A stretch of DNA of 64,000 bases, taken from Labia minor (taxonomy: Eukaryota > Arthropoda > Insecta > Dermaptera > Spongiphoridae). Position 1 is the stretch's first letter. Every line of letters begins with the position of its first letter. The translations under genes and the position numbers were made by a program. Under the pieces are notes generated by a model that was given only the letters and a program-made list of their open reading frames with translations, was not told where the DNA came from and did no database searches. The DNA lies in contig OY720344.1 of assembly GCA_963082975.1 (NCBI GenBank), forward strand, positions 64,446,546 to 64,510,545, written 5' to 3'. Shown piece after piece: positions 1 through 64,000 of this stretch.

Positions 1-116
1 ATCCCCAAAAGAAGTCTTTATAGTGTAAGGAAATCGTGGTGTGTATGGAGAAATTATATTCTCCTTTTTAGTGCATTTAAATAAAAGCGTATTTTTAAAG
101 TTTTCTTATATTTTTT

Positions 117-677
117 ACTATCTCGCCAGAAATTTCGATTTCGAGATTTTGATGTTTTTATACGTTTTAAAGGTTTCTGGATCATTTTCACTAAGGTTGA
201 GAAAAATGTCTGTCTCTCTGTGTTTGTTTGTGTGTATGTATGTAGACAATATTACGCAAAAACGATTTGAGCTATAAATATGAAATTTGGTATACCGGCA
301 TTATTCATAATTCATAGTTTTCATTCAACTTTTGAGAAATTTAGTTCAACCGGAAGAGGGTCATTACCTACAACGTTTTGATTTTTTTCCTCTAAAGTGA
401 CCGTAAAAATAATGTTGATAATTTTTCACATGATTAAAAATTGTATAAAACTGCTATATATAGATTTTCAGCTTGATTGAATCGCTGAAAGTAACAAAAT
501 TAATTTTTTAATACTGCAAATCACGCGCCAACACGTGACGTGGTGCCATCAACATACCCTCGTTTAATAAACATGATTTATTAATTTTAATTTATAATTA
601 ATTAAATTTAATTTACATATAATATATGTTATTTAATCCAATTCAAATTGCGAGATAATCGAGTGGAGACACTCCAG
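117..677 (+). mobile_element. Helentron-like family A copy A1
   Basis: Starts ACTATCTCGCCAG and ends with GCGAGATA, then hairpin GAGTG-GAGA-CACTC and CCAG. The 5' and 3' motifs are inverted copies of one another (subterminal repeats). A TGTG/TGTA tract near 215-240 precedes the core TGAAATTTGGTA. A short deletion removes the 5' hairpin arm seen in other copies. Nonautonomous, about 560 bp. Assignment to the Helentron/HINE group rests on architecture only. Confidence 0.6.
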
Positions 678-741
678 CTTATTTTATTATTATTGGTCGT
701 AGGAAATTTTTAATTATTTTTCTAAAATATATACGAAAATA

Positions 742-1130
742 TATTACGAGGTCAGGTCATGTGTCCGCGACTTTTTGAATGAAATAGATTTTTGGGTAAA
801 AAATTATTTTATTTTTCAACGCAGTCTCCTTTGATCTCGATTCACTTTGTCCAACATTTCTCCAATTTTTTTATCCCTTCCAAAATTTGTTTGTGTGATG
901 ATTTCATCGTTGTAGTCAAATCTCTTTTCGCCGAGCTATTTCTTCAGGTTTGGAGACAAGAAATAGTCACTCGAGACTAAATCCGGAGAATGGGGCGGAT
1001 GAGGAAGCAATTCGTATCTCAATTCAAGGAATTTCATGGAAATTCACTTTTTTCCATTTTCCTCTCATATCACGAGGAATAGATGTCAAACAAAAACTAA
1101 AGACCCAGCTGGTTCAAATTTCGACAAGAG
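742..1130 (-). pseudogene. mariner-type transposase remnant, 3' part
   Basis: The minus strand from about 1,000 reads HPPHSPDLVSSDYFL, the conserved mariner block around the third catalytic Asp (PDL/SDYF), then KRFDYNDEII and a degenerate C-terminus with stops. A TIR-like end, ACGAGGTCAGGTCATGTG, starts at 746 next to TA. The 5' part of the gene is missing. The adjoining 1,140-1,520 has no recognisable content. Confidence 0.7.
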
Positions 1131-1762
1131 TCAGCTAATACTTCGATAGTTGCCTGCTGAGAAGAGCTTTGTTGCTATTTAAAAGTCACGGACTTATTGA
1201 TCTACACTCGTATATGCAAAGTTACAACGGGAATCAGATTCAATTTGGAAATGAGAAACATCAAATGTCGACCTTTAAAGAACAATGGAAAAAGGGAACG
1301 CGTTTAAGCCAGAATGTGAATTATGATTTATTTCATTATAAGAACTTTTACCAAAAGTTTCCCAATTGGTTTTTATATAAACAATCCTCTGATCAATCGA
1401 TCCTCATCCATTCAAGTTACTTGTCCCGAAACCCACAACCTCCTTGACTTGATTTTAACCATGTTTGGGGATGCATACAAAGCATATAATTTTTCTTATT
1501 TGCCTGTGATTTAAGCTTTTCACAATTCTACGATAATTTATATTGAAGGTCAACTTCTTAACTGAGCCACCAGAGGCGCCACATGGAACGTTGTTTAATT
1601 AGGTCGGTTTTTTGCCCATAATTTTTGAACGGATCAACTTTTTTGAAATTTTCAACCTTATACCTTATCCTTGGATCATGATGGTTCTAATTATACCCTT
1701 TAAGATCCATGAAGCCGTTTAGAAGGAGTTTAGGATTGCGCAGTCGTTTAATTATATATATA

Positions 1763-2007
1763 CAGTAGAACCTCGATAACTCAGTAGAAACAAAAACATC
1801 AGTGTTAGTGAACCCATACTGAAAGAAAAAGCTGAAGAGTTCGCTAATTCGCTGAAAATCAAAAAATTAATGGTTACATAATTTTAAGAAACGACATGAT
1901 TTAGCATTTAAAAAAATGTTATTAACCTATCCCTAACATAGACCCTTGATAACTTAAAAAACTTATTTTGTGTTTCCCTTGGACTTTAACTTATCGAGGT
2001 TCTACCG
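1763..2007. mobile_element. pogo/Tigger-like MITE
   Basis: Terminal inverted repeats CAGTAGAACCTCGATAAC and CGGTAGAACCTCGATAAG (right end, reverse complement), flanked by TA on both sides (1761-1762, 2008-2009). 245 bp with no coding sequence. The TIR consensus and TA target duplication are those of pogo/Tigger elements. Confidence 0.8.
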
Positions 2008-2390
2008 TATATATATATTCAAAAAAATTATATATTCTGTTCCTCCAAATTCTTCGATCACGCATCGAATTCAAACAATGCAATTTATAGTTATATATAT
2101 ATATATCAAATTGATAAATTTCTTAATAATAATTTTCATAAAATTAGTCCCTTAATTTTTAAATATATATATATCAATAATGAATATATATATAAATTAT
2201 GAAAACATGTTTTTAATTTAATGTGTTAATTATACAATTATTGTATTTTTATTTATTTATACTTTTATAATTATTTATTTAATGACAATAATATCATAAA
2301 TTCAATCAAAAGTATTTCTTTCGGAAAAATAATATTTAACAAATCAACTATTGTAAAAAGAATACTATCTAATTTTTATCCTCTTCTTAT

Positions 2391-2989
2391 TACTATCTCG
2401 CCAGAGATAGTATTGCGATCATGAAAATTTTCGATGTTGAGATTTTGATGTTTTTATACGTTTTGAAGGTTCCTGAATCATCCACCATCATCAACTAAGG
2501 TTGAGAAAAATGTCTGTGTGTGTGTGTGTATGTATGTAGGCAAGATTACGCAAAAACGGTTTGAGCTAGAATGATGAAATTTGGTACATGAGCATTATTC
2601 AAAATTCATAGTTTTCTATCAACTTTTGAGAAATGTAGCTCAACCGGAAGAGGGTCATTACCTACAACGTTTTGATTTTTTTCCTCTAAAGTGACCGTAA
2701 AAATAAAAATATATGTTTGATAATTTTTCACATGATTAATAATTGTATAAAACTGCTATATATAGATTTTCAGCTTGATTGAATTGCTGAAAGTACCAGA
2801 ATTAATTTTTTAACACTGCAAATCTCACGCGCCAACACGTGCCATGGTGCCATCAATAAAAAGCCAAACATGCGCTGGTTTAATATTTATTATTTATAAT
2901 TTATAATTAATTAAATTTAATTTAAATATAATATATTATGTTATTTAATCCAATTCAAATTGCGAGATAGTCGAGTGGAGACACTCCAG
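2391..2989 (+). mobile_element. Helentron-like family A copy A2 (most complete)
   Basis: 5' end ACTATCTCGCCAGAGATAG (itself a small hairpin), (TG)n/TGTA microsatellite at about 2513-2538, core GATGAAATTTGGTA then ATCAACTTTTG then ACCGGAAG, 3' subterminal repeat GCGAGATAGT, and terminal hairpin GAGTG-GAGA-CACTC ending CCAG. About 600 bp. This is the reference copy for family A here. Confidence 0.65.
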
Positions 2990-5900
2990 CTAATTTTTTT
3001 TATATTATCTTCCCATTAACTACTCGTTTTCTAATTTTTATACCAATAAATGGCTTCTCTATCTTCTTCCAAACGAGCTTTATGTACTTTCAAATACATC
3101 CTGACTAAATATGAGGATGCATAGAATAATTTTTCAATAAGTATTCATTGTCATACAATCATTTAAAAAAAATATAATACATATATATTTTGTCTTTAGT
3201 TCTAATTTGATTTGATAAAAACCAGATCTATCTTGTTTTAATTAAAAAAATAATAAAAATAAAATTAGAATAAAAAAATAATAAATTCATTTTTTTATAT
3301 TTGGATGTTCTTTATTATTCTAAAATGTACAAACAAGAATAGGGAGGGGCAAAATGGATATGTACGTATATATACATACATATATATGTATATGTATGTA
3401 TATATACATATATACTGTACATTTAAATAATTATTTTCCAATAAAATGTCACATTTAAAACAAATTTTTCCTTTTTTTCTTTTATCTAAATCTATTTTTC
3501 TTTTCTTTTAATTCATTAAATGTAAAAAATCATTTTATTTTAATCTATTGTTTTTTTTTGTTATGAATTCCTTTTAAGAAGTCATAATATTATACATATC
3601 ACAATAATGAAAATGACGAAGAAAAACAGTGAGAAGTAGTTTTGTTTATATTTTTTAGTTTTTTTTTATAATCTTTATTATTTTATTTTTTGAATTTTTA
3701 GCATTTTCATTTAATTTTTATTAAATTAACAGAATAAAAATTGATTGAGCAATTTATTTTGATATTGCTCTAAACAAATAAAGTCAAAATGGACCCTAAC
3801 AAGTTGATAGATATTTTTGTTCACATTTTAGTAATATATATAATACAACATATTTTTTTTACTTGAGTACATAGTACTATATTCAATACCAATCAAGAAA
3901 TGACATTAATAAAAATATGTCAAAACAAAGATAGACTTAGCATATTAAAGATTTAATAAAATTAACAAACAATAAACAAAAACAAAATAACAAACAGATA
4001 CAATAAAAAAGCGTATCATATTTATATACATACATGATATTTTTATTATTAATATTTATATTTTTTAAACTTATGACTAGTAAAAAATTATCTGAATATT
4101 TTATTTCTTTCTGATTTTTTTTTAGATATGATTAATCTTATATAATTATGATTATTTATGTCTTTATAAATTAAACATGAATACATGGTTTTTCAAAAAT
4201 CTATATATGAGTGTGGATTTTAAAAAATAATACAAAAATAAAAATATTATTTACCATATTTTTTATTATTCAATTATCAGCATTTTTATCTTTTTTTTTT
4301 TTTTATTTGACTAGATCGATATTTTTCCCATACTATATTTATAAAGATATCAAGACTAAAATGAAATTCAAAAAAAGTTAATACTTTTATGTATTTGTAT
4401 TTACAGAGAGTGAAAACACAACCTCAATTGTGTATATGAAATATAATTCGATAAATTAATAATTTTTATATTTAAAAAACACAACATTTTTATTACACAG
4501 AAAAAATTTAAATAAATATATTTACGCAGCCTTTATTTTTTATTTTTTTTTTTAAATAACTATTTATTCTTATAAAATGAAGCTTATATTTATTTTCATG
4601 AATTAGGTGCTGATTTTATAAATACTTTGGTGACTCTGACCATTCAATTACAATGAAATAAAAAAATTTTTTATATTGTTTGTTTTTTTCAACAAATAAT
4701 AATAATTACTGAATTTTTAGAATTTAATTAACTAGAATTTTTGTGGTAATTACGAATTTAAATTTGCCACATTTTTTAAAAGGGAGAGCGCTTAGGGCGC
4801 CCTTTAAGGGCGTGGCGCAAGTAAAATATAAAACCCTTTTGATAATAAAATTCAAAAGATTATAAGAAATAGAAAAAATAAATCTAGTATTTTTTTATTT
4901 TATAGATATCCTTAATCTTAACTAATTTAATGATGAAATTTGATATTGGTTTTTACTAGTAATTTCCATAGTTGAAAGTTTTATAAATATATATATATAC
5001 AATCAATACCTTTGTAATTTAGCGGGAAATTTCATATTTTGAAATAGCAGGCTTATGGCACTTAAATTAATTTTGTTTTAATTAATTAATATTTTTTTAT
5101 AATAATTGTATATAATTTTTATTTTTGACAAACAGTCAGACAGACAGGTCACCAAAGATATGCAAATCACCCTAATACCTTGCAAAAGGCGTGTTTGTTT
5201 ATTTCTTAATGAATATACATATAAATATTTATATATATATATATTTATTTATTTATTTAAAAATAGAAATAAGTGAAATGATTAGTATATTACATAAGAT
5301 ATATGTGGATGGACATGAGACACAAAAAATGTGTCATAATTTCTATTGGAACGGCACAATTCAAATTTAATTTAATTACACGCATCGTTTTTTTATTTTA
5401 TTCAATCTTACCATAATTTTATAATATATCTTGAGGTTTTTCTCCCTTTGATATGCAACTCCAAATAACTAAATATCTAATAAAATTATATAAGAAATGG
5501 TTAAATTATTTCATAATAATTCTATTTTAATTTAGTTTTCAATAGTTCATATAAAATTATCATACATATATATGTATATATATTTATATTATTTATGATA
5601 ATAATTTTATATTTATATATATACATGCATATGAAAAATGTTCTTAATTTAATGTTGAAGATGATTTATTTTTAAATAAACAAACACGCCCTTATTAAAT
5701 CTTGGAAAAATTTCACCACTCGCTCAAAGACACGCCAAACTGAATATATATATATATATATATATATACATCTATATACTTATATATATATATATATTTA
5801 CCAGAGAAACGTGCCTGAAGCGTTTGAATTTACTTTATCAAATATTATGTATATAGAGATATATATGTTTAATATACAAGTCCGATAAATTTCATATATT

Positions 5901-6900
5901 CGGGGGCTTTCATAAAAGTTTTCTACATCAAAACGAAGTTGATATCACTCTTTTATCAGTAATTTTATTTAAAAATTATAATACCAATAACAGACATACG
6001 AGTATTTATGTAATGCATGTATACCAATAGTAGAATGATACATCTTCATAATGAAGTAGGAACCACCTCCGTATATAGTATATATATATCGTCCTAAAAT
6101 CACATTTGGTAAAAGTCCGAATATGATTAAAAAAAAAATTTATTAATCAATTTTTTATAAAATAATTTCCAATTTTTTTTAAATTATACTTTTAAAAATT
6201 TTTGTTTAAAATAAGATTCCTTTATGCTTAAATAATATATATTCATTCAAGATTTACTGTAAGTAAAAAAAATAATTAAATTAAATTAAATTAATATGAA
6301 TATAAAGATTAAATTATGTTTGTTAATTCTCTATTTTTTCATTAAGCTAAAATATTGCATAAAAAAATAAAATAAAACTAATTAATGAATATTTAAAATT
6401 TCATAGGTGTAACAAATAATACTATTAAATAATTAATTAGGATATGATTAATCATTCTATAACATGATGGTTCTAACATATATAGTATTGAAATGTTTAA
6501 ATGCGCAAAGGCGATGGAAAAATTTAGCGATATAAACATTTACAAAAATAATTTACAAAAATAAAAATTGGATGATATATTTATGTGTATATATTAATTA
6601 AATTATAATTTAATTAATATAAATTTCGGTCATTTACCTCGATGTAAATTTAGGATTGTTAGAAAATCGGGCTTCTAAATTATATTTATTATATATTGGT
6701 TTAAAATACATATTAATATATACAAATATTTTAGTATTATATTAAATTATTTTTTATTATTTTTATTAGATGGATATGATAGTTATTAAAACTGATATTG
6801 TCATTGGTTACTAGAGAGTTTTAACTTGGTAAAAAAAGTTCAATTTTTTTTTAGATTTTTTTCAAATTTTTTTACTAAAATAACATAGAAAGAACGAGAC
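2990..6900. other. AT-rich gene-free 3' flank
   Basis: No ORF of merit. It contains a palindromic TATG/CATA tract (3,358-3,416), a GC-rich hairpin patch with AGGGCGCCCT at about 4,792, a degenerate repeat core with GATGAAATTTGATA and CAGACAGACAG (4,930-5,150), a 17-bp inverted pair at 5,188 and 5,674, and (TA)n at 5,743-5,768. Confidence 0.6.
5188..5690. repeat. 17-bp inverted repeat pair, about 500 bp apart
   Basis: GGCGTGTTTGTTTATTT at 5,188-5,204 is repeated as its exact reverse complement at 5,674-5,690. The interval is AT-rich without ORFs. It may be the terminal or subterminal repeats of a degraded nonautonomous element; true ends and target duplication were not identified. Confidence 0.45.
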
Positions 6901-7030
6901 GTGGAAAAAAAATCGCGCGCGCCGTTTTTTTCATTCTTATATATATATATTATATTTATAATATATTTGTTTTGTTTTGTTTTTTCAGTTCAAAAATGAG
7001 AGGTGAAGAGAAGAGCGAGATTTAGGCGTT

Positions 7031-7115
7031 TCAGGGTTTGCTCTCTTGGCTTTCTGTCAGCTGCTGCTGAGGCGGCTCCTGGGCACCGGGAGCGCCGGCG
7101 TATGAGCCATGATTG
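7031..7115 (-). CDS. THSD7-like terminal exon, cytoplasmic tail (preferred)
   Basis: Acceptor TTTCTTTGTGTTGCTAG with a good pyrimidine tract. The single C completes a Cys codon, then NHGSYAGAPGAQEPPQQQ, LTESQESKP and TGA. The frame, the Cys at the membrane edge and the GC-rich composition support it. The tail is about 27 residues and does not resemble the Lys-rich vertebrate tail, so homology cannot support this exon. A competing last exon lies at 7208-7253. Confidence 0.6.
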
Positions 7116-10100
7116 CTAGCAACACAAAGAAATAACAACGACTACTCACACAGACACTAGGCATCTTCTAGAACACAGGGAAGGGAAGTCGGCGGCCACG
7201 TGCGCGTTCAGATATTGGTATATTGGCCAGGGCCACCGCGGCTGTAGCGGCCCCTACGGACACCGGACAATAACACACCACGTGTCAAAAGAAACAAAAA
7301 AACATAAAAAATTCCATTTTTGACAATTTTGAAGCGGGGGAATTTAACAGAACAAGAAATCTTTTTTATGATATGTTGCGTTGATAACAAAATTGAAGTC
7401 TTTTTCATATCCCAGGAAATAGCAGAAAGGAGATGAAGGTAGTAGGAGAAGGTTAGAATTGATAAAGAGAAAATATAGAATATAAAAATATAAAATATAG
7501 AAATATATAGATTTCGATAAAAATGTGTTTCTAGCTATCAAAAATTTACAAGTTCTAGACTACCATTCGATTTGATTGTATTAATAGAAATTTATTTGTG
7601 TCTTAAGGAATACTATTATTGCTATTATTATTATTACTGCTATTGTGTAAGATAAATACTATAAATAGAAAATACATTATTAACATAACATATTCGATGG
7701 ATATATTATATTTCAGGCTAACAAAAATATTTTTATCTTATTTTTTTGAATCCAAATTAAAATTAAATTAAACATTTATTTATTATATTATTCTTATCAA
7801 TTCGAAAATTTTAATAAGTTATATCCAAGTTATTAATTTATTTTTTATAATTACAAATTTAGAATATTTATATAAAATTTAATAAAAATTTTAAGATGAA
7901 AACCTAAAAATTCGTTCAAAAAATTAATACAAAATAGAATAATTTATAATTTTCTCTTTTATGAATATGAATAAAGTCGAATGAAATAATTGAAATTATG
8001 TAGAATAATTACTCATATTTTAAATAATTTATAAATTAAATTTTGATGTAATAACTAAATAAATGGTATTAATAAAAAACAAATATTTCTTTTGATTTTC
8101 TTTACAATAAAAAGGTTTAAATATAGTAAATATTAAAAAAAAAGTTTTGGAATTTCAAAAAAAATGGGGGAGCGGGGAGGAGAATAAAAAAAAATGAGAA
8201 AAGTTTTCAATTTTAACATTCGGGTCTTAACCAGAACCTTGTGGTAGTCATATTATTTAAAAAAAGAAATGATAATAAATTTTATTATATAGGATAATTA
8301 TATTATTAATATGAAAGTCTTTGTGAAAAAATATAAATTAATTAAAAAATTTCTTTACTTAAAAAATATCAATTTTAAATTTAATATTATTAATGTTATT
8401 AATTCGTGACCAAAAAGTTTAAAATTTAAATATATTTACTTCTTTTTGTCCTGATTTTAATATTAAAGTATGTAATATTGACAGATATATTTTCAAATTT
8501 GAATTATTTATATTTATTCTATATAATAAAAAATCAAAAGATTTTTTTAATATCTAAAGTAATATAAATAAATTATTAAATTTAATGAAATGAATGAAAA
8601 TATATTTTTTAAATAATTCGATAAATAAAAATAAATAACTTAAATATTTTGAAGAAAGAAAAAATATAGAAATACAGAAAATGGGTTAATGAAAAAATAT
8701 GAATGATTAAGGAATAATTTCGCTGAGAGATCTGTAAAAAATTAGGCCCAGGTGACGTGAATAAAAGATATAAATATTTACAATGTATAAATTAAAAAAG
8801 TAATCATTTCTTCTTCTTGACAAAAAAATAAATGAATGAAAAAGAGAAAAAAAATAAAGAAAAGAAAAATGTAAATATATGAAATATAAATATATTTGAA
8901 ATTTATTTTCACCCTTTATTATTAATGTTGAACTTACCACATTAGATAAATAGAGACAGCAACAAATATAATGAATATACACCCAATGCCGATCATCGCT
9001 AACATCCAAACATTCACTTCATCATCCTCTGAAAAATACAAAAAAAAAAAAAAAAAATCATACACAAATTAATCATTAAAAAAGATCGAAATATTTGAAT
9101 TTATAAAATATTCTCAGCCTAAAAGTGCTACTAAATACATGACTTATTAAAATGTTGGTTGCATATACATCAGGAACTTGATGTTTATATTGTATTAAAT
9201 TCAGAAAAAAATTACAAAAAATAAATTTTACTTAAATACTAACTTCAATAATAAAATAATTTGATAAATAAATGTAAACTTATACTATAGAAATACATAT
9301 TTTAAAATTTTAAGATATTATATTTAAAAAATTTTTCAAATCCTAATTTTAGATTAAAAAAGTAAAATAATAAATTTAAGTGCCCATAATACTTATAATA
9401 TAAACTAATGAAAATTAAAATAAAAAAATAGAGTAAGTAACTTGATATTTTATGAGCTTAGTGCGTATATAAGTGCAGAAACTCTAAGATATTGAACTAA
9501 AATATTTCCTATTAATAATTTTGGAAATTTTTTGTTTTTTACTTTATATATATCAACTTTGGCTATAATTCTTTTATTTAGTAAATTTATCTCTAATATA
9601 AATATGATTATTAATTTTAAGTTTTTATTTCAAATTTTTGGTTTGGAATTCTCATCCAAATATTTCATAGTTCATGGCTATGAAATGTAAGTTACTCTTA
9701 GATCATATTATTTTAGTTAATTAATTGACAAAAAAATAACTAAAATGTCTATATTTATAATGAATAGATATTATATAATTTAAGCAAAATTGATTATTCT
9801 TTTATGATTCAAATTTTGAATAGATAGTTTTATGAAATTTTAAATTTTGATATGATATACATTTTTTTGAAAACTAACATAAACATTGAAAAATCAGATT
9901 AAAATGGGTTAAAATTTTTCATAATAAATAATATGGAAAACATTTTAATTTTACATACATAGGTAAGTACATGGTACTTTAAATTTCAAATAAAGAATGA
10001 TTGGTTTTTGATATTTTAAAATTAAATTAAAATATATTCTAAAAATATTATTATAAATATTTTCCTATAAAAATCGTTTTATTTTTCATTAATGAATTTT

Positions 10101-10547
10101 TATATAAATGAGAAAGGATGATTAAGGAATGAAGAATTATTAATGTTGAAGCTAATCTTACTGGGATAATAAAATCGGGATTGAATTTCATCATCAGTTG
10201 TGCGTTGTTTGGCATGGCCATCTCGTTTCCGATGATGGGTGGTAGCTGCAGCGGAGGCTTGTTCCACTGGATGTCCACTTCCTGAAGAGCTACTTCCGCC
10301 AGAAGTACTCAAAACGGAGTTGGAATCGGGCGGAGCCCCTGCAGCCACTGATGGAGGATTGACAGCTGCATCATTTGCAGTGCTATCTGTATCCGGGACA
10401 CAACCTCCTCCTTTCCCACCTCCGCTATCTTCATCATCATCGTCTTCATCCATACTATCGTCTTTTATTGAGTTACTATTTGCAGGACGATAGCCAGAAG
10501 CGCAGGGTTTAGGTTTTGAATCACATCCACCTAAAAATATACAGTAT

Positions 10548-10578
<31 letters not shown>

Positions 10579-13500
10579 TTGATTTAGTTAAATTTGGATA
10601 AAAATTAATTAAATAAAATTTGTTAATTTGAACAGAGCAGTGGTTTGCACTTTGTCAACCAAATCACTAATTGCCTACCTATCAGGGGCTAGATTCATAT
10701 TTTTCAAATTTATCAATGAAAATTACTAAGAAAATTCATATTAAATATTACACAAATTAATTTTATTATTATTTTTAATCATAATAAGTTGCATACCGAC
10801 TACAATAACTCCGTCTGATCGTTGGCATTGTATAGATCCATCGACGCCCATTGTCCAATCAAAAGTTAAGCAGGGACCACTGAAACATGGCCGAGTCTCC
10901 CATAAAGCAGTAGGACATGGTTCTCCACCTTCAGCAGGGGCTTTTAATACCGCTCTGGATCTTGTTTGATATCCACCTAATTGAAATTAAAATTATTTAG
11001 ATTTTTTTATAATATTAGAAAATTTTGTAAAAATATTTAATGAAAATAATGATATTTTTTTCTTTTTCTTTTACCAAGACCAGGTCCGTTACAATTTCGA
11101 TGACAATGTGACCAACGGGACCATTCACTCAGTTGACAATCGCCTCGGCAAGGAACATAACAGGAGGCCTGGGTTTTTAGATCAAGGGCAGGAAGACTAC
11201 GACAGAAATGAACATCGACTGGTGCCCATCCATCCCGCATACAGGTTACGTTTCTCGAGATGGTCCCATGACCACACCACGCGCCCTGTAAATTCAAATT
11301 TCCAAATTTATGTTTATTTCATTTTATTTTTCATAAACTTTGGTTTCTGATCCTGACAACAGCCATCATAGTCAATCTTTACAAGATATTATAAAATAAA
11401 TATTTACATAATTCATAAACAAAAATAGTGATAATTACTATTAGAAATAGTTAAATAATAATATATATTACAAAAAATAAAAATATTTAAATAATCTATA
11501 TAATCAATTTATATTTATTATTATTTTGAAGATAGAAATATTGTAATAAAATTTCTTAAGAACAATATTAATATTTTGACAAAGCTTTTAGAATTTGTTA
11601 GTTAATTCTTTAAAAAAAAAAATTATTTAGAAAATAAATTCTTACATGTAAGTCGCAGGGTCCCCAATCACCTCGACTCCAGGAATAACAGGGCAAAGCT
11701 GGACACGGTTTGGTCTGAACTAAAGGTTGTGGGCAAGGACGGCCCTGTGCGCTTGGTTGGCTCACCACCATACGGTAACGTGACATTTGAGTAGCTATTA
11801 AAAAAAATATTAAACAAATCAAATTTTAAATAATTTAAAATTAAGTTAAATAAGTATATAAATCAAATATTTGAAATATTCATTGAATAAAACTATAAAA
11901 GCTAATTCTACAAGTTTATTACTTTTTTAATTTATTATGCTAAATTAAACATAAATAAGCAATTTATAATTAATGACTGTTTTATCAACAAGCATTTAAT
12001 GAATACAACTATTTTCAAAGAATAAATATATCCTTATACTTTTTAATTTATTATACTATAATATATTTTTAACACCTATAATTCATTCATTAAAAAAAAT
12101 TACAATCTTTCCTTTTTTAATCTTGATAAGGGAAGTTGGTTGCAGAACAAATATCTTTTAAATAATTTTAAATTAAGAAATAATAAATAGTAAATTTTAT
12201 TATAAATTTTTATAAATTAAAAAACAATTCTTTTTTCATTTTATGATTAATATTATGATAAATTTATGAAAAATTATCATAAGAATGAAAATTTATATTT
12301 TAATTGAAAAAATACAATAAAATACAATAGCATATACAATATTTTATTTTTTAATGCATTTTAATATAAGTATATATATATAATAAAATAACATGCATAC
12401 CAGCATCTCCACAACGGCATTCTGACTTGTTCCAATGGCTCCATGAAGACACCTCACAATCCACTGGGCAATCAACATAACACCATTTTTCTACTGGATT
12501 GGGTCTAGTACTTTGATCACAAAGAAGATCATCAACAGTTCGTCCATCACTTCGTTGACAAAAGGGCGCAAGGGTTTGTACCCCTTCGCCACATGGCGAT
12601 CCACCAAGAGGCAAACATGACGACCAAATAGTGACTTTCCAAGTATAAGAGAAACAAGTGACATTCAAACGACAAGTTTGCACCTCAATCAACGGTGGGC
12701 AAGCACGAACTGGGGGGTTGCTATGCCCAGAAGTGGCAGCAGGTCTTAAGACAGCACGAGTGCGTTGTCGTTCACGTGATGCATCACACTCCTACAACAT
12801 CAACCATGCAAAGTACATAATACACGCTTTATATATCATTGACTCATTATTTAACATTAATTATTATACTTAAAACATACATATTTTCTATGCAATCAAT
12901 TAGAAAGATAAAGAATGTGATATTTTAATTATACAAAATTATATTTATATATGCATATTAAATTGATTATAAAATGTATCGTCTTTATTTATTTTTCAAC
13001 TTTATTATTTTAATTATGAGAAAATTATAATATTTATTTATATTATTGTATTTTTATTTAATTTATTATTCAGCGAATGAACGTTAATATGGTAAAAGAA
13101 GGAATTTTCTTATGAATAAATGTGGTTTAACAAATCAACTGCAATAAAATGAACAAATGCTGGTGTGAATTTGAATACAAAATGGAATATCAAAGAATAG
13201 TAAAGAAAGTAAAATTGAAACGCCATATCTATATATTTGTATCAAGCTTCAATAAAATAATGTTTTTGAAACCAATAAAATCACATTCTTTCATATCGTG
13301 AGACAATTCCTATTCTCTTATACTACTTTCCTATTTGCTAGGATATCATCTTCCTATTACATTACTTGGTTTATCCTTCTACTAATCGTTTTCTAATTGA
13401 TTTTCCAATAAATCAAATTTTCAATAACCTTTCATCTCTTTAATTATATTTGTTTTATCATACCAGCAAATTAATAATTCATTATATAATCTTTACTATT

Positions 13501-14415
13501 CCCTAATTTTACCATCTTTTAAAATCATAAATCATATCTCACAATTTGAATTATTTTTAATAATAGATTTTCTGTTTTATTGGCTTTAAGTATCTATTAA
13601 CTCATATATAGTAGCCAGTTTACATATATATTTATTTTATTTCAACGCATTAAAAATATTATTTTTAATTTTTGAGAAATTAGTGAGATTTGAGCCATCA
13701 ACCTCAACTTAAGTATTTTGACATGAAATAAATGATAAAGACCAATGAAATATGAAAAAATGAAAAGCAAAATTAATTAATTAGATTTTAATTTTGTATT
13801 TACTTATAAATAAATTGTAATAAAGTTAAGGGCGATACCTTTGGACAGGGAGCCCAATCAGACCAAGGGCCAAGAACACAATCGCCAGGGCAAGCAACAT
13901 GACAAGCGTTGATATCATCTGGTTGAGAAACTGGATCACACAGTTGATCAGAGACTTCCACCCGTCTTCTTGTATCCATACACCTGCAAATACGAGATCT
14001 CAATCAATACTGAAAATATATATTAGGTATTTTTATAGTATAAAATTTCACTTTCTAATCAAATAATATAAAAATGTACGGGGACACTTATACAATAGAA
14101 AACAAATATATTATTAATATTCCTTTATATTTAATAAGAATTAATAAAAAACATCGAGTATTTTTTTTTTCTAAACCAATTATTATAAATAAAGCAATTC
14201 ATAAACTCATTCTATATTTTATGTTTTTTTTTATAATAATTGTTAAGTTCCAATTCACTGCATTAAGGAAGAAGATATAAAAACATGTATACTAATTTTT
14301 TTTAACTAATAATCTATTTATTTTTAGAGATGAACATTTTTAGATAAATCATATATTTAAGTAAATATTATAAAAGAAATTAACATATAGCTTATTTAAT
14401 AAAATATTTTATATC

Positions 14416-14459
<44 letters not shown>

Positions 14460-16083
14460 ATTTTTGGCTGCACATTGCTCAGAATTTAAAAAGTTTTGCA
14501 TATCTTCGCTTTTCATGACCTCTAGAATCCAAAAGTGACTTGAAAATTTTTCATGTTTGTCTGTATGTCTGTCTGACCGGAAAATTATGATGTTATAGCC
14601 TCAAAATCCGCTGAACCGATTTTTATGAAATTTCATCACAATAATCTTAAATACCTCTATATGAACATAGACTATAAATTATATCAAAATCTATTCAATA
14701 ACCGCAGAAATTAATTTTTAAAAATCTATATAATACTCCGTGTTGTTCATTCAATAGCCTTTCGTGGCTCAGTGAAGAAGCCGATTCATTCTAGCAATTC
14801 CCAAACAAAGAATTATCATAATATTTAAATTTAGAAACTAAGGTTCTGTAATCACAAAGGATAATAATATTAAAATGCAGAAAATAGGCTTATCTAATCA
14901 AAACTATTATCAAGGAGGATCAAAATTGAAATATTAAATTTTACAATAAATATAATTTAAATAGTTTTTATATTTAACTTTATATACCTGAACAGTGTAA
15001 TGCTTTTCTAAGATTTATTTGATAAGTTTGAACTAGACTAACTATTAGAGATAGAATTTGTTTTTTTATTATTTATCAAACTAAAATTTCTTTTCAAATG
15101 AAAATCTTATAGAACGGTATTGGTATATTAACATATTTCTATATAATATTTTATTCATTTTATTTATATTTTTTTATAATTATAAGATAATAAAACAAAT
15201 TTCACATATATGTTAAGAAAAAGAGAAAGAGAACTCTATAACCACTTTGAAAGTAGATGATTGAAAAATAAAAAAATATAAATTGGGGAGTAAAAAATTC
15301 AATTCAATTATATATTATTAAAAAGTAAATTTTTTTTAATTATATTTTCTGTTATAAATAAATAAAACTTACCGAACTTTATGATATTGATCACCAGTTC
15401 CGCAGCCAGCATCTCGATCAGCCTGGATCAATTGACATTCGCTCCATCCACCAGTGACCCATCGATATTGTGAACATTCTACCCTACAAACTTTTTGTTC
15501 TAAAGTCACACCACATGGTCTTCCACCATTTTCTGCTTGACGAAGATATTTTCTCGTTCGATTTTGAATTCCCGGACCACAGATGGATGAACATTCACCC
15601 CATGAAGACCATTCGCCCATCAAACAATCAGTAGGGCAAGTGACCATACATGGCTCCTCGTCCAATCCAGATTCTCTTCCACACAAACTGAAATCAGATA
15701 AAAGTAATTCATTTATAGATAACAATTTATATAAACACTATAGATTTATAATGTAGATTATTTAAAATTATCTTTCCTTTCTTAGCTTATCGCCTGAAGG
15801 TTTTCCAATTTCTAGTCCCTTATAAATAAAAACTTTTCACTTCCTTTTTTTTCTTTCAATTGATTCAAATATACCTCCCTATAATTCTAACTATATTTGA
15901 GAATGTAAATAATGTATTTGTTCACCACTATTCCCCAGTAATATCAGACATTTTGGGAAACTCTAAATCTATTCTCATTTTCTAAAGTCATAGATCTCAT
16001 CTCAAACCTATAAAGTACATTAAAATTGCGGAAATACTAAAATCACTTATAAAACTAATTATTTAATTATACATTCTTTATGT

Positions 16084-16125
<42 letters not shown>

Positions 16126-19100
16126 CGCGTTTAACCTTTCTCTACATTATTAAATAACTTTTTATCTCATTATAAATCCCATCCCATTATAGAAAAATTA
16201 AAATAAACATATTTATTAGATTTGTATCTTGCCCCAAGGTGTACGACAGTCAAAAGTAAATGTTAAATAAAATTTACTTGGAATTGTTTTTTCAAGAAAA
16301 GAAAACTATTTCTAGTGACAAGTTAGAAGCAAAATGATAAAACTCTTAGAAAATAATATTTTCTAATTTTATTTACAACGAACTTTTTGATATTCTGAAT
16401 TTCTAATCCTTAAGCCTAATTTGTTCCTAATGAAGGAAGAATAACTATTAATAAACAGTGGTTACGAAGATTAAATAAAACATATTTTAAACACACAACT
16501 TGGCATATCTTGGGTTCCAAGCTGGATCACTTCTATTTGTCCTAAAGTGTGCCACTTTAAAATTTAGAATGCATTGATGTTAAGTTTACCTTCAGAACTA
16601 TAAATATTCATGAATTTTAAACAAAATATTTTAAATTTGATTATAGTTCGTTTTATTTAAAAATATTTTCAATAAAATTATCTTTACAACTTATTGAAAT
16701 TTTATATGAATTATTATTATTATTATTTATATGAAATATTTTATATAAATGTTATATGGACTTGTTCTAAAAATACAAATCTTAAATAATTCTAATCTGA
16801 TTTTTCAAATGATTCAAAACACACCTGACAGTTTAAGTGTGATGCTCTTACATCTGCAAGATCTAAGAATTAATTTAAAAATTAGGCCAAAAAATAAAGC
16901 TCTCCCGAGGTATACTGTGTCCCAAAGTGAGCCTCTCCCCCATAATTATGAATTACATTAAGTAATAAAATAAAAGACAATAAAATCAAGCTTTTTGTAT
17001 TAAGGATTTTTGATTTCCCTAAGATTTTGTTTATACTTTAATTTCTTTTTGTCTTTAAAGTACTTTCATATAAATAATTTAATAGAATTTTTCTGATTTC
17101 AAAATCTTTAGGACTTTTTAAAAGATATATTTCACTTTGTTGATTATCCAATATATTAATCATTTTTGTGTATAAATAAATTATTTGTCTCATGTGAAAA
17201 ATTATAGAAATATGAGGATTGTTTTAAAAAATAAAACAAAAATTAAAAAATTGCATTGAAATGTTCGCGGCTGGATGTTGTGGTTGATATCCTTTCGTTT
17301 CAGTTGATAAGCAACGGTGGGGAGTAAGCGGTCGTTGACTGTCTACGACGTTACCTGGGCTCGACGAGGCGGCCTTGCTCATCGTAACAGCCGAAACGAC
17401 GCGTTCGTGAACCGGCGCCACAAACCCCAGCGGCTGGCCGTCCGTTGGCCGTCACGTCGGACACTTCACGTTCTACGATGCAGTCACTCCATGGGCCATG
17501 GGCACGCGCCGTATAACGACCACATGGACACGCACGTGTTTCTGACAACGGGAACGTACCCTGATTTTGACAGGGAGTACGGCTACTCGTCAATCCTGAA
17601 AGGAAAAAAAAAATAAAATATTTTTTAAATTTTTGTGTGAAATTTTCAAATTTCAAAAGTTTTATTTAAATTTATCAATATTAGATGGTCATATTTATTT
17701 CTTCTTTTAATAGTAATGGATATTAATGAAATATCGTAGAAAAATAATGTTAGTACATGTAAATTCAAACACAAAATTTACGTTTTAGAGTTAGAAATAT
17801 TACCTATTTTTTCCAGTCTTTTAAAAAATAACAATTATTCAGAGTTCTAAATTATTTTCTCTATAAATAAATAAATAATTATTATAAAATTATTATAAAA
17901 AAGTTTTTTTATTAAGATTTAATAATTTTTTAAATAATTATTTTATTTTTAAAATCTTTTTTTAAGAGGTGAAAAGAAGAGAGAGAAGAAGGGGTTTAAA
18001 ATAAAAATCATCGAATTATTTAAGATTATTAGAATCTAGTATAATGGGTATAGATTCTATAGATATGAATCATCGTCTTTAAGTTTCGCAGCTTACGGTT
18101 TTACCATTTTATATTACAGGTGAATAATATTAATGAATGATTTGTAAATTTTAAGGTAGAAGAGAGATTTACCGATCAGTTGACGAGTTCTTGTTTTCAT
18201 AGCACAAGCTCTTTCGCATGTACCAAATGGTGACCAATTGCTGAGCACGCAAGGGTACTTGCAATGAACGAAGCAGGGCTCCCATTGAACTGGCGGTGGA
18301 ATTGGCCAAGAACCGTGTTGAAGACAGAGACCAGGGCTTACCCGCGAACTTCGATGATTACGAGAACACCAAACCGCTGCAGATAAATAAACAATCATAT
18401 TACTATTAATATAAAGGCAAAAACACTGTTTTTCTATAACAACCAAAATCTTCCCAGTCAGGTCGCACTCAGCGAAGTAAATTATAGGGTGTAGAATATA
18501 TATACCTAAAGCCTAGTATATAGAAACTGTCTTTATAACATGATATATATCATATTATTTTGTAGATAGTCAACAAGTCAATTCACTTTTTGTAAAGTTA
18601 AAATTGAATATTCATTTTTTTATTATTATTATTTAACGTCAACTTAATTCAAGAAAATGAACAAGTTCTATTAAAAAAGAAGATATGTGTATATGAATAG
18701 AATATATGGTCACTGTAGCGTTTCTCAAATCTTAAATTAAGCTAATTGCTCAACCTTGGGCTTTATTCTTTTAGTTCTGCTTCTCTAAGTTTGCATACAT
18801 TCCTCATCGACGGACCGTTACGAGCAGCCTGATTATTGCTCTAATTAATTATGATAGAACATTCTTTTTTACAATTTAGATATATATTTCTTCAAAAAGT
18901 CAATTGGGCCCTCTTCTATTTAGCTTATTATATTCAGTTAATATAATTTTATTTAAAAAAATCTAATTCAACGTGGAATATTCTATTTATATAATATATA
19001 TAATTTTGTTAGACACCTCATCTTCATTCCCTAATGAAATTTAAGATATTTTATTTTATTATTTACTAAATAACATAATATATTGAAAATTTATTAATTT

Positions 19101-22100
19101 TTAGATTTTTAAAAATATAGCGAAATATTATCATATGATAAATTTTTGGTATTTTTACTTTCCCGCATACTTCGTCAAGATCTATCGAAATCTCGAAGTC
19201 GAAATTTTTGACGATTCCAATACTTCCCTTATACGAAGTATGCGGGAAAGTAAAAATACCAAAAATTTATCATATGATAATATTTCGCTATATTTTTAAA
19301 AATCTAAAAATTAATAAATTTTCAATATATTATGTTATTTAGTAAATAATAAAATAAAATATCTTAAATTTCATTAGGGAATGAAGATGAGGTGTCTAAC
19401 AAAATTATATATATTATCATTCGATAGATCTTGACGTTTTAGACCTCCCTGAGTCGGAAAATACCATTTTTCGAATTATGTCTGTGCGTGTATGTATGTA
19501 TATATGTATGTATGTAATGTATGTGAGCAAATTTACTCAAAAACTAATCAAGCTAGGACTTCGAAATTTGGTACACCGATATTATTCACAATTTGTAAGA
19601 TTTCTATCAAAATTTCGTCAAAATCGGTTAACCGGAAGTGGTACTTTACCTACACTGGTTGCGTTTACCTTTCAAGTAAAGTACCAGTTTGCTTAGAGAT
19701 ATTTGCTTCATATTTTGTATATAGATTTAAAAATATGAAAAAAATTCAGATACCAAATTTTTTTATATATATAGATATATTTGCTAGAGAAAATTTTGAA
19801 TACTCATTTGTCGACAGAATATGTATTCATGTTTTGACCACAATTGTTTGTTATATTTTAGTCCAATCGAAATTAACAAATTATATTATAATATTAAAAA
19901 TTATTTAAAGAAGATATGCAAAAAATTTTAAATTCTGAGCAATGTGCAGACAAAAACCTTTTTCTATATATATAGATAGGAGAAGATATACCTATATATT
20001 AAATGTTTTTTTTTATTGTTATTGTAGGTAGTTTAATTTAATTCAAAATTACTTTTTGCTTGTATCTTTTTAATTATTATTTTTTATTCAGATTATTATT
20101 ATGAGTTTTTTTAATGAATAAAGGTTACAGAAAATTTAAATGAAATATTAAGATTGTAATTTTAACCTCCTAATTCCTTCCAAGTTACAACAGAGAAATT
20201 ATATTATTTTGATTGCTTAATTAAAACTAAATTATAATTTTTACTAGTCACTTAAGTTGTGAATTTTTTGAATTTTAAAATTAAATATACATTCAATATT
20301 TATACAAATTAAGATTTAGTTGTTTGATAGAAGAAATTTTATTAGATAATTTAAAAAAATAAATTTCTAAAATTTTGTTTTTGTTAAAATTACGAATATC
20401 AATATTATAGGTGAAGTACTTGAATGTAATCTGATTTATTACTTGGAAATGTTTGAGTGCAGCAACCTCAATCCTAAATCGTTTATATTTCCATCAAATA
20501 AATTAGATATTAAAAATGTAAAATTGTATTGATACATGTATTGTATTTATATCAAATATTTAATTAAATAAAATATGTGATATATAAAAATGTTTTATTT
20601 ATTTTTAAAGAAGAATATCATATTTAAATTAAAGGAAGTATGGTAAAAATAACATAAAAGGAGATTGTAAAGTAGAAGTTAATCAAATGTAATTGGTAGG
20701 GTTTCTTAGGATCCCTTCCGTGAGGGAATTAAAATGTTGACCAGCCAATTATTCTTCTAAGAGTTGGATAATTGGATTTGGTAGATCACGCAGAGGTTGG
20801 TCGATGACTGGGGTGTTTACCTCGAGTGCGGTAGCCCATGCCACATTCGACATTGGCTGGGAGTTGGCAGTCACTCCATTCGCCAATGCCCCATAGATAA
20901 TGTTTGCACCGGGCAGCAGACAGAGGACAAGGCCGTAGTTCTTCAGCGGAAGGACAGGGACGCCCACCGTGTGCCGGCCATGACAGGACAACTCGACGAC
21001 GAGACTGGATAGGCGCCACCTCTCCATCCACCACCTCTGAACTAGCATCTGCAAAAACACACAAACAAAGATTAGATTGGGAACAAAAGAATAGAATAAA
21101 AATAATTATTAATAATATTTTATTATATTTGGTCATGTTTTTGTTTTACTGTAATTAAAAAAAATATTCCTTATTATCGAGTTTGGCTGGTAACATTAAT
21201 AACTGGTTCACCGAACCATAATTCAAATAATTTAAAAGAACATAAAATAGTAATAAAACATATACACCTTATTAATGCTCTGAAAGACAGAAAAGTATGG
21301 TCTGTTGATATAACATAATATATATTTTGTAATTTGATTTTATTTATATTTATAATATTTTGTATTTAAGTAGTTGTTGACGTCATTTAATTTTTTTTTT
21401 TTATTAAGAAAAAACTAATGAAGATGATTGTTCCTGAGGCTGAAATCAATACAGATCGATTTTTCTTTATAAAAATTATCTATGGTGTGAATTTCAAAAA
21501 AATTCTTCGAGAGGTTTAATATTTCAAAAATACAAATATATATTCAAATATATATGTATATATACAATTTTTGCTAGTTTAATAAGATAAGATAAGATAA
21601 GAGTTCTATCAAAGGTTATCAAAAGGAAAATACTCAAACGAATAATAAGAAAAATTAATTCTTGGAACCATAAAACGTAAAGAAAACTAAAATGGTATAT
21701 TTGTTTTTTTATTATTATTGCATTATAAACTAAAAAGATGATTCTATGTGAATTTATTATATATCTAATAAAAAAACAAATCAAAAAATTATTTAAATTA
21801 AAAATTTATTTATAAAGTATGATTATATAATTGAAATTTTAATGGATTAATTTAAATGCATAAAAATTTAAAAAACTATATCCAGTAAAATAATTAACAA
21901 TTATAAATGTAGTCGTATATTAAAAATATTACTGGTATAGCTTATATATATATATATAGCTAGACATTTGGAATTCATTTGATGTTTACAAAATAATGAG
22001 ATTTTTAAAGTGGGAATATATAAAAAAACTTATTTACTATAATAAAATTTTCTATGTTGTTTTTTACTTCACTATATACTATATATATACATATATAAGT

Positions 22101-25100
22101 ATGCAATTTTAAAAACATATTTCAGAATAGGCTAATATAATATAAATAAATGCAAGTTTTTTTAAGTGTGTATTCCTCGACAATGTTACAAACATAAAAC
22201 ATATGTCCTATTTAATTATTATTATTATACATGCAAAAAGACCTCCTACTTCTCTCAAACTCTCTAAAAGTAATAGTGTTATATATTAAATTTGAATACA
22301 TAAATAGAATCTTTGCCTTTATTTTTGTTGTTGTTGATATGTGTTGTTATTCTGTAAGGTGAAGGTTGAATTGCATGAAGAAAAAAACAAAAAGAAAGCT
22401 ATCACGTCTACGAGTCCAGACAGGATTCGTTCCAGAAAGTTGAGAGAGAAAATCTTTTGTATTCTATTTTTATAATAAATTTTATAATACTTATTACAAA
22501 TAAATATCAAATTTTGATTTATAGAATACAATAATAATAATAAATTTTTTAATCCGTAAAAATCCAATAATATGAGAATGAGACATTGAAATGCATTTGA
22601 GCATGTCTTGAAATCATAAATTAAACTTATTTAATTACTATTTTTAAAAAATTCTTATTAATTCACATCATAAATCATTGATAAATTCTAACTTAACCAA
22701 AGTGATTTTAAAAAATATTTAACAAAAATGTAATAATAAAATAAATAATACAAACATAGGGGAAAGTGTCCTAATATGGAATACTTTTTCAAACAATGAT
22801 AAAGGGCTCTCAATTCTTTTTTCAATTTTGATTTATCACTATTTGTGATGATAAATATTCTGTTGCCTAATACGAGATACTAAGTGGCCCAAAATGAAAC
22901 TGTCTTCTTTTATTAGTTCAATTTTCAAAAGGTCTTCTGAAAAATATGTTTTTGGAAATATATACTTATTTTATTCAAACAAAATTGTTTAATAGATGAC
23001 AATAATTGACTCAAAATACAATGTTTAAAAAAATGCAGATACTTCTGTTTAATAAATTTATTAAAAATTTCTGAAAAATACATGAAAATTGGAAATATTT
23101 CTCAATTGAGTACATTAATTAAGGTTCAGAACAAAATTGCATAGAAATCAGAATCATTTATTTCCCCATTAACCTATTAACGTTTTTAATCATATTAGGC
23201 CTGTTGTGGTACCTCTAAAAAGGCACTTCATCTTTGTTTTTTATAAAAATTTTAAAAATTTGAAATAAGTAAAACCTAAAAGAAGAGTGTAAACTACAAT
23301 AAACAACGAACAATTTTTAATATATAAAATTGTGAAAAAAGTACCTGAATGTTTGTAGATTGTTTTGAAAAGTGAATAGAAACATAATGTTAACCACTTA
23401 ATAATAATTAATGCATATTTCTCGTTTCAGGGATAGTAAATAGAGGTGATTAGTTGTTTCCTTGCTAGAGCTGATCACTAGGACTCATTTGATAGTGAAT
23501 CCGGATGAAAGTTAGGACGCATCTCATATTAGCATTGCATCTCACAATAGATCACCTTCCTATGTACTTAAATTTACAATTTTATATATATATGTATAAT
23601 GTATGTTCAATAATCATATAATATCATAATAATAATAATAATATAAAAAAATCAATAAAAATAAGTTGACCTGTGGCCAGGTCCGAACCGACCGACGGTT
23701 TGAAGTAAATTAATTTCCAGCTACAGAAACAATTTCAAATAATTTTAATATATCTATTAATGTAATAAAAAACAGATATGGATACATAAATAATAAATAT
23801 AAACATTTTTAATTTTATTTTATTTATAATATATATGCAAGACCAGGCTGTGACGTCATGAATGGCTGGATGGCGTCATATAATTTTAAATCAAGAATAA
23901 ACTAATAAATATGATTTTCCCCGAGGATAAAACCAATACAAAGTGCATGATTTGTGGTGATATATAAAAAAATCTCCTCATGTGAAATTTGGTGTGAAAA
24001 TAACCCTTCCCTTCCTATCGTCGATTGCTAATACTACCACTTCCGGTTTCCGGATTTGCACCAAGAGCTGATCAATTCATCCCAAAATACTTTTTACCGA
24101 CGACGATAGTAAGGGAGGTATTGTTTTCACACCAAATTTCACATGTGGAGATTTTTACATATCTCCACGAATCATGCATTTTCTAAACAGAAAAAAGTAT
24201 TTTTAGCATGATGTCTGTCCGTCCGTCCGTCAGTCCGTCCGTATAGATGTGTACAGCCTGAACGGCTCAACCGATTTTGATGAAATTTGGTATATTTACT
24301 TAATGCATCAGTGGGATGAATTGATCAACTTTTGGTGCAAATCCGGGAACCGGAAGTGGTAGTATTAGCGATCGACGATAGGAAGGGAAGGGTTATTTTC
24401 ACATCAAATTTCACATGAGGAGATTATTTTATATATCACCACGAATCATGCACTTTGTATTGGTTTTATCCTCGGGAAAATCATATTTTATAGTTTTTTC
24501 TTGATTTAAAATTATATGACGTCATCCAGCCATTCATGACGTCACAGCCTGGTCTTACATATATATTATAAATAAAATAAAATTTTAAATGTTTATATTT
24601 ATTATTTATGTATTCATATCTGTTTTTTATTACATTAATAGATATATTAAAATTATTTGAAATTGTTTCTGTAGCTGGAAATTAATTTACTTCAAACCGT
24701 CGGTCGGTTCGGACCTGGCCACAGGTCAACTTATTCTGTTAAGAAAATGCATGATTCGTGGAGATATGTAAAAATCTCCACATGTGAAATTTGGTGTGAA
24801 AACAATACCTCCCTTACTATTGTCGGTCGATAATAAAAATGATTCATTAATAGTGGATAATTAAGTATATTTTTCACGATATATGTACCTTTATATATAT
24901 ATAATTTAAATTAATATAAAATTAATATTAATTATTTAAATTATATTGAATCTTTTATTTATTAAATCAATGCTACTATTCTTCATTCTCAATGCACTAA
25001 AATTTGCCTAACACTCGCATATTCATGTGTTCATTTGATATTTACTCTAATAAGTTTTTACTTAAAATACCAATAACTTTTCACTTAACAAACTAAGAAA

Positions 25101-28100
25101 ATTAATTCGCTATTGGAATTAGATGGTATTCTCTTGGTTCATAATTAATAACAAAAGGTTTAACATAATTATCGAAAATACATATAAATATATCATTTAA
25201 TTTATTATTATTATTATTAATATCCGATTTAAGTATATACATTAATTCTATATTAATATATTAAAACAGAAAAGAGAAGTGTAGAAATTTAGGTCAAATT
25301 CAACATTCCAATCTCAATATCTGTCTAAATTCTTTCATTTCTTTTAAATATCTATATTTAGAAATTAATATATAGTTAATTAATACTTTTTCTATATTTT
25401 CCCTTTCTTTAATTTTATTAATAAAGTCAATTTTCAAGTTTGAGAATTAAAAAGTGAATTTTTTATTATAAATCTAATTTTCAGTTTAATAAGTTAAATA
25501 AATAATCAATAACAAACAATAAAATTTCTAAAAGTTTCTATATTATATTTATAAAATAAATCACAGCAATCAATGAAATTTTAAGAAAATAAATACCAAT
25601 ATATATAATTATAAATTAAAAATAATATTTTAAATCAGATTTTTTTTTTTTGTACGCTTATACTTCACTTTTCGCTCAAATTTGAAACGTATATTGAAAG
25701 TCGATGACATTGCAATAACAAGTAAAAGAAATATTTTGAATTTTTCAAAAATACGGATTTTTAAAATTTGTGAATGTTAACACAATGTTATATATATATT
25801 TACAATTTTTTTTTATTTTATATTTTCTATACATTTTCAATACAATGTGCTTGTGTTCTGAGTGGGGCGCATACAATAATATTAAATTTACCTATTACTT
25901 AGGTATGTATGTATGCCCACGCTTTTTTGTTGGGCATATGTAGAGGATAATATTCAAGGTTTAATTAATATTTTATTTTCTATTTTTTAGGGCATTTTTG
26001 ATTAAAAAGTGTGTATTTTAAAAAGTTTTTTAAATATTAATTTTTTTAATTGTAAGTTAATCATGAAAGATTTAAAGAAAGGTTTGAAAAAGAAGAAAAA
26101 CAAAACAAAAAATGAATAGGAACTTTTTTGATTCAATGCAATCCTCTTTTAATATTTAAGATATAAATATAATTATAAATATAATTTTACAAATATCTAA
26201 TACAATTAAAACGACATAAATTGGTTCTTTTGCATTTATATACATTTTTTAGAGTCTAAATTTAATATATTTTTTCCTATATATATTATATTATATATTT
26301 TAATACAGGGATGAGCAACCCGCGGGCCGCATGCGGCCCTTTAAAGATTTTTCTGCGGCCCTCTGAGCATTTCTAAAATAGAATTTTATTATTCGTCTCG
26401 ATTATTTATAAACAATATTAAAATGTTTATTAGTATATATATAAAGCTTTGTAAATTATTAGAAAGTGCGGCCCGACACAAAATTCTAAAATTTAAATTG
26501 GCCCGTGGGTTAAAAAGGTTGCTCACCCCTGTTTTAATATATATATTTTAAAGTTTTAATTATATTGTTTCTGTTTTCTTTTAATTTTTTAAAATTATTA
26601 TAACTGACAATTTATTCTAAGAACTAGGTTTATTGTTTTTGTTTCTCTCTGGGAATATTAATAATTTGATTTAACTATTCTTATTTTATAACTAATCCAT
26701 ATTTGTAGAAAGACTATAAATCACCAATCAATTTAATTGTTCAAATATGAGAAATTAAATTTTGACAATCTGTTATATTATATACTGTTCATCTGATGTC
26801 TACTCCCTTTTGAAAAACCTGTCTTCACATGTTTTTTCGTTCAATAAAGAATAAATATAAAAACAATAAAAATGATTTTTTTTCTCGTAAATTTCAATTC
26901 AAGCATTTATATAAGAAATTATTTATATTTTTCATTTCATTTATATATGTATAAGTATATTGATAATATTTATATTAATAATATTCATATGGGTATGCTT
27001 TCTTCAATTATTGAAATATTTTGATTTGTATGTTATTGACACCTGTTATTAATTACTTCCATTATGAAATAAACAATTAAATATTACTACATTACATAAC
27101 TAATTACCTTACAATTTTTGCTAATGTAATAAGATTAGACTAGCTGCTCAGAGCGCCTTCGGCGCTCTTTACACCTAGACGGGGGCTCCGCCCCCTGTAC
27201 CCCCGAGTGATACATAGTATTTGGTTGGAAGTCTGTATGTTAAATGTTTTCATTCATTTTGTTTCAATCACAGTATATTACATAAAACATTCATTTTTTT
27301 GTGTTCTTGTATATGTTATATCTATATCTATCGATCATGAAACGTGAAGATATTCAAAAAATTTTAAATTCTGAGCAATGTGCAGACAAAAATGAGATGT
27401 ATCGACATTTGCGCTGTGACTAAGATAAGTTTCTAAGTAGTAAAAAAAAGAAAATATTAATTGAATTAAAAAAGAAAAAAAAGTAAATAAAATTCAAAAA
27501 GAAAGTATTAAATTAATAATTGTTTCTCTGGAGGGACAAAAATATAAATAAATATATTGCAACATTTCTGGAAAATGGAACACCCGCAGCTCAGCTCAGG
27601 AGTTACCTAAGATTCTAATTTCTTTTTTATTTTTCATCTCATTTGAGGTACCCTTCACCTCAGAAAAATTTGGTTACCTTTCTCCTTGTATTTTAGGCTC
27701 TGGAGTTTTTTTGCGTACGGACGGACAGACTGTCGTATTAAATATATAGATTTCATTAATTAAATTTGTAGTTTTCGAAATTTTTATATATATAATTTTA
27801 AATATAATAAACAACAGATTTTTGTTTCTTTTTTTGAGTGTTGATATGTATAAAAAAATGTACTTGTAGCCTAGATAATTCATCCATTTTAGTTTAGCTC
27901 TCTAGTGAACAAATCTGTTAATTGTAATTATTTTTATGATATTATTGGATAGTTTTTTTTTCTCGTTTGTCCCTCCTGTACAGACAAGTTTTGTTGTTAG
28001 TTTCTTTAAAATCCCTCGCTGTCTACAGTGAGTGGGCTGAGCTGGCAACGAACGACACGTCATGTTTATATTCAGCCAAATTTAAGATTACCTCACTCAT

Positions 28101-31100
28101 TTTGTATTTTAAATTAGTCCCTTTAATTTCAATAAGAAAATCTAAGTGTATCCTGTCCCGTTGCATTTGCGTCAGCACTCCTATTCCTCCGCTGAGTGAA
28201 TGGGTCTTGGGAATTTCACCCACACCAATAAACTGGCACAAACAAGAACAGTGAGATTTAATAGTTTCGAAATTATACACTTTCATACCTTTCTTACCTT
28301 CTCGATCCCCCACTATTCATTCGTTCCTATTAAATTGGAAATTATATTGCTAATATATCGTATTTTAATTAATAAATTCAAAAGCGATAATAAATATTTC
28401 ATAAAATTAAATCTTAATGACCGTTGGGTATTTCTCAAATTGTAGTTTATCGGTTCATAGTTACCGTTGTCAAGAATTTATTACTGAATTATTAATTAAT
28501 TAAGGCAATTTTTTACTTTTGTTTATTTATCATTTACATTTGAAACTAAACTATTAATAATCGCGCCTTTAGCTTTTTAATTTAATTTAAAATAGTATAC
28601 CTATTTGTTTATAATTTTTTGGTACGTAATGTTTTGGTTAAGTCATTTAAATTATATATTTTTTTTTTATTAATTATAATATATTATTGAGATTTATTTT
28701 TATAAATTAATGCACATATATATATTTTATTAGTTATTAGTATTTTTTTGATTAAAATTTATAAAAATTGTAAAAATAATAAAACATTAATATTTCAATT
28801 TTTTTATCTATCTTTGTGTACTATAAAGTTGCTCGAAGTAACCACATTCCTACAACTGTCCCTATCCTGAGCTCTACCAAAATCTCTCATTTCCAATATG
28901 ACGTCTCCCTTTAAACAAGTTTCTAGATTATCTTTCTTCACCCATTTAGGCCATCTATTCCACTCATCAACTTTATTATTTCAATAAATATATGAATAAA
29001 TAATATGAATATATGAATATATATATATATATATATATATTATAAATATTATAAATATTATAAATATTTTAATTATTTTTCATTTAATAAAAATATGGTA
29101 AAATAAATACCAGTCAATGAGAATACTTTTGTTGCTATTTTTATTAGATGAATCAAGAACTATTTTATAATCAAATATTATTAATACATATTCAAAATAT
29201 ATACATATGTATATAGATGTTTGTAAGTAAATATACATACCTACCTACATATTTTTATATAAAATTTTGTTTTATAAGATATTATTTGTAAATTTATAAA
29301 ATACCAATATATAATTTTATAAATTCTCTTATTATTACACTAAACATTGAATTGCAAATTAAATGGAATGTTGCTGTTGTTTTTTTTCATTGCATTCCAA
29401 CATTTTTAAGTCGATATAGCTAGAATATAATACAAAGTTGTTGACCTTCCTCTCAAGTTGCAATTTGTTTGTTGTTATTTCCGTCCATAAACTAAACATA
29501 ATATTTGATTAAAAATAATTAATATAAAATAATCAAATTTTAAAGGGTGTTCCATTTTAAGAACATTTCAGATAAGTTTATTTATATGAAACTGTTTTAA
29601 TTCATATATAATTTATTACTATTTTACCTATTTAATTATAATTAAATTGCTGCTAGGTACATATTCGATCTATATTAAAAACAAAATAAATATGAATAAG
29701 ACTAATAAAGTTTTAAAATTTTTAATGTCACCAAGAGAATATTGTAATGAATAATTTTTAGAACAGATTATTATTTTTATCCTACACATTTTTCTTATCT
29801 TCTCTAGTCTATATATATATACCATTAGGTAAATTCAATCTAACTAGGAATTAATTTTAGTATAAAATCTATTGGGATTTATGTTAAGCTCCTCGTTGTT
29901 GACCGATATCTCCATCCGTTTGAAGAACACGTTTGTGCACGTCGAGTATTAATTCTAGTATCTAATTCCCAGAATTATTTAATTATAAAAAAAAAATTAT
30001 TTTAATTTCTAACCATAAATCAAATATATATATAAATATATTCTTCAAAATATATATATATATATATAAAATATTTTGTCTGTGCGTTGATAAGAATTTA
30101 AAATTACATATCTTAACGTTTCATGATATAAAGCAGGGGTCGGCAAACTTTTTCAATATTCGGGTACATTTCTGAAATAATGGAACAGGGATGGGCACAC
30201 TTGGTGATACTTAGAGCCATATTGAAAAATCTAAAATGTTTAAGAGCCTGACCGCAAAAACATTTGATCTATTTGTTTTCCTTTTTTAGTAATAATTTAA
30301 TACTTAGTAATTTGAATTCGGGTACTTATAAATGGCTTCGCGGGTACCTGGTTGCCGACCCCTGATATAAATAATCCAAATATAAATTTTTAATTTTACA
30401 TGTCTGTAAGATTATATTCAATACTCAAAATTCACTGGGTCAATTATTTTGAAATTACTCCATAATATTCTTAAATATCTCTATTTTAATATAAGCTATA
30501 AATTTTCTCTTTTTTTTTTTTACAAAAAACACATTAAATTCTTTTATAAAAATGTATGCAAAGCTCCACGTTGTTTATTCGATGTCTTCCTCAGCTTTAA
30601 ATATTTAGATTCTATAATCACGAAGAATAATATTCGAGAAGAATTTAAATAAAAGTTGAAATTGGCTAATACCTGTTATTGTGTGTAGTAAAAGAGTTTA
30701 TTTCACAAAAATTATTATTCAAAATTATAATTTATAAAACATTAATTTTCTGGTTCTATTATATGTATTCGAATTGGGATCTATGATTTTAAATTAGTAT
30801 TCTTTTTTCGACTCGTAATGTCGAAGATAGATTCATATTATAACAAATATAGTATAGTATATAATTCAATTAGTGATTAAGTTAAAAAATAAATAAAAAA
30901 ACAAAAATAAAATGAACGTTTTAATATAGTGATTGAAATAAAATAAATGAAAAGCTATTACAAACAGACTTTCAACAAAATACTAGACATCACTCCAGAG
31001 TATTACATTTATATATATATAAGGTTTTCTTTTGATATAAGATGATAATAACTTGTATAAAAGTATAAAGTTTAGAAAGTTGAAATTTGTTAAATCTTCA

Positions 31101-34100
31101 TCCCTTTGTTATTTTTAAGTTGAATAATTGAAAAACTTATAAAAGAGGTGAACATCGAAGATAATTACCGACCGACGATAGTAAGGGAGGTATTGTTTTC
31201 ACACCAAATTTCACATGTGGAGATTTTTACATATCTCCACGAATCATGCATTTTCTTAACAGAAAAAAGTATTTATAGCATGTCTGTCCGTCCTTCCGTC
31301 CGTATAGCTTGAACGGCTAAACGGATTTTGATGAAATTTGGTATATTTACTTAATACATCAGTATAATGAATTGATCAACTTTTGGTGCCAATCCGGAAA
31401 CCGTAAGTGGTAGTATTAGCGATCGACGATAGGAAGGGAAGGGTTATTTTCATACCAAATTTCACATGAGGAGAATTTTTACATATCTCCACGAATCATG
31501 CACTTTGTATTGGTTTTATCCTCGAGAAAAATCATCTTTATTAGTTTTTTCTTAATTTAAAATTATATGACGTCATTCAGCCATTCATGACGTCACAGCC
31601 TGGTCTTTCATATATATTATAAATAAAATAAAATTAAAAATATTTATGTTATATCCATATCTGTTTTTTATTACATTAATAGATGTATTAAAATTATTTG
31701 AAATTGTTTCTGAAGCTGGAAATTAATCTACTTCAAACCGTCGGTCGGTACGGACTTGGCCACAGGTCAACTTATTTTTTTTTTAAATTGCAGAGGCTTC
31801 TATTTCGGGATAAAAGGTTATTAGGTTTTTTTATATTCATTTATTTTCAATTAAGTAAATTGCACCAAACAAATATTTACATCAATCGATTTTGTTAGAA
31901 TCTTTTAAGAAGCTTTGCGATTGGTTGAACTATTTATGAAATTTATATATATCACTACAATTTAAATATTAGTGTGAGAGGATGAACGTCTAGGACCTAT
32001 ATCATTTGTTCGATCGAAAATAAATTTTGATGCTAGATTATAAAAATTTTCATAATTAAAAATTAATCAAGCGTACTTTTTGGTAATAGGATTGATAAAT
32101 ATGAATATAGAAGCGATTTCTAAGAAGATCCGCGAGCCGGGACAGTTCCGGTTGAAAGCGGAGGGGAAAGCGCGAGGCATTTGGCACACAAATCGCGCGC
32201 ACGCGCACTGACAGACCATCCATACATGACCTTGAAACGTTCCATTCACTTTCCATGGGTGCATCTCGTAGCTTCATCCGGGTCTCCATTTTGTCCCTAA
32301 TTTCATTCAATCCCAAAACCAGTTCACGCGATTCCGTCTCGACTTTACACTTGAATTGTATTCAATAGAAATAGAAAAAACCAATGCACCATTACAATCA
32401 CAATCGAATCCACTAGTCACCGTCCACCCACCCAACCACCCATCACTAACGAATCAACGTAATAAAAAGAATATCGAAATATGATCATTTTTTACTTTAA
32501 TTAATGAAGTATTTATACAGGGAAAAATAATATATGACGATATTCATTCAAAAATAGTCAAAGAGAAATTCTTTCAATATAGAGTTCAGATTTTATTATC
32601 TTACTATCCTATATATTTAAATATATTCTTAATATTGTGTGGTGTGGGGAGAAGGTGAGGATTCACACAATATAAATAACATTTAAAAAAAATATTAAGG
32701 AAAACTTTAAATAGAAATTTAAAAAAATAAATATATTTTAAAAAATAATACCTAATTAAAAAAAATAATTTAAGATTTTATTATATTATGGTATATAAAA
32801 ATAAATTAAAAAATATAAATAATATATACAATTATAATTGTTGGGTTTGGTATTTTATATCCCCTTAAAGGGGAGAAGTGGGATTAAAATAAATAAATAA
32901 GTAAAAATTTTATTTATAATTTTAATTTTAATATATCATGAAATAAATATAATAAATTCAAAAATATATATAATTTAAAATTTAAATATTATAATATTTG
33001 AAACAAAACAATTTCTCTTTAAAAAGTGAACGATATTATAGTTGAATCTGTCGCATTGTAATAATTATAAATAAGTATTTCTTTTTACCGACCGACGATA
33101 GCAAGGGAGGTATTGTTTTCACACCAAATTTCACATGTGGAGATTTTTACATATCTCCACGAATCATGCATTTTCTTAACAGAATAAGTTGACCTGTGGC
33201 CAGGTCCGAACCGACCGACGGTTTGAAATAAATTAATTTCCAGCTACAGAAACAATTTCAAATAATTTTCATATATCTATTAATGTAATAAAAAACAGAT
33301 AGGCATACATAAATAATAAATATAAACATTTTTAATTTTATTTTATTTATAATATATATGCAAGACCAGGCTGTGACGTCATGAATGGCTGGATGACGTC
33401 ATATAATTTTAAATCAAGAAAAAACTAATAAATATGATTTTTCTCGAGGATAAAACCAATACAAAGTGCATGATTCGTGGTGATATATAAAAAAAATCTC
33501 CTTTGGTGTGAAAATAACCCTTTCCTTCCTATCGTCGATCGCTAATACTACCACTTCCGGTTTCCGGAATTGCACCAAAAGTTGATCAATTCATCCCACT
33601 GATGCATTAAGTAAATATACCAAATTTCATCAAAATCGGTTGAGCCGTTCAGGCTGTACACATCTATACGGACGGACAGACGGACAGACGGACGGACAGA
33701 CGGACGGACAGACGGACGGACAGACGGACAGACGGACGGACAGACATCATGCTAAAAATACTTTTTTCTGTTTAGAAAATGCATGATTCGTGGAGATATG
33801 TAAAAATCTCCACATGTGAAATTTGGTGTGAAAACAATACCTCCCTTACTATCGTCGGTCGGTAAAAAAGTATTTTTAGCATGATGTCTGTCTGCCCGTC
33901 CGTCCGTCCGTATAGATGTGTACAGCCTGAACGGCTCAACGGATTTTGATGAAATTTGGTATATTTACTTAATGCATCAGTGGGATGATTTGATCAACTT
34001 TTGGTGCAAATCCGGAAACCTGAAGTGGTAGTATTAGCGATCGACGATAGGAAGGGAAGGGTTATTTTCATACCAAATTTCACATGAGGAGATTTTTTAC

Positions 34101-37100
34101 ATATCATCACGAATCATTCACTTTGCATTGGTTTTATACTCGAGAAAAATCATCTTTATTAGTTTTTTCTTAATTAAAATTATATGACGTCATCCAGCCA
34201 TTCATGACGTCACAGCCTGGTGTTCCATATATATTATAAATAAAATAAAATTAAAAATATTTATGTTATATCCATATCTGTTTTTTATTACATTAATAGA
34301 TGTATTAAAATTATTTGAAATTGTTTCTGTAGCTGGAAATTAATTTATTTCAAACCGTCGGTCGGTTCGGACCTGGCCACAGGGAACTTATTTAGTTATT
34401 ACTACTATTTAGACAATAGCACATATTATATTATTATATTTTATATAAATAAAGATTTAATCTATAAAAATTTAGGTTTAGACGCTAATAATAATGAAAT
34501 AAATGAACAATTACTAATGTTATTTCATTTATATCAGATAAGATTGAAGATTATAATATTACACTTACTAATATTGTATGCACACATTCCGGGGCCAGAT
34601 TAAATTCTTAATTCAATGTTGAATAATTAAACAATCAAATAAAAATGTGCTGTGGCCAGGCACAGAACAGTTGGACGATTTAAAATAATTAAACACAACA
34701 TTTTATATATTTATATATATATATATATATGTATTTTTTATTTAACCAGTTGGATTAATGTAAAAAAAATACGACAATGAATATAAAATAAATAATTTGT
34801 AAACTACCACTTCCGGTTTACTGATATACACCAAAAGTTGATGGATTCATGCTACTGATGAATTAAGGAAATATAACAAATTTTATCAAAATCCGTTAAG
34901 CTGTTCAAGCTATAAACGTCTATACGCGCACACAATGGACAGACGGACGGACAGACAGATGGACAGACATGCTAAAAATACTTTTTTCTGTTAAGAAAAT
35001 GCATGATTCGTGGAGATCTGTAAAAATCTCCACATGTGAAATTTGGTGTGAAAACAATACCTTCCCTTCCTATCGTCGGTCAAAAGTCATCTTTTAATTA
35101 TAAATTATTAATGAATTAATTAAAATTGATAATTGATAATATTTCGAATATACTTCTCTTTTCAGTATCAAATTCTAAAAATATTTCAATCAAATTTCTT
35201 TCAATTCTTAATAATATTGTACGAGGGCAATTCCCAAAGTAGGTTACGTTTTGGAATTAAGACAAAACTAGTACAGGAAAATGTTTTTATTATATACATT
35301 TTAAAGAGCAACTAAAATACTATTTTTCTACATAATCGTCAAAAAAGTTGAGACATTTATCGTAGCGATGAACGAGCTTCGAAATTTCTTCCTCATAGAA
35401 ATCCGCCCTCTGAGTGTGTTACCCACCTTGCACAAAACTTATGGTAGCCTAACTTTAGAGAAACAATTTAGTACAATAAAGTACGTGAAATTTGCGGAAA
35501 ACTGAAGGAAAGTTCGGTTATGGTGAAACGACGGTTTCCTCTAATTTTTACCGACCGACGATAGTAAGGGAGGTATTGTTTTCACACCAAATTTCACATG
35601 TGGAGATTTTTACATATCTCCACGAATCATGCATTTTCTTAGCAGAAAAAAGTATTTTTAGCATGATGTCTGTCGGTCCGTCCGTATAGATGTGTACAGC
35701 CTGAACGGTTCAACCGATTTGGATGAAATTTGGTATATTTACTTAATGCATCAGTGGGATTAATTGATCAACTTTTGGTGCAAATCCGGAAACCGGAAGT
35801 GGTAGTATTAGCGATCGACGATAGGAAGGGAAGGATTATTTTCACACCAAATTTCACATGAGGAGATTTTTTTATATATCATCACGAATCATGCACTTTG
35901 TATTGGTTTTATCCTTATTTATTAGTTTTTTCTTCATTTAAAATTATATGACGTCATTCAGCCATTCATGACGTCACAGCCTGGTCTTGCATATATATTA
36001 TAAATAAAATAAAATTAAAAATGTTTATATTTATTATTTATGTTATATCCATATCTGTTTTTTATTACATTAATAGATATATTAAAATTATTTGAAATTG
36101 TTTCTGTAGCTGCTAATTAATTTACTTCAAACCGTCGGTCGGTTCGGACCTGGCCACAGGTCAACTTATTTCATTGATCTTTTCCAACAGTTCATTTTTT
36201 TTCACCGTCGTTTCACCATAATCGAACTTTCCTTCAGTTTTCCGCAAATTTCACGCACTTTATTGTACTAAAATGTTTCTCAAAAGTTAGGCTACCATAA
36301 GTTTTGTGCCAGGTGGGTAACACACTCAGAGGGCGGATTTCTATGAGGAAGAAATTTCGAAGCTCGTTCATCGCTACGATAAATGTCTCAACTTTTTTGA
36401 CGATTATTTAGAAAAATAGTATTTTTGTTGCTCTTTCAAATGTATATAATAAAAAACATTTTCCTGTACTAGTTTTGTCTTAATTCCAAAACGTAACCTA
36501 CTTTGGGAATTGCCCTCGTACAATATTATTAAGAATTGAAAGAAATTTGATTGAAATATTTTTAGAATTTGATACTGAAAAGAGAAGTATATTCGAAATA
36601 TTATCAATTATCAATTTTAATTAATTCATTAATAATTTATAATTAAAAGATGACTTTTGACCGACGATAGGAAGGGAAGGTATTGTTTTCACACCAAATT
36701 TCACATGTGGAGATTTTTACAGATCTCCACGAATCATGCATTTTCTTAACAGAAAAAAGTATTTTTAGCATGTCTGTCCATCTGTCTGTCCGTCCGTCTG
36801 TCCATTGTGTGCGCGTATAGACGTTTATAGCTTGAACAGCTTAACGGATTTTGATAAAATTTGTTATATTTCCTTAATTCATCAGTAGCATGAATCCATC
36901 AACTTTTGGTGTATATCAGTAAACCGGAAGTGGTAGTTTACAAATTATTTATTTTATATTCATTGTCGTATTTTTTTTAGTTTAGTATATATTTAAATTA
37001 TTTGAAAACATGGTCAATTAATGACAAGATATTATTGGAATATTTTAAAATATTAGAAGAAAATTATAGAAATTAACAATTTTATTGTTTATTATAATAC

Positions 37101-40100
37101 AAGAATTTATATAATTTTTAATAATTTCTTTATTAAATATTTTTAACATTAATTTGTTTTTTTTTTAATGCATAAATCAAGGTGAAAAAACAAGATGATT
37201 TTATTTTAAATAAATTAAAATGTAAAACATCATAAAACAAGAAAACGAGGCTATTCGATTAAAATCTTATCTAAACGATATAGGAACGAAATACTTAAAC
37301 TCTATTGGTGGATAAAATAATAGGATTCATTTTATCACGATTTACCATGAGAAGATTTTAATCACTATTAATTTTATATGAGAGAAAAGGAATCAATACT
37401 TGATATACTTAATCATCCTTTTCATATTTTAAATTAAACATTAATTAGACGAAATGATGAAAATTAAAGAATAGAAAAAGGAATTTTGTAATTTGTGTGT
37501 TATAAGAGAAATCGTAAATTTTTAACCATTCTTAAAATTTCTTAAAATACACCTCATTCCATCCCGTCTCTCTTCCGATTCCCTCATATCGGCTTTTACA
37601 TTATCCTTCCTCCATTTATGGCACATGTCTCGTTCATTGTAACCTTTTCTATATTATAATTCTATCTACATATATTCTGAGATGTATAGAAATTTTCATT
37701 ATCTAATCTCTATCATTTCCCCAGAGATGTTATTTCTTGCACTAAATTACTTTCATAAATATACCCTAAGTTTATTCTTTTTTTACTACCAGAGATAGTA
37801 TTGCGATCACGAAAATTTTTGATGCCGAAATTTTGATGTTTTTATACATTTTGAAGGTCCCTGAGTCATTTTCACTAAGGTTGAGAAAAATGTCTGTAAG
37901 TGTGTAGACAAGATTACGGAAAAACGGATTGGGCTAAAATAATGAAATTTGGTACACGGGTATTATTTAAAACTCGTAGTTTTCTATCAACTTTTGAGAA
38001 ATGAAGATCATTCGGATGAGGGTCATTTTCTACCACGTTTTCATTTTTTTTCCTCTAAACTGGCCGTAAAAATAAAGATATATATTTGATAGTTTTTCAC
38101 ATGATTAAAAGTTGTATAAAACTGATATATATAGAATTTCAGTTTGATTGATTAGCTGAAAGTACCGGTATTATAATTCTATAATACAGCAAATCACGCG
38201 GCACCACGTCATGTGGTGCCATCAACAAAGAGCCCGCGCTAATTTAATAAATATTATTTTTAATTTATAATTTTTTATTAAATTTAAATTAAATATAATA
38301 TATGTTAATTAATCCAATTCAAATTTGCGAGATAGTCGAGTGGAGACACTCCAGATTTTTTATATTATGAATCACTGCATAATTTTTTATAACTATAAGT
38401 TTATAAGTTTTATAAATTTAATTTTTAATAAAATAAGTTTTGTATATTCATTAACAAACTCAAGCATTTACCATTGGATTTAAATTCTTTTCTAATATTA
38501 TTATAAGTCGTGATTATACAAATAATAAATATATCGATTTTTTTATGAATTAATACTATTAATTTTATTTAATTAAAATTTAAAAAAAAATACAAAACAT
38601 TAAAAAATAAACTTACTTTCTTTTATTAAATTACTTTGACTATATTCTTAATATGAAAATACAAATTTTAAAAATACTAATAATTTAAGGAAGCTTAGGA
38701 AGATTGAAATTTGTCCGCTGTATGTATGTGTTATATATGAAATTAACTGCCTAAGACATTTATTTGTTATGATCATCGTCATCATGATTATATTGATGTT
38801 ATATTATAATTGGGATTAATTCAGTTGATATCAACAAACTTTATTCTGATTAACATTCATATTTCTAAAGTAAATTCATTCAGATGAAATTGGAGATTAC
38901 ATACTCAATTTTGTGTGTCCCTTAATTATCATATTTTTGCACTTGTATTGAAGCTTTGTTCTATTTGAACAAATTTCAACGCTTCTCATGATTTGTTTCG
39001 ATACTCAAGCCGAATAGCCATCGAATTAAAGACAATAAAAAAAATATATCATATTTTAAATAAACGATTCTGGTTATCATATAGGTATATACATATTAAA
39101 AGAATTTTATATTCGTTTTTTGTTATAATATATTTTATCATAAATAACTCTATATTTTCCTAATATAATAATATCATTAAAAGAATAAAATAAAATATTA
39201 TTAAAATAAGATAAAATGAATATATATACTCATACCATATATATTTCTATATATATATATATAACTGCTTTTCAGCAACTCGTCCAAAGCATCAACTTCT
39301 AATATTGGATTGATTTCCTTTTGAAAATTAGAAGATATGGAGATTGATATAGGATTTTAATTGGATAATATAGAACTTTTAGAACCTGGTATAACCTGAA
39401 GATGTATGAAATCCTAAACTAAAGGCTCGTTGTTTTCCAATTAAATGTCGTCTTAAGCCCAATTACACGGGCTTAGTACTTGTCATTAGTTCAGAGGTCG
39501 GCAATACTTTGGGCCAAAATGAAATTGTCAAAATGTCTTCCGGGCCGGAGGACCATAATTCGAAAACACTAATAAAAAAAATTTATCTTTTTTTTAGAGA
39601 CATATTGAATGAAAAATCAAAATAAGAGCGAACTTTTTCAACGGGCCAGCGGGCGTTCAAAAAGCCCGCGCTTAAAAGTATTTGCTGATAGAAAGTGGAA
39701 ATTTTTACATCACAATATTTCCCCAATTAATTTCATTTTTTTCATAAAATATGTGAATAAGGGAGGTATGGATAATTTTATTTTAAATAATTTTAATTAT
39801 AAATTTGTCAAATAAAAAAAACATAATTCCAGAATTTTTTGCTCATTAAATTATAAAGAAATTTTAAATTTCTTCATCAATATTTGCAAAACCTTCGATA
39901 CATAAACCTATCTATTATACATTAAATAAAACTGAGCATTGAAAGGGAAGGAGAGTATTTTAAAGCATAAAATTCACAAGTATCATCTTTCGTTAGATTA
40001 CTATCTAAAAGTTTTTAAAAGATAATTAATCATAATTATTATGATGAGTCTCTTAATAGTTGTTTTTCTTTATTAAAATGATGAAAAGATAAAGAAAAAA

Positions 40101-43100
40101 AGACTTAAGAGATAAAGTAAAAAACACCTTAAAAGATAAAGAATGAAATAAAATATAAATTATTGTCTAAAATAGTTATACACATTTACTCTTATGTTAA
40201 TTTTTACCATAAATATTACATATTATCATTTACTTCTATTTTTTTTATAAGAATATTTTGGATTGAAATATACAATAAAATAAATAAAATTTAATTAATG
40301 TTATTAAAATTTTAAATATTTTCTTAAAATATATATATATATAATATATTATCAAGGATATCTGAGGATTTATCTGAGATAAAATGCTGAATTCTCTGAT
40401 CTAGACGATAAAGGTTCAGACTTCTCCAAGTTCACAAAAATTAATATTTAATCTTATTATACCTAAAATAAATTGACTAAAATGAGTTTAGATTCCTAGA
40501 GTCAATAAAAAATATTAATATTGAATATAAATTTAGGAATATAGCTATTATTATTTTAATAATTAATTTATTTATAGGTATAATAATATAATTATAATTG
40601 TTTATGAACATATTTAATTGAAAATATTTATATAGTTTATTAAATTTTTTATTAAATTTTATAATTCAATTTTTGAATTTTTTTGTATTCTTAAATGTCC
40701 TATTTTTATTTAATTATTAATTATGAAAATAAATTTAATTTTTATTATAACTAGAATTCACAATAAATTATTATATATAATATATATAAAACATTAATAA
40801 GAAATATCAATACATAAGTGACTTTAACGCAGTGAAAAAAAACATTGTGAGTTGAATTTTAATTAAAATACAAACAAAATATTGAAAAAAGGATGAAATT
40901 AGGAGTAAGAGTGATCAATCCAAGAATACCTAAACAAAACTTTAATAATTTAATAAGAAAATATAAAATTCCTATATATATTTCTCATTAAATATATAAT
41001 TAAGTATTAACTAATGAATATTGATTTATATTCTAACTTTAATTAATTAATTAATTAATTCAATTAATTAAAATGTATTTAGCTATTGTTTAAATCACAA
41101 TAATCTTATATTTAATTAATTTAATTTTAATGATCAATTAAAAGAAATTATAAGTTATTATTATCAAAATAAGTAAAAAATTTATTATTTTAATAAAAAA
41201 ATTATGTTTTTTTTTATTTTGAAATGTTAAATTGAAAGAAAAAAAATAATGATAGTGTATTGTTCTACAATTAGAATATTTTTTTATGGAGAATTTAAAA
41301 ATCTTAAATTTTTAATATTATACAACAGTATATCTACTGTATTTCCACTAATTAGATTCCGTGGTAATTTATTTTAAATATTAAGTGAAGTCTCCGGAAT
41401 TCCGGCCCAGACTTCTTATTAAATAAAATGTAGAGGTTCATATACGCATATATCATGATGTTGATGAAATAAATATTAATAATTTATTTATTTATTTATT
41501 TTTTTGTATTTTTTATTTTGTTAATAGACTTTCAATAACATTTTAATTTTACTTTATTTTTAAATAAAATAGATGCAATTCTCTCCCCTTTCTTCTCCCA
41601 CCCTGTGTGAAAAGCGTTCAACCGGCAAATTTCCCCCTCTCCCACCCTTCTCTCTCTTTCTCACTTATCCCCACTCTTGATGGTTTGAGGTCCAAGAAGA
41701 AGTACCGGGAGAAAGCCTTCAATATGAAGAGAGTCATTCCGTTGGCTTCACACACTCGTCTACACCAACACATATACATAAAACACACACCTTGATATTC
41801 GCGTGTTCAGAGCTCAGAGCGCGTTGCTCACTTTTCCCCCATTCTCTTCCATTCCCCATTGCCGCTTATGGGCGGCCCGCGTGAAGCCAACCAACCTGGA
41901 CAATCTCAGACACACAGGCAGTAACAAATATTCACAGCCGATAGAAGGACGAACGGCCAGTCATTTAGGATTTCTGACATATCATAACCAAAATGTAAGT
42001 AAACGACATCACCTGCTCTCCTTTGGGATTCAGACAGGAATGCACTTAAGATAACTAAGCATGACGTAATCCGTCAAAGCGCACATGTGAGTCACTCAAT
42101 CATTCAGGGCTTATAGAAATTTTACAAAATAAATATTAATTTATTAAAATAAAATACAATTTATTTAAATTATATTTATTGATTCTATAATCAAATACAA
42201 ATAATTAATATATTAATTATATTCCAAATTCAATAAATTGAAATTCAATTGAATATCTTTTCTTATGATTTCTTAAATACTTAATTCAAAAAATGTAATA
42301 TGTGATTTTTTGATAGAGATATATATAAATAAATAAATGTGGAATTATATAAAAGTTATTTTTTAAAAGAGACTTTAATGCAGTAATTAAAATATTTCAT
42401 ATTTTATTTTTTAGAGAGATCTAACAAAGGCGAATAAAATAAAACTAATTTATCATTGCAAATAATTTGAAAATATATAAATTATTGAAAAGTTATTAAT
42501 TTTAATATCTTATTATATTTTAATTAAAAAATGTATAATAATCTAGAAATTTCAAAAAACTAAGGTGAAAATATACCTTTAATTATTATTATTATTATTT
42601 TAGTTAAAAATAATATATATATATATAATTGTTTATAATTTAATTTTTTTTCTTTTAGTCTGTTTCATTAAAATTTGATCTATTCTCAAATTTCAAAAGG
42701 CGTGATTTTAAAGTTTTTATCATATTTAAAATATGTTCTGTTTATTATTATTATTGATAGTAGTAGTAGTAAATAAATAGGATAAGTGTTTTATAAAAAA
42801 TATTCATTTTCACTTTTTATATATTTATTTTATATCGTATATATATTCAAGATTAAATACAATTGAATCAATATTTATATTAATATGAGGTTTAAGAAGA
42901 CCTTTAAATTTTATTTATGGTCACTAACCTTTAGTATTAATTTATGTTAGCTAGAGAGAGAGAGAGAGAGAGAGAGATTATTCTAATTTTATGGAATTTC
43001 TAGAATTTGTAATGATTTAATATCTAGTTATTTATATATATTTAATATTAATTATACAATTGAAAATGAATTGTATAAGTTATGACAATGCAATATAAGA

Positions 43101-46100
43101 ATGCGATATTACTCATGTAGGTCGTCAATATGTTGTCAATACGCTATTATCATTTATAATAAATAATAATAATAATAATAATGATAATAAGTTGACCTGT
43201 GGCCAGGTCCAAACCGACCGACTGTTTGAAATAAATTAATTTCCAGCTACAGAAACAATTTCAAATAATTTTAATATATCTATTAATGTAATAAAAAACA
43301 GATATGGATACATAAATAATAAATATAAACATTTTTAATTTTATTTTATTTATAATATATATGCAAGACCAGGCTGTGACGTCATGAATGGCTGGATGAC
43401 GTCATATAATTTTAAATCAAGAAAAAACTAATAAATATGATTTTTCTCGAGGATAAAACCAATACAAAGTGCATGATTCGTGGTGATATATAAAAAAATC
43501 TCCTTTGGTGTGAAAATAACCCTTTCCTTCCTATCGTCGATCGCTAATACTACCACTTCCGGTTTCCGGAATTGCACCAAAAGTTGATCAATTCATCCCA
43601 CTGATGCATTAAGTAAATATACCAAATTTCATCAAAATCGGTTGAGCCGTTCAGGCTGTACACATCTATACGGACGGACGGACGGACAGACGGACGGACA
43701 GACATCATGCTAAAAATACTTTTTTCTGTTTAGAAAATGCATGATTCGTGGAGATATGTAAAAATCTCCACATGTGAAATTTGGTGTGAAAACAATACCT
43801 CCCTTACTATCGTCGGTCGGTAAAAATAATACTTGGTTTAAATTAAATATTTATTTATTAAAATTAATTCATAAGAAATATTAAAAAATTTAAAAATAGA
43901 TAAATTACCTAAAATTAAAATATTATTATTATTGAAGATCAAATTTAAGTAAACATACATTACTCAAATCAATTAAAATTGTTAAAAGATTTTCTATTAA
44001 ATTAATTGAAAAATTATTTTATTTTATGAATTGTTTAATTATATTTTCCACTTGAAATGAATTATACATTTTTACGTCTTCATAATAATGAATTGTAAAT
44101 TTCATAATGTGTATTTCCTATTTACTTAAAAATGGATACTTGTACTTTAAACGCAGATGGTATTTGATAAACTAGCCCTTTTTTCCTTTCATTTACTGTA
44201 CTCATTTAAGAACATTGAGATTTTTTTTAAAAAAACTCCGTTTGAAAATTAAAATAAACGAAAACGCAAATTATTTACATATGATCGCACACTTATGTCT
44301 GATGTCATTTCTATAATCTCTGAATGGAATCTTTTTTTTTAACTCAACATTTACATAGAATAAAACAAATGAACATATTGATTGTGAAATTATTGTATTG
44401 TATTTATGAATTGTGTAGATATCAATAATAACAAAACTGACAAATTTTTAAAATTAACGTGGAACAAAATATAAAAATTGAAAAGTTGAATCAATGACAG
44501 GGTATAAAAAAATATAAAATTTTGATAAATTTTTCTAAATTTCAACACAAAACAGGTAAATAATTAATATAACCGGTACAGTTCATTATCCTAGAATAAA
44601 TTGTTTTTTTTTTTATTAAAATATATTTTTATTTAAATGTCTGAATGTGTAGTGCCATTCATGACCTTCCGAATGGTTTAAATCATTAAAAATATTATTT
44701 TTTTAACGGCCTCAAATTCCATAGCGTAATTTTAACAGTGAGATTCTTTATATAGGCAAATTATTTTTTATTTCAAAATGTTTGATTATACAAAAAATTG
44801 ATGACAATCTGGTTTTATCAGAAATATCCTTAATACTGAATAGCATTCTTGAAGGAATTCGAAAAAGAAATTTTAAGAAAGTACTTATTTTTTGAGATGA
44901 CTTTTCATTTAGGTTGTAGACAAGAAATTCCAAGAAATATATTAGTACCAAAAAAATAATCAAATTTATTTTCAAATTAAACCCTTTGAAATTTGAAAAT
45001 AATTTCTAAATACTTCTTTTAATATATATACTCGTATTCGTATATACTAATCTATTTACTACATATATATTTATAATATCTTATAATACATATATTTATT
45101 TTAATAAAAAAATAAAAAAAAACTTTGGAATGTCGTTTTGTTGAATGTTATTTCCTGGATTGTAATCTTGGCATATATAGAAACAATTCTTGTTGCTTTT
45201 CCCCTTTAAATTTGGTTAATTAATTAAATAATGTTTAATGAATTCTAATTCTTGAGTTGAAGGTTCGATGATTATGATCATTATGGTTTGTTCTTTGTTT
45301 CGATACGCCTTATGCTCACATTTTTTTCTTCATAATTTTGGAAAATTTAAACAAATAAATTTAAAGTAAGTATTGAAAATGATAAATTAATAATTAATAA
45401 TTAATTAATAAACATTTTTATCAACTTGTAAATTTATGAGAGACATTAAAAACTTTTTTTGAGAAAAAATTAAATTAGAATAAAAAATAACTTATAATTG
45501 ATTAATTAAGTCTATCTTATTTTTTTACTGCTTATTTACTTTTTAGTTATATTTTATATTTATCATATAAGAGATAAATATGTCAAATTTAGAAATTTTA
45601 CATGAAATGTATATTAAATACTTTTTTATTGATAGAAATTATATTGTACCCAAAGTAAATTCATTCTCGAACAATCCCCAATCAATTTAATAATTATTTT
45701 TCAAAGTTCATAAAATTTAATTAAAACTATGATTCAAGTCAAAAAAATCTCTGGATTTGAACCTCTGATTTTCGCCCATCAAGCCGGGTTAGAGGTGTCT
45801 TCCTTATTCTAGATTTGCTTGATCGGGGCTGTTAGCTGCCTAATTTTGATCCCGTAAATGGTCCTTGCTCAAAAAGACGTCAGCTAAAGAAAAATTTTCT
45901 TGCCACATCTTGGAAAGGCAAGTGTGTTGCTCCCCATCCACGTGGGGTCATATGATTCAAAAGTAAGATAATTTTAATTTAGTGAATCTCAGAATAAATT
46001 CAAGTAATTATCTAATTAATTAATGATAGAGATAATTATAAACAAAATAAAATAAAAATGAAAAATTCATTAAGCCAATAAGCAAATGAATAATAACCAG

Positions 46101-49100
46101 TTTTTTATTTTATTTCACACCTACTTTGCAAATTATATTTTTAATGGGTATTTATTAAAATAGTTATAAATATTAAAATAAAAATCTATAATAATAATAA
46201 TTTCTTTCATCTAATAATTTGTGTTAACGGAATTAGAATGCGAATCGAAAAGTCATAAATACCAGACATAATTTTTTCCTCTACTTTAATTTATTATTTT
46301 TAAATTTTTATTTTTAATTAAATGAATGAAGAGTAGGAGGTTTGTGATCATGAACTTCAGAATCCATTAGAGTAGTATATTTCATTTTTACAACTGAAAA
46401 TATCTCATTTAAAAAATAGTAATTAATTTATAAAGTTATTAGTAACTCTTTCTTTACTAATATTATGCTTTTGAATCAAATAAAAAAATTAAACTATAAA
46501 CGTTTTTTATATTTATTATATAATTTATTTAAATGAATGAACCAACTTTAAATGACTTATTTCTTTGAAATTAGAAACATATTTTCCAAAAAAAGATGGT
46601 CAAATATACTTACTATTAAACCTGTGTGATCACGAGAGTTCAAAAACCTCAACAAATCTACAAAAATTTATTACAAAATAATTAAGTCTGAAAAATGATC
46701 AAATAAATGTATAAAAAAGTTAAAATTGAATTGAATCTCGAGGCTCAAACAAAAAAATTAATGAATTATTTATTAATAAATAATAATAATTATAATAATA
46801 ATAAATTTTAACAAAAAATAGTATGATTTAATTTATTAAAAAAAATCCTTTCTAAATTATTATATGTGTATATGCTGTGAATAAAAATAAACATATATTG
46901 GGTATATTTTATGTCCATGTAAAAGGCTATTTTTGTTTATTTAATATGTTGTAATAAAAACGTTTCGAATATTAATTATTAATAAATTATTAGTCATTTT
47001 AATTCTTTAATTTTTTAAAGCCTTGGAGGGGTTTAGGTGGGGTAAGGAAAAGCACAATTAAATTTCATGTCTCAAAGAATGAGGGTAGGGCCCCCATCCT
47101 CTTAGCATAGATTCAATCAAATTACAATTTTTTTTTAGTGGAAATATTGAAACGTTATATTTCAATTTTATTATATTATATTTTTATTTAGAAAATTAAG
47201 AAATCCGTGAACAATGTTTTTTTTAAAATTTTTAATGATTATAATTCAATATCCGATCTAAATTTGAATAGCTATTTCTATTTTTAAAAGATTTTCATAG
47301 TAACATCAAAAGAAACAAAGGGAAATTATAACTATATTTGAAATTCAAATTGAAATTAAAAATCAAAATTCATTAGATTCTGTCACTGCCATAGTTTTGG
47401 GAATGAATCATCATTGACGATTATCCATTTTGGTCATCGATAAATTAAAATGATAATGTCATCGAAAATATTATTATTACATTATTATTATCATCATCTC
47501 TATCAAGCGTGGATATAATTTCTATTTTTTTCTCTTTATAATTAGTTAATCGAGTGGTTGACTTTTCATCTATGATTCATTTTAGGATGGGATATGAAGA
47601 AAATTTGGTAATTATTTTCTAAAATTAACCGTATTGGAATTCAATGAGATGAATCATTCAAGTACATTGAAGAGATGGAAGTGAAGGGATAAAAAAGTAA
47701 AGGCCGAGCCTTCAAATGAATTATTATATTGTTGTTGTTGTTGTTGTTAGTCAGGTTGTCAGTTGGTGGTTGTTTCCCGAAGACACGTGGTGAACCTCGC
47801 GTTGGAATCCGCTATGATTCAGTCTCCAGGTCAGAGCCCAGAATGGATCACGTCATAAGAATGACGTCATTCAGGCATTCCATCCTTCATAGGTGACAAG
47901 GTAGAAAGCAGAGACAAGAATGTTGCATTCTCTAGTAACGGCTTCTAGGCTCTCTTATTCCCATCAGGGATACTAAACAAATCTTCTAATATGACCAACA
48001 AGGCAAAACTCAGTTGGCCTGGGAAAACAATTTCTATCCCGTTGCCAACCAACAACTGGCATTAATTAATTAATACATTTATTCCAAATAAATGATCTAA
48101 TCTTCTTAAATATTAAAATCGGCAAAATAACATAATTATTATATTACCAATCAATATTTTTGCATGCATTTGCAAATTCACTTCTTTTTTTTTATAATAC
48201 TTCCCTGAATTCCAAATGGATATAGCAGCAAATATTGATTATTTAATAATATTTATTTAGTAGAATTATGGATTTTGATAAAATAACACATAGATTTGAC
48301 TTATTATCATCACATTAATAACCATTTTTCAATTTAATATATTTTAAATGAATCACATTTGTATTTAATAAATTCAAATTAGTGACTAAATTAGTACAAA
48401 ATGTAAATTAATTATTAAAAATAAGATAAATAAATTAATAGTTTGTTTGAAAAATTTAAGATTGAAGTTTCAAATTTAATCAAAATTAATTTTATTATAA
48501 CTTTATAACTTTAATATATATAATATAAATGAAAAAAATTAATATATAAAATATGACTTAAAAAAACTAAGATACAAATGAAAAAAAATATATTATTTCA
48601 AATATTTTATTTTATTTTTTTTTTTAATATAAATCATTTATTTATTAGTTTTTTAAGTAATTTTTCAAATTAGCATTCAAGAGAAAATTTTATTTTCATA
48701 TTTTATCTTATTATGCATTAAATATTTATATAAAGAATCTAAAAAACAAAAATAATTATTGAATCGATAAAATAATAATAAAAATATCTAAAATCCGATA
48801 TTTTTCATTGTATATTAACATTATTTTATTTTCCATCTGGTTGAGAAAAGGAATAGTTAAATTAATTATGAAAAAAATGTTTATTATTTTAGAATTTTCA
48901 AGCATAAACTTTTATAATAATAAAACATTTTTATTAAATAAATAAATAAAAAAAAGAATCATTGTAATGTGACTGATTAAATTATCAATAACGTATATTC
49001 ATGCCTATGCCTTGTATAATTGGCTTAGATTTTTAATGATCTCCAATTAAGATTATTAATTATCGAAATATTAAACTAATTTTAATGTGCTCGTTAGTTT

Positions 49101-52100
49101 TTTTTTAATATTGAGTTAATTTTTATGTCTACAGGGTGGGCAGGTGATTGCGGGTGGTGCGTTCAGACGAGTGTTCCGCCCTGGCCTGGGCCTCCCCCAT
49201 TTTTTTCTTCTGACATGGCACATCAACGTGATGGAAGGTCGGTGGGACTCTCGTCTGTGTGCACGACTTGGCACACTCATCAATCGCACATGGAGCGGAA
49301 GAATACTTTATTTTTATGGATTTCTACATTACCAACAAATGGCTAACGCTATATATATCTATATCTATCTATATATATACATAGATAGATATAGATATTT
49401 AAAAATTATGTTATCCAATATATTTCAAGTTCAAGTGAATTGAAGTTTAGATTTGAAGTGATTTTTTTTAGAAAATTGGATATATAAGAAAAAAACTTCA
49501 AAAACAGATGGCAAATAATAATACGAGCAAATTTTGATAAAAAGAAATTTTCAATATAGAAATAAAGATCACGTAATAGTACAAAAATAAAAATATTTAC
49601 TTTAAACAATATTCAGCGAATATATAAGAGAAAAATAGGGTCCCACCCAAATTTACTTTCTCATATAAAGTTATAATGCCGAGAGTTAAAATAATTAATT
49701 ATTATATAAATAAATTGAATATAAGAAGTGACTGTCTAAAAAATGTTTACTTACTCAAAACACAAATACATTAAAATAAAAACATATTAATTCTAGAAAT
49801 TTTAATAAAATTAATTTATGTACTAGTCCTGATTTGAACATTATATTTATATAAATTACTTAATGTAATATATTTAAAAATAATATTTAGTAATATATCT
49901 CTAAGAATTTAAAATTGTCCTTTACATATATATTAGAAGTTTATAATTTAACTCACTTATTTTATCAAGATTGCAATTTTTAGGGATCGTAAGTAAAAAA
50001 AAATTAAATTACTAATAATTTTTAATTATTTCAGTTCCAGAACAAATCTTATAAAATATTATACAGTAAGGTGAGTTTTGAAGAACATTAGAATAATTTG
50101 AAAATTATTTTTTTTGAATAGTATAATTTGCATGCATTCCAACAAAAATATGTATTTTCATCTATAATAAATAGAAAAAAACAAATCTAATTTTTATATT
50201 TAAAATCATTCTTATTCATCATCGAAGAAAGAAAAAGAATACAAAAGTGCAATCCTTCATCTTTAATAAATCATGACTAATTTAGATCATTACCATTATA
50301 TGTATAGTCTATATTCAAATAAAATATAAATAAATTCAATTTTGATTTCAAGATTGTAGAATATAACAAAAATAGAAAGAGAGATGGAATATTTTATATT
50401 AATAAATGATTAAAAATTATATAAATATTTTTAGTATTAAAAAAAAGAAAAAAATAGGCATAGTATGAATAGAATTTTTGGTGTTTACTATATTGTATGA
50501 TTTTATTTATTAATGTATATTTCATTTTAATTTAGATGCAGATAAGAAAAAGAAATAGAAAAAAGGTTACTTACCAGGGACACACTGCTGAGGACAGGAG
50601 TTCCACTCCGACCAGGGGGACATGTGACAATCAACTGGACATGAATTCGTACACGGGCGAATGGTATCCGGTTTCGGCAATGGAGCACAACTACAAATCA
50701 TCAGTTACAAGTATTATTACTATTATTGGAAAAAATAAATAAATTATATACAATTTATAAAAAAATTATGTAAATTTAATGGAAAATTATAAATAAATTT
50801 TGATTATTCTAAGAAAATGAAACAAATATGAGAGAATATTACAATAAAATATACATATTATTAAAATTTAAGAAATTTTTATTTTTGTTTTATATATAAA
50901 TCTTCTTCTTCTTAGCCTTATTTCCCACGGGGTGTGGGGTCGGCTTATATATAAATATTTATTTATTTATTTAATTTTATTATGTTAGGAAAAATTGTAT
51001 AAAGCTATATTTATTTCATTTTCGTATTGATCAAAGAAAAGAATTTTAAAAAAATTTATTTAAAATTTAACTACTTAGGGTGAGACAAGTGGTTTTGATT
51101 AACCTCTTCAGATCTCAAATTTTGAAAAAAATAATTTTAATTGATTTTTATTTGTTAATTGAAATAATTTATCAATAGTGAAATCAATGAAAATAATATA
51201 AAATCGTATCAAAATAAAAACTTCAGAATGAACCAAATGACCTATTAATATAGATTTTTTAAAAAATACAGCCTACAATTATTTAATTCATATTCAATTT
51301 TTTTAAAATTATATTTAAAGAAAAATTAAAATCTTATTTATATTAAATAAAAAATAAAACACGATCTAATTAAAATGTTTAACTTTCAAAATAAGTAAAT
51401 GTTTTATTTAAATTGATTGATTAAAATTTTAATCCTTGTTAGAATTGATGGATTTAATGATTTTGTATCAATTATAGAACGTGTATGGACGTGTTCTTTC
51501 AACGCAGGCTGATCAGAGAGGAGTTTTACTTACTTAAATCATTATAAGAGTTTTATACCTAAATTCTGAGTCTATTGAATATATTTGTATAAAGATTGAT
51601 GATCTATATCAACTATGTACACAGGGACATGTATAAGAAACGATATGAATAGAAGGATGGAGAAAATATTAAAAATCAATTTTGGACCTTAAGAGTAAAA
51701 TTCTAAAACTTTATTTGGATTCTCTATTAGATTTTTGAAGTAAAAATAAAATATTGCTAAAAGCAGAATGACAAATTATTATTTGTATAATGTGAGGCAT
51801 ATACAGAAAGTAAGAGTACTTATTTTATTTTATTTTATCTAAAGGTCGCTTGATTCCTCTTCCCATCGATTGAAAAAACTTTCCAGTCATATTAATATTT
51901 ATGGAGGTAAAAAGATGAAAATATGAAGTCGCCAAGTTTAGAAATAGTGTATAGTGTTTCAGAATGTCACACCAAATTAATTTCAAAGTTGGCGATTGTA
52001 AAAAACACCCACATATTTTGTCAAAACTCCCGTTCATTCGTTAAGAATTGTTAAAAAGAAAAAGAAAATTAAATCGGTGAGGAGTGAAACAAGAAGTCAA

Positions 52101-52295
52101 TAGATAAAATAGAGTATTCTTATTTTCTGAATAGCAATATAAATATCTATATGAAAAATTTAATTCCGAGTTACTTTCACGTATTTTTATGAGATTTGAA
52201 TGGAGAGAGAATAAGGGAATTCACAAAAATAAATGAAAACAACCTGGAATTAATTTTTCATAATCAAAACTTTCACTGAAATATATGGATGGACT

Positions 52296-52326
<31 letters not shown>

Positions 52327-52841
52327 CATATAAGGTGAATGTACCAGTAGTTGACACTATAAGGACAACTTTATGAGAAAAATTTGATATCTTCTGATTT
52401 TTATCAGATATCAATTTTAATTTTGGGTGATATGATTCATTGATTAATAATGAAGAATTTATCTGCAAATAATGCAATTTTCTATTTCTTCTCAAAGCAC
52501 CAGTAGCTGACACCCTTAAAATTAGGTGATATGATCATTCAATTAATAATAATTAATATTGATGTCAATACTAAAAAACAAAAATAAAAATAAAAATTAG
52601 TGATTTGCCTCCTTAAGCATTCGAAGAACAAAATATTAAAATATCCATTTGTTTGATTCTATAAAAAGTAATTATTTTGCCGTTTACACAGTGATTCAAA
52701 ACTTATATTTACACATCTTCAATAGAGAAGGAATTACTTTCATATGATATAGCAAGAATTTATAAATGTTTATACAGAGTATGATAAGTCTGATTATCCC
52801 ATATTAAATGTACAAGTGTCAACTACTGGTACATTTACCCT

Positions 52842-52878
<37 letters not shown>

Positions 52879-53108
52879 AATTGTGTGTATGTATAATAAT
52901 TTTAGATAAACTTACTTTTCTTCAGGAACAGATCGTTCGTTATCTTCCATACACCAGACTTCGCGTACTTGTGTACCTTTTTCGCACACTTCATTTACTT
53001 CTGTAGTGATACCATTTAAAGATGCATTCAAGGCAAGACTTGCAGCTGCAGCGGCAGCGGCTGCTGCTGCAGCCTCTTGCATTTCCATTTCCTCAAGTTC
53101 CTTCGAGC
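7031..53108 (-). CDS. THSD7-like multi-TSP1 transmembrane protein, C-terminal half (14 exons)
   Basis: Type I membrane protein of the THSD7 family (vertebrate THSD7A/7B; adhesion and cytoskeletal signalling at the cell surface). Coding exons (minus strand): 53108-52916, 50690-50575, 21048-20821, 18376-18173, 17595-17355, 15687-15373, 13983-13839, 12791-12401, 11794-11646, 11285-11075, 10976-10797, 10530-10162, 9028-8938, 7115-7031. All junctions are AG/GT with compatible phases, giving 972 codons including stop after a 2-nt partial codon. About 13 TSP1 modules are visible, alternating WSxW-containing repeats (WSEW, WSSW, WSDW, WSHW, WSRW) with long-spacer repeats, followed by one transmembrane helix. 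Module order and local motifs such as CYDEQGRLVEP, SQYRWVTGGWS and CQRSDG match my recollection of human THSD7A. The upstream exons with signal peptide and first TSP1 repeats are not found up to 64,000. The family call is secure; the choice between 7A and 7B is not. Confidence 0.92.
7208..7253 (-). CDS. Alternative THSD7-like terminal exon (candidate)
   Basis: After GTGTCCGTAG the next bases also fit the phase left by the transmembrane exon: TG+G gives Trp, then GRYSRGGPGQYTNI and TGA. The pyrimidine tract is weaker than for 7031-7115. If used it would give a different short tail. Both may be used as alternative ends, or one may be spurious. A third frame is open across the same GC-rich stretch but does not fit the intron phase. 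Confidence 0.35.
8938..9028 (-). CDS. THSD7-like exon: transmembrane helix
   Basis: 91-nt exon, acceptor TATTTTTCAG, donor GTAAGT, phase 2 out. It encodes DDEVNVWMLAMIGIGCIFII and then FVAVSIYLM: a Trp at the outer boundary and about 21 hydrophobic residues. It aligns with the vertebrate LKTWVYGVAAG...SMIYLAC segment as recalled. The TG left at the end needs one base from the next exon; C there gives Cys, as in IYLAC. The ORF reading on into the intron is an artefact. Confidence 0.88.
10162..10530 (-). CDS. THSD7-like exon: juxtamembrane linker
   Basis: 369-nt exon, acceptor ATATTTTTAG, donor GTAAGATT. It encodes GCDSKPKPCASGYRP, an acidic run DEDDDDED, Gly/Ser/Ala-rich sequence with GGGKGGGC, then HHRKRDGHAKQR and DDEIQSRFYYP just before the membrane. 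Vertebrate THSD7A has an EGF-like Cys cluster here. This protein keeps only a few cysteines and has a low-complexity linker instead. The basic RKR is a possible protease site, which is inference only. Confidence 0.87.
10797..10976 (-). CDS. THSD7-like exon: last TSP1 repeat
   Basis: Acceptor TTTCAATTAG, donor GTATGC, phase 1 out. It encodes GYQTRSRAVLKAPAEGGEPC, then CFSGPCLTFDWTMGVDGSIQ and CQRSDGVIVVG. Human THSD7A, as recalled, has YKWMASAW...VWCQRSDGINVTGG at this position, so the C-terminal end of the TSP1 array is firmly placed. Confidence 0.9.
11075..11285 (-). CDS. THSD7-like exon: TSP1 WSRW module
   Basis: Acceptor AATTTACAG, donor GTAAAAG, phase 0 in and phase 1 out. It encodes GAWCGHGTISRNVTC (with an NVT sequon), then CYVPCRGDCQLSEWSRWSHC and HRNCNGPGLG. 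The WSRW motif followed by C...C...G fits the last WSxW repeat of the protein. Confidence 0.9.
11646..11794 (-). CDS. THSD7-like exon: TSP1 segment
   Basis: Acceptor TTTTTTTAATAG, donor GTAAGAA, phase 0 out. It encodes TQMSRYRMVVSQPSAQGRPC, then LVQTKPCPALPCYSWSRGDW and GPCDLH. It completes one TSP1 repeat and starts the long-spacer repeat that continues in the next exon. Confidence 0.9.
12401..12791 (-). CDS. THSD7-like exon: largest exon, three TSP1 parts
   Basis: 391-nt exon, acceptor GATGTTGTAG, donor GTATGC, phase 0 in and phase 1 out. It encodes ECDASRERQRTRAVL and NPPVRACPPLIEVQTC (completing a WSDW repeat), then CFSYTWKVTIWSSCLPLGG, CGEGVQTLAPFCQRSDGRTV (long-spacer TSP1), then CPVDCEVSSWSHWNKSECRC (next WSHW TSP1). 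A sequon (NVT) sits just before the CFSYTW motif. Confidence 0.92.
13839..13983 (-). CDS. THSD7-like exon: TSP1 CVLGPWSDW module
   Basis: Acceptor CGTATTTGCAG, donor GTATCG, ends phase 0. It encodes CMDTRRRVEVSDQLC (end of a repeat) and CHVACPGDCVLGPWSDWAPC, the start of a TSP1 with a WSDW motif. The codon split at its start makes Arg with the previous exon, restoring HKVRCMDT, which parallels vertebrate RKVRCMQ. Confidence 0.9.
14419..14455. repeat. (TA)n microsatellite
   Basis: Uninterrupted TA tract in an intron of the THSD7-like gene. Similar (TA)n tracts lie at about 10,548-10,571, 16,085-16,123, 29,018-29,041, 52,299-52,326 and 52,845-52,873. Confidence 0.85.
14467..14960 (+). mobile_element. 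Helitron family H copy H1
   Basis: 5' end CTGCACATTGCTCAGAATTT matches the other family H starts, except that the leading T of TC is G here. A GTCTG microsatellite and a core related to GAACCGATTTTTATGAAATTTC follow. The 3' limit is unclear; CTAG at 14,791-14,794 is one candidate. Family-specific internal sequence (AGGCTTATCT, ATTATCAAGG) continues to about 14,950. Confidence 0.5.
15373..15687 (-). CDS. THSD7-like exon: one complete TSP1 and start of the next
   Basis: 315-nt exon, acceptor TGATTTCAG, donor GTAAGT. It encodes LCGRESGLDEEPCMVTCPTD, then CLMGEWSSWGECSSICGPG with RxRKYLRQAENGGRPC (a whole WSxW TSP1 repeat), then CSQYRWVTGGWSECQLI and CGTGDQYHKV, which opens the following long-spacer repeat. 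Six-cysteine spacing is intact. It ends in phase 2, and the Arg codon is completed in exon 13983-13839. Confidence 0.92.
17355..17595 (-). CDS. THSD7-like exon: conserved CYDEQGRLVEP TSP1 segment
   Basis: Acceptor TTTTCCTTTCAG, donor GTAACG. It encodes ACPCGRYTARAHGPWSDCIV, then VCGAGSRTRRFGCYDEQGRL and VEP. This is the most diagnostic THSD7 stretch: human THSD7A, as recalled, has CPCDKYNAQ...WSDCI...CYDQNGRLVE at the same place. Base composition here is far more GC-rich than the surrounding introns, which is why long spurious ORFs appear in other frames. Confidence 0.92.
18173..18376 (-). CDS. THSD7-like exon: TSP1 module
   Basis: Acceptor TTTATCTGCAG, donor GTAAATC. It encodes VWCSRNHRSS, which finishes the preceding repeat, then PCFVHCKYPCVLSNWSPFG and CERACAMKTRTRQLIG, a WSxF-type TSP1 start. 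It joins the next exon in phase 1, with a Gly codon split across the junction. The pattern resembles the vertebrate WSKFSSCNGDC...RTRKRTLVGK segment as I recall it. Confidence 0.88.
18991..19417. repeat. Perfect 185-bp inverted repeat (foldback)
   Basis: Arms 18,991-19,175 and 19,233-19,417 are exact reverse complements as far as I could compare base by base, around a 57-nt spacer. An RNA from this region would form a long hairpin. The right arm continues into a family C repeat, and GATAGATCTTGA in the flank is the inverse of TCAAGATCTATC in the spacer, so the duplication probably arose within that element. Confidence 0.92.
19176..19905 (+). mobile_element. Helentron-like family C element
   Basis: GTCTGTGCGTG and a TGTA/TATG microsatellite (19,481-19,525), then the core as GAAATTTGGTACACCG, ATCAAAATTTCG and ACCGGAAGTGG, at the same spacing as families A and B. 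Both ends are blurred by the adjacent foldback and a Helitron end. ORFs across it are products of the AT-rich repeat. Confidence 0.45.
19908..19950 (-). mobile_element. Helitron family H 5' terminus (H2)
   Basis: The reverse strand begins TCTGCACATTGCTCAGAATT, the canonical 5'-TC start shared with copies at 27,386 and 55,081. Only the first 40 or so bases remain next to the family C element. Confidence 0.6.
20821..21048 (-). CDS. THSD7-like exon: TSP1 continuation and long-spacer TSP1 start
   Basis: Acceptor GTGTTTTTGCAG, donor GTAAAC. The encoded protein continues the WSEW repeat with IQSRRRVVLSWPAHGGRPCP, matching the RxRxV...NGGxxC pattern of TSP1, then opens a new repeat with HYLWGIGEWSDCQLP and ECGMGYRTR. 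The 2-nt start joins the phase-1 end of exon 50690-50575 as an Asp codon. Several ORFs on the opposite strand and in another frame here are shadows of this GC-rich coding exon. Confidence 0.9.
23661..24095 (-). mobile_element. Family B copy B1, 3' part, interrupted by B2
   Basis: Begins ATAAGTTGACC with the 3' hairpin GACCTGTGGCCAGGTC and subterminal repeat ACCGACCGACGG. It runs to AAATACTTTTT, where B2 is inserted; the continuation is at 24,735-24,832. There is an internal deletion before the junction. One of the two CRE octamers is mutated (TGGCGTCA). Confidence 0.75.
24096..24734 (+). mobile_element. Family B copy B2 (full length, nested in B1/B3)
   Basis: 5' ACCGACGACGATAG, GTCC/GTCA microsatellite at about 24,205-24,241, complete core, two TGACGTCA octamers, 3' subterminal repeat CGTCGGTCGGT, terminal hairpin GACCTGGCCACAGGTC and AACTTATT. 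It sits in the poly-T of an opposite-strand family B copy. Confidence 0.8.
24735..24832 (-). mobile_element. Family B copy B3, 5' end of the interrupted element
   Basis: CTGTTAAGAAAATGCATG to TGTCGGTCGAT: the 5' terminal 100 bases of the minus-oriented copy B1, displaced by insertion of B2. Confidence 0.75.
26306..26531. mobile_element. hAT-type MITE with 8-bp target duplication
   Basis: TIRs CAGGGATGAGCAACC and CAGGGGTGAGCAACC (right end, reverse complement). The direct repeat TTTTAATA flanks both sides (26,298-26,305 and 26,532-26,539). 226 bp with no ORF. The 8-bp duplication and CAGGG ends are diagnostic of hAT. Confidence 0.9.
27140..27386 (-). mobile_element. Short Helitron, both termini intact (H3)
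   Basis: On the minus strand it starts TCTGCACATTGCTCAG and ends with hairpin GAGCGCCGAAGGCGCTC, TGAGCAG and CTAG, with a second hairpin GGGGGCGGAGCCCCC just upstream. The next host base is T, as expected for insertion between A and T. 247 bp, nonautonomous. This is the best-preserved member of family H. Confidence 0.85.
27960..28330. other. Unassigned higher-complexity intronic block
   Basis: GC content rises, and open frames occur on both strands (97-98 codons at most). No domain, signal or splice arrangement tied to the THSD7-like gene was recognised. It could be a regulatory block or an old repeat. Confidence 0.3.
28806..28975 (-). pseudogene. LINE 3' fragment
   Basis: The minus strand has GCTCAGGATAGGGACAG and AATGTGGTT, matching the end of the LINE piece at 60,900-60,985, and encodes AQDRDSCRNVV. 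It finishes in GATAGATA-type sequence, the same 3' tail as the other copy. Only the last part of the element remains. Confidence 0.6.
30079..30700 (+). mobile_element. Helitron family H copy H4, split by a hAT MITE
   Basis: Starts TCTGTGCGTTGATAAGAATT and proceeds through ACATATCTTAACGTTTCATG, both close to copy H1. It is interrupted at 30,134-30,364 by a hAT MITE, then resumes with TGTCTGTAAG and core-related sequence up to about 30,700. The copy is degenerate. Confidence 0.5.
30134..30364. mobile_element. hAT-type MITE inserted in Helitron H4
   Basis: TIRs CAGGGGTCGGCAAAC and CAGGGGTCGGCAACC (right end, reverse complement). Flanking 8-mers ATATAAAG and ATATAAAT differ at one base. A second hAT-like end, CAGGGATGGGCACAC, at 30,185 indicates another inserted fragment. 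Confidence 0.8.
31167..31775 (+). mobile_element. Family B copy B4 (full length)
   Basis: From ACCGACCGACGATAG to hairpin CACAGGTC and AACTTATT. A short GTCC microsatellite, the complete core and two TGACGTCA octamers are present. There are a few substitutions in the core (ACCGTAAGTGG) and in the hairpin arm (GGACTTGGCC). Confidence 0.8.
32100..32470. other. CpG-rich intronic islet
   Basis: Contains CGCGAGCC, GCGCGAGG and CGCGCGCACGCGCACTG in an otherwise very AT-rich intron, followed by a C/A-rich run (CCACCCACCCAACC). No TSP1 coding is seen. The minus-strand ORF (86 codons) is not recognised. It may be an internal promoter or enhancer. Confidence 0.3.
33087..33183 (+). mobile_element. Family B copy B5, 5' end of an interrupted element
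   Basis: ACCGACCGACGATAG through GCATTTTCTTAACAGA. The element resumes at 33,864 after insertion of B6 in opposite orientation. Confidence 0.8.
33184..33863 (-). mobile_element. Family B copy B6 with expanded microsatellite
   Basis: Full minus-oriented copy from ATAAGTTGACC to CGTCGGTCGGT, inserted at the A-tract of B5/B7. Its GGACGGACAGAC array (about 33,668-33,747) is about 80 bp, much longer than in the other copies, and accounts for most of the extra length. Confidence 0.82.
33864..34391 (+). mobile_element. Family B copy B7, remainder of the element begun at B5
   Basis: AAAAAGTATTTTTAGCATG, microsatellite, core, paired TGACGTCA and hairpin GACCTGGCCACAGG, with the last stem bases altered (GGAACTTATT). 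Together with 33,087-33,183 it makes one plus-oriented element. Confidence 0.8.
34641..35081 (-). mobile_element. Family B-prime copy (diverged subfamily)
   Basis: 3' end hairpin GTGCTGTGGCCAGGCAC in place of GACCTGTGGCCAGGTC, a shorter body of about 440 bp, core with CCGGTTTACTGATA, and a standard 5' end CCTATCGTCGGTC. It also forms most of the outer part of the left arm of the inverted duplication. Confidence 0.65.
35222..35540 (-). pseudogene. Truncated mariner, left copy
   Basis: Outer TIR CGAGGGCAATTCCCAAAGTA starts next to TA. Minus-strand coding of a mariner C-terminus: KLVHRYDKCLNFF then DDYVEK and stop. The N-terminal and catalytic parts are absent. Confidence 0.75.
35550..36169 (+). 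mobile_element. Family B copy B9 (full length, spacer of the inverted duplication)
   Basis: ACCGACCGACGATAG to AGGTCAACTTATT, 620 bp, with core and both TGACGTCA octamers. The microsatellite is reduced to a few GTCC units. Confidence 0.82.
36200..36518 (+). pseudogene. Truncated mariner, right copy
   Basis: Mirror image of 35,222-35,540: plus-strand FYEEEISKLVHRYDKCLNFF, DDYLEK and stop, with the TIR at the outer end next to TA. It differs from the left copy by a few substitutions. Confidence 0.75.
36658..36945 (+). mobile_element. Family B-prime 5' half (right arm)
   Basis: GACCGACGATAGGAAGG through microsatellite, core and ACCGGAAGTGG. It mirrors 34,798-35,081 and lacks the 3' hairpin end. 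Confidence 0.65.
37785..38354 (+). mobile_element. Helentron-like family A copy A3
   Basis: TACTACCAGAGATAGTATTG start (5' hairpin arm partly lost), core AATGAAATTTGGTACACG and ATCAACTTTTG, then GCGAGATAGT and hairpin GAGTGGAGACACTC ending CCAG. The microsatellite is almost absent. Confidence 0.6.
39492..39680. mobile_element. Degenerate hAT-like MITE fragment
   Basis: CAGAGGTCGGCAATAC at the left resembles hAT MITE ends in this window; GGGCCGG and GGGCCAGCGGGC occur inside. No clean right TIR or target duplication was found. Confidence 0.4.
41580..42070. other. GC-rich intronic islet, possible alternative promoter or 5' exon
   Basis: C/T-rich then mixed sequence with CpGs (GCGCGTTGC, GGCGGCCCGCG). 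On the plus strand it ends AAAAT|GTAAGT, a good donor. No conserved protein domain is seen. It may be a first exon of a plus-strand noncoding RNA or a regulatory island of the THSD7-like gene. Confidence 0.3.
42953..42977. repeat. (AG)n microsatellite
   Basis: About 12 uninterrupted AG units. The only sizable GA tract in the window. Confidence 0.9.
43187..43821 (-). mobile_element. Family B copy B11 (full length, solitary)
   Basis: From ATAAGTTGACC with hairpin GACCTGTGGCCAGGTC to CGTCGGTCGGT, 635 bp. The GGAC microsatellite, core and both TGACGTCA octamers are intact. It is not nested, so it is the best single reference for family B boundaries. Confidence 0.85.
47690..48060. other. Complex noncoding islet with (TTG)n and a CRE octamer
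   Basis: (TTG)n at about 47,729-47,749, GACACGTGG (E-box), ACGTCATAAGAATGACGTCA (a full TGACGTCA plus a half site). No ORF. It stands out from flanking AT-rich intron and may be regulatory. Confidence 0.3.
50575..50690 (-). CDS. THSD7-like exon: TSP1 WSEW module
   Basis: 116-nt exon between GATTTGTAG and GTAAGTAACC. It encodes CAPLPKPDTIRPC, then CPVDCHMSPWSEWNSCPQQC: the end of one TSP1 repeat and the beginning of the next, with the WSEW motif usually C-mannosylated in TSP1 domains. It ends in phase 1. The only downstream exon that continues both frame and domain is at 21048-20821, so the intron between them is about 29.5 kb. Confidence 0.88.
50893..50945 (-). repeat. Possible retroelement 3' end with (GAA)n tail
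   Basis: The minus strand reads GCCGACCCCACACCCCGTGG, then AATAAGGCTAAGAAGAAGAA. The pattern resembles the 3' ends of LINE or SINE copies that end in short repeats; only about 50 bases are present. Confidence 0.3.
52332..52842. mobile_element. TIR element set inside an (AT)n microsatellite
   Basis: Ends share AATGTACCAGTAGTTGACAC as inverted repeats (left 52,338-52,357; right, reverse complement, 52,816-52,835, with one base differing at the outer edge). About 510 bp, flanked by (AT)n on both sides. An internal CACCAGTAGCTGACAC at about 52,499 and two copies of GGTGATATGAT suggest internal duplication. Superfamily not assigned. Confidence 0.65.
52916..53108 (-). CDS. THSD7-like exon: acidic/poly-Ala linker and TSP1 segment
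   Basis: First exon of the gene visible in the window. It starts after TTTTATTACAG with a 2-nt partial codon and ends phase 2 before GTAAGT. It encodes SKELEEMEMQE, then eleven consecutive alanines, SLALNASLNG (an N-glycosylation sequon NAS), and VCEKGTQVREVWCMEDNER, which is the CxxGxQxRxxxC signature of a long-spacer TSP1 repeat. The poly-Ala run is coded by mixed GCN codons, so it is not a pure trinucleotide expansion. It sits where human THSD7A has a variable insert between the W motif and the second Cys group. The codon split at the exon end is completed as Asn by the next exon. Confidence 0.85.
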
Positions 53109-54412
53109 CTGTAATAAAAAATAGCAAAAATAAAATTTAATATTTCTATATAATGTAACATGTCAAATTTTTTATGTGTAAAAAAACTACTTATTTAAAC
53201 TTTTATCCGTCAATTAATATAATCAATTGAGAGGAAATATTTTAATTATTTATCAGTGAGATATTTGAATAAAACAAAAATATTGAAAAATTTTAATTTA
53301 AAATAGTTCATATGAATGACAATTAATATTAATTGTTCAATTACTAATAAAATTTAGAAAAAATATTTGTTATCCTATCGAGTTACTAAATATAATTTCC
53401 ATTAGTTTTTACTATTATTTTTTTCCGATATCGTTTTTATCATTTTATATTTAAAAAATACGCTCACAAAAAACAACAATTTAACTTGATCTTTTATTAT
53501 TTGCAATTGTCCATTGCGATTGGCAATATCATCAATGAAATAATCCAATTACAATAATTTCCAAATTGGATTATGAATGGTCATTAAAAAGAACCACTCA
53601 AAATGGAACCACAAAACAAATTGATGCCTATTTAATAATTCTTTTGTTTTTATTTTTTTATTATTTTTTTTTTTTTTTTTTTGGAGGGGATTAGATGATC
53701 TATCTCTCTGTATAGATCCTAATGGTATCTGATAATAGATCAAAAATACTTCTCCCCACCTACGATTGAATAAATTGTCCCTTTGACAATAAGCCGTCAG
53801 TGCATATTTGATTTGTTATTTCATATTGTTTATATATTGGAACAGAGATTTCGATAACCGATTAATGTTGTTGCTATTTCAAAACATATTACAAACTAAT
53901 ACAACATTTTCAAAATAATTAAAGAAATTTTTATTTAGAGTCAGATTATTTATTATGATCAATGAGAAGGAAAAATAAAGTATTTTAATAATTTGAAAAT
54001 TGAGAAGGGTAGAAGTAATTAACTTGAATGGGAGAGAAGGATAATATAAATTTATTAGGATAGAATTGGAATTAAATGGAGGGGGTGTCTAATGGTAGTG
54101 GCATTCATAAGAATTTGGAAGGATACCAACTCAAATAAAAAATTGATTAATCTAATTATAATTGTTTTTTACCTTCAGAATATCTATACAATATTATCAT
54201 TATTATTTTGAGTATTTAAATCTAATAACATAACAAAATCTGGAGGAGGAAGAGTAATGTTTTGTTACCTTCGAGAATTTTTTCGTGAGTTACAATATTA
54301 TTATTATATATTATTATTATTTTCTAATATTCATATAAATTAAATTATTTAATTTATTCTATAAGTTCCCATTTTAATATTTTGATCATATTTATCTTAT
54401 TATATTATTTTT

Positions 54413-55000
54413 ACTATTTCGCCAGAGATAGTATTGCGATCAGAAAAATTTTCGATGTCGAGATTTTGATGTTTTTATACGTTTTCAAGGTCCCTGAGTC
54501 ATTTTCATTAAGGTTGAGAAAAATGTCTATCTATCTCTCTCTGTGTGTTTGTGAATATGTGTGTGGGCAGACACGATTACACAAAAACGGTTTGAGCTAG
54601 ATTAATTAAATTTAGTACACGAACATTATTTAAAATTCGTAGTTTTCTATCAACTTTTGAGAAATGTAGCTCATTCGGAAGAGGACCTTTACCTACCCCA
54701 CATTTTCTTTTTTCCTCTAAACTGACCGTTAAAATAAAGATATATATTTGATAGTTTTTCACTTGATTTAAAATTGTATAAAACTGCAATATATAGAATT
54801 TCAGTTTGATTGAATAACTGAAAATACCGGAATTAATATTTTAACACTGCAAATCACGCGCCTGCACGTGACGTGGTGCCATGAACAAAGAGCTCAACAC
54901 GCGGTGGTTTAATAAATATTATTTATTAATTTTAATTTATAATTTATGAATTAAAAAATTTAATTTAAATATAATATATGTTAATTAATTCAATTGTTTT
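54413..55000 (+). mobile_element. Helentron-like family A copy A4, 3' end missing
   Basis: ACTATTTCGCCAGAGATAG start, TCTCTC/TGTG tract, core with TTAAATTTAGTACACG and ATCAACTTTTG. Similarity ends near 55,000 before the 3' subterminal repeat and hairpin. Confidence 0.55.
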
Positions 55001-55080
55001 GAATTTTTATATACATTTTTTTAGAAATCAAAAGAATATCGATTGGAAATCTTATATATTTATAAAAAAAAAAGTTTATG

Positions 55081-55398
55081 TCTGCACATTGCTCAGAATT
55101 TAAAATTGTTTGCATTTCTTTACGTTTAATGACATCTAGAAAGCAAAAGTTATTTAGAATTTTCAATGTCTGAATGTTTGTTGTGATGCTATAGACTCAA
55201 AATTGGCTAAACCGATTACTATGAAATTACATCACAATATTCTTATAAATCTCTCTTTGAACATAGGCTATAAACTTAATCAATTATCCATTGAATAACA
55301 GAAGAAATTAATTTTTAATTTTGTTAATTCAAAGCCTCTGCGGACACTGTGAGCATGTCCAAGCAAGCTCGTCAATAAATATAAAAAAATAATTCTAG
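55081..55398 (+). mobile_element. Helitron family H copy H5
   Basis: Starts TCTGCACATTGCTCAGAATT. The core is related to GGCTAAACCGATTACTATG. It may end at CTAG (55,395-55,398) or earlier; no clean 3' hairpin. Confidence 0.5.
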
Positions 55399-55753
55399 AA
55401 ATTCCCACTAAAAATTAGAATATTTGATTTTGTTTAAATTTTAAACAACACATGTAATCAATTTTATGGACATAAAATATAAAATTTTGAAAATCAACTT
55501 GCTTTTAAATTTAGAAATATGAGTTAAATTATAATAGGTTAAAATTTGATTATTTAGTTATAATATAATTGCAACTTGGATGGGTAAATGAATTGGACTG
55601 TGGTAGGATCTATTTATAAGTTTGTTCTGATCTTAGGAGAATATCTATGTGGTTTAAGGCCAAAACTAAATTAAATTAAATTAAATCTAATCTTGTTAAG
55701 AACATTCAATATTTCTGTACATAATTTTTTTCGAAAATTGAAAGTTTATTATA

Positions 55754-55961
55754 AATAAGTTGACCTGTGGCCAGGTCCGAACCGACCGACGGTTTGAAAT
55801 AAATTAATTTCCAGCTACAGAAACAATTTCAAATAATTTTAATATATCTATTAATGTAATAAAAAACAGATAGGCATATTACATAAATATTTTTAATTTT
55901 ATAACATTTATAACGTCATGAATGGCTGGATGACGTCATATAATTTTAAATTAAGAAAAAA
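55754..55961 (-). mobile_element. Family B fragment (3' part)
   Basis: ATAAGTTGACC with complete 3' hairpin and subterminal repeat, internally deleted, ending in AAGAAAAA where the next copy is inserted. Confidence 0.75.
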
Positions 55962-56490
55962 ATAAGTTGACCTGTGGCCAGGTCCGAACCGACCGACGGT
56001 TTGAAGTAAATTAATTTCCAGCTACAGAAACAATTTCAAATAATTTTAATATATCTATTAATGTAATAAAAAACAGATATGGATACATAAATAATAAATA
56101 TAAACATTTTTAATTTTATTTTATTTATAATATATATGCAAGACCAGGCTGTGACGTCATGAATGGCTGGATGGCGTCATATAATTTTAAATCAAGAAAA
56201 AACTAATAAATATAATTTTCCCGAGGATAAAACCAATACAAATTGCATGATTTGTGGTGATATATAAAAAAATCTCCTCATGTGAAATTTGGTGTGAAAA
56301 TAACCCTTCCCTTCCTATCGTCGATCGCTAATACTACCACTTCCGGTTTCCGGATTTGCATCAAGAGTTGATCAATTCATCCCACTCATGCATTAAGTAA
56401 ATATACCAAATTTCATCAAAATCGGTTGAGCCGTTCAGGCTGTACACATCTATACGGACGGACAGACGGACGGACAGACATCATGCTAAA
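55962..56490 (-). mobile_element. Family B copy, minus, interrupted
   Basis: From ATAAGTTGACC through core to GGACGGACAGACATCATGC. It breaks into an opposite-strand copy at about 56,490; its 5' end continues at 56,863-56,959. Confidence 0.75.
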
Positions 56491-56862
56491 ATTAGCGATC
56501 GACGATAGGAAGGAAAGGGTTATTTTCACACCAAATTTCACATGAGGAGATTTTTTTATATATCACCACGAATCATGCACTTTGTATTGGTTTTATCCTC
56601 GGGAAAATCATATTTATTAGTTTTTTCTTGATTTAAAATTATATGACGTAATCCAGCCATTCATGACGTCACAGCCTGGTCTTGCATATATATTATAAAT
56701 AAATTAAAATTAAAAATGTTTATATTTTTTATTTATGTATCCATATCTATATTTTATTACATTAATAGATATATTAAAATTATTTGAAATTGTTTCTGTA
56801 GCTGGAAATTAATTTACTTCAAATCGTCGGTCGGTTCGGACCTGGCCACAGGTCAACTTATT
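56491..56862 (+). mobile_element. Family B copy, plus, 5' truncated, nested
   Basis: TTAGCGATCGACGATAGG to AGGTCAACTTATT. The 5' half is deleted. Its 3' end joins CTGTTAAG of the minus copy at the same site as B2 in B1/B3. Confidence 0.75.
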
Positions 56863-56959
56863 TCTGTTAAGAAAATGCATGATTCGTGGAGATATGTAAA
56901 AATCTCCACATGTGAAATTTGGTGTGAAAACAATACCTCCCTTACTATCGTCGGTCGGT
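56863..56959 (-). mobile_element. Family B 5' end of the interrupted minus copy
   Basis: CTGTTAAGAAAATGCATG to CGTCGGTCGGT, completing the element begun at 55,962. Confidence 0.75.
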
Positions 56960-56994
56960 AAAAATTGGTTATATATTTAAGGTTGAAATTATTG

Positions 56995-57601
56995 TTCGCT
57001 AGCCACTACTTTTCCCCATCTTTCTGACAATTGACCAATTGCATCGCGAAAAAAGTATGGCTCTTTAGACGCTATCCATGAATCAATCCAATGTTTTAAC
57101 CTCGTAGTAATTAGAGAATTACTGTTTCATTGACCGAAAGAGATGGTAATCTGAAGGAGCAATATCTGAGCTAGATGACGGATGAGGTACATTTGATCGT
57201 TTCTAAGTACGTTTTACCGGGCGCTGCATTATGTGCCTTACCATTATCATGTTTCAAAATAACTTTGTCATGTCTATCGGCATATTGCGGTATTTTGGAC
57301 GTTTTTCTTGCAAAGTTTACTCAAACGTATCCCCGATTCGGTAGACCCTTGTGATCGTTTGTGATAGATCTAATTCTTCGTCTTCAAACTTTGATGACCT
57401 TCAGGGTCGTTCTTCGTTTTCCAAGACAAAATTTCCACTATTAAACCTTGTAAACCATTTCTGACACATTCTTTCAGATAAAACATGCTCAGAATAATAT
57501 TACATTAAAATACGATGACTTTCATCGACGTTTTTCTTCAAGTGGAGGTAATGAAGTAAGACTTTCCGTAATAACAGCTTATTGGGTTCAAAAGTTGACA
57601 T
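56995..57601 (-). pseudogene. mariner-like transposase pseudogene, nearly full length
   Basis: Minus strand from ATG at 57,601: MSTFEPNKLLLRKVLLHYLH then KKNVDESHRIL, a typical mariner N-terminal helix-turn-helix start. After several stops and frameshifts, the C-terminal AIGQLSERWGKVVASEQ is clear at about 57,050-57,000. No intact catalytic triad could be followed. It abuts the family B cluster. Confidence 0.75.
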
Positions 57602-57759
57602 TTTTGAAACTTTGTTGTTTATACTAGAGCCAAATGACAGATACTGAACAAGAAAACCTACTGATGACACTTCAAAATGAGTGTTGCCAGATCAAACAAT
57701 TGAATAATGAATTAGTAGTGAGATCTATTGTCTGAAACGAACCTACATATGAATATACA

Positions 57760-60590
57760 CCTAGTATAAAAATAAAATATATTAAGTTGTAGAATTTAAT
57801 TGGCATGAGAATAAAATCCGATCATTCTATTCAGATATGTTTGTTGAACAATATTATTAATTAATTAAAGAAAAGTGATTATAGATAAAAATTAAGAATA
57901 AATCATTAGCTAAACTAGGAATATTTTTATTAAATAATATATATATAGAAATTAAAAATTTTAAACATATTTTTTTCTAAAGTTATTTATATTTTTGTAG
58001 AGTGTGAAAAGTTAACAATTGATCTCTCTCATTCAACAGAATAAATTATTCCTCAATCAAACTTTACAAAAATGTTAATCAAAAGGGTCTACGTAATAAA
58101 TGATGGTAGTTAATAATAAATAAAAAGAGAAGGAGAGGAGGTAAATAATAACAATCACTATAAAGTTAATTGATTAAAACTTGAAGAATAATAAGGTGTA
58201 TATATACATCTTATATATATGTATTTAGATTTAGATACTAGATAATATATATATTTAAAATTTGATTTTAATTTGAAAATTAAATATAGGAAAGAAATCG
58301 ATAGTAATTATCCTATTAATTAACTGTAGACAGTAATATACGGATATGTATACAGTACAAAACTACTTTTATAAAATACAACTATTAATGAGATTGTAAT
58401 ACCCCGGTTAAAAGGAAACAATGGCGGTACTAGACATATTCAAATAAATTTAACTTCATTTATTAGAATCAATTAAATTATAATTTTTTAAGCAGTAAAT
58501 TATCAAGCTTCTATTTGTGAATATATATTTAGAAAGATAGAAAATGTTAAAATATATTTAAGAGAGATATCCTATAGAAACATAAAACAATAGACTCCAG
58601 CTATAGCAGAATATACTATGTAAAGGTAAGAAATATTGTGTTGTGTAATGTATTTGAAATAACTACCAAACAATGTTTTATATAAAAGTTATATTAAAAA
58701 AAAGTAATTTGAATCTTTTTTTCTTTTATTACTATATGATATAATATAACTATATAAAAGTAAATAAATAATATTATTAGAAAATATATTTTATTATTCT
58801 ATTTTATAAATTATATTTATAAAAAAAATAATTAAACTTCTAAAAATTATATAAAGTTTTGAAAATATATATTATGATTGTTTATTATTATATTAAATAT
58901 AAATAACAGGAATAATATTATTTTTTAAACATTTTCTATTTTATTCTAAGTATAGCGTAAATATTATTTTCTTTTAAAAAAACAAAAATATATTTTTTCT
59001 TAATTTATTTTATTACAATTATTTTGTGATAAATCAATTTTCAAGTGGAAAATAATATTAATAATAAAAATATAAATTATGTCATTTATAATAAAAAATA
59101 TAGCTGATCAAACTTGCTTGATCTATAGGTTTTTTATATCTTTGAGATTTATTTTTAGGGTAGAAAGTAAATAAAATAACGATTTTAGAATTTCCCCACC
59201 TACCTCTTTTTCAGAAACCAATTCAATTTAAAAGGTATATGGTTAATAATTGCTTTGACTATTTTTATTCTTTAAAATATATAAATCAAAAAATAGAAAA
59301 TGCAATTGAAGGTAATCTAAAAAATAAAAAGTATATATCTTTATAGTCAGACATAAAAATAAAAATCTTATTTTAATTAAATAGAAATTAAACTTGATAG
59401 TACATTTAAAATAAAAATGATCATAAAATTTAAAAATGATAAGATTATAAATATAATAATAATAATAATAATAAAACCTAAATAAATAGATGAGGTTTGT
59501 TTATTAAACTTGTTTAAAGATACTAATATTATAAGAGTATATGGGGATGTTTAAATAGTAAATATAAATATGTAATATTTAGAAAAGATATAGTAGAGAA
59601 AGAGACAATTTATCCCCTTCTCCACTGCACTCCTTCAACCTTTTACACAAATACACACAGAGCCTGCCTATCAATTCTCTTTACTAAAAGGATGTACGTT
59701 TAAATTTAATAGGCTATTATATTCTATATATCTTTATCAGATGTCAAAAAACATATCTGAATTGAGATTCTATTTATTTTTTATTATAATATGAAATTTT
59801 AATGTTGCAATAAAATGAAATATTATTTTTAGTAATCGTTTCAACTTTGTTGTTATCGTTATACTGAAATGAAAAGAAATACTTTTTTTTCATTAATAGA
59901 AATATATATTATAAATTTATAGTTATTAAAACAATATATCTTCAAAAATGTAAATACATTATTTATTAGGTATTTTATATTAAGGCGTATTTTTAAATAA
60001 TAAACAAAATGTTTTTTATTAGATAATAAATCACATATTTTTAAAAGGTAATTTTTCGCTCTCCTTGTTTTAAATCATTTTTAATATTATAATATAATTT
60101 GTTAATTTGGATTGGACTAAAATATAACAAACATCCCTAGCGGAATCATTTTCACAATGTGTATATATTATTTATTATAGCAATTCCCAATCTAAGAATT
60201 ATTAAAATATTTAACTTTTTATTTTAAATTCTAATATTTAAATATCATTTCAATTAAATAATTTATTCTAAAAGTTCTCATTATAATTAATTTAATAAAA
60301 TATTTAGATCATATTTAGCTTAAATTTTATTTATTCTTTCTATATACATATTTGAATATTTCTTCTTTTCTATTTCAAAGTAAAGGATATAAATTTTATC
60401 ATTGTCTAATATAAAAAAAACAATATATTATTTTTAGTGTTTTATGACTATAAAAATATTTTCAAAACGTCAATTAAAATGACTAAATTATATTATTTTT
60501 TGCGCCTGTTATCATGCAGTAAAAAGGCTTATCTCATCAAAATTATTATCAAAAGGAATCAAATTTAAAATATATAAAACAATTATTTTG
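57760..60590. other. AT-rich gene-free stretch
   Basis: No ORF of merit. Contains (AAT)n at about 59,455-59,474 and scattered family H internal sequence near 60,176-60,230 and 60,515-60,570. Confidence 0.55.
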
Positions 60591-60596
60591 TCTGTT

Positions 60597-60990
60597 ATAT
60601 TATATGGGTTGGAGGCATGGTCTATTACCCTGGGAGATGAGAGTAGATTCAGAGTATTTGAAAATAGAATTCTTCCCAGAATTTATTGGCCAAAGAAAGA
60701 TGAGGACACCGGGGAATGGCGGAGACTGCATAACGATTAATTGTATGACCTCAATGCATTTCCAGAAATAGTTCGGGTTATAAAAGCGAGAAGGGTGCGA
60801 TAGGCAGGGCACGTGTGTAGAATGGGAGAGGAAAAAGATATTGGTGGGGAGACCGATTGGAAAACGTCCGCTTGGAAGACCAAGGACGCGTAGGAAGGGA
60901 CGTAAGATAGATGGGTCAAGGGCTCAGGATAGGGACATTTGGAGAAATGTGGTTGTTGCGGCCAAGAACTTTCGAGTACCGTTGAGCCAC
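60597..60990 (+). pseudogene. LINE reverse transcriptase C-terminal pseudogene
   Basis: The plus strand reads YGLEAWSITLGDESRFRVFE, NRILPRIYWPKKDEDTGEW, RRLHND, VIKARRVR then AGHVCRMGE and RPLGRPRTRRKG: the LINE segment after the polymerase (R-x-R-W-x-G-H-V-x-R-M). Stops replace the Glu/Trp expected after LHND and RVR. It ends in ATAGATAGATAGAT. Confidence 0.85.
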
Positions 60991-61231
60991 ATAGATAGAT
61001 AGATCTAACACATACAATAATAATATATATAATTAATTTACTGATTAAATTAAAATATATTTTAAATAAGAACACAAAAAGGAATGAATGTTTTATGTAA
61101 TATACTGTTTGAAACAAAATGGATGAAAACCTTTTACTACTTTCAACCAAATACTATGTACCACTCGGGGGTAGAGGGCGCGGAGCCCCCGTGAAGGTGT
61201 GAAGAAGGCCGAAGGCGCTCTGAGCAGCTAG
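60985..61231 (+). mobile_element. Helitron 3' part (H6) joined to the LINE fragment
   Basis: Shares its last 240 or so bases with H3 (ACACAAAAAGGAATGAATGT, CCACTCGGGGG) and ends GGCGCTCTGAGCAGCTAG followed by host T. The hairpin arm is partly degraded. The LINE piece directly precedes it where H3 has ATAGATATAG. Confidence 0.7.
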
Positions 61232-62159
61232 TTTTAAATAAATTTAAAGATTATACGCTTAAAATAGATGAGAGGAAAATAACGAAAATTCAAATACTTA
61301 TAGGAAAATACGTGAAATTTGAAATGTAAAATTGTTTAAATACTTATAATCACGAAGAATAATAACATTCGAGAATCTGGTGAAACCTGTTAAAAGCTTT
61401 AATTGCATCAAATCGATTATAGATAGGTATCAAAATTAAAGTTTATAAAATTATTATTTGTCCGGTTGAAATATTGTTCATGTGCGACACGTATTTTAAA
61501 AGGATATTTATGGACCATATAAAATAAGATCAGAGGGAAATAGATATTATACTTATTTATAATTTTTAAAGATAATGCCAATTTTTGTGTATTATTAAAG
61601 TATTAAAAATTATTGTTTCTTATGACTTTTCTAAGGGTAAGTTTATTTATTTAAGATAGTGAACTTTTTTATGTGATAAAGATTCATGGGACAGTAAAAA
61701 GTGTTATCACCAATAAAGTATATAAAAAATAAAAAATTTAAAATAATGAATAGATTTTATATCATAGTTCAACAAAAAAATATTTTTAGTATTAGATATG
61801 TGATTACATTTAAAATCTTAAAAACAATTCAATATATAAGTACATTTATAAATTCAGAAACATGTGTTAATTAATTCATTCATAAAAATATAATTAATTT
61901 ATTTTAATTATATTATATAAGTACATGTATCAGATATAAATTGGCTATATTAATACTAGAACAAAATAGATAATTAAACTTGACCACCAATTAACATTAC
62001 AATGCTTTATCTTAATTTAAGATATATTTTGGATCCATATTTTTAGGGTATTTTTAAATGGAAATTTTTTTAAAATGATCATTTCATAAATATATAGATA
62101 TATTGTTTTCATTGATTGCTAATCATTTAAGAGTATATATATATATATATATGTAGTAA

Positions 62160-62580
62160 TTGTTATTAATAATAAATTAGAGAATTCATATGAAAGTCGA
62201 TGAGATCAACCATTTATCCCATTCATTCTTTTGACCTTCTCTTTCTCATATGCCTATCAATAATCGCAATGAGTGAATGCATCAATAGGCCGCATTTATT
62301 TCCATTAGGAGTAATGGTCTTTGTGATGATACAAACAATGATCATGGTGAATAAATCAGCATTACTAATGATGTTCACCGATTGTATTAAACAATAAGAG
62401 AACGTGGAAAATTCGACCCTATCATTTCAGTTATACAATTGATCATTATTTAGGACATTAAGAAGCCTTCGTTCTAACATCTCAATGGTGGCCTCCCTTT
62501 TTGCTTATCAAACCAATTGTCCTTCTCATTTATGATCTTATCTGATATAAATGCATCTATTATTACAAATATTAATTATA
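62160..62580. other. Unassigned block upstream of the promoter
   Basis: Higher-complexity sequence with a 65-codon hydrophobic plus-strand ORF (62,200-62,397) that is not recognised. It may be a regulatory block of the promoter at 62,875. Confidence 0.25.
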
Positions 62581-62759
62581 TTATACTACAAATTATGCTG
62601 AGTAAGGATCAAAACTCGAATTATAATAATAATAATTATAGGATCTGAAAAAAACAAATGAAATTTATTTTATTATTTTCTCATGAAGATGTTCTCGGAG
62701 CGACTAAGCAAATTCATGTTTTGCTGGGACATATATTTAAAACCTCGCTACCCCCTCTT

Positions 62760-62910
62760 AGAAGCCTACGATTGGCAATAATAAGCGAGCCATCTATTGG
62801 GTCTCCGTTCAGTGCCTAACACGCGATTGGTCGTCGAGAGCCCCCACCACTCTGCTTAGATGTCACCAGCAGGGTATAAAAAGCCGTGGAGCAGGCTATC
62901 CAGGGGCAGT
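62760..62910 (+). promoter_or_regulatory. Core promoter with TATA box and CAGT initiator
   Basis: GGTATAAAAAG (TATA at 62,875) is followed about 33 bases later by GGCAGTTG, whose CAGT at 62,907-62,910 fits the arthropod initiator. Further CAGT motifs follow, including TCAGTT at 62,933. Upstream, inverted CCAAT boxes (GATTGG, ATTGGG, GATTGG) occur at about 62,773, 62,797 and 62,826. Local GC content is well above background. Direction is plus, away from the THSD7-like gene. The gene it serves is not identified. Confidence 0.6.
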
Positions 62911-63122
62911 TGCAGTGGCAGTTGAGCAGTTGTCAGTTGTGATTCAAGACGTTAAGAAGAACGACGAACATATCCGAAGACCGACGAAAATATCCGAAGA
63001 ACGAAGAACCGAAGATTTCCAAGACGTTTATTTTTTCCTGTGTATATATTTCTCAACAAGTTTTGAAAGAGAAGACTATCCGCAGAGAAGCTCGTAATCG
63101 ACGTATTTAATGGACTCACGAG

Positions 63123-63221
63123 ATGAACACTGAAGTCAAGGGAATCTTCTACCGTGTAAACCAATACGAAGATAATCCATTACCAGGATACCTCCTATAC
63201 ACAGAGGCTAAAGATATCTGA
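63123..63221 (+). CDS. Short ORF (32 codons) downstream of the promoter
   Basis: ATG in an acceptable context (G at -3), giving MNTEVKGIFYRVNQYEDNPL, PGYLLYTEAKDI and TGA. A shorter ATG ORF (MDSRDEH) overlaps just upstream. No family is recognised. It may be a real small peptide, or only the first coding part of a spliced gene; a possible donor AAG|GTGAAT lies at about 63,240. The region then ends in TTTCCAGC followed by a run of about 12 A at 63,310. Coding status is uncertain. Confidence 0.25.
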   Translation: MNTEVKGIFYRVNQYEDNPLPGYLLYTEAKDI

Positions 63222-64000
63222 AGGGTCAAATGGGCCAAGGTGAATTCCTTTCCCATTTAGACCTAGCCTAAGCCCCTAACATCTATGGGATAGGCGGATA
63301 ATTTCCAGCAAAAAAAAAAAAGAAATGCTGAGAATGTACAAATTTGTAAAAATACTAATAATAATAATATTTTTTTTTATATAGTAACTCATAATATTCA
63401 TAATTTTAAATTGTTTTAAAGGATATATATGTACTGTAATTTAAATTTAAACTTCTAAATATATATGTAAATAATAAAAAAAATTATTTGTCCCGTATAT
63501 TCATTTTGTTAAAAAGCATATGATTTAAATTAAATTTAAAATAAATTAAGAATATTTAATAATAGTAGTCATTATAGCATACGGGATTTATTAATTATCG
63601 TTGTTGGTTTTAATATCTTTGTAAAGGAAATGCTATATCACACGTAGCTCATGAAAGTAAACATGAAAGTACAAAGGGGAATAGAATAGAATCAAGTCCT
63701 CTTTACAATGAGCTCGGATTAATGTTTTGGGTCTGATTCTAGATTGTATTTAGAGTGAAAAGACAATGCCATACAAACACTAAATTCACAATTTCTAAAC
63801 ATAGATAGTAAATTAAGACTACATTCATTGCATGATGTATTTCATAACCAAACACATCAGAAAATTGTATCGTGTCCTTTTAATTTTATTTTAAAATAAA
63901 TAAAAGATGAAATTTAAAAAAATCAACTATTTACTATAAATGATAAAATAAAAGCGATTTAATTGAAATAATTTTATATCCAGGCGCATTAATATTATTG

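Follow-up and report, generated by a model that had tools for sequence, protein, structure and literature searches.

The repeat families A, B and C of Labia minor probably represent three diverged families of one non-autonomous, Helentron-type (HINE/DINE-1-like) lineage, with the core that they share being a conserved stretch of their left half whose spacing was inherited. The core was followed in the window—the whole stretch of 64,000 nucleotides that was analysed—and through the genome. The order and spacing of what the original prediction called a module would have been passed on within this common left half; its observation is partly confirmed here, and its interpretation partly supported.

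Elements in the window and their ends

The following elements were located in the window (subTIR, subterminal inverted repeat).

A1, family A, 117..681, plus strand: 5′ end ACTATCTCGC..., microsatellite, core 279-356, 3′ subTIR and hairpin 650-677
A2, family A, 2392..2993, plus strand: 5′ end ACTATCTCGCCAGAGATAGT, core 2573-2650, 3′ GCGAGATAGT and hairpin 2962-2989
A3, family A, 37785..38355, plus strand: core 37941-38018, 3′ end 38327-38354
A4, family A, 54413..54995, plus strand: core 54604-54681; no match to the A 3′ end pattern
C1, family C, 19157..19700 (right limit approximate), plus strand: 5′ end ACTTTCCCGCATACTTCGT, core 19560-19638 with a one-base insertion, gap 32
B1, family B, 24096..24734, plus strand: core 24279-24356, then its initial ~100 nt again in inverted orientation, to about 24836
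B2, family B, 31167..31775, plus strand: core 31330-31407
B3, family B, 33864..34392, plus strand: core 33948-34025, 5′ end missing
B4, family B, 35550..36169, plus strand: core 35722-35799, 3′ subTIR CGTCGGTCGGT and hairpin ACCTGGCCACAGGT from 36132
B5, family B, 55961..56494, minus strand: core 56340-56417, 5′ end missing, within a cluster of B fragments
B6, family B, 43187..43821, minus strand: core 43556-43633
B7, family B, 33087..33863, minus strand: core 33554-33631, inverted copy of its own 5′ end beyond the 3′ end
D1, diverged B-like stretch, 36659..36937, plus strand: core 36853-36930
Second D1-type copy, diverged B-like, 34803..35081, minus strand: core starting at 34887

Two of the positions that had been given for the families are corrected hereby: at 43,187 a B copy on the minus strand has its 3′ end, and 19,176 falls within an inverted duplication that surrounds the 5′ end of C, whose 5′ terminus is at 19157. 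This duplication disrupts the 5′ part of C1, and the C 3′ end was not seen there. Ten stop-to-stop frames of at least 110 aa lie in the window, and only that at 19453-19908 (151 aa) overlaps an A/B/C-type element, namely C. That the core is a coding region is not favoured, as a single one of the 14 cores falls in such a frame (19453-19908).

By eye, all three families bear 5′/3′ subTIRs—10 bp in A (ACTATCTCGC/GCGAGATAGT), 11 bp in B (ACCGACCGACG/CGTCGGTCGGT) and 13 bp in C (ACTTTCCCGCATA/TATGCGGGAAAGT)—and a short palindrome beyond the 3′ subTIR (A GAGTG-GAGA-CACTC, B ACCTG-GCCA-CAGGT, C GGGAG-GACA-CTCCC). An inverted repeat beside and complementary to the 5′ subTIR was likewise seen by eye in A (ACTATCTC-GCCA-GAGATAGT) and in C (ACTTTCCC...GGGAAGT), and not in B. 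A variable microsatellite lies in the left part of all three; (GTCY)n 'mobile microsatellite' elements were reportedly described by Coates in 2011. The families start with AC after a T, which is the 5′ flanking base at 74 of 76 ends (A 17/18, B 52/53 including B's internal second 5′ end, C 5/5), and their 3′ flanks are T-rich at 47 ends (17 A, 27 B, 3 C). B and C terminate in ...CTTA before T; in A the last letters vary between CTAA and CTTA, the third base being A in 9/17 and T in 8/17, which makes CTRR mixed in A. Exact copies of the C 3′ end number 1,930 genome-wide (control 0).

A canonical Helitron would show 5′-TC, 3′-CTRR and an A^T site; this assignment was rejected for A, B and C, which begin with AC after T, with B and C ending in CTTA. 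A cut-and-paste TIR/MITE element does not fit either, as the repeat on the 3′ side is subterminal, with a hairpin after it. The TIR-like look of B comes from a ~100-bp inverted 5′ end, present after three of the ten listed B 3′ ends of the window.

Abundance and spacing of the core

A loose composite pattern occurs at 17 places in the window, comprising the 14 cores and three poor ones with 10-11 substitutions. The 14-mer that forms block 1 is found 53 times with at most three mismatches versus 24.2 times in shuffles (largest 40), block 2 with one mismatch 18 versus 4.0 times, and block 3 exactly 11 versus 0.35 times. Seven between-family core pairs were aligned, each against 1000 shuffles: no shuffle reached the score of five of them (A2-B1, A2-C1, B1-C1, C1-D1, A1-B4), while 7 and 21 did so for A2-D1 and A4-B2, respectively. 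In the 604 Mb genome, the exact 14-mer has 35,830 copies, compared with 10 for the reversed control. A chance origin of the core is rejected by these window shuffles, core-pair alignments and genome-wide controls, as had been predicted.

Constant spacing of the ordered blocks is borne out by 27,982 exact block 1–block 2 pairs genome-wide (control 0). The gap is 31 in 99 of the 100 first-listed pairs, all from the start of genome contig C1, and 33 in the remaining one; the free variation outside the window that would speak against a fixed spacing was not seen in these near-constant genome listings. The spacing of 31/14 holds in 51 of the 52 cores that pass the block thresholds. The table has 59 cores in all; the other seven were left out for weakness, of which four have gaps of 31/10, 31/23, 32/13 and 23/14, one has 31/14 and two are incomplete. 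For family C, the first gap had been given as 32, which reflects the one-base insertion in the window copy: C has 2,408 exact places in the genome, with a gap of 31 in every one among the matches listed. All three blocks are carried by A and B as proposed, but C has relatives only of block 1 (11/14 letters) and block 2 (8/11 letters).

A search pattern designed to exclude the three families matched 46 genome places (control 1), by eye mostly A or B variants; C2:24893131, C6:27060052 and C10:43886532 are not obviously such variants. The string GATTTTGATGAAATTTGGTAC occurs at 35 places (control 0).

Descent, exchange and constraint

The original prediction described the ends as unrelated. Their letters do differ, but the anatomy is the same, the ends of A and C can be aligned, and the 5′ parts of all three families are homologous. 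In comparisons that excluded the core, the microsatellite and the terminal 15-20 letters, the 5′-part score was reached by 1/1000 shuffles for A/B and by 0/1000 for both A/C and B/C. Hence, the three families have diverged within a single lineage, and their shared spacing stems from descent, not from module exchange. The premise of unrelated ends, and with it that of an exchanged module, fails with these homologies; the homologous ends that the original prediction had named as counter-evidence are present in A and C. That such a module passed between otherwise unrelated elements is very improbable and already largely refuted. Cores do get combined—in three of the four C copies besides that of the window, a run of T is followed by the 5′ end and core of B (L017, L021, L022)—but these combinations are a nesting of one whole left half inside another, and exchange is needless where homology extends 5′ of the core.

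How far the core is constrained beyond this ancestry bears on its role. Among 108 columns, 48 are invariant and clump into the named blocks (P=0.004 for a run of at least 11, P=0.0002 for the sum of squared runs), which fits constraint; the conservation is real but largely due to common ancestry. In A/C, similarity in the core (72/103 matches) barely exceeds that in the 5′ part (47/70) and in the stretch after the core (64/100), so special constraint is modest. Low core diversity within families was not counted, because the copies had been selected by core score and mostly through exact 14-mers.

Plain descent would do without any special role of the core: the three families of the lineage would just not have drifted further apart, with the spacing held by low indel rates. 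This is a possibility to be taken seriously, if below even chances, and it agrees with the similar A/C identity inside and outside the core and with a 70-nt indel-free stretch in the 5′ part as well. The ten 3′-anchored B copies of the window likewise show no extra core conservation, matching their consensus at 0.90-0.93 in the core versus 0.93-0.99 downstream, a rough comparison with truncated 5′ parts. The clumping of invariant columns argues against plain descent, as does the A/B alignment, whose score is reached by 0/1000 shuffles in the core but by 123/300 after it.

Possible roles of the core and known systems

Within the common lineage, the core could quite conceivably have been kept as part of a cis-acting left-end site for mobilisation in trans, a reading held at close to even confidence. 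The site might consist of inverted protein-binding words or of an imperfect hairpin that forms in the transferred strand, and the termini would drift along with the Rep protein that cuts them.

A repeated protein-binding site, iteron-like or a putative host transcription-factor site, is a doubtful candidate. The word recurs in both orientations: TGTGAAATTTGGTG does so within B copies, and C has a second, inverted 14-mer, exact in three of four copies (L017, L021, L025), with ACCGG further downstream. Among 16 arm pairs tested, the B left arm matches the reverse complement of the C right arm (38; 0/500), and the A left arm that of the C second right arm (33; 0/500). Compared between families, block 1 and blocks 2-3 have the look of inverted arms, but the arms are not significantly complementary within B (367/500) or within C (61/500). 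ACCGGAAG presumably resembles the ETS-domain consensus.

An imperfect hairpin of RNA or single-stranded DNA, with block 1 (GAAATTTGGTA) pairing with block 2 (TATCAA.TTT) and an outer stem changing compensatingly between A and B, is rather unlikely. RNAalifold pairs the two blocks across 32 cores at -2.57 kcal/mol versus about -0.2 in column-shuffled alignments (0/60, twice), three neighbouring pairs have both partners changed from A to B, and the best ungapped register beats 298/300 shuffles. A structured element finds weak support in the A-B consensus fold (5/400 and 2/400 column shuffles as good) and none in the plus-strand A-C and B-C folds, which are no better than shuffles (150, 112, 98 and 101 of 400); the A-B-C fold reaches 21/400 and 18/400. 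The minus strand is equally good (A-B 1 and 2, A-B-C 12 and 12 of 400), the 5′ B-C stretch, which lies beyond the core, gave 19/400 and 43/400, and single-sequence folds of nine cores have z from -2.8 to +0.9. The named structure shows fewer both-side pair changes than shuffles (7 versus 9.4), and its covariation score mostly survives a one-column slide (0.118 versus 0.151). There are only three lineages, and the inner stem varies so little that it proves little. Rfam gave no match for the core at gathering score.

A further proposal is very unlikely: the core would be a hairpin of the transferred strand that the host recognises and, in analogy to the single-strand origin in rolling-circle plasmids, would start second-strand synthesis of the circular intermediate. 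If true, the termini would change with each Rep protein while the host-read hairpin stays, leaving a constant core between drifting ends. More generally, if the core were read by the host as a replication or binding site, this would account for the survival of non-autonomous rolling-circle elements when their autonomous partner changes.

The weak block 1 relative claimed for Helitron family H is borderline: it holds against the B left arm (0/500, 1/500 and 5/1000 shuffles reach the score), fails against A (231/500 and 141/1000) and is mixed against C (119/500 and 19/1000). H is probably what we see as the window's short relatives of family X, a canonical Helitron (C9:43.36 Mb). Like A, B and C, family X belongs to the rolling-circle class, and its left part has a weakly similar, borderline CTCAAAAACCGCTCTAACGATTTTTTTGAAATT stretch; unlike them, it ends in a hairpin followed by CTAA and gave no core in pattern or profile searches. 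Its autonomous element at C9:43.36 Mb, read whole in pieces, is a canonical Helitron without the core. The genome holds 104 Helitron_like_N matches. No autonomous partner was found among 12 loci and the flanks of two elements looked at, none of which bore A/B/C ends as part of the element, and when 15 pieces of Helitron-bearing loci were searched with a profile, the best E was 2.3. The failure to find a partner, the modest A/C constraint, the lack of extra core conservation in B, the missing 5′ inverted repeat of B and the weak cores with other gaps sit against our best explanation.

The viral and prokaryote contig collections scanned are uninformative on arthropods; the former gave a single core-pattern match, apparently coding by eye and without microsatellite, and the latter one Vibrio match, by eye without microsatellite or second block. 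Full-text searches for the motif letters listed one Liriomyza leafminer paper and one Streptococcus suis PCR paper. Presumably, the core bears a likeness to D. melanogaster INE-1; the DINE-1 core is one of 33/90 bp.

In known systems, the lepidopteran Hel-2/MITE01 (PMC4344730) and the (GTCY)n 'mobile microsatellite' elements share a layout in which a tetranucleotide microsatellite comes after a left subterminal inverted repeat, but Hel-2 differs by 5′-TC and 3′-CTRR termini and A/T flanks from A, B and C, which start with AC after T. Helraiser requires an intact left terminal sequence, according to PMC5876387. HINE anatomy, as described in PMC7492417 and PMC4067079, agrees with the features of A, B and C. 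With the non-autonomous Helentrons—Drosophila DINE-1, mite HINE-Mo and oyster Cg_HINE—they share subTIRs, a 3′ hairpin, T-rich sites, a left-side (GTCY)-type microsatellite and high copy number (PMC2374699, PMC4067079, PMC7492417). Differences are that the core is common to three families within a single genome, that no autonomous partner was found and that B lacks the 5′ inverted repeat. Three very numerous repeat families of the Labia minor genome would hence form one Helentron-type lineage. In DINE-1, too, the left block contains a conserved core along with a GTCY microsatellite, a likeness in anatomy, and the authors who described it regarded the core as functional (PMC2374699). The role of this left-end core—a known open point for DINE-1-like elements—is narrowed here to ~110 nt with named invariant blocks.

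Spacing of the core blocks

The core shared by the left halves of the repeat families A, B and C comprises block 1 (a 14-mer), block 2 and block 3. As first noted, the window carries it four times in A, seven times in B and once in C, and a diverged B-like pair has it as well; a loose composite pattern adds three further places there, all poor. Block counts in the window (25% G+C) are far above shuffled expectation. The scores of five of the seven cross-family core alignments were reached by none of 1000 shuffles each, those of A2 with D1 (a diverged B-like stretch) and of A4 with B2 by 7/1000 and 21/1000. Across the 604 Mb assembly, the 14-mer is found 35,830 times without mismatch and its reversed control 10 times; blocks 1 and 2 at any gap of 16–46 occur 27,982 times (control: 0). 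The conserved block is true and very numerous.

A core profile was run over the window and over 200 kb sampled from the genome, in 20 stretches picked for exact 14-mers and thus non-random; at E ≤ 1 it matched 74 times. Cores were tabulated for the 59 matches with at least 40 bits, and 52 of these pass the block thresholds: 51 show gaps of 31 (block 1–2) and 14 (block 2–3), the sole exception being the window C copy with 32/14. Seven were set aside, four with other gaps (31/10, 31/23, 32/13, 23/14), one with 31/14 and two incomplete. The 100 block 1–block 2 matches listed all come from the first part of contig C1; their gap is 31 in 99 cases and 33 in one. Hence, the spacing does not vary freely outside the window. 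The 31 versus 32 difference that had seemed to separate A and B from C is no family trait, because the C siblings in three stretches taken from the genome (L017, L021 and L022) have 31, as do all matches listed for a C-specific pattern with 2,408 exact places in the genome.

Ends and relatedness of the families

The elements begin after a T run: TTTTT then ACTATCTCGCCAGAGATAGT in A, TTTT then ACCGACCGACGATAG in B, and TTTTT then ACTTTCCCGCATACTTCGTATAAGGGAAGT in C. The base preceding the 5' end is T in 17/18 A, 52/53 B and 5/5 C matches, those of B including its internal second 5' end. The 3' ends read GCGAGATAGTCGAGTGGAGACACTCCAG... in A, CGTCGGTCGGTTCGGACCTGGCCACAGGTCAACTTA in B and GCGGGAAAGTCTAGGGGAGGACACTCCCGCTTAT in C (L017 and L021).

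A and C can be aligned from the first base, and inspection by eye shows similar 3' ends. After removal of the core, the microsatellite and the terminal letters, the 5' parts score 35 for A/B (reached by 1/1000 shuffles), 48 for A/C and 41 for B/C (0/1000 each). Downstream of the core, A and C are alignable (0/300 shuffles reach the score) and A and B are not (123/300). Since the 5' parts align, and A and C also align past the core, the families are diverged members of one lineage, the core being a portion of their homologous left half. This contradicts the "unrelated ends" from which an exchanged or functional module had been proposed, and most of the surprise is gone once one Helentron-type lineage is recognised.

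Several rearrangements and neighbouring features accompany these copies:
12351-21145 (minus strand): several frames resembling, by eye, host-gene exons for thrombospondin type-1 repeats; the introns of that gene would contain some of the elements described here. Together with the low G+C, such frames are in keeping with an animal genome.
18991-19417: perfect 185-bp inverted repeat, 57 nt between arms, with the C element 5' end and flank twice inside; its form suggests a fold-back inverted duplication, if not an assembly fault.
24365-24456, with equivalents in other B copies: second, diverged copy of the first ~90 nt of B, directly past the core.
34756-36984: the copy B4, flanked by 533-bp arms (100% complementary) extended by 252-bp arms at 97%, with a diverged B-like core on each of both long arms.

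An inverted 5' end also trails three of the ten B 3' ends listed in the window. In the C elements of L017, L021 and L022 (about 4480-6100 in L022), a B 5' end is joined after the T run at the same junction; this composite carries two cores, has itself multiplied, and is closed by the C 3' end in L017 and L021.

Constraint and possible structure

Across the three family consensus sequences, 48 of 108 ungapped columns are invariant, with runs of 11 (GAAATTTGGTA), 9 (AACCGGAAG) and 5 (ATCAA). For random columns, P is 0.004 for a run of at least 11 and 0.0002 for an equally large sum of squared runs. We take ACCGGAAG to resemble an ETS consensus. Best local alignments of A and C give 67% identity upstream of the core, 70% within it and 64% downstream. 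Extra conservation of the core is absent among ten window copies of B anchored on their 3' ends, a comparison roughened by truncated 5' parts. Special constraint on the core is likely but modest.

Folded one at a time, nine cores do not outperform shuffles (z from −2.8 to +0.9). In an RNAalifold fold of 32 of the 59 cores—an ungapped alignment that leaves out copies that are truncated, irregular or duplicate and some others, among these omitted copies the window C—block 1 pairs with block 2, and three adjacent pairs of the outer stem differ on both sides between A and B. The named 25-pair structure has 65.9% of cells paired (shuffles: 60.9%) and a covariation score of 0.151 (shuffles: 0.084), neither reached in 500 shuffles; pairs changing on both sides number 7, fewer than the 9.4 in shuffles, and a one-column slide retains most of the score (0.118). 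Of 300 shuffles, 2 attained the score of the best ungapped register.

Table. Column shuffles reaching the observed structure
Input, strand: shuffles
32 rows, plus: 0/60 (two shuffle kinds); minus without structure
Three consensus sequences, plus: 8 and 12 of 200; 21 and 18 of 400
A-B, plus: 5 and 2 of 400
A-C, plus: 150 and 112 of 400
B-C, plus: 98 and 101 of 400
A-B, minus (equally good): 1 and 2 of 400
A-B-C, minus (equally good): 12 and 12
Outside-core stretch (5' B-C): 19 and 43 of 400

On the plus strand, the paired consensus folds exceed shuffles for A-B and not for A-C or B-C; coming from three lineages, the structural results are suggestive at most.

Inverted arms were compared in 16 arm pairs with 500 shuffles. 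The B left arm scores 38 against the reverse complement of the C right arm (shuffled maximum 26; 0/500), and the reverse complement of the second C right arm scores 33 against the A and 34 against the B left arm (0/500 each). In three of four C copies, this second right arm contains the 14-mer in exact reverse complement, followed by ACCGG. Own arms are complementary in A (2/500 shuffles) and not in B (367/500) or C (61/500). A putative ancestral inverted repeat or repeated binding word fits these arms better than a hairpin strictly kept per family. INE-1 of D. melanogaster presumably has a left arm similar to that of these elements.

Autonomous elements and known systems

The genome holds 104 Helitron_like_N matches. 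An autonomous element with a long open frame, at about C9:43360614-43370409 and covered in separate pieces (L042, L036, L043), is a canonical Helitron, because it ends, by eye, in a hairpin plus CTAA. The flanking pieces compared are 99% identical to those of a second copy at C9:45.51 Mb. With this copy, the long open frame and further Rep matches of equal score, the element was probably active recently. Short relatives of its ends occur in the window:
21157-21593: short relative of the C9 Helitron ends.
60392-60502: short relative of the C9 Helitron ends.

Neither pattern nor profile finds the core in this element; an A-type core near the second copy sits outside, past its end (L045). Its left end and the B left arm share a similar stretch of borderline significance. 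Among the elements examined—one covered whole, a second in part—none proved to be the autonomous partner of family A, B or C.

For Helraiser, PMC5876387 describes an intact left terminal sequence as crucial, transfer of one strand and formation of double-stranded circles. By analogy, the left half of A, B and C elements would be the cis-acting part read in trans, and the core a constrained portion of it. About half of the A ends (CTAA), and no B or C end, carry the 3' CTRR of canonical Helitrons; none of the families has the 5' TC. The closest likeness is to HINEs, non-autonomous DINE-1-like Helentrons, whose end features as given in PMC7492417 and PMC4067079—per the former a 5' subterminal inverted repeat, an adjoining inverted repeat and a microsatellite, and a 3' subterminal inverted repeat and palindrome—are present in these families, although B lacks the adjoining inverted repeat.
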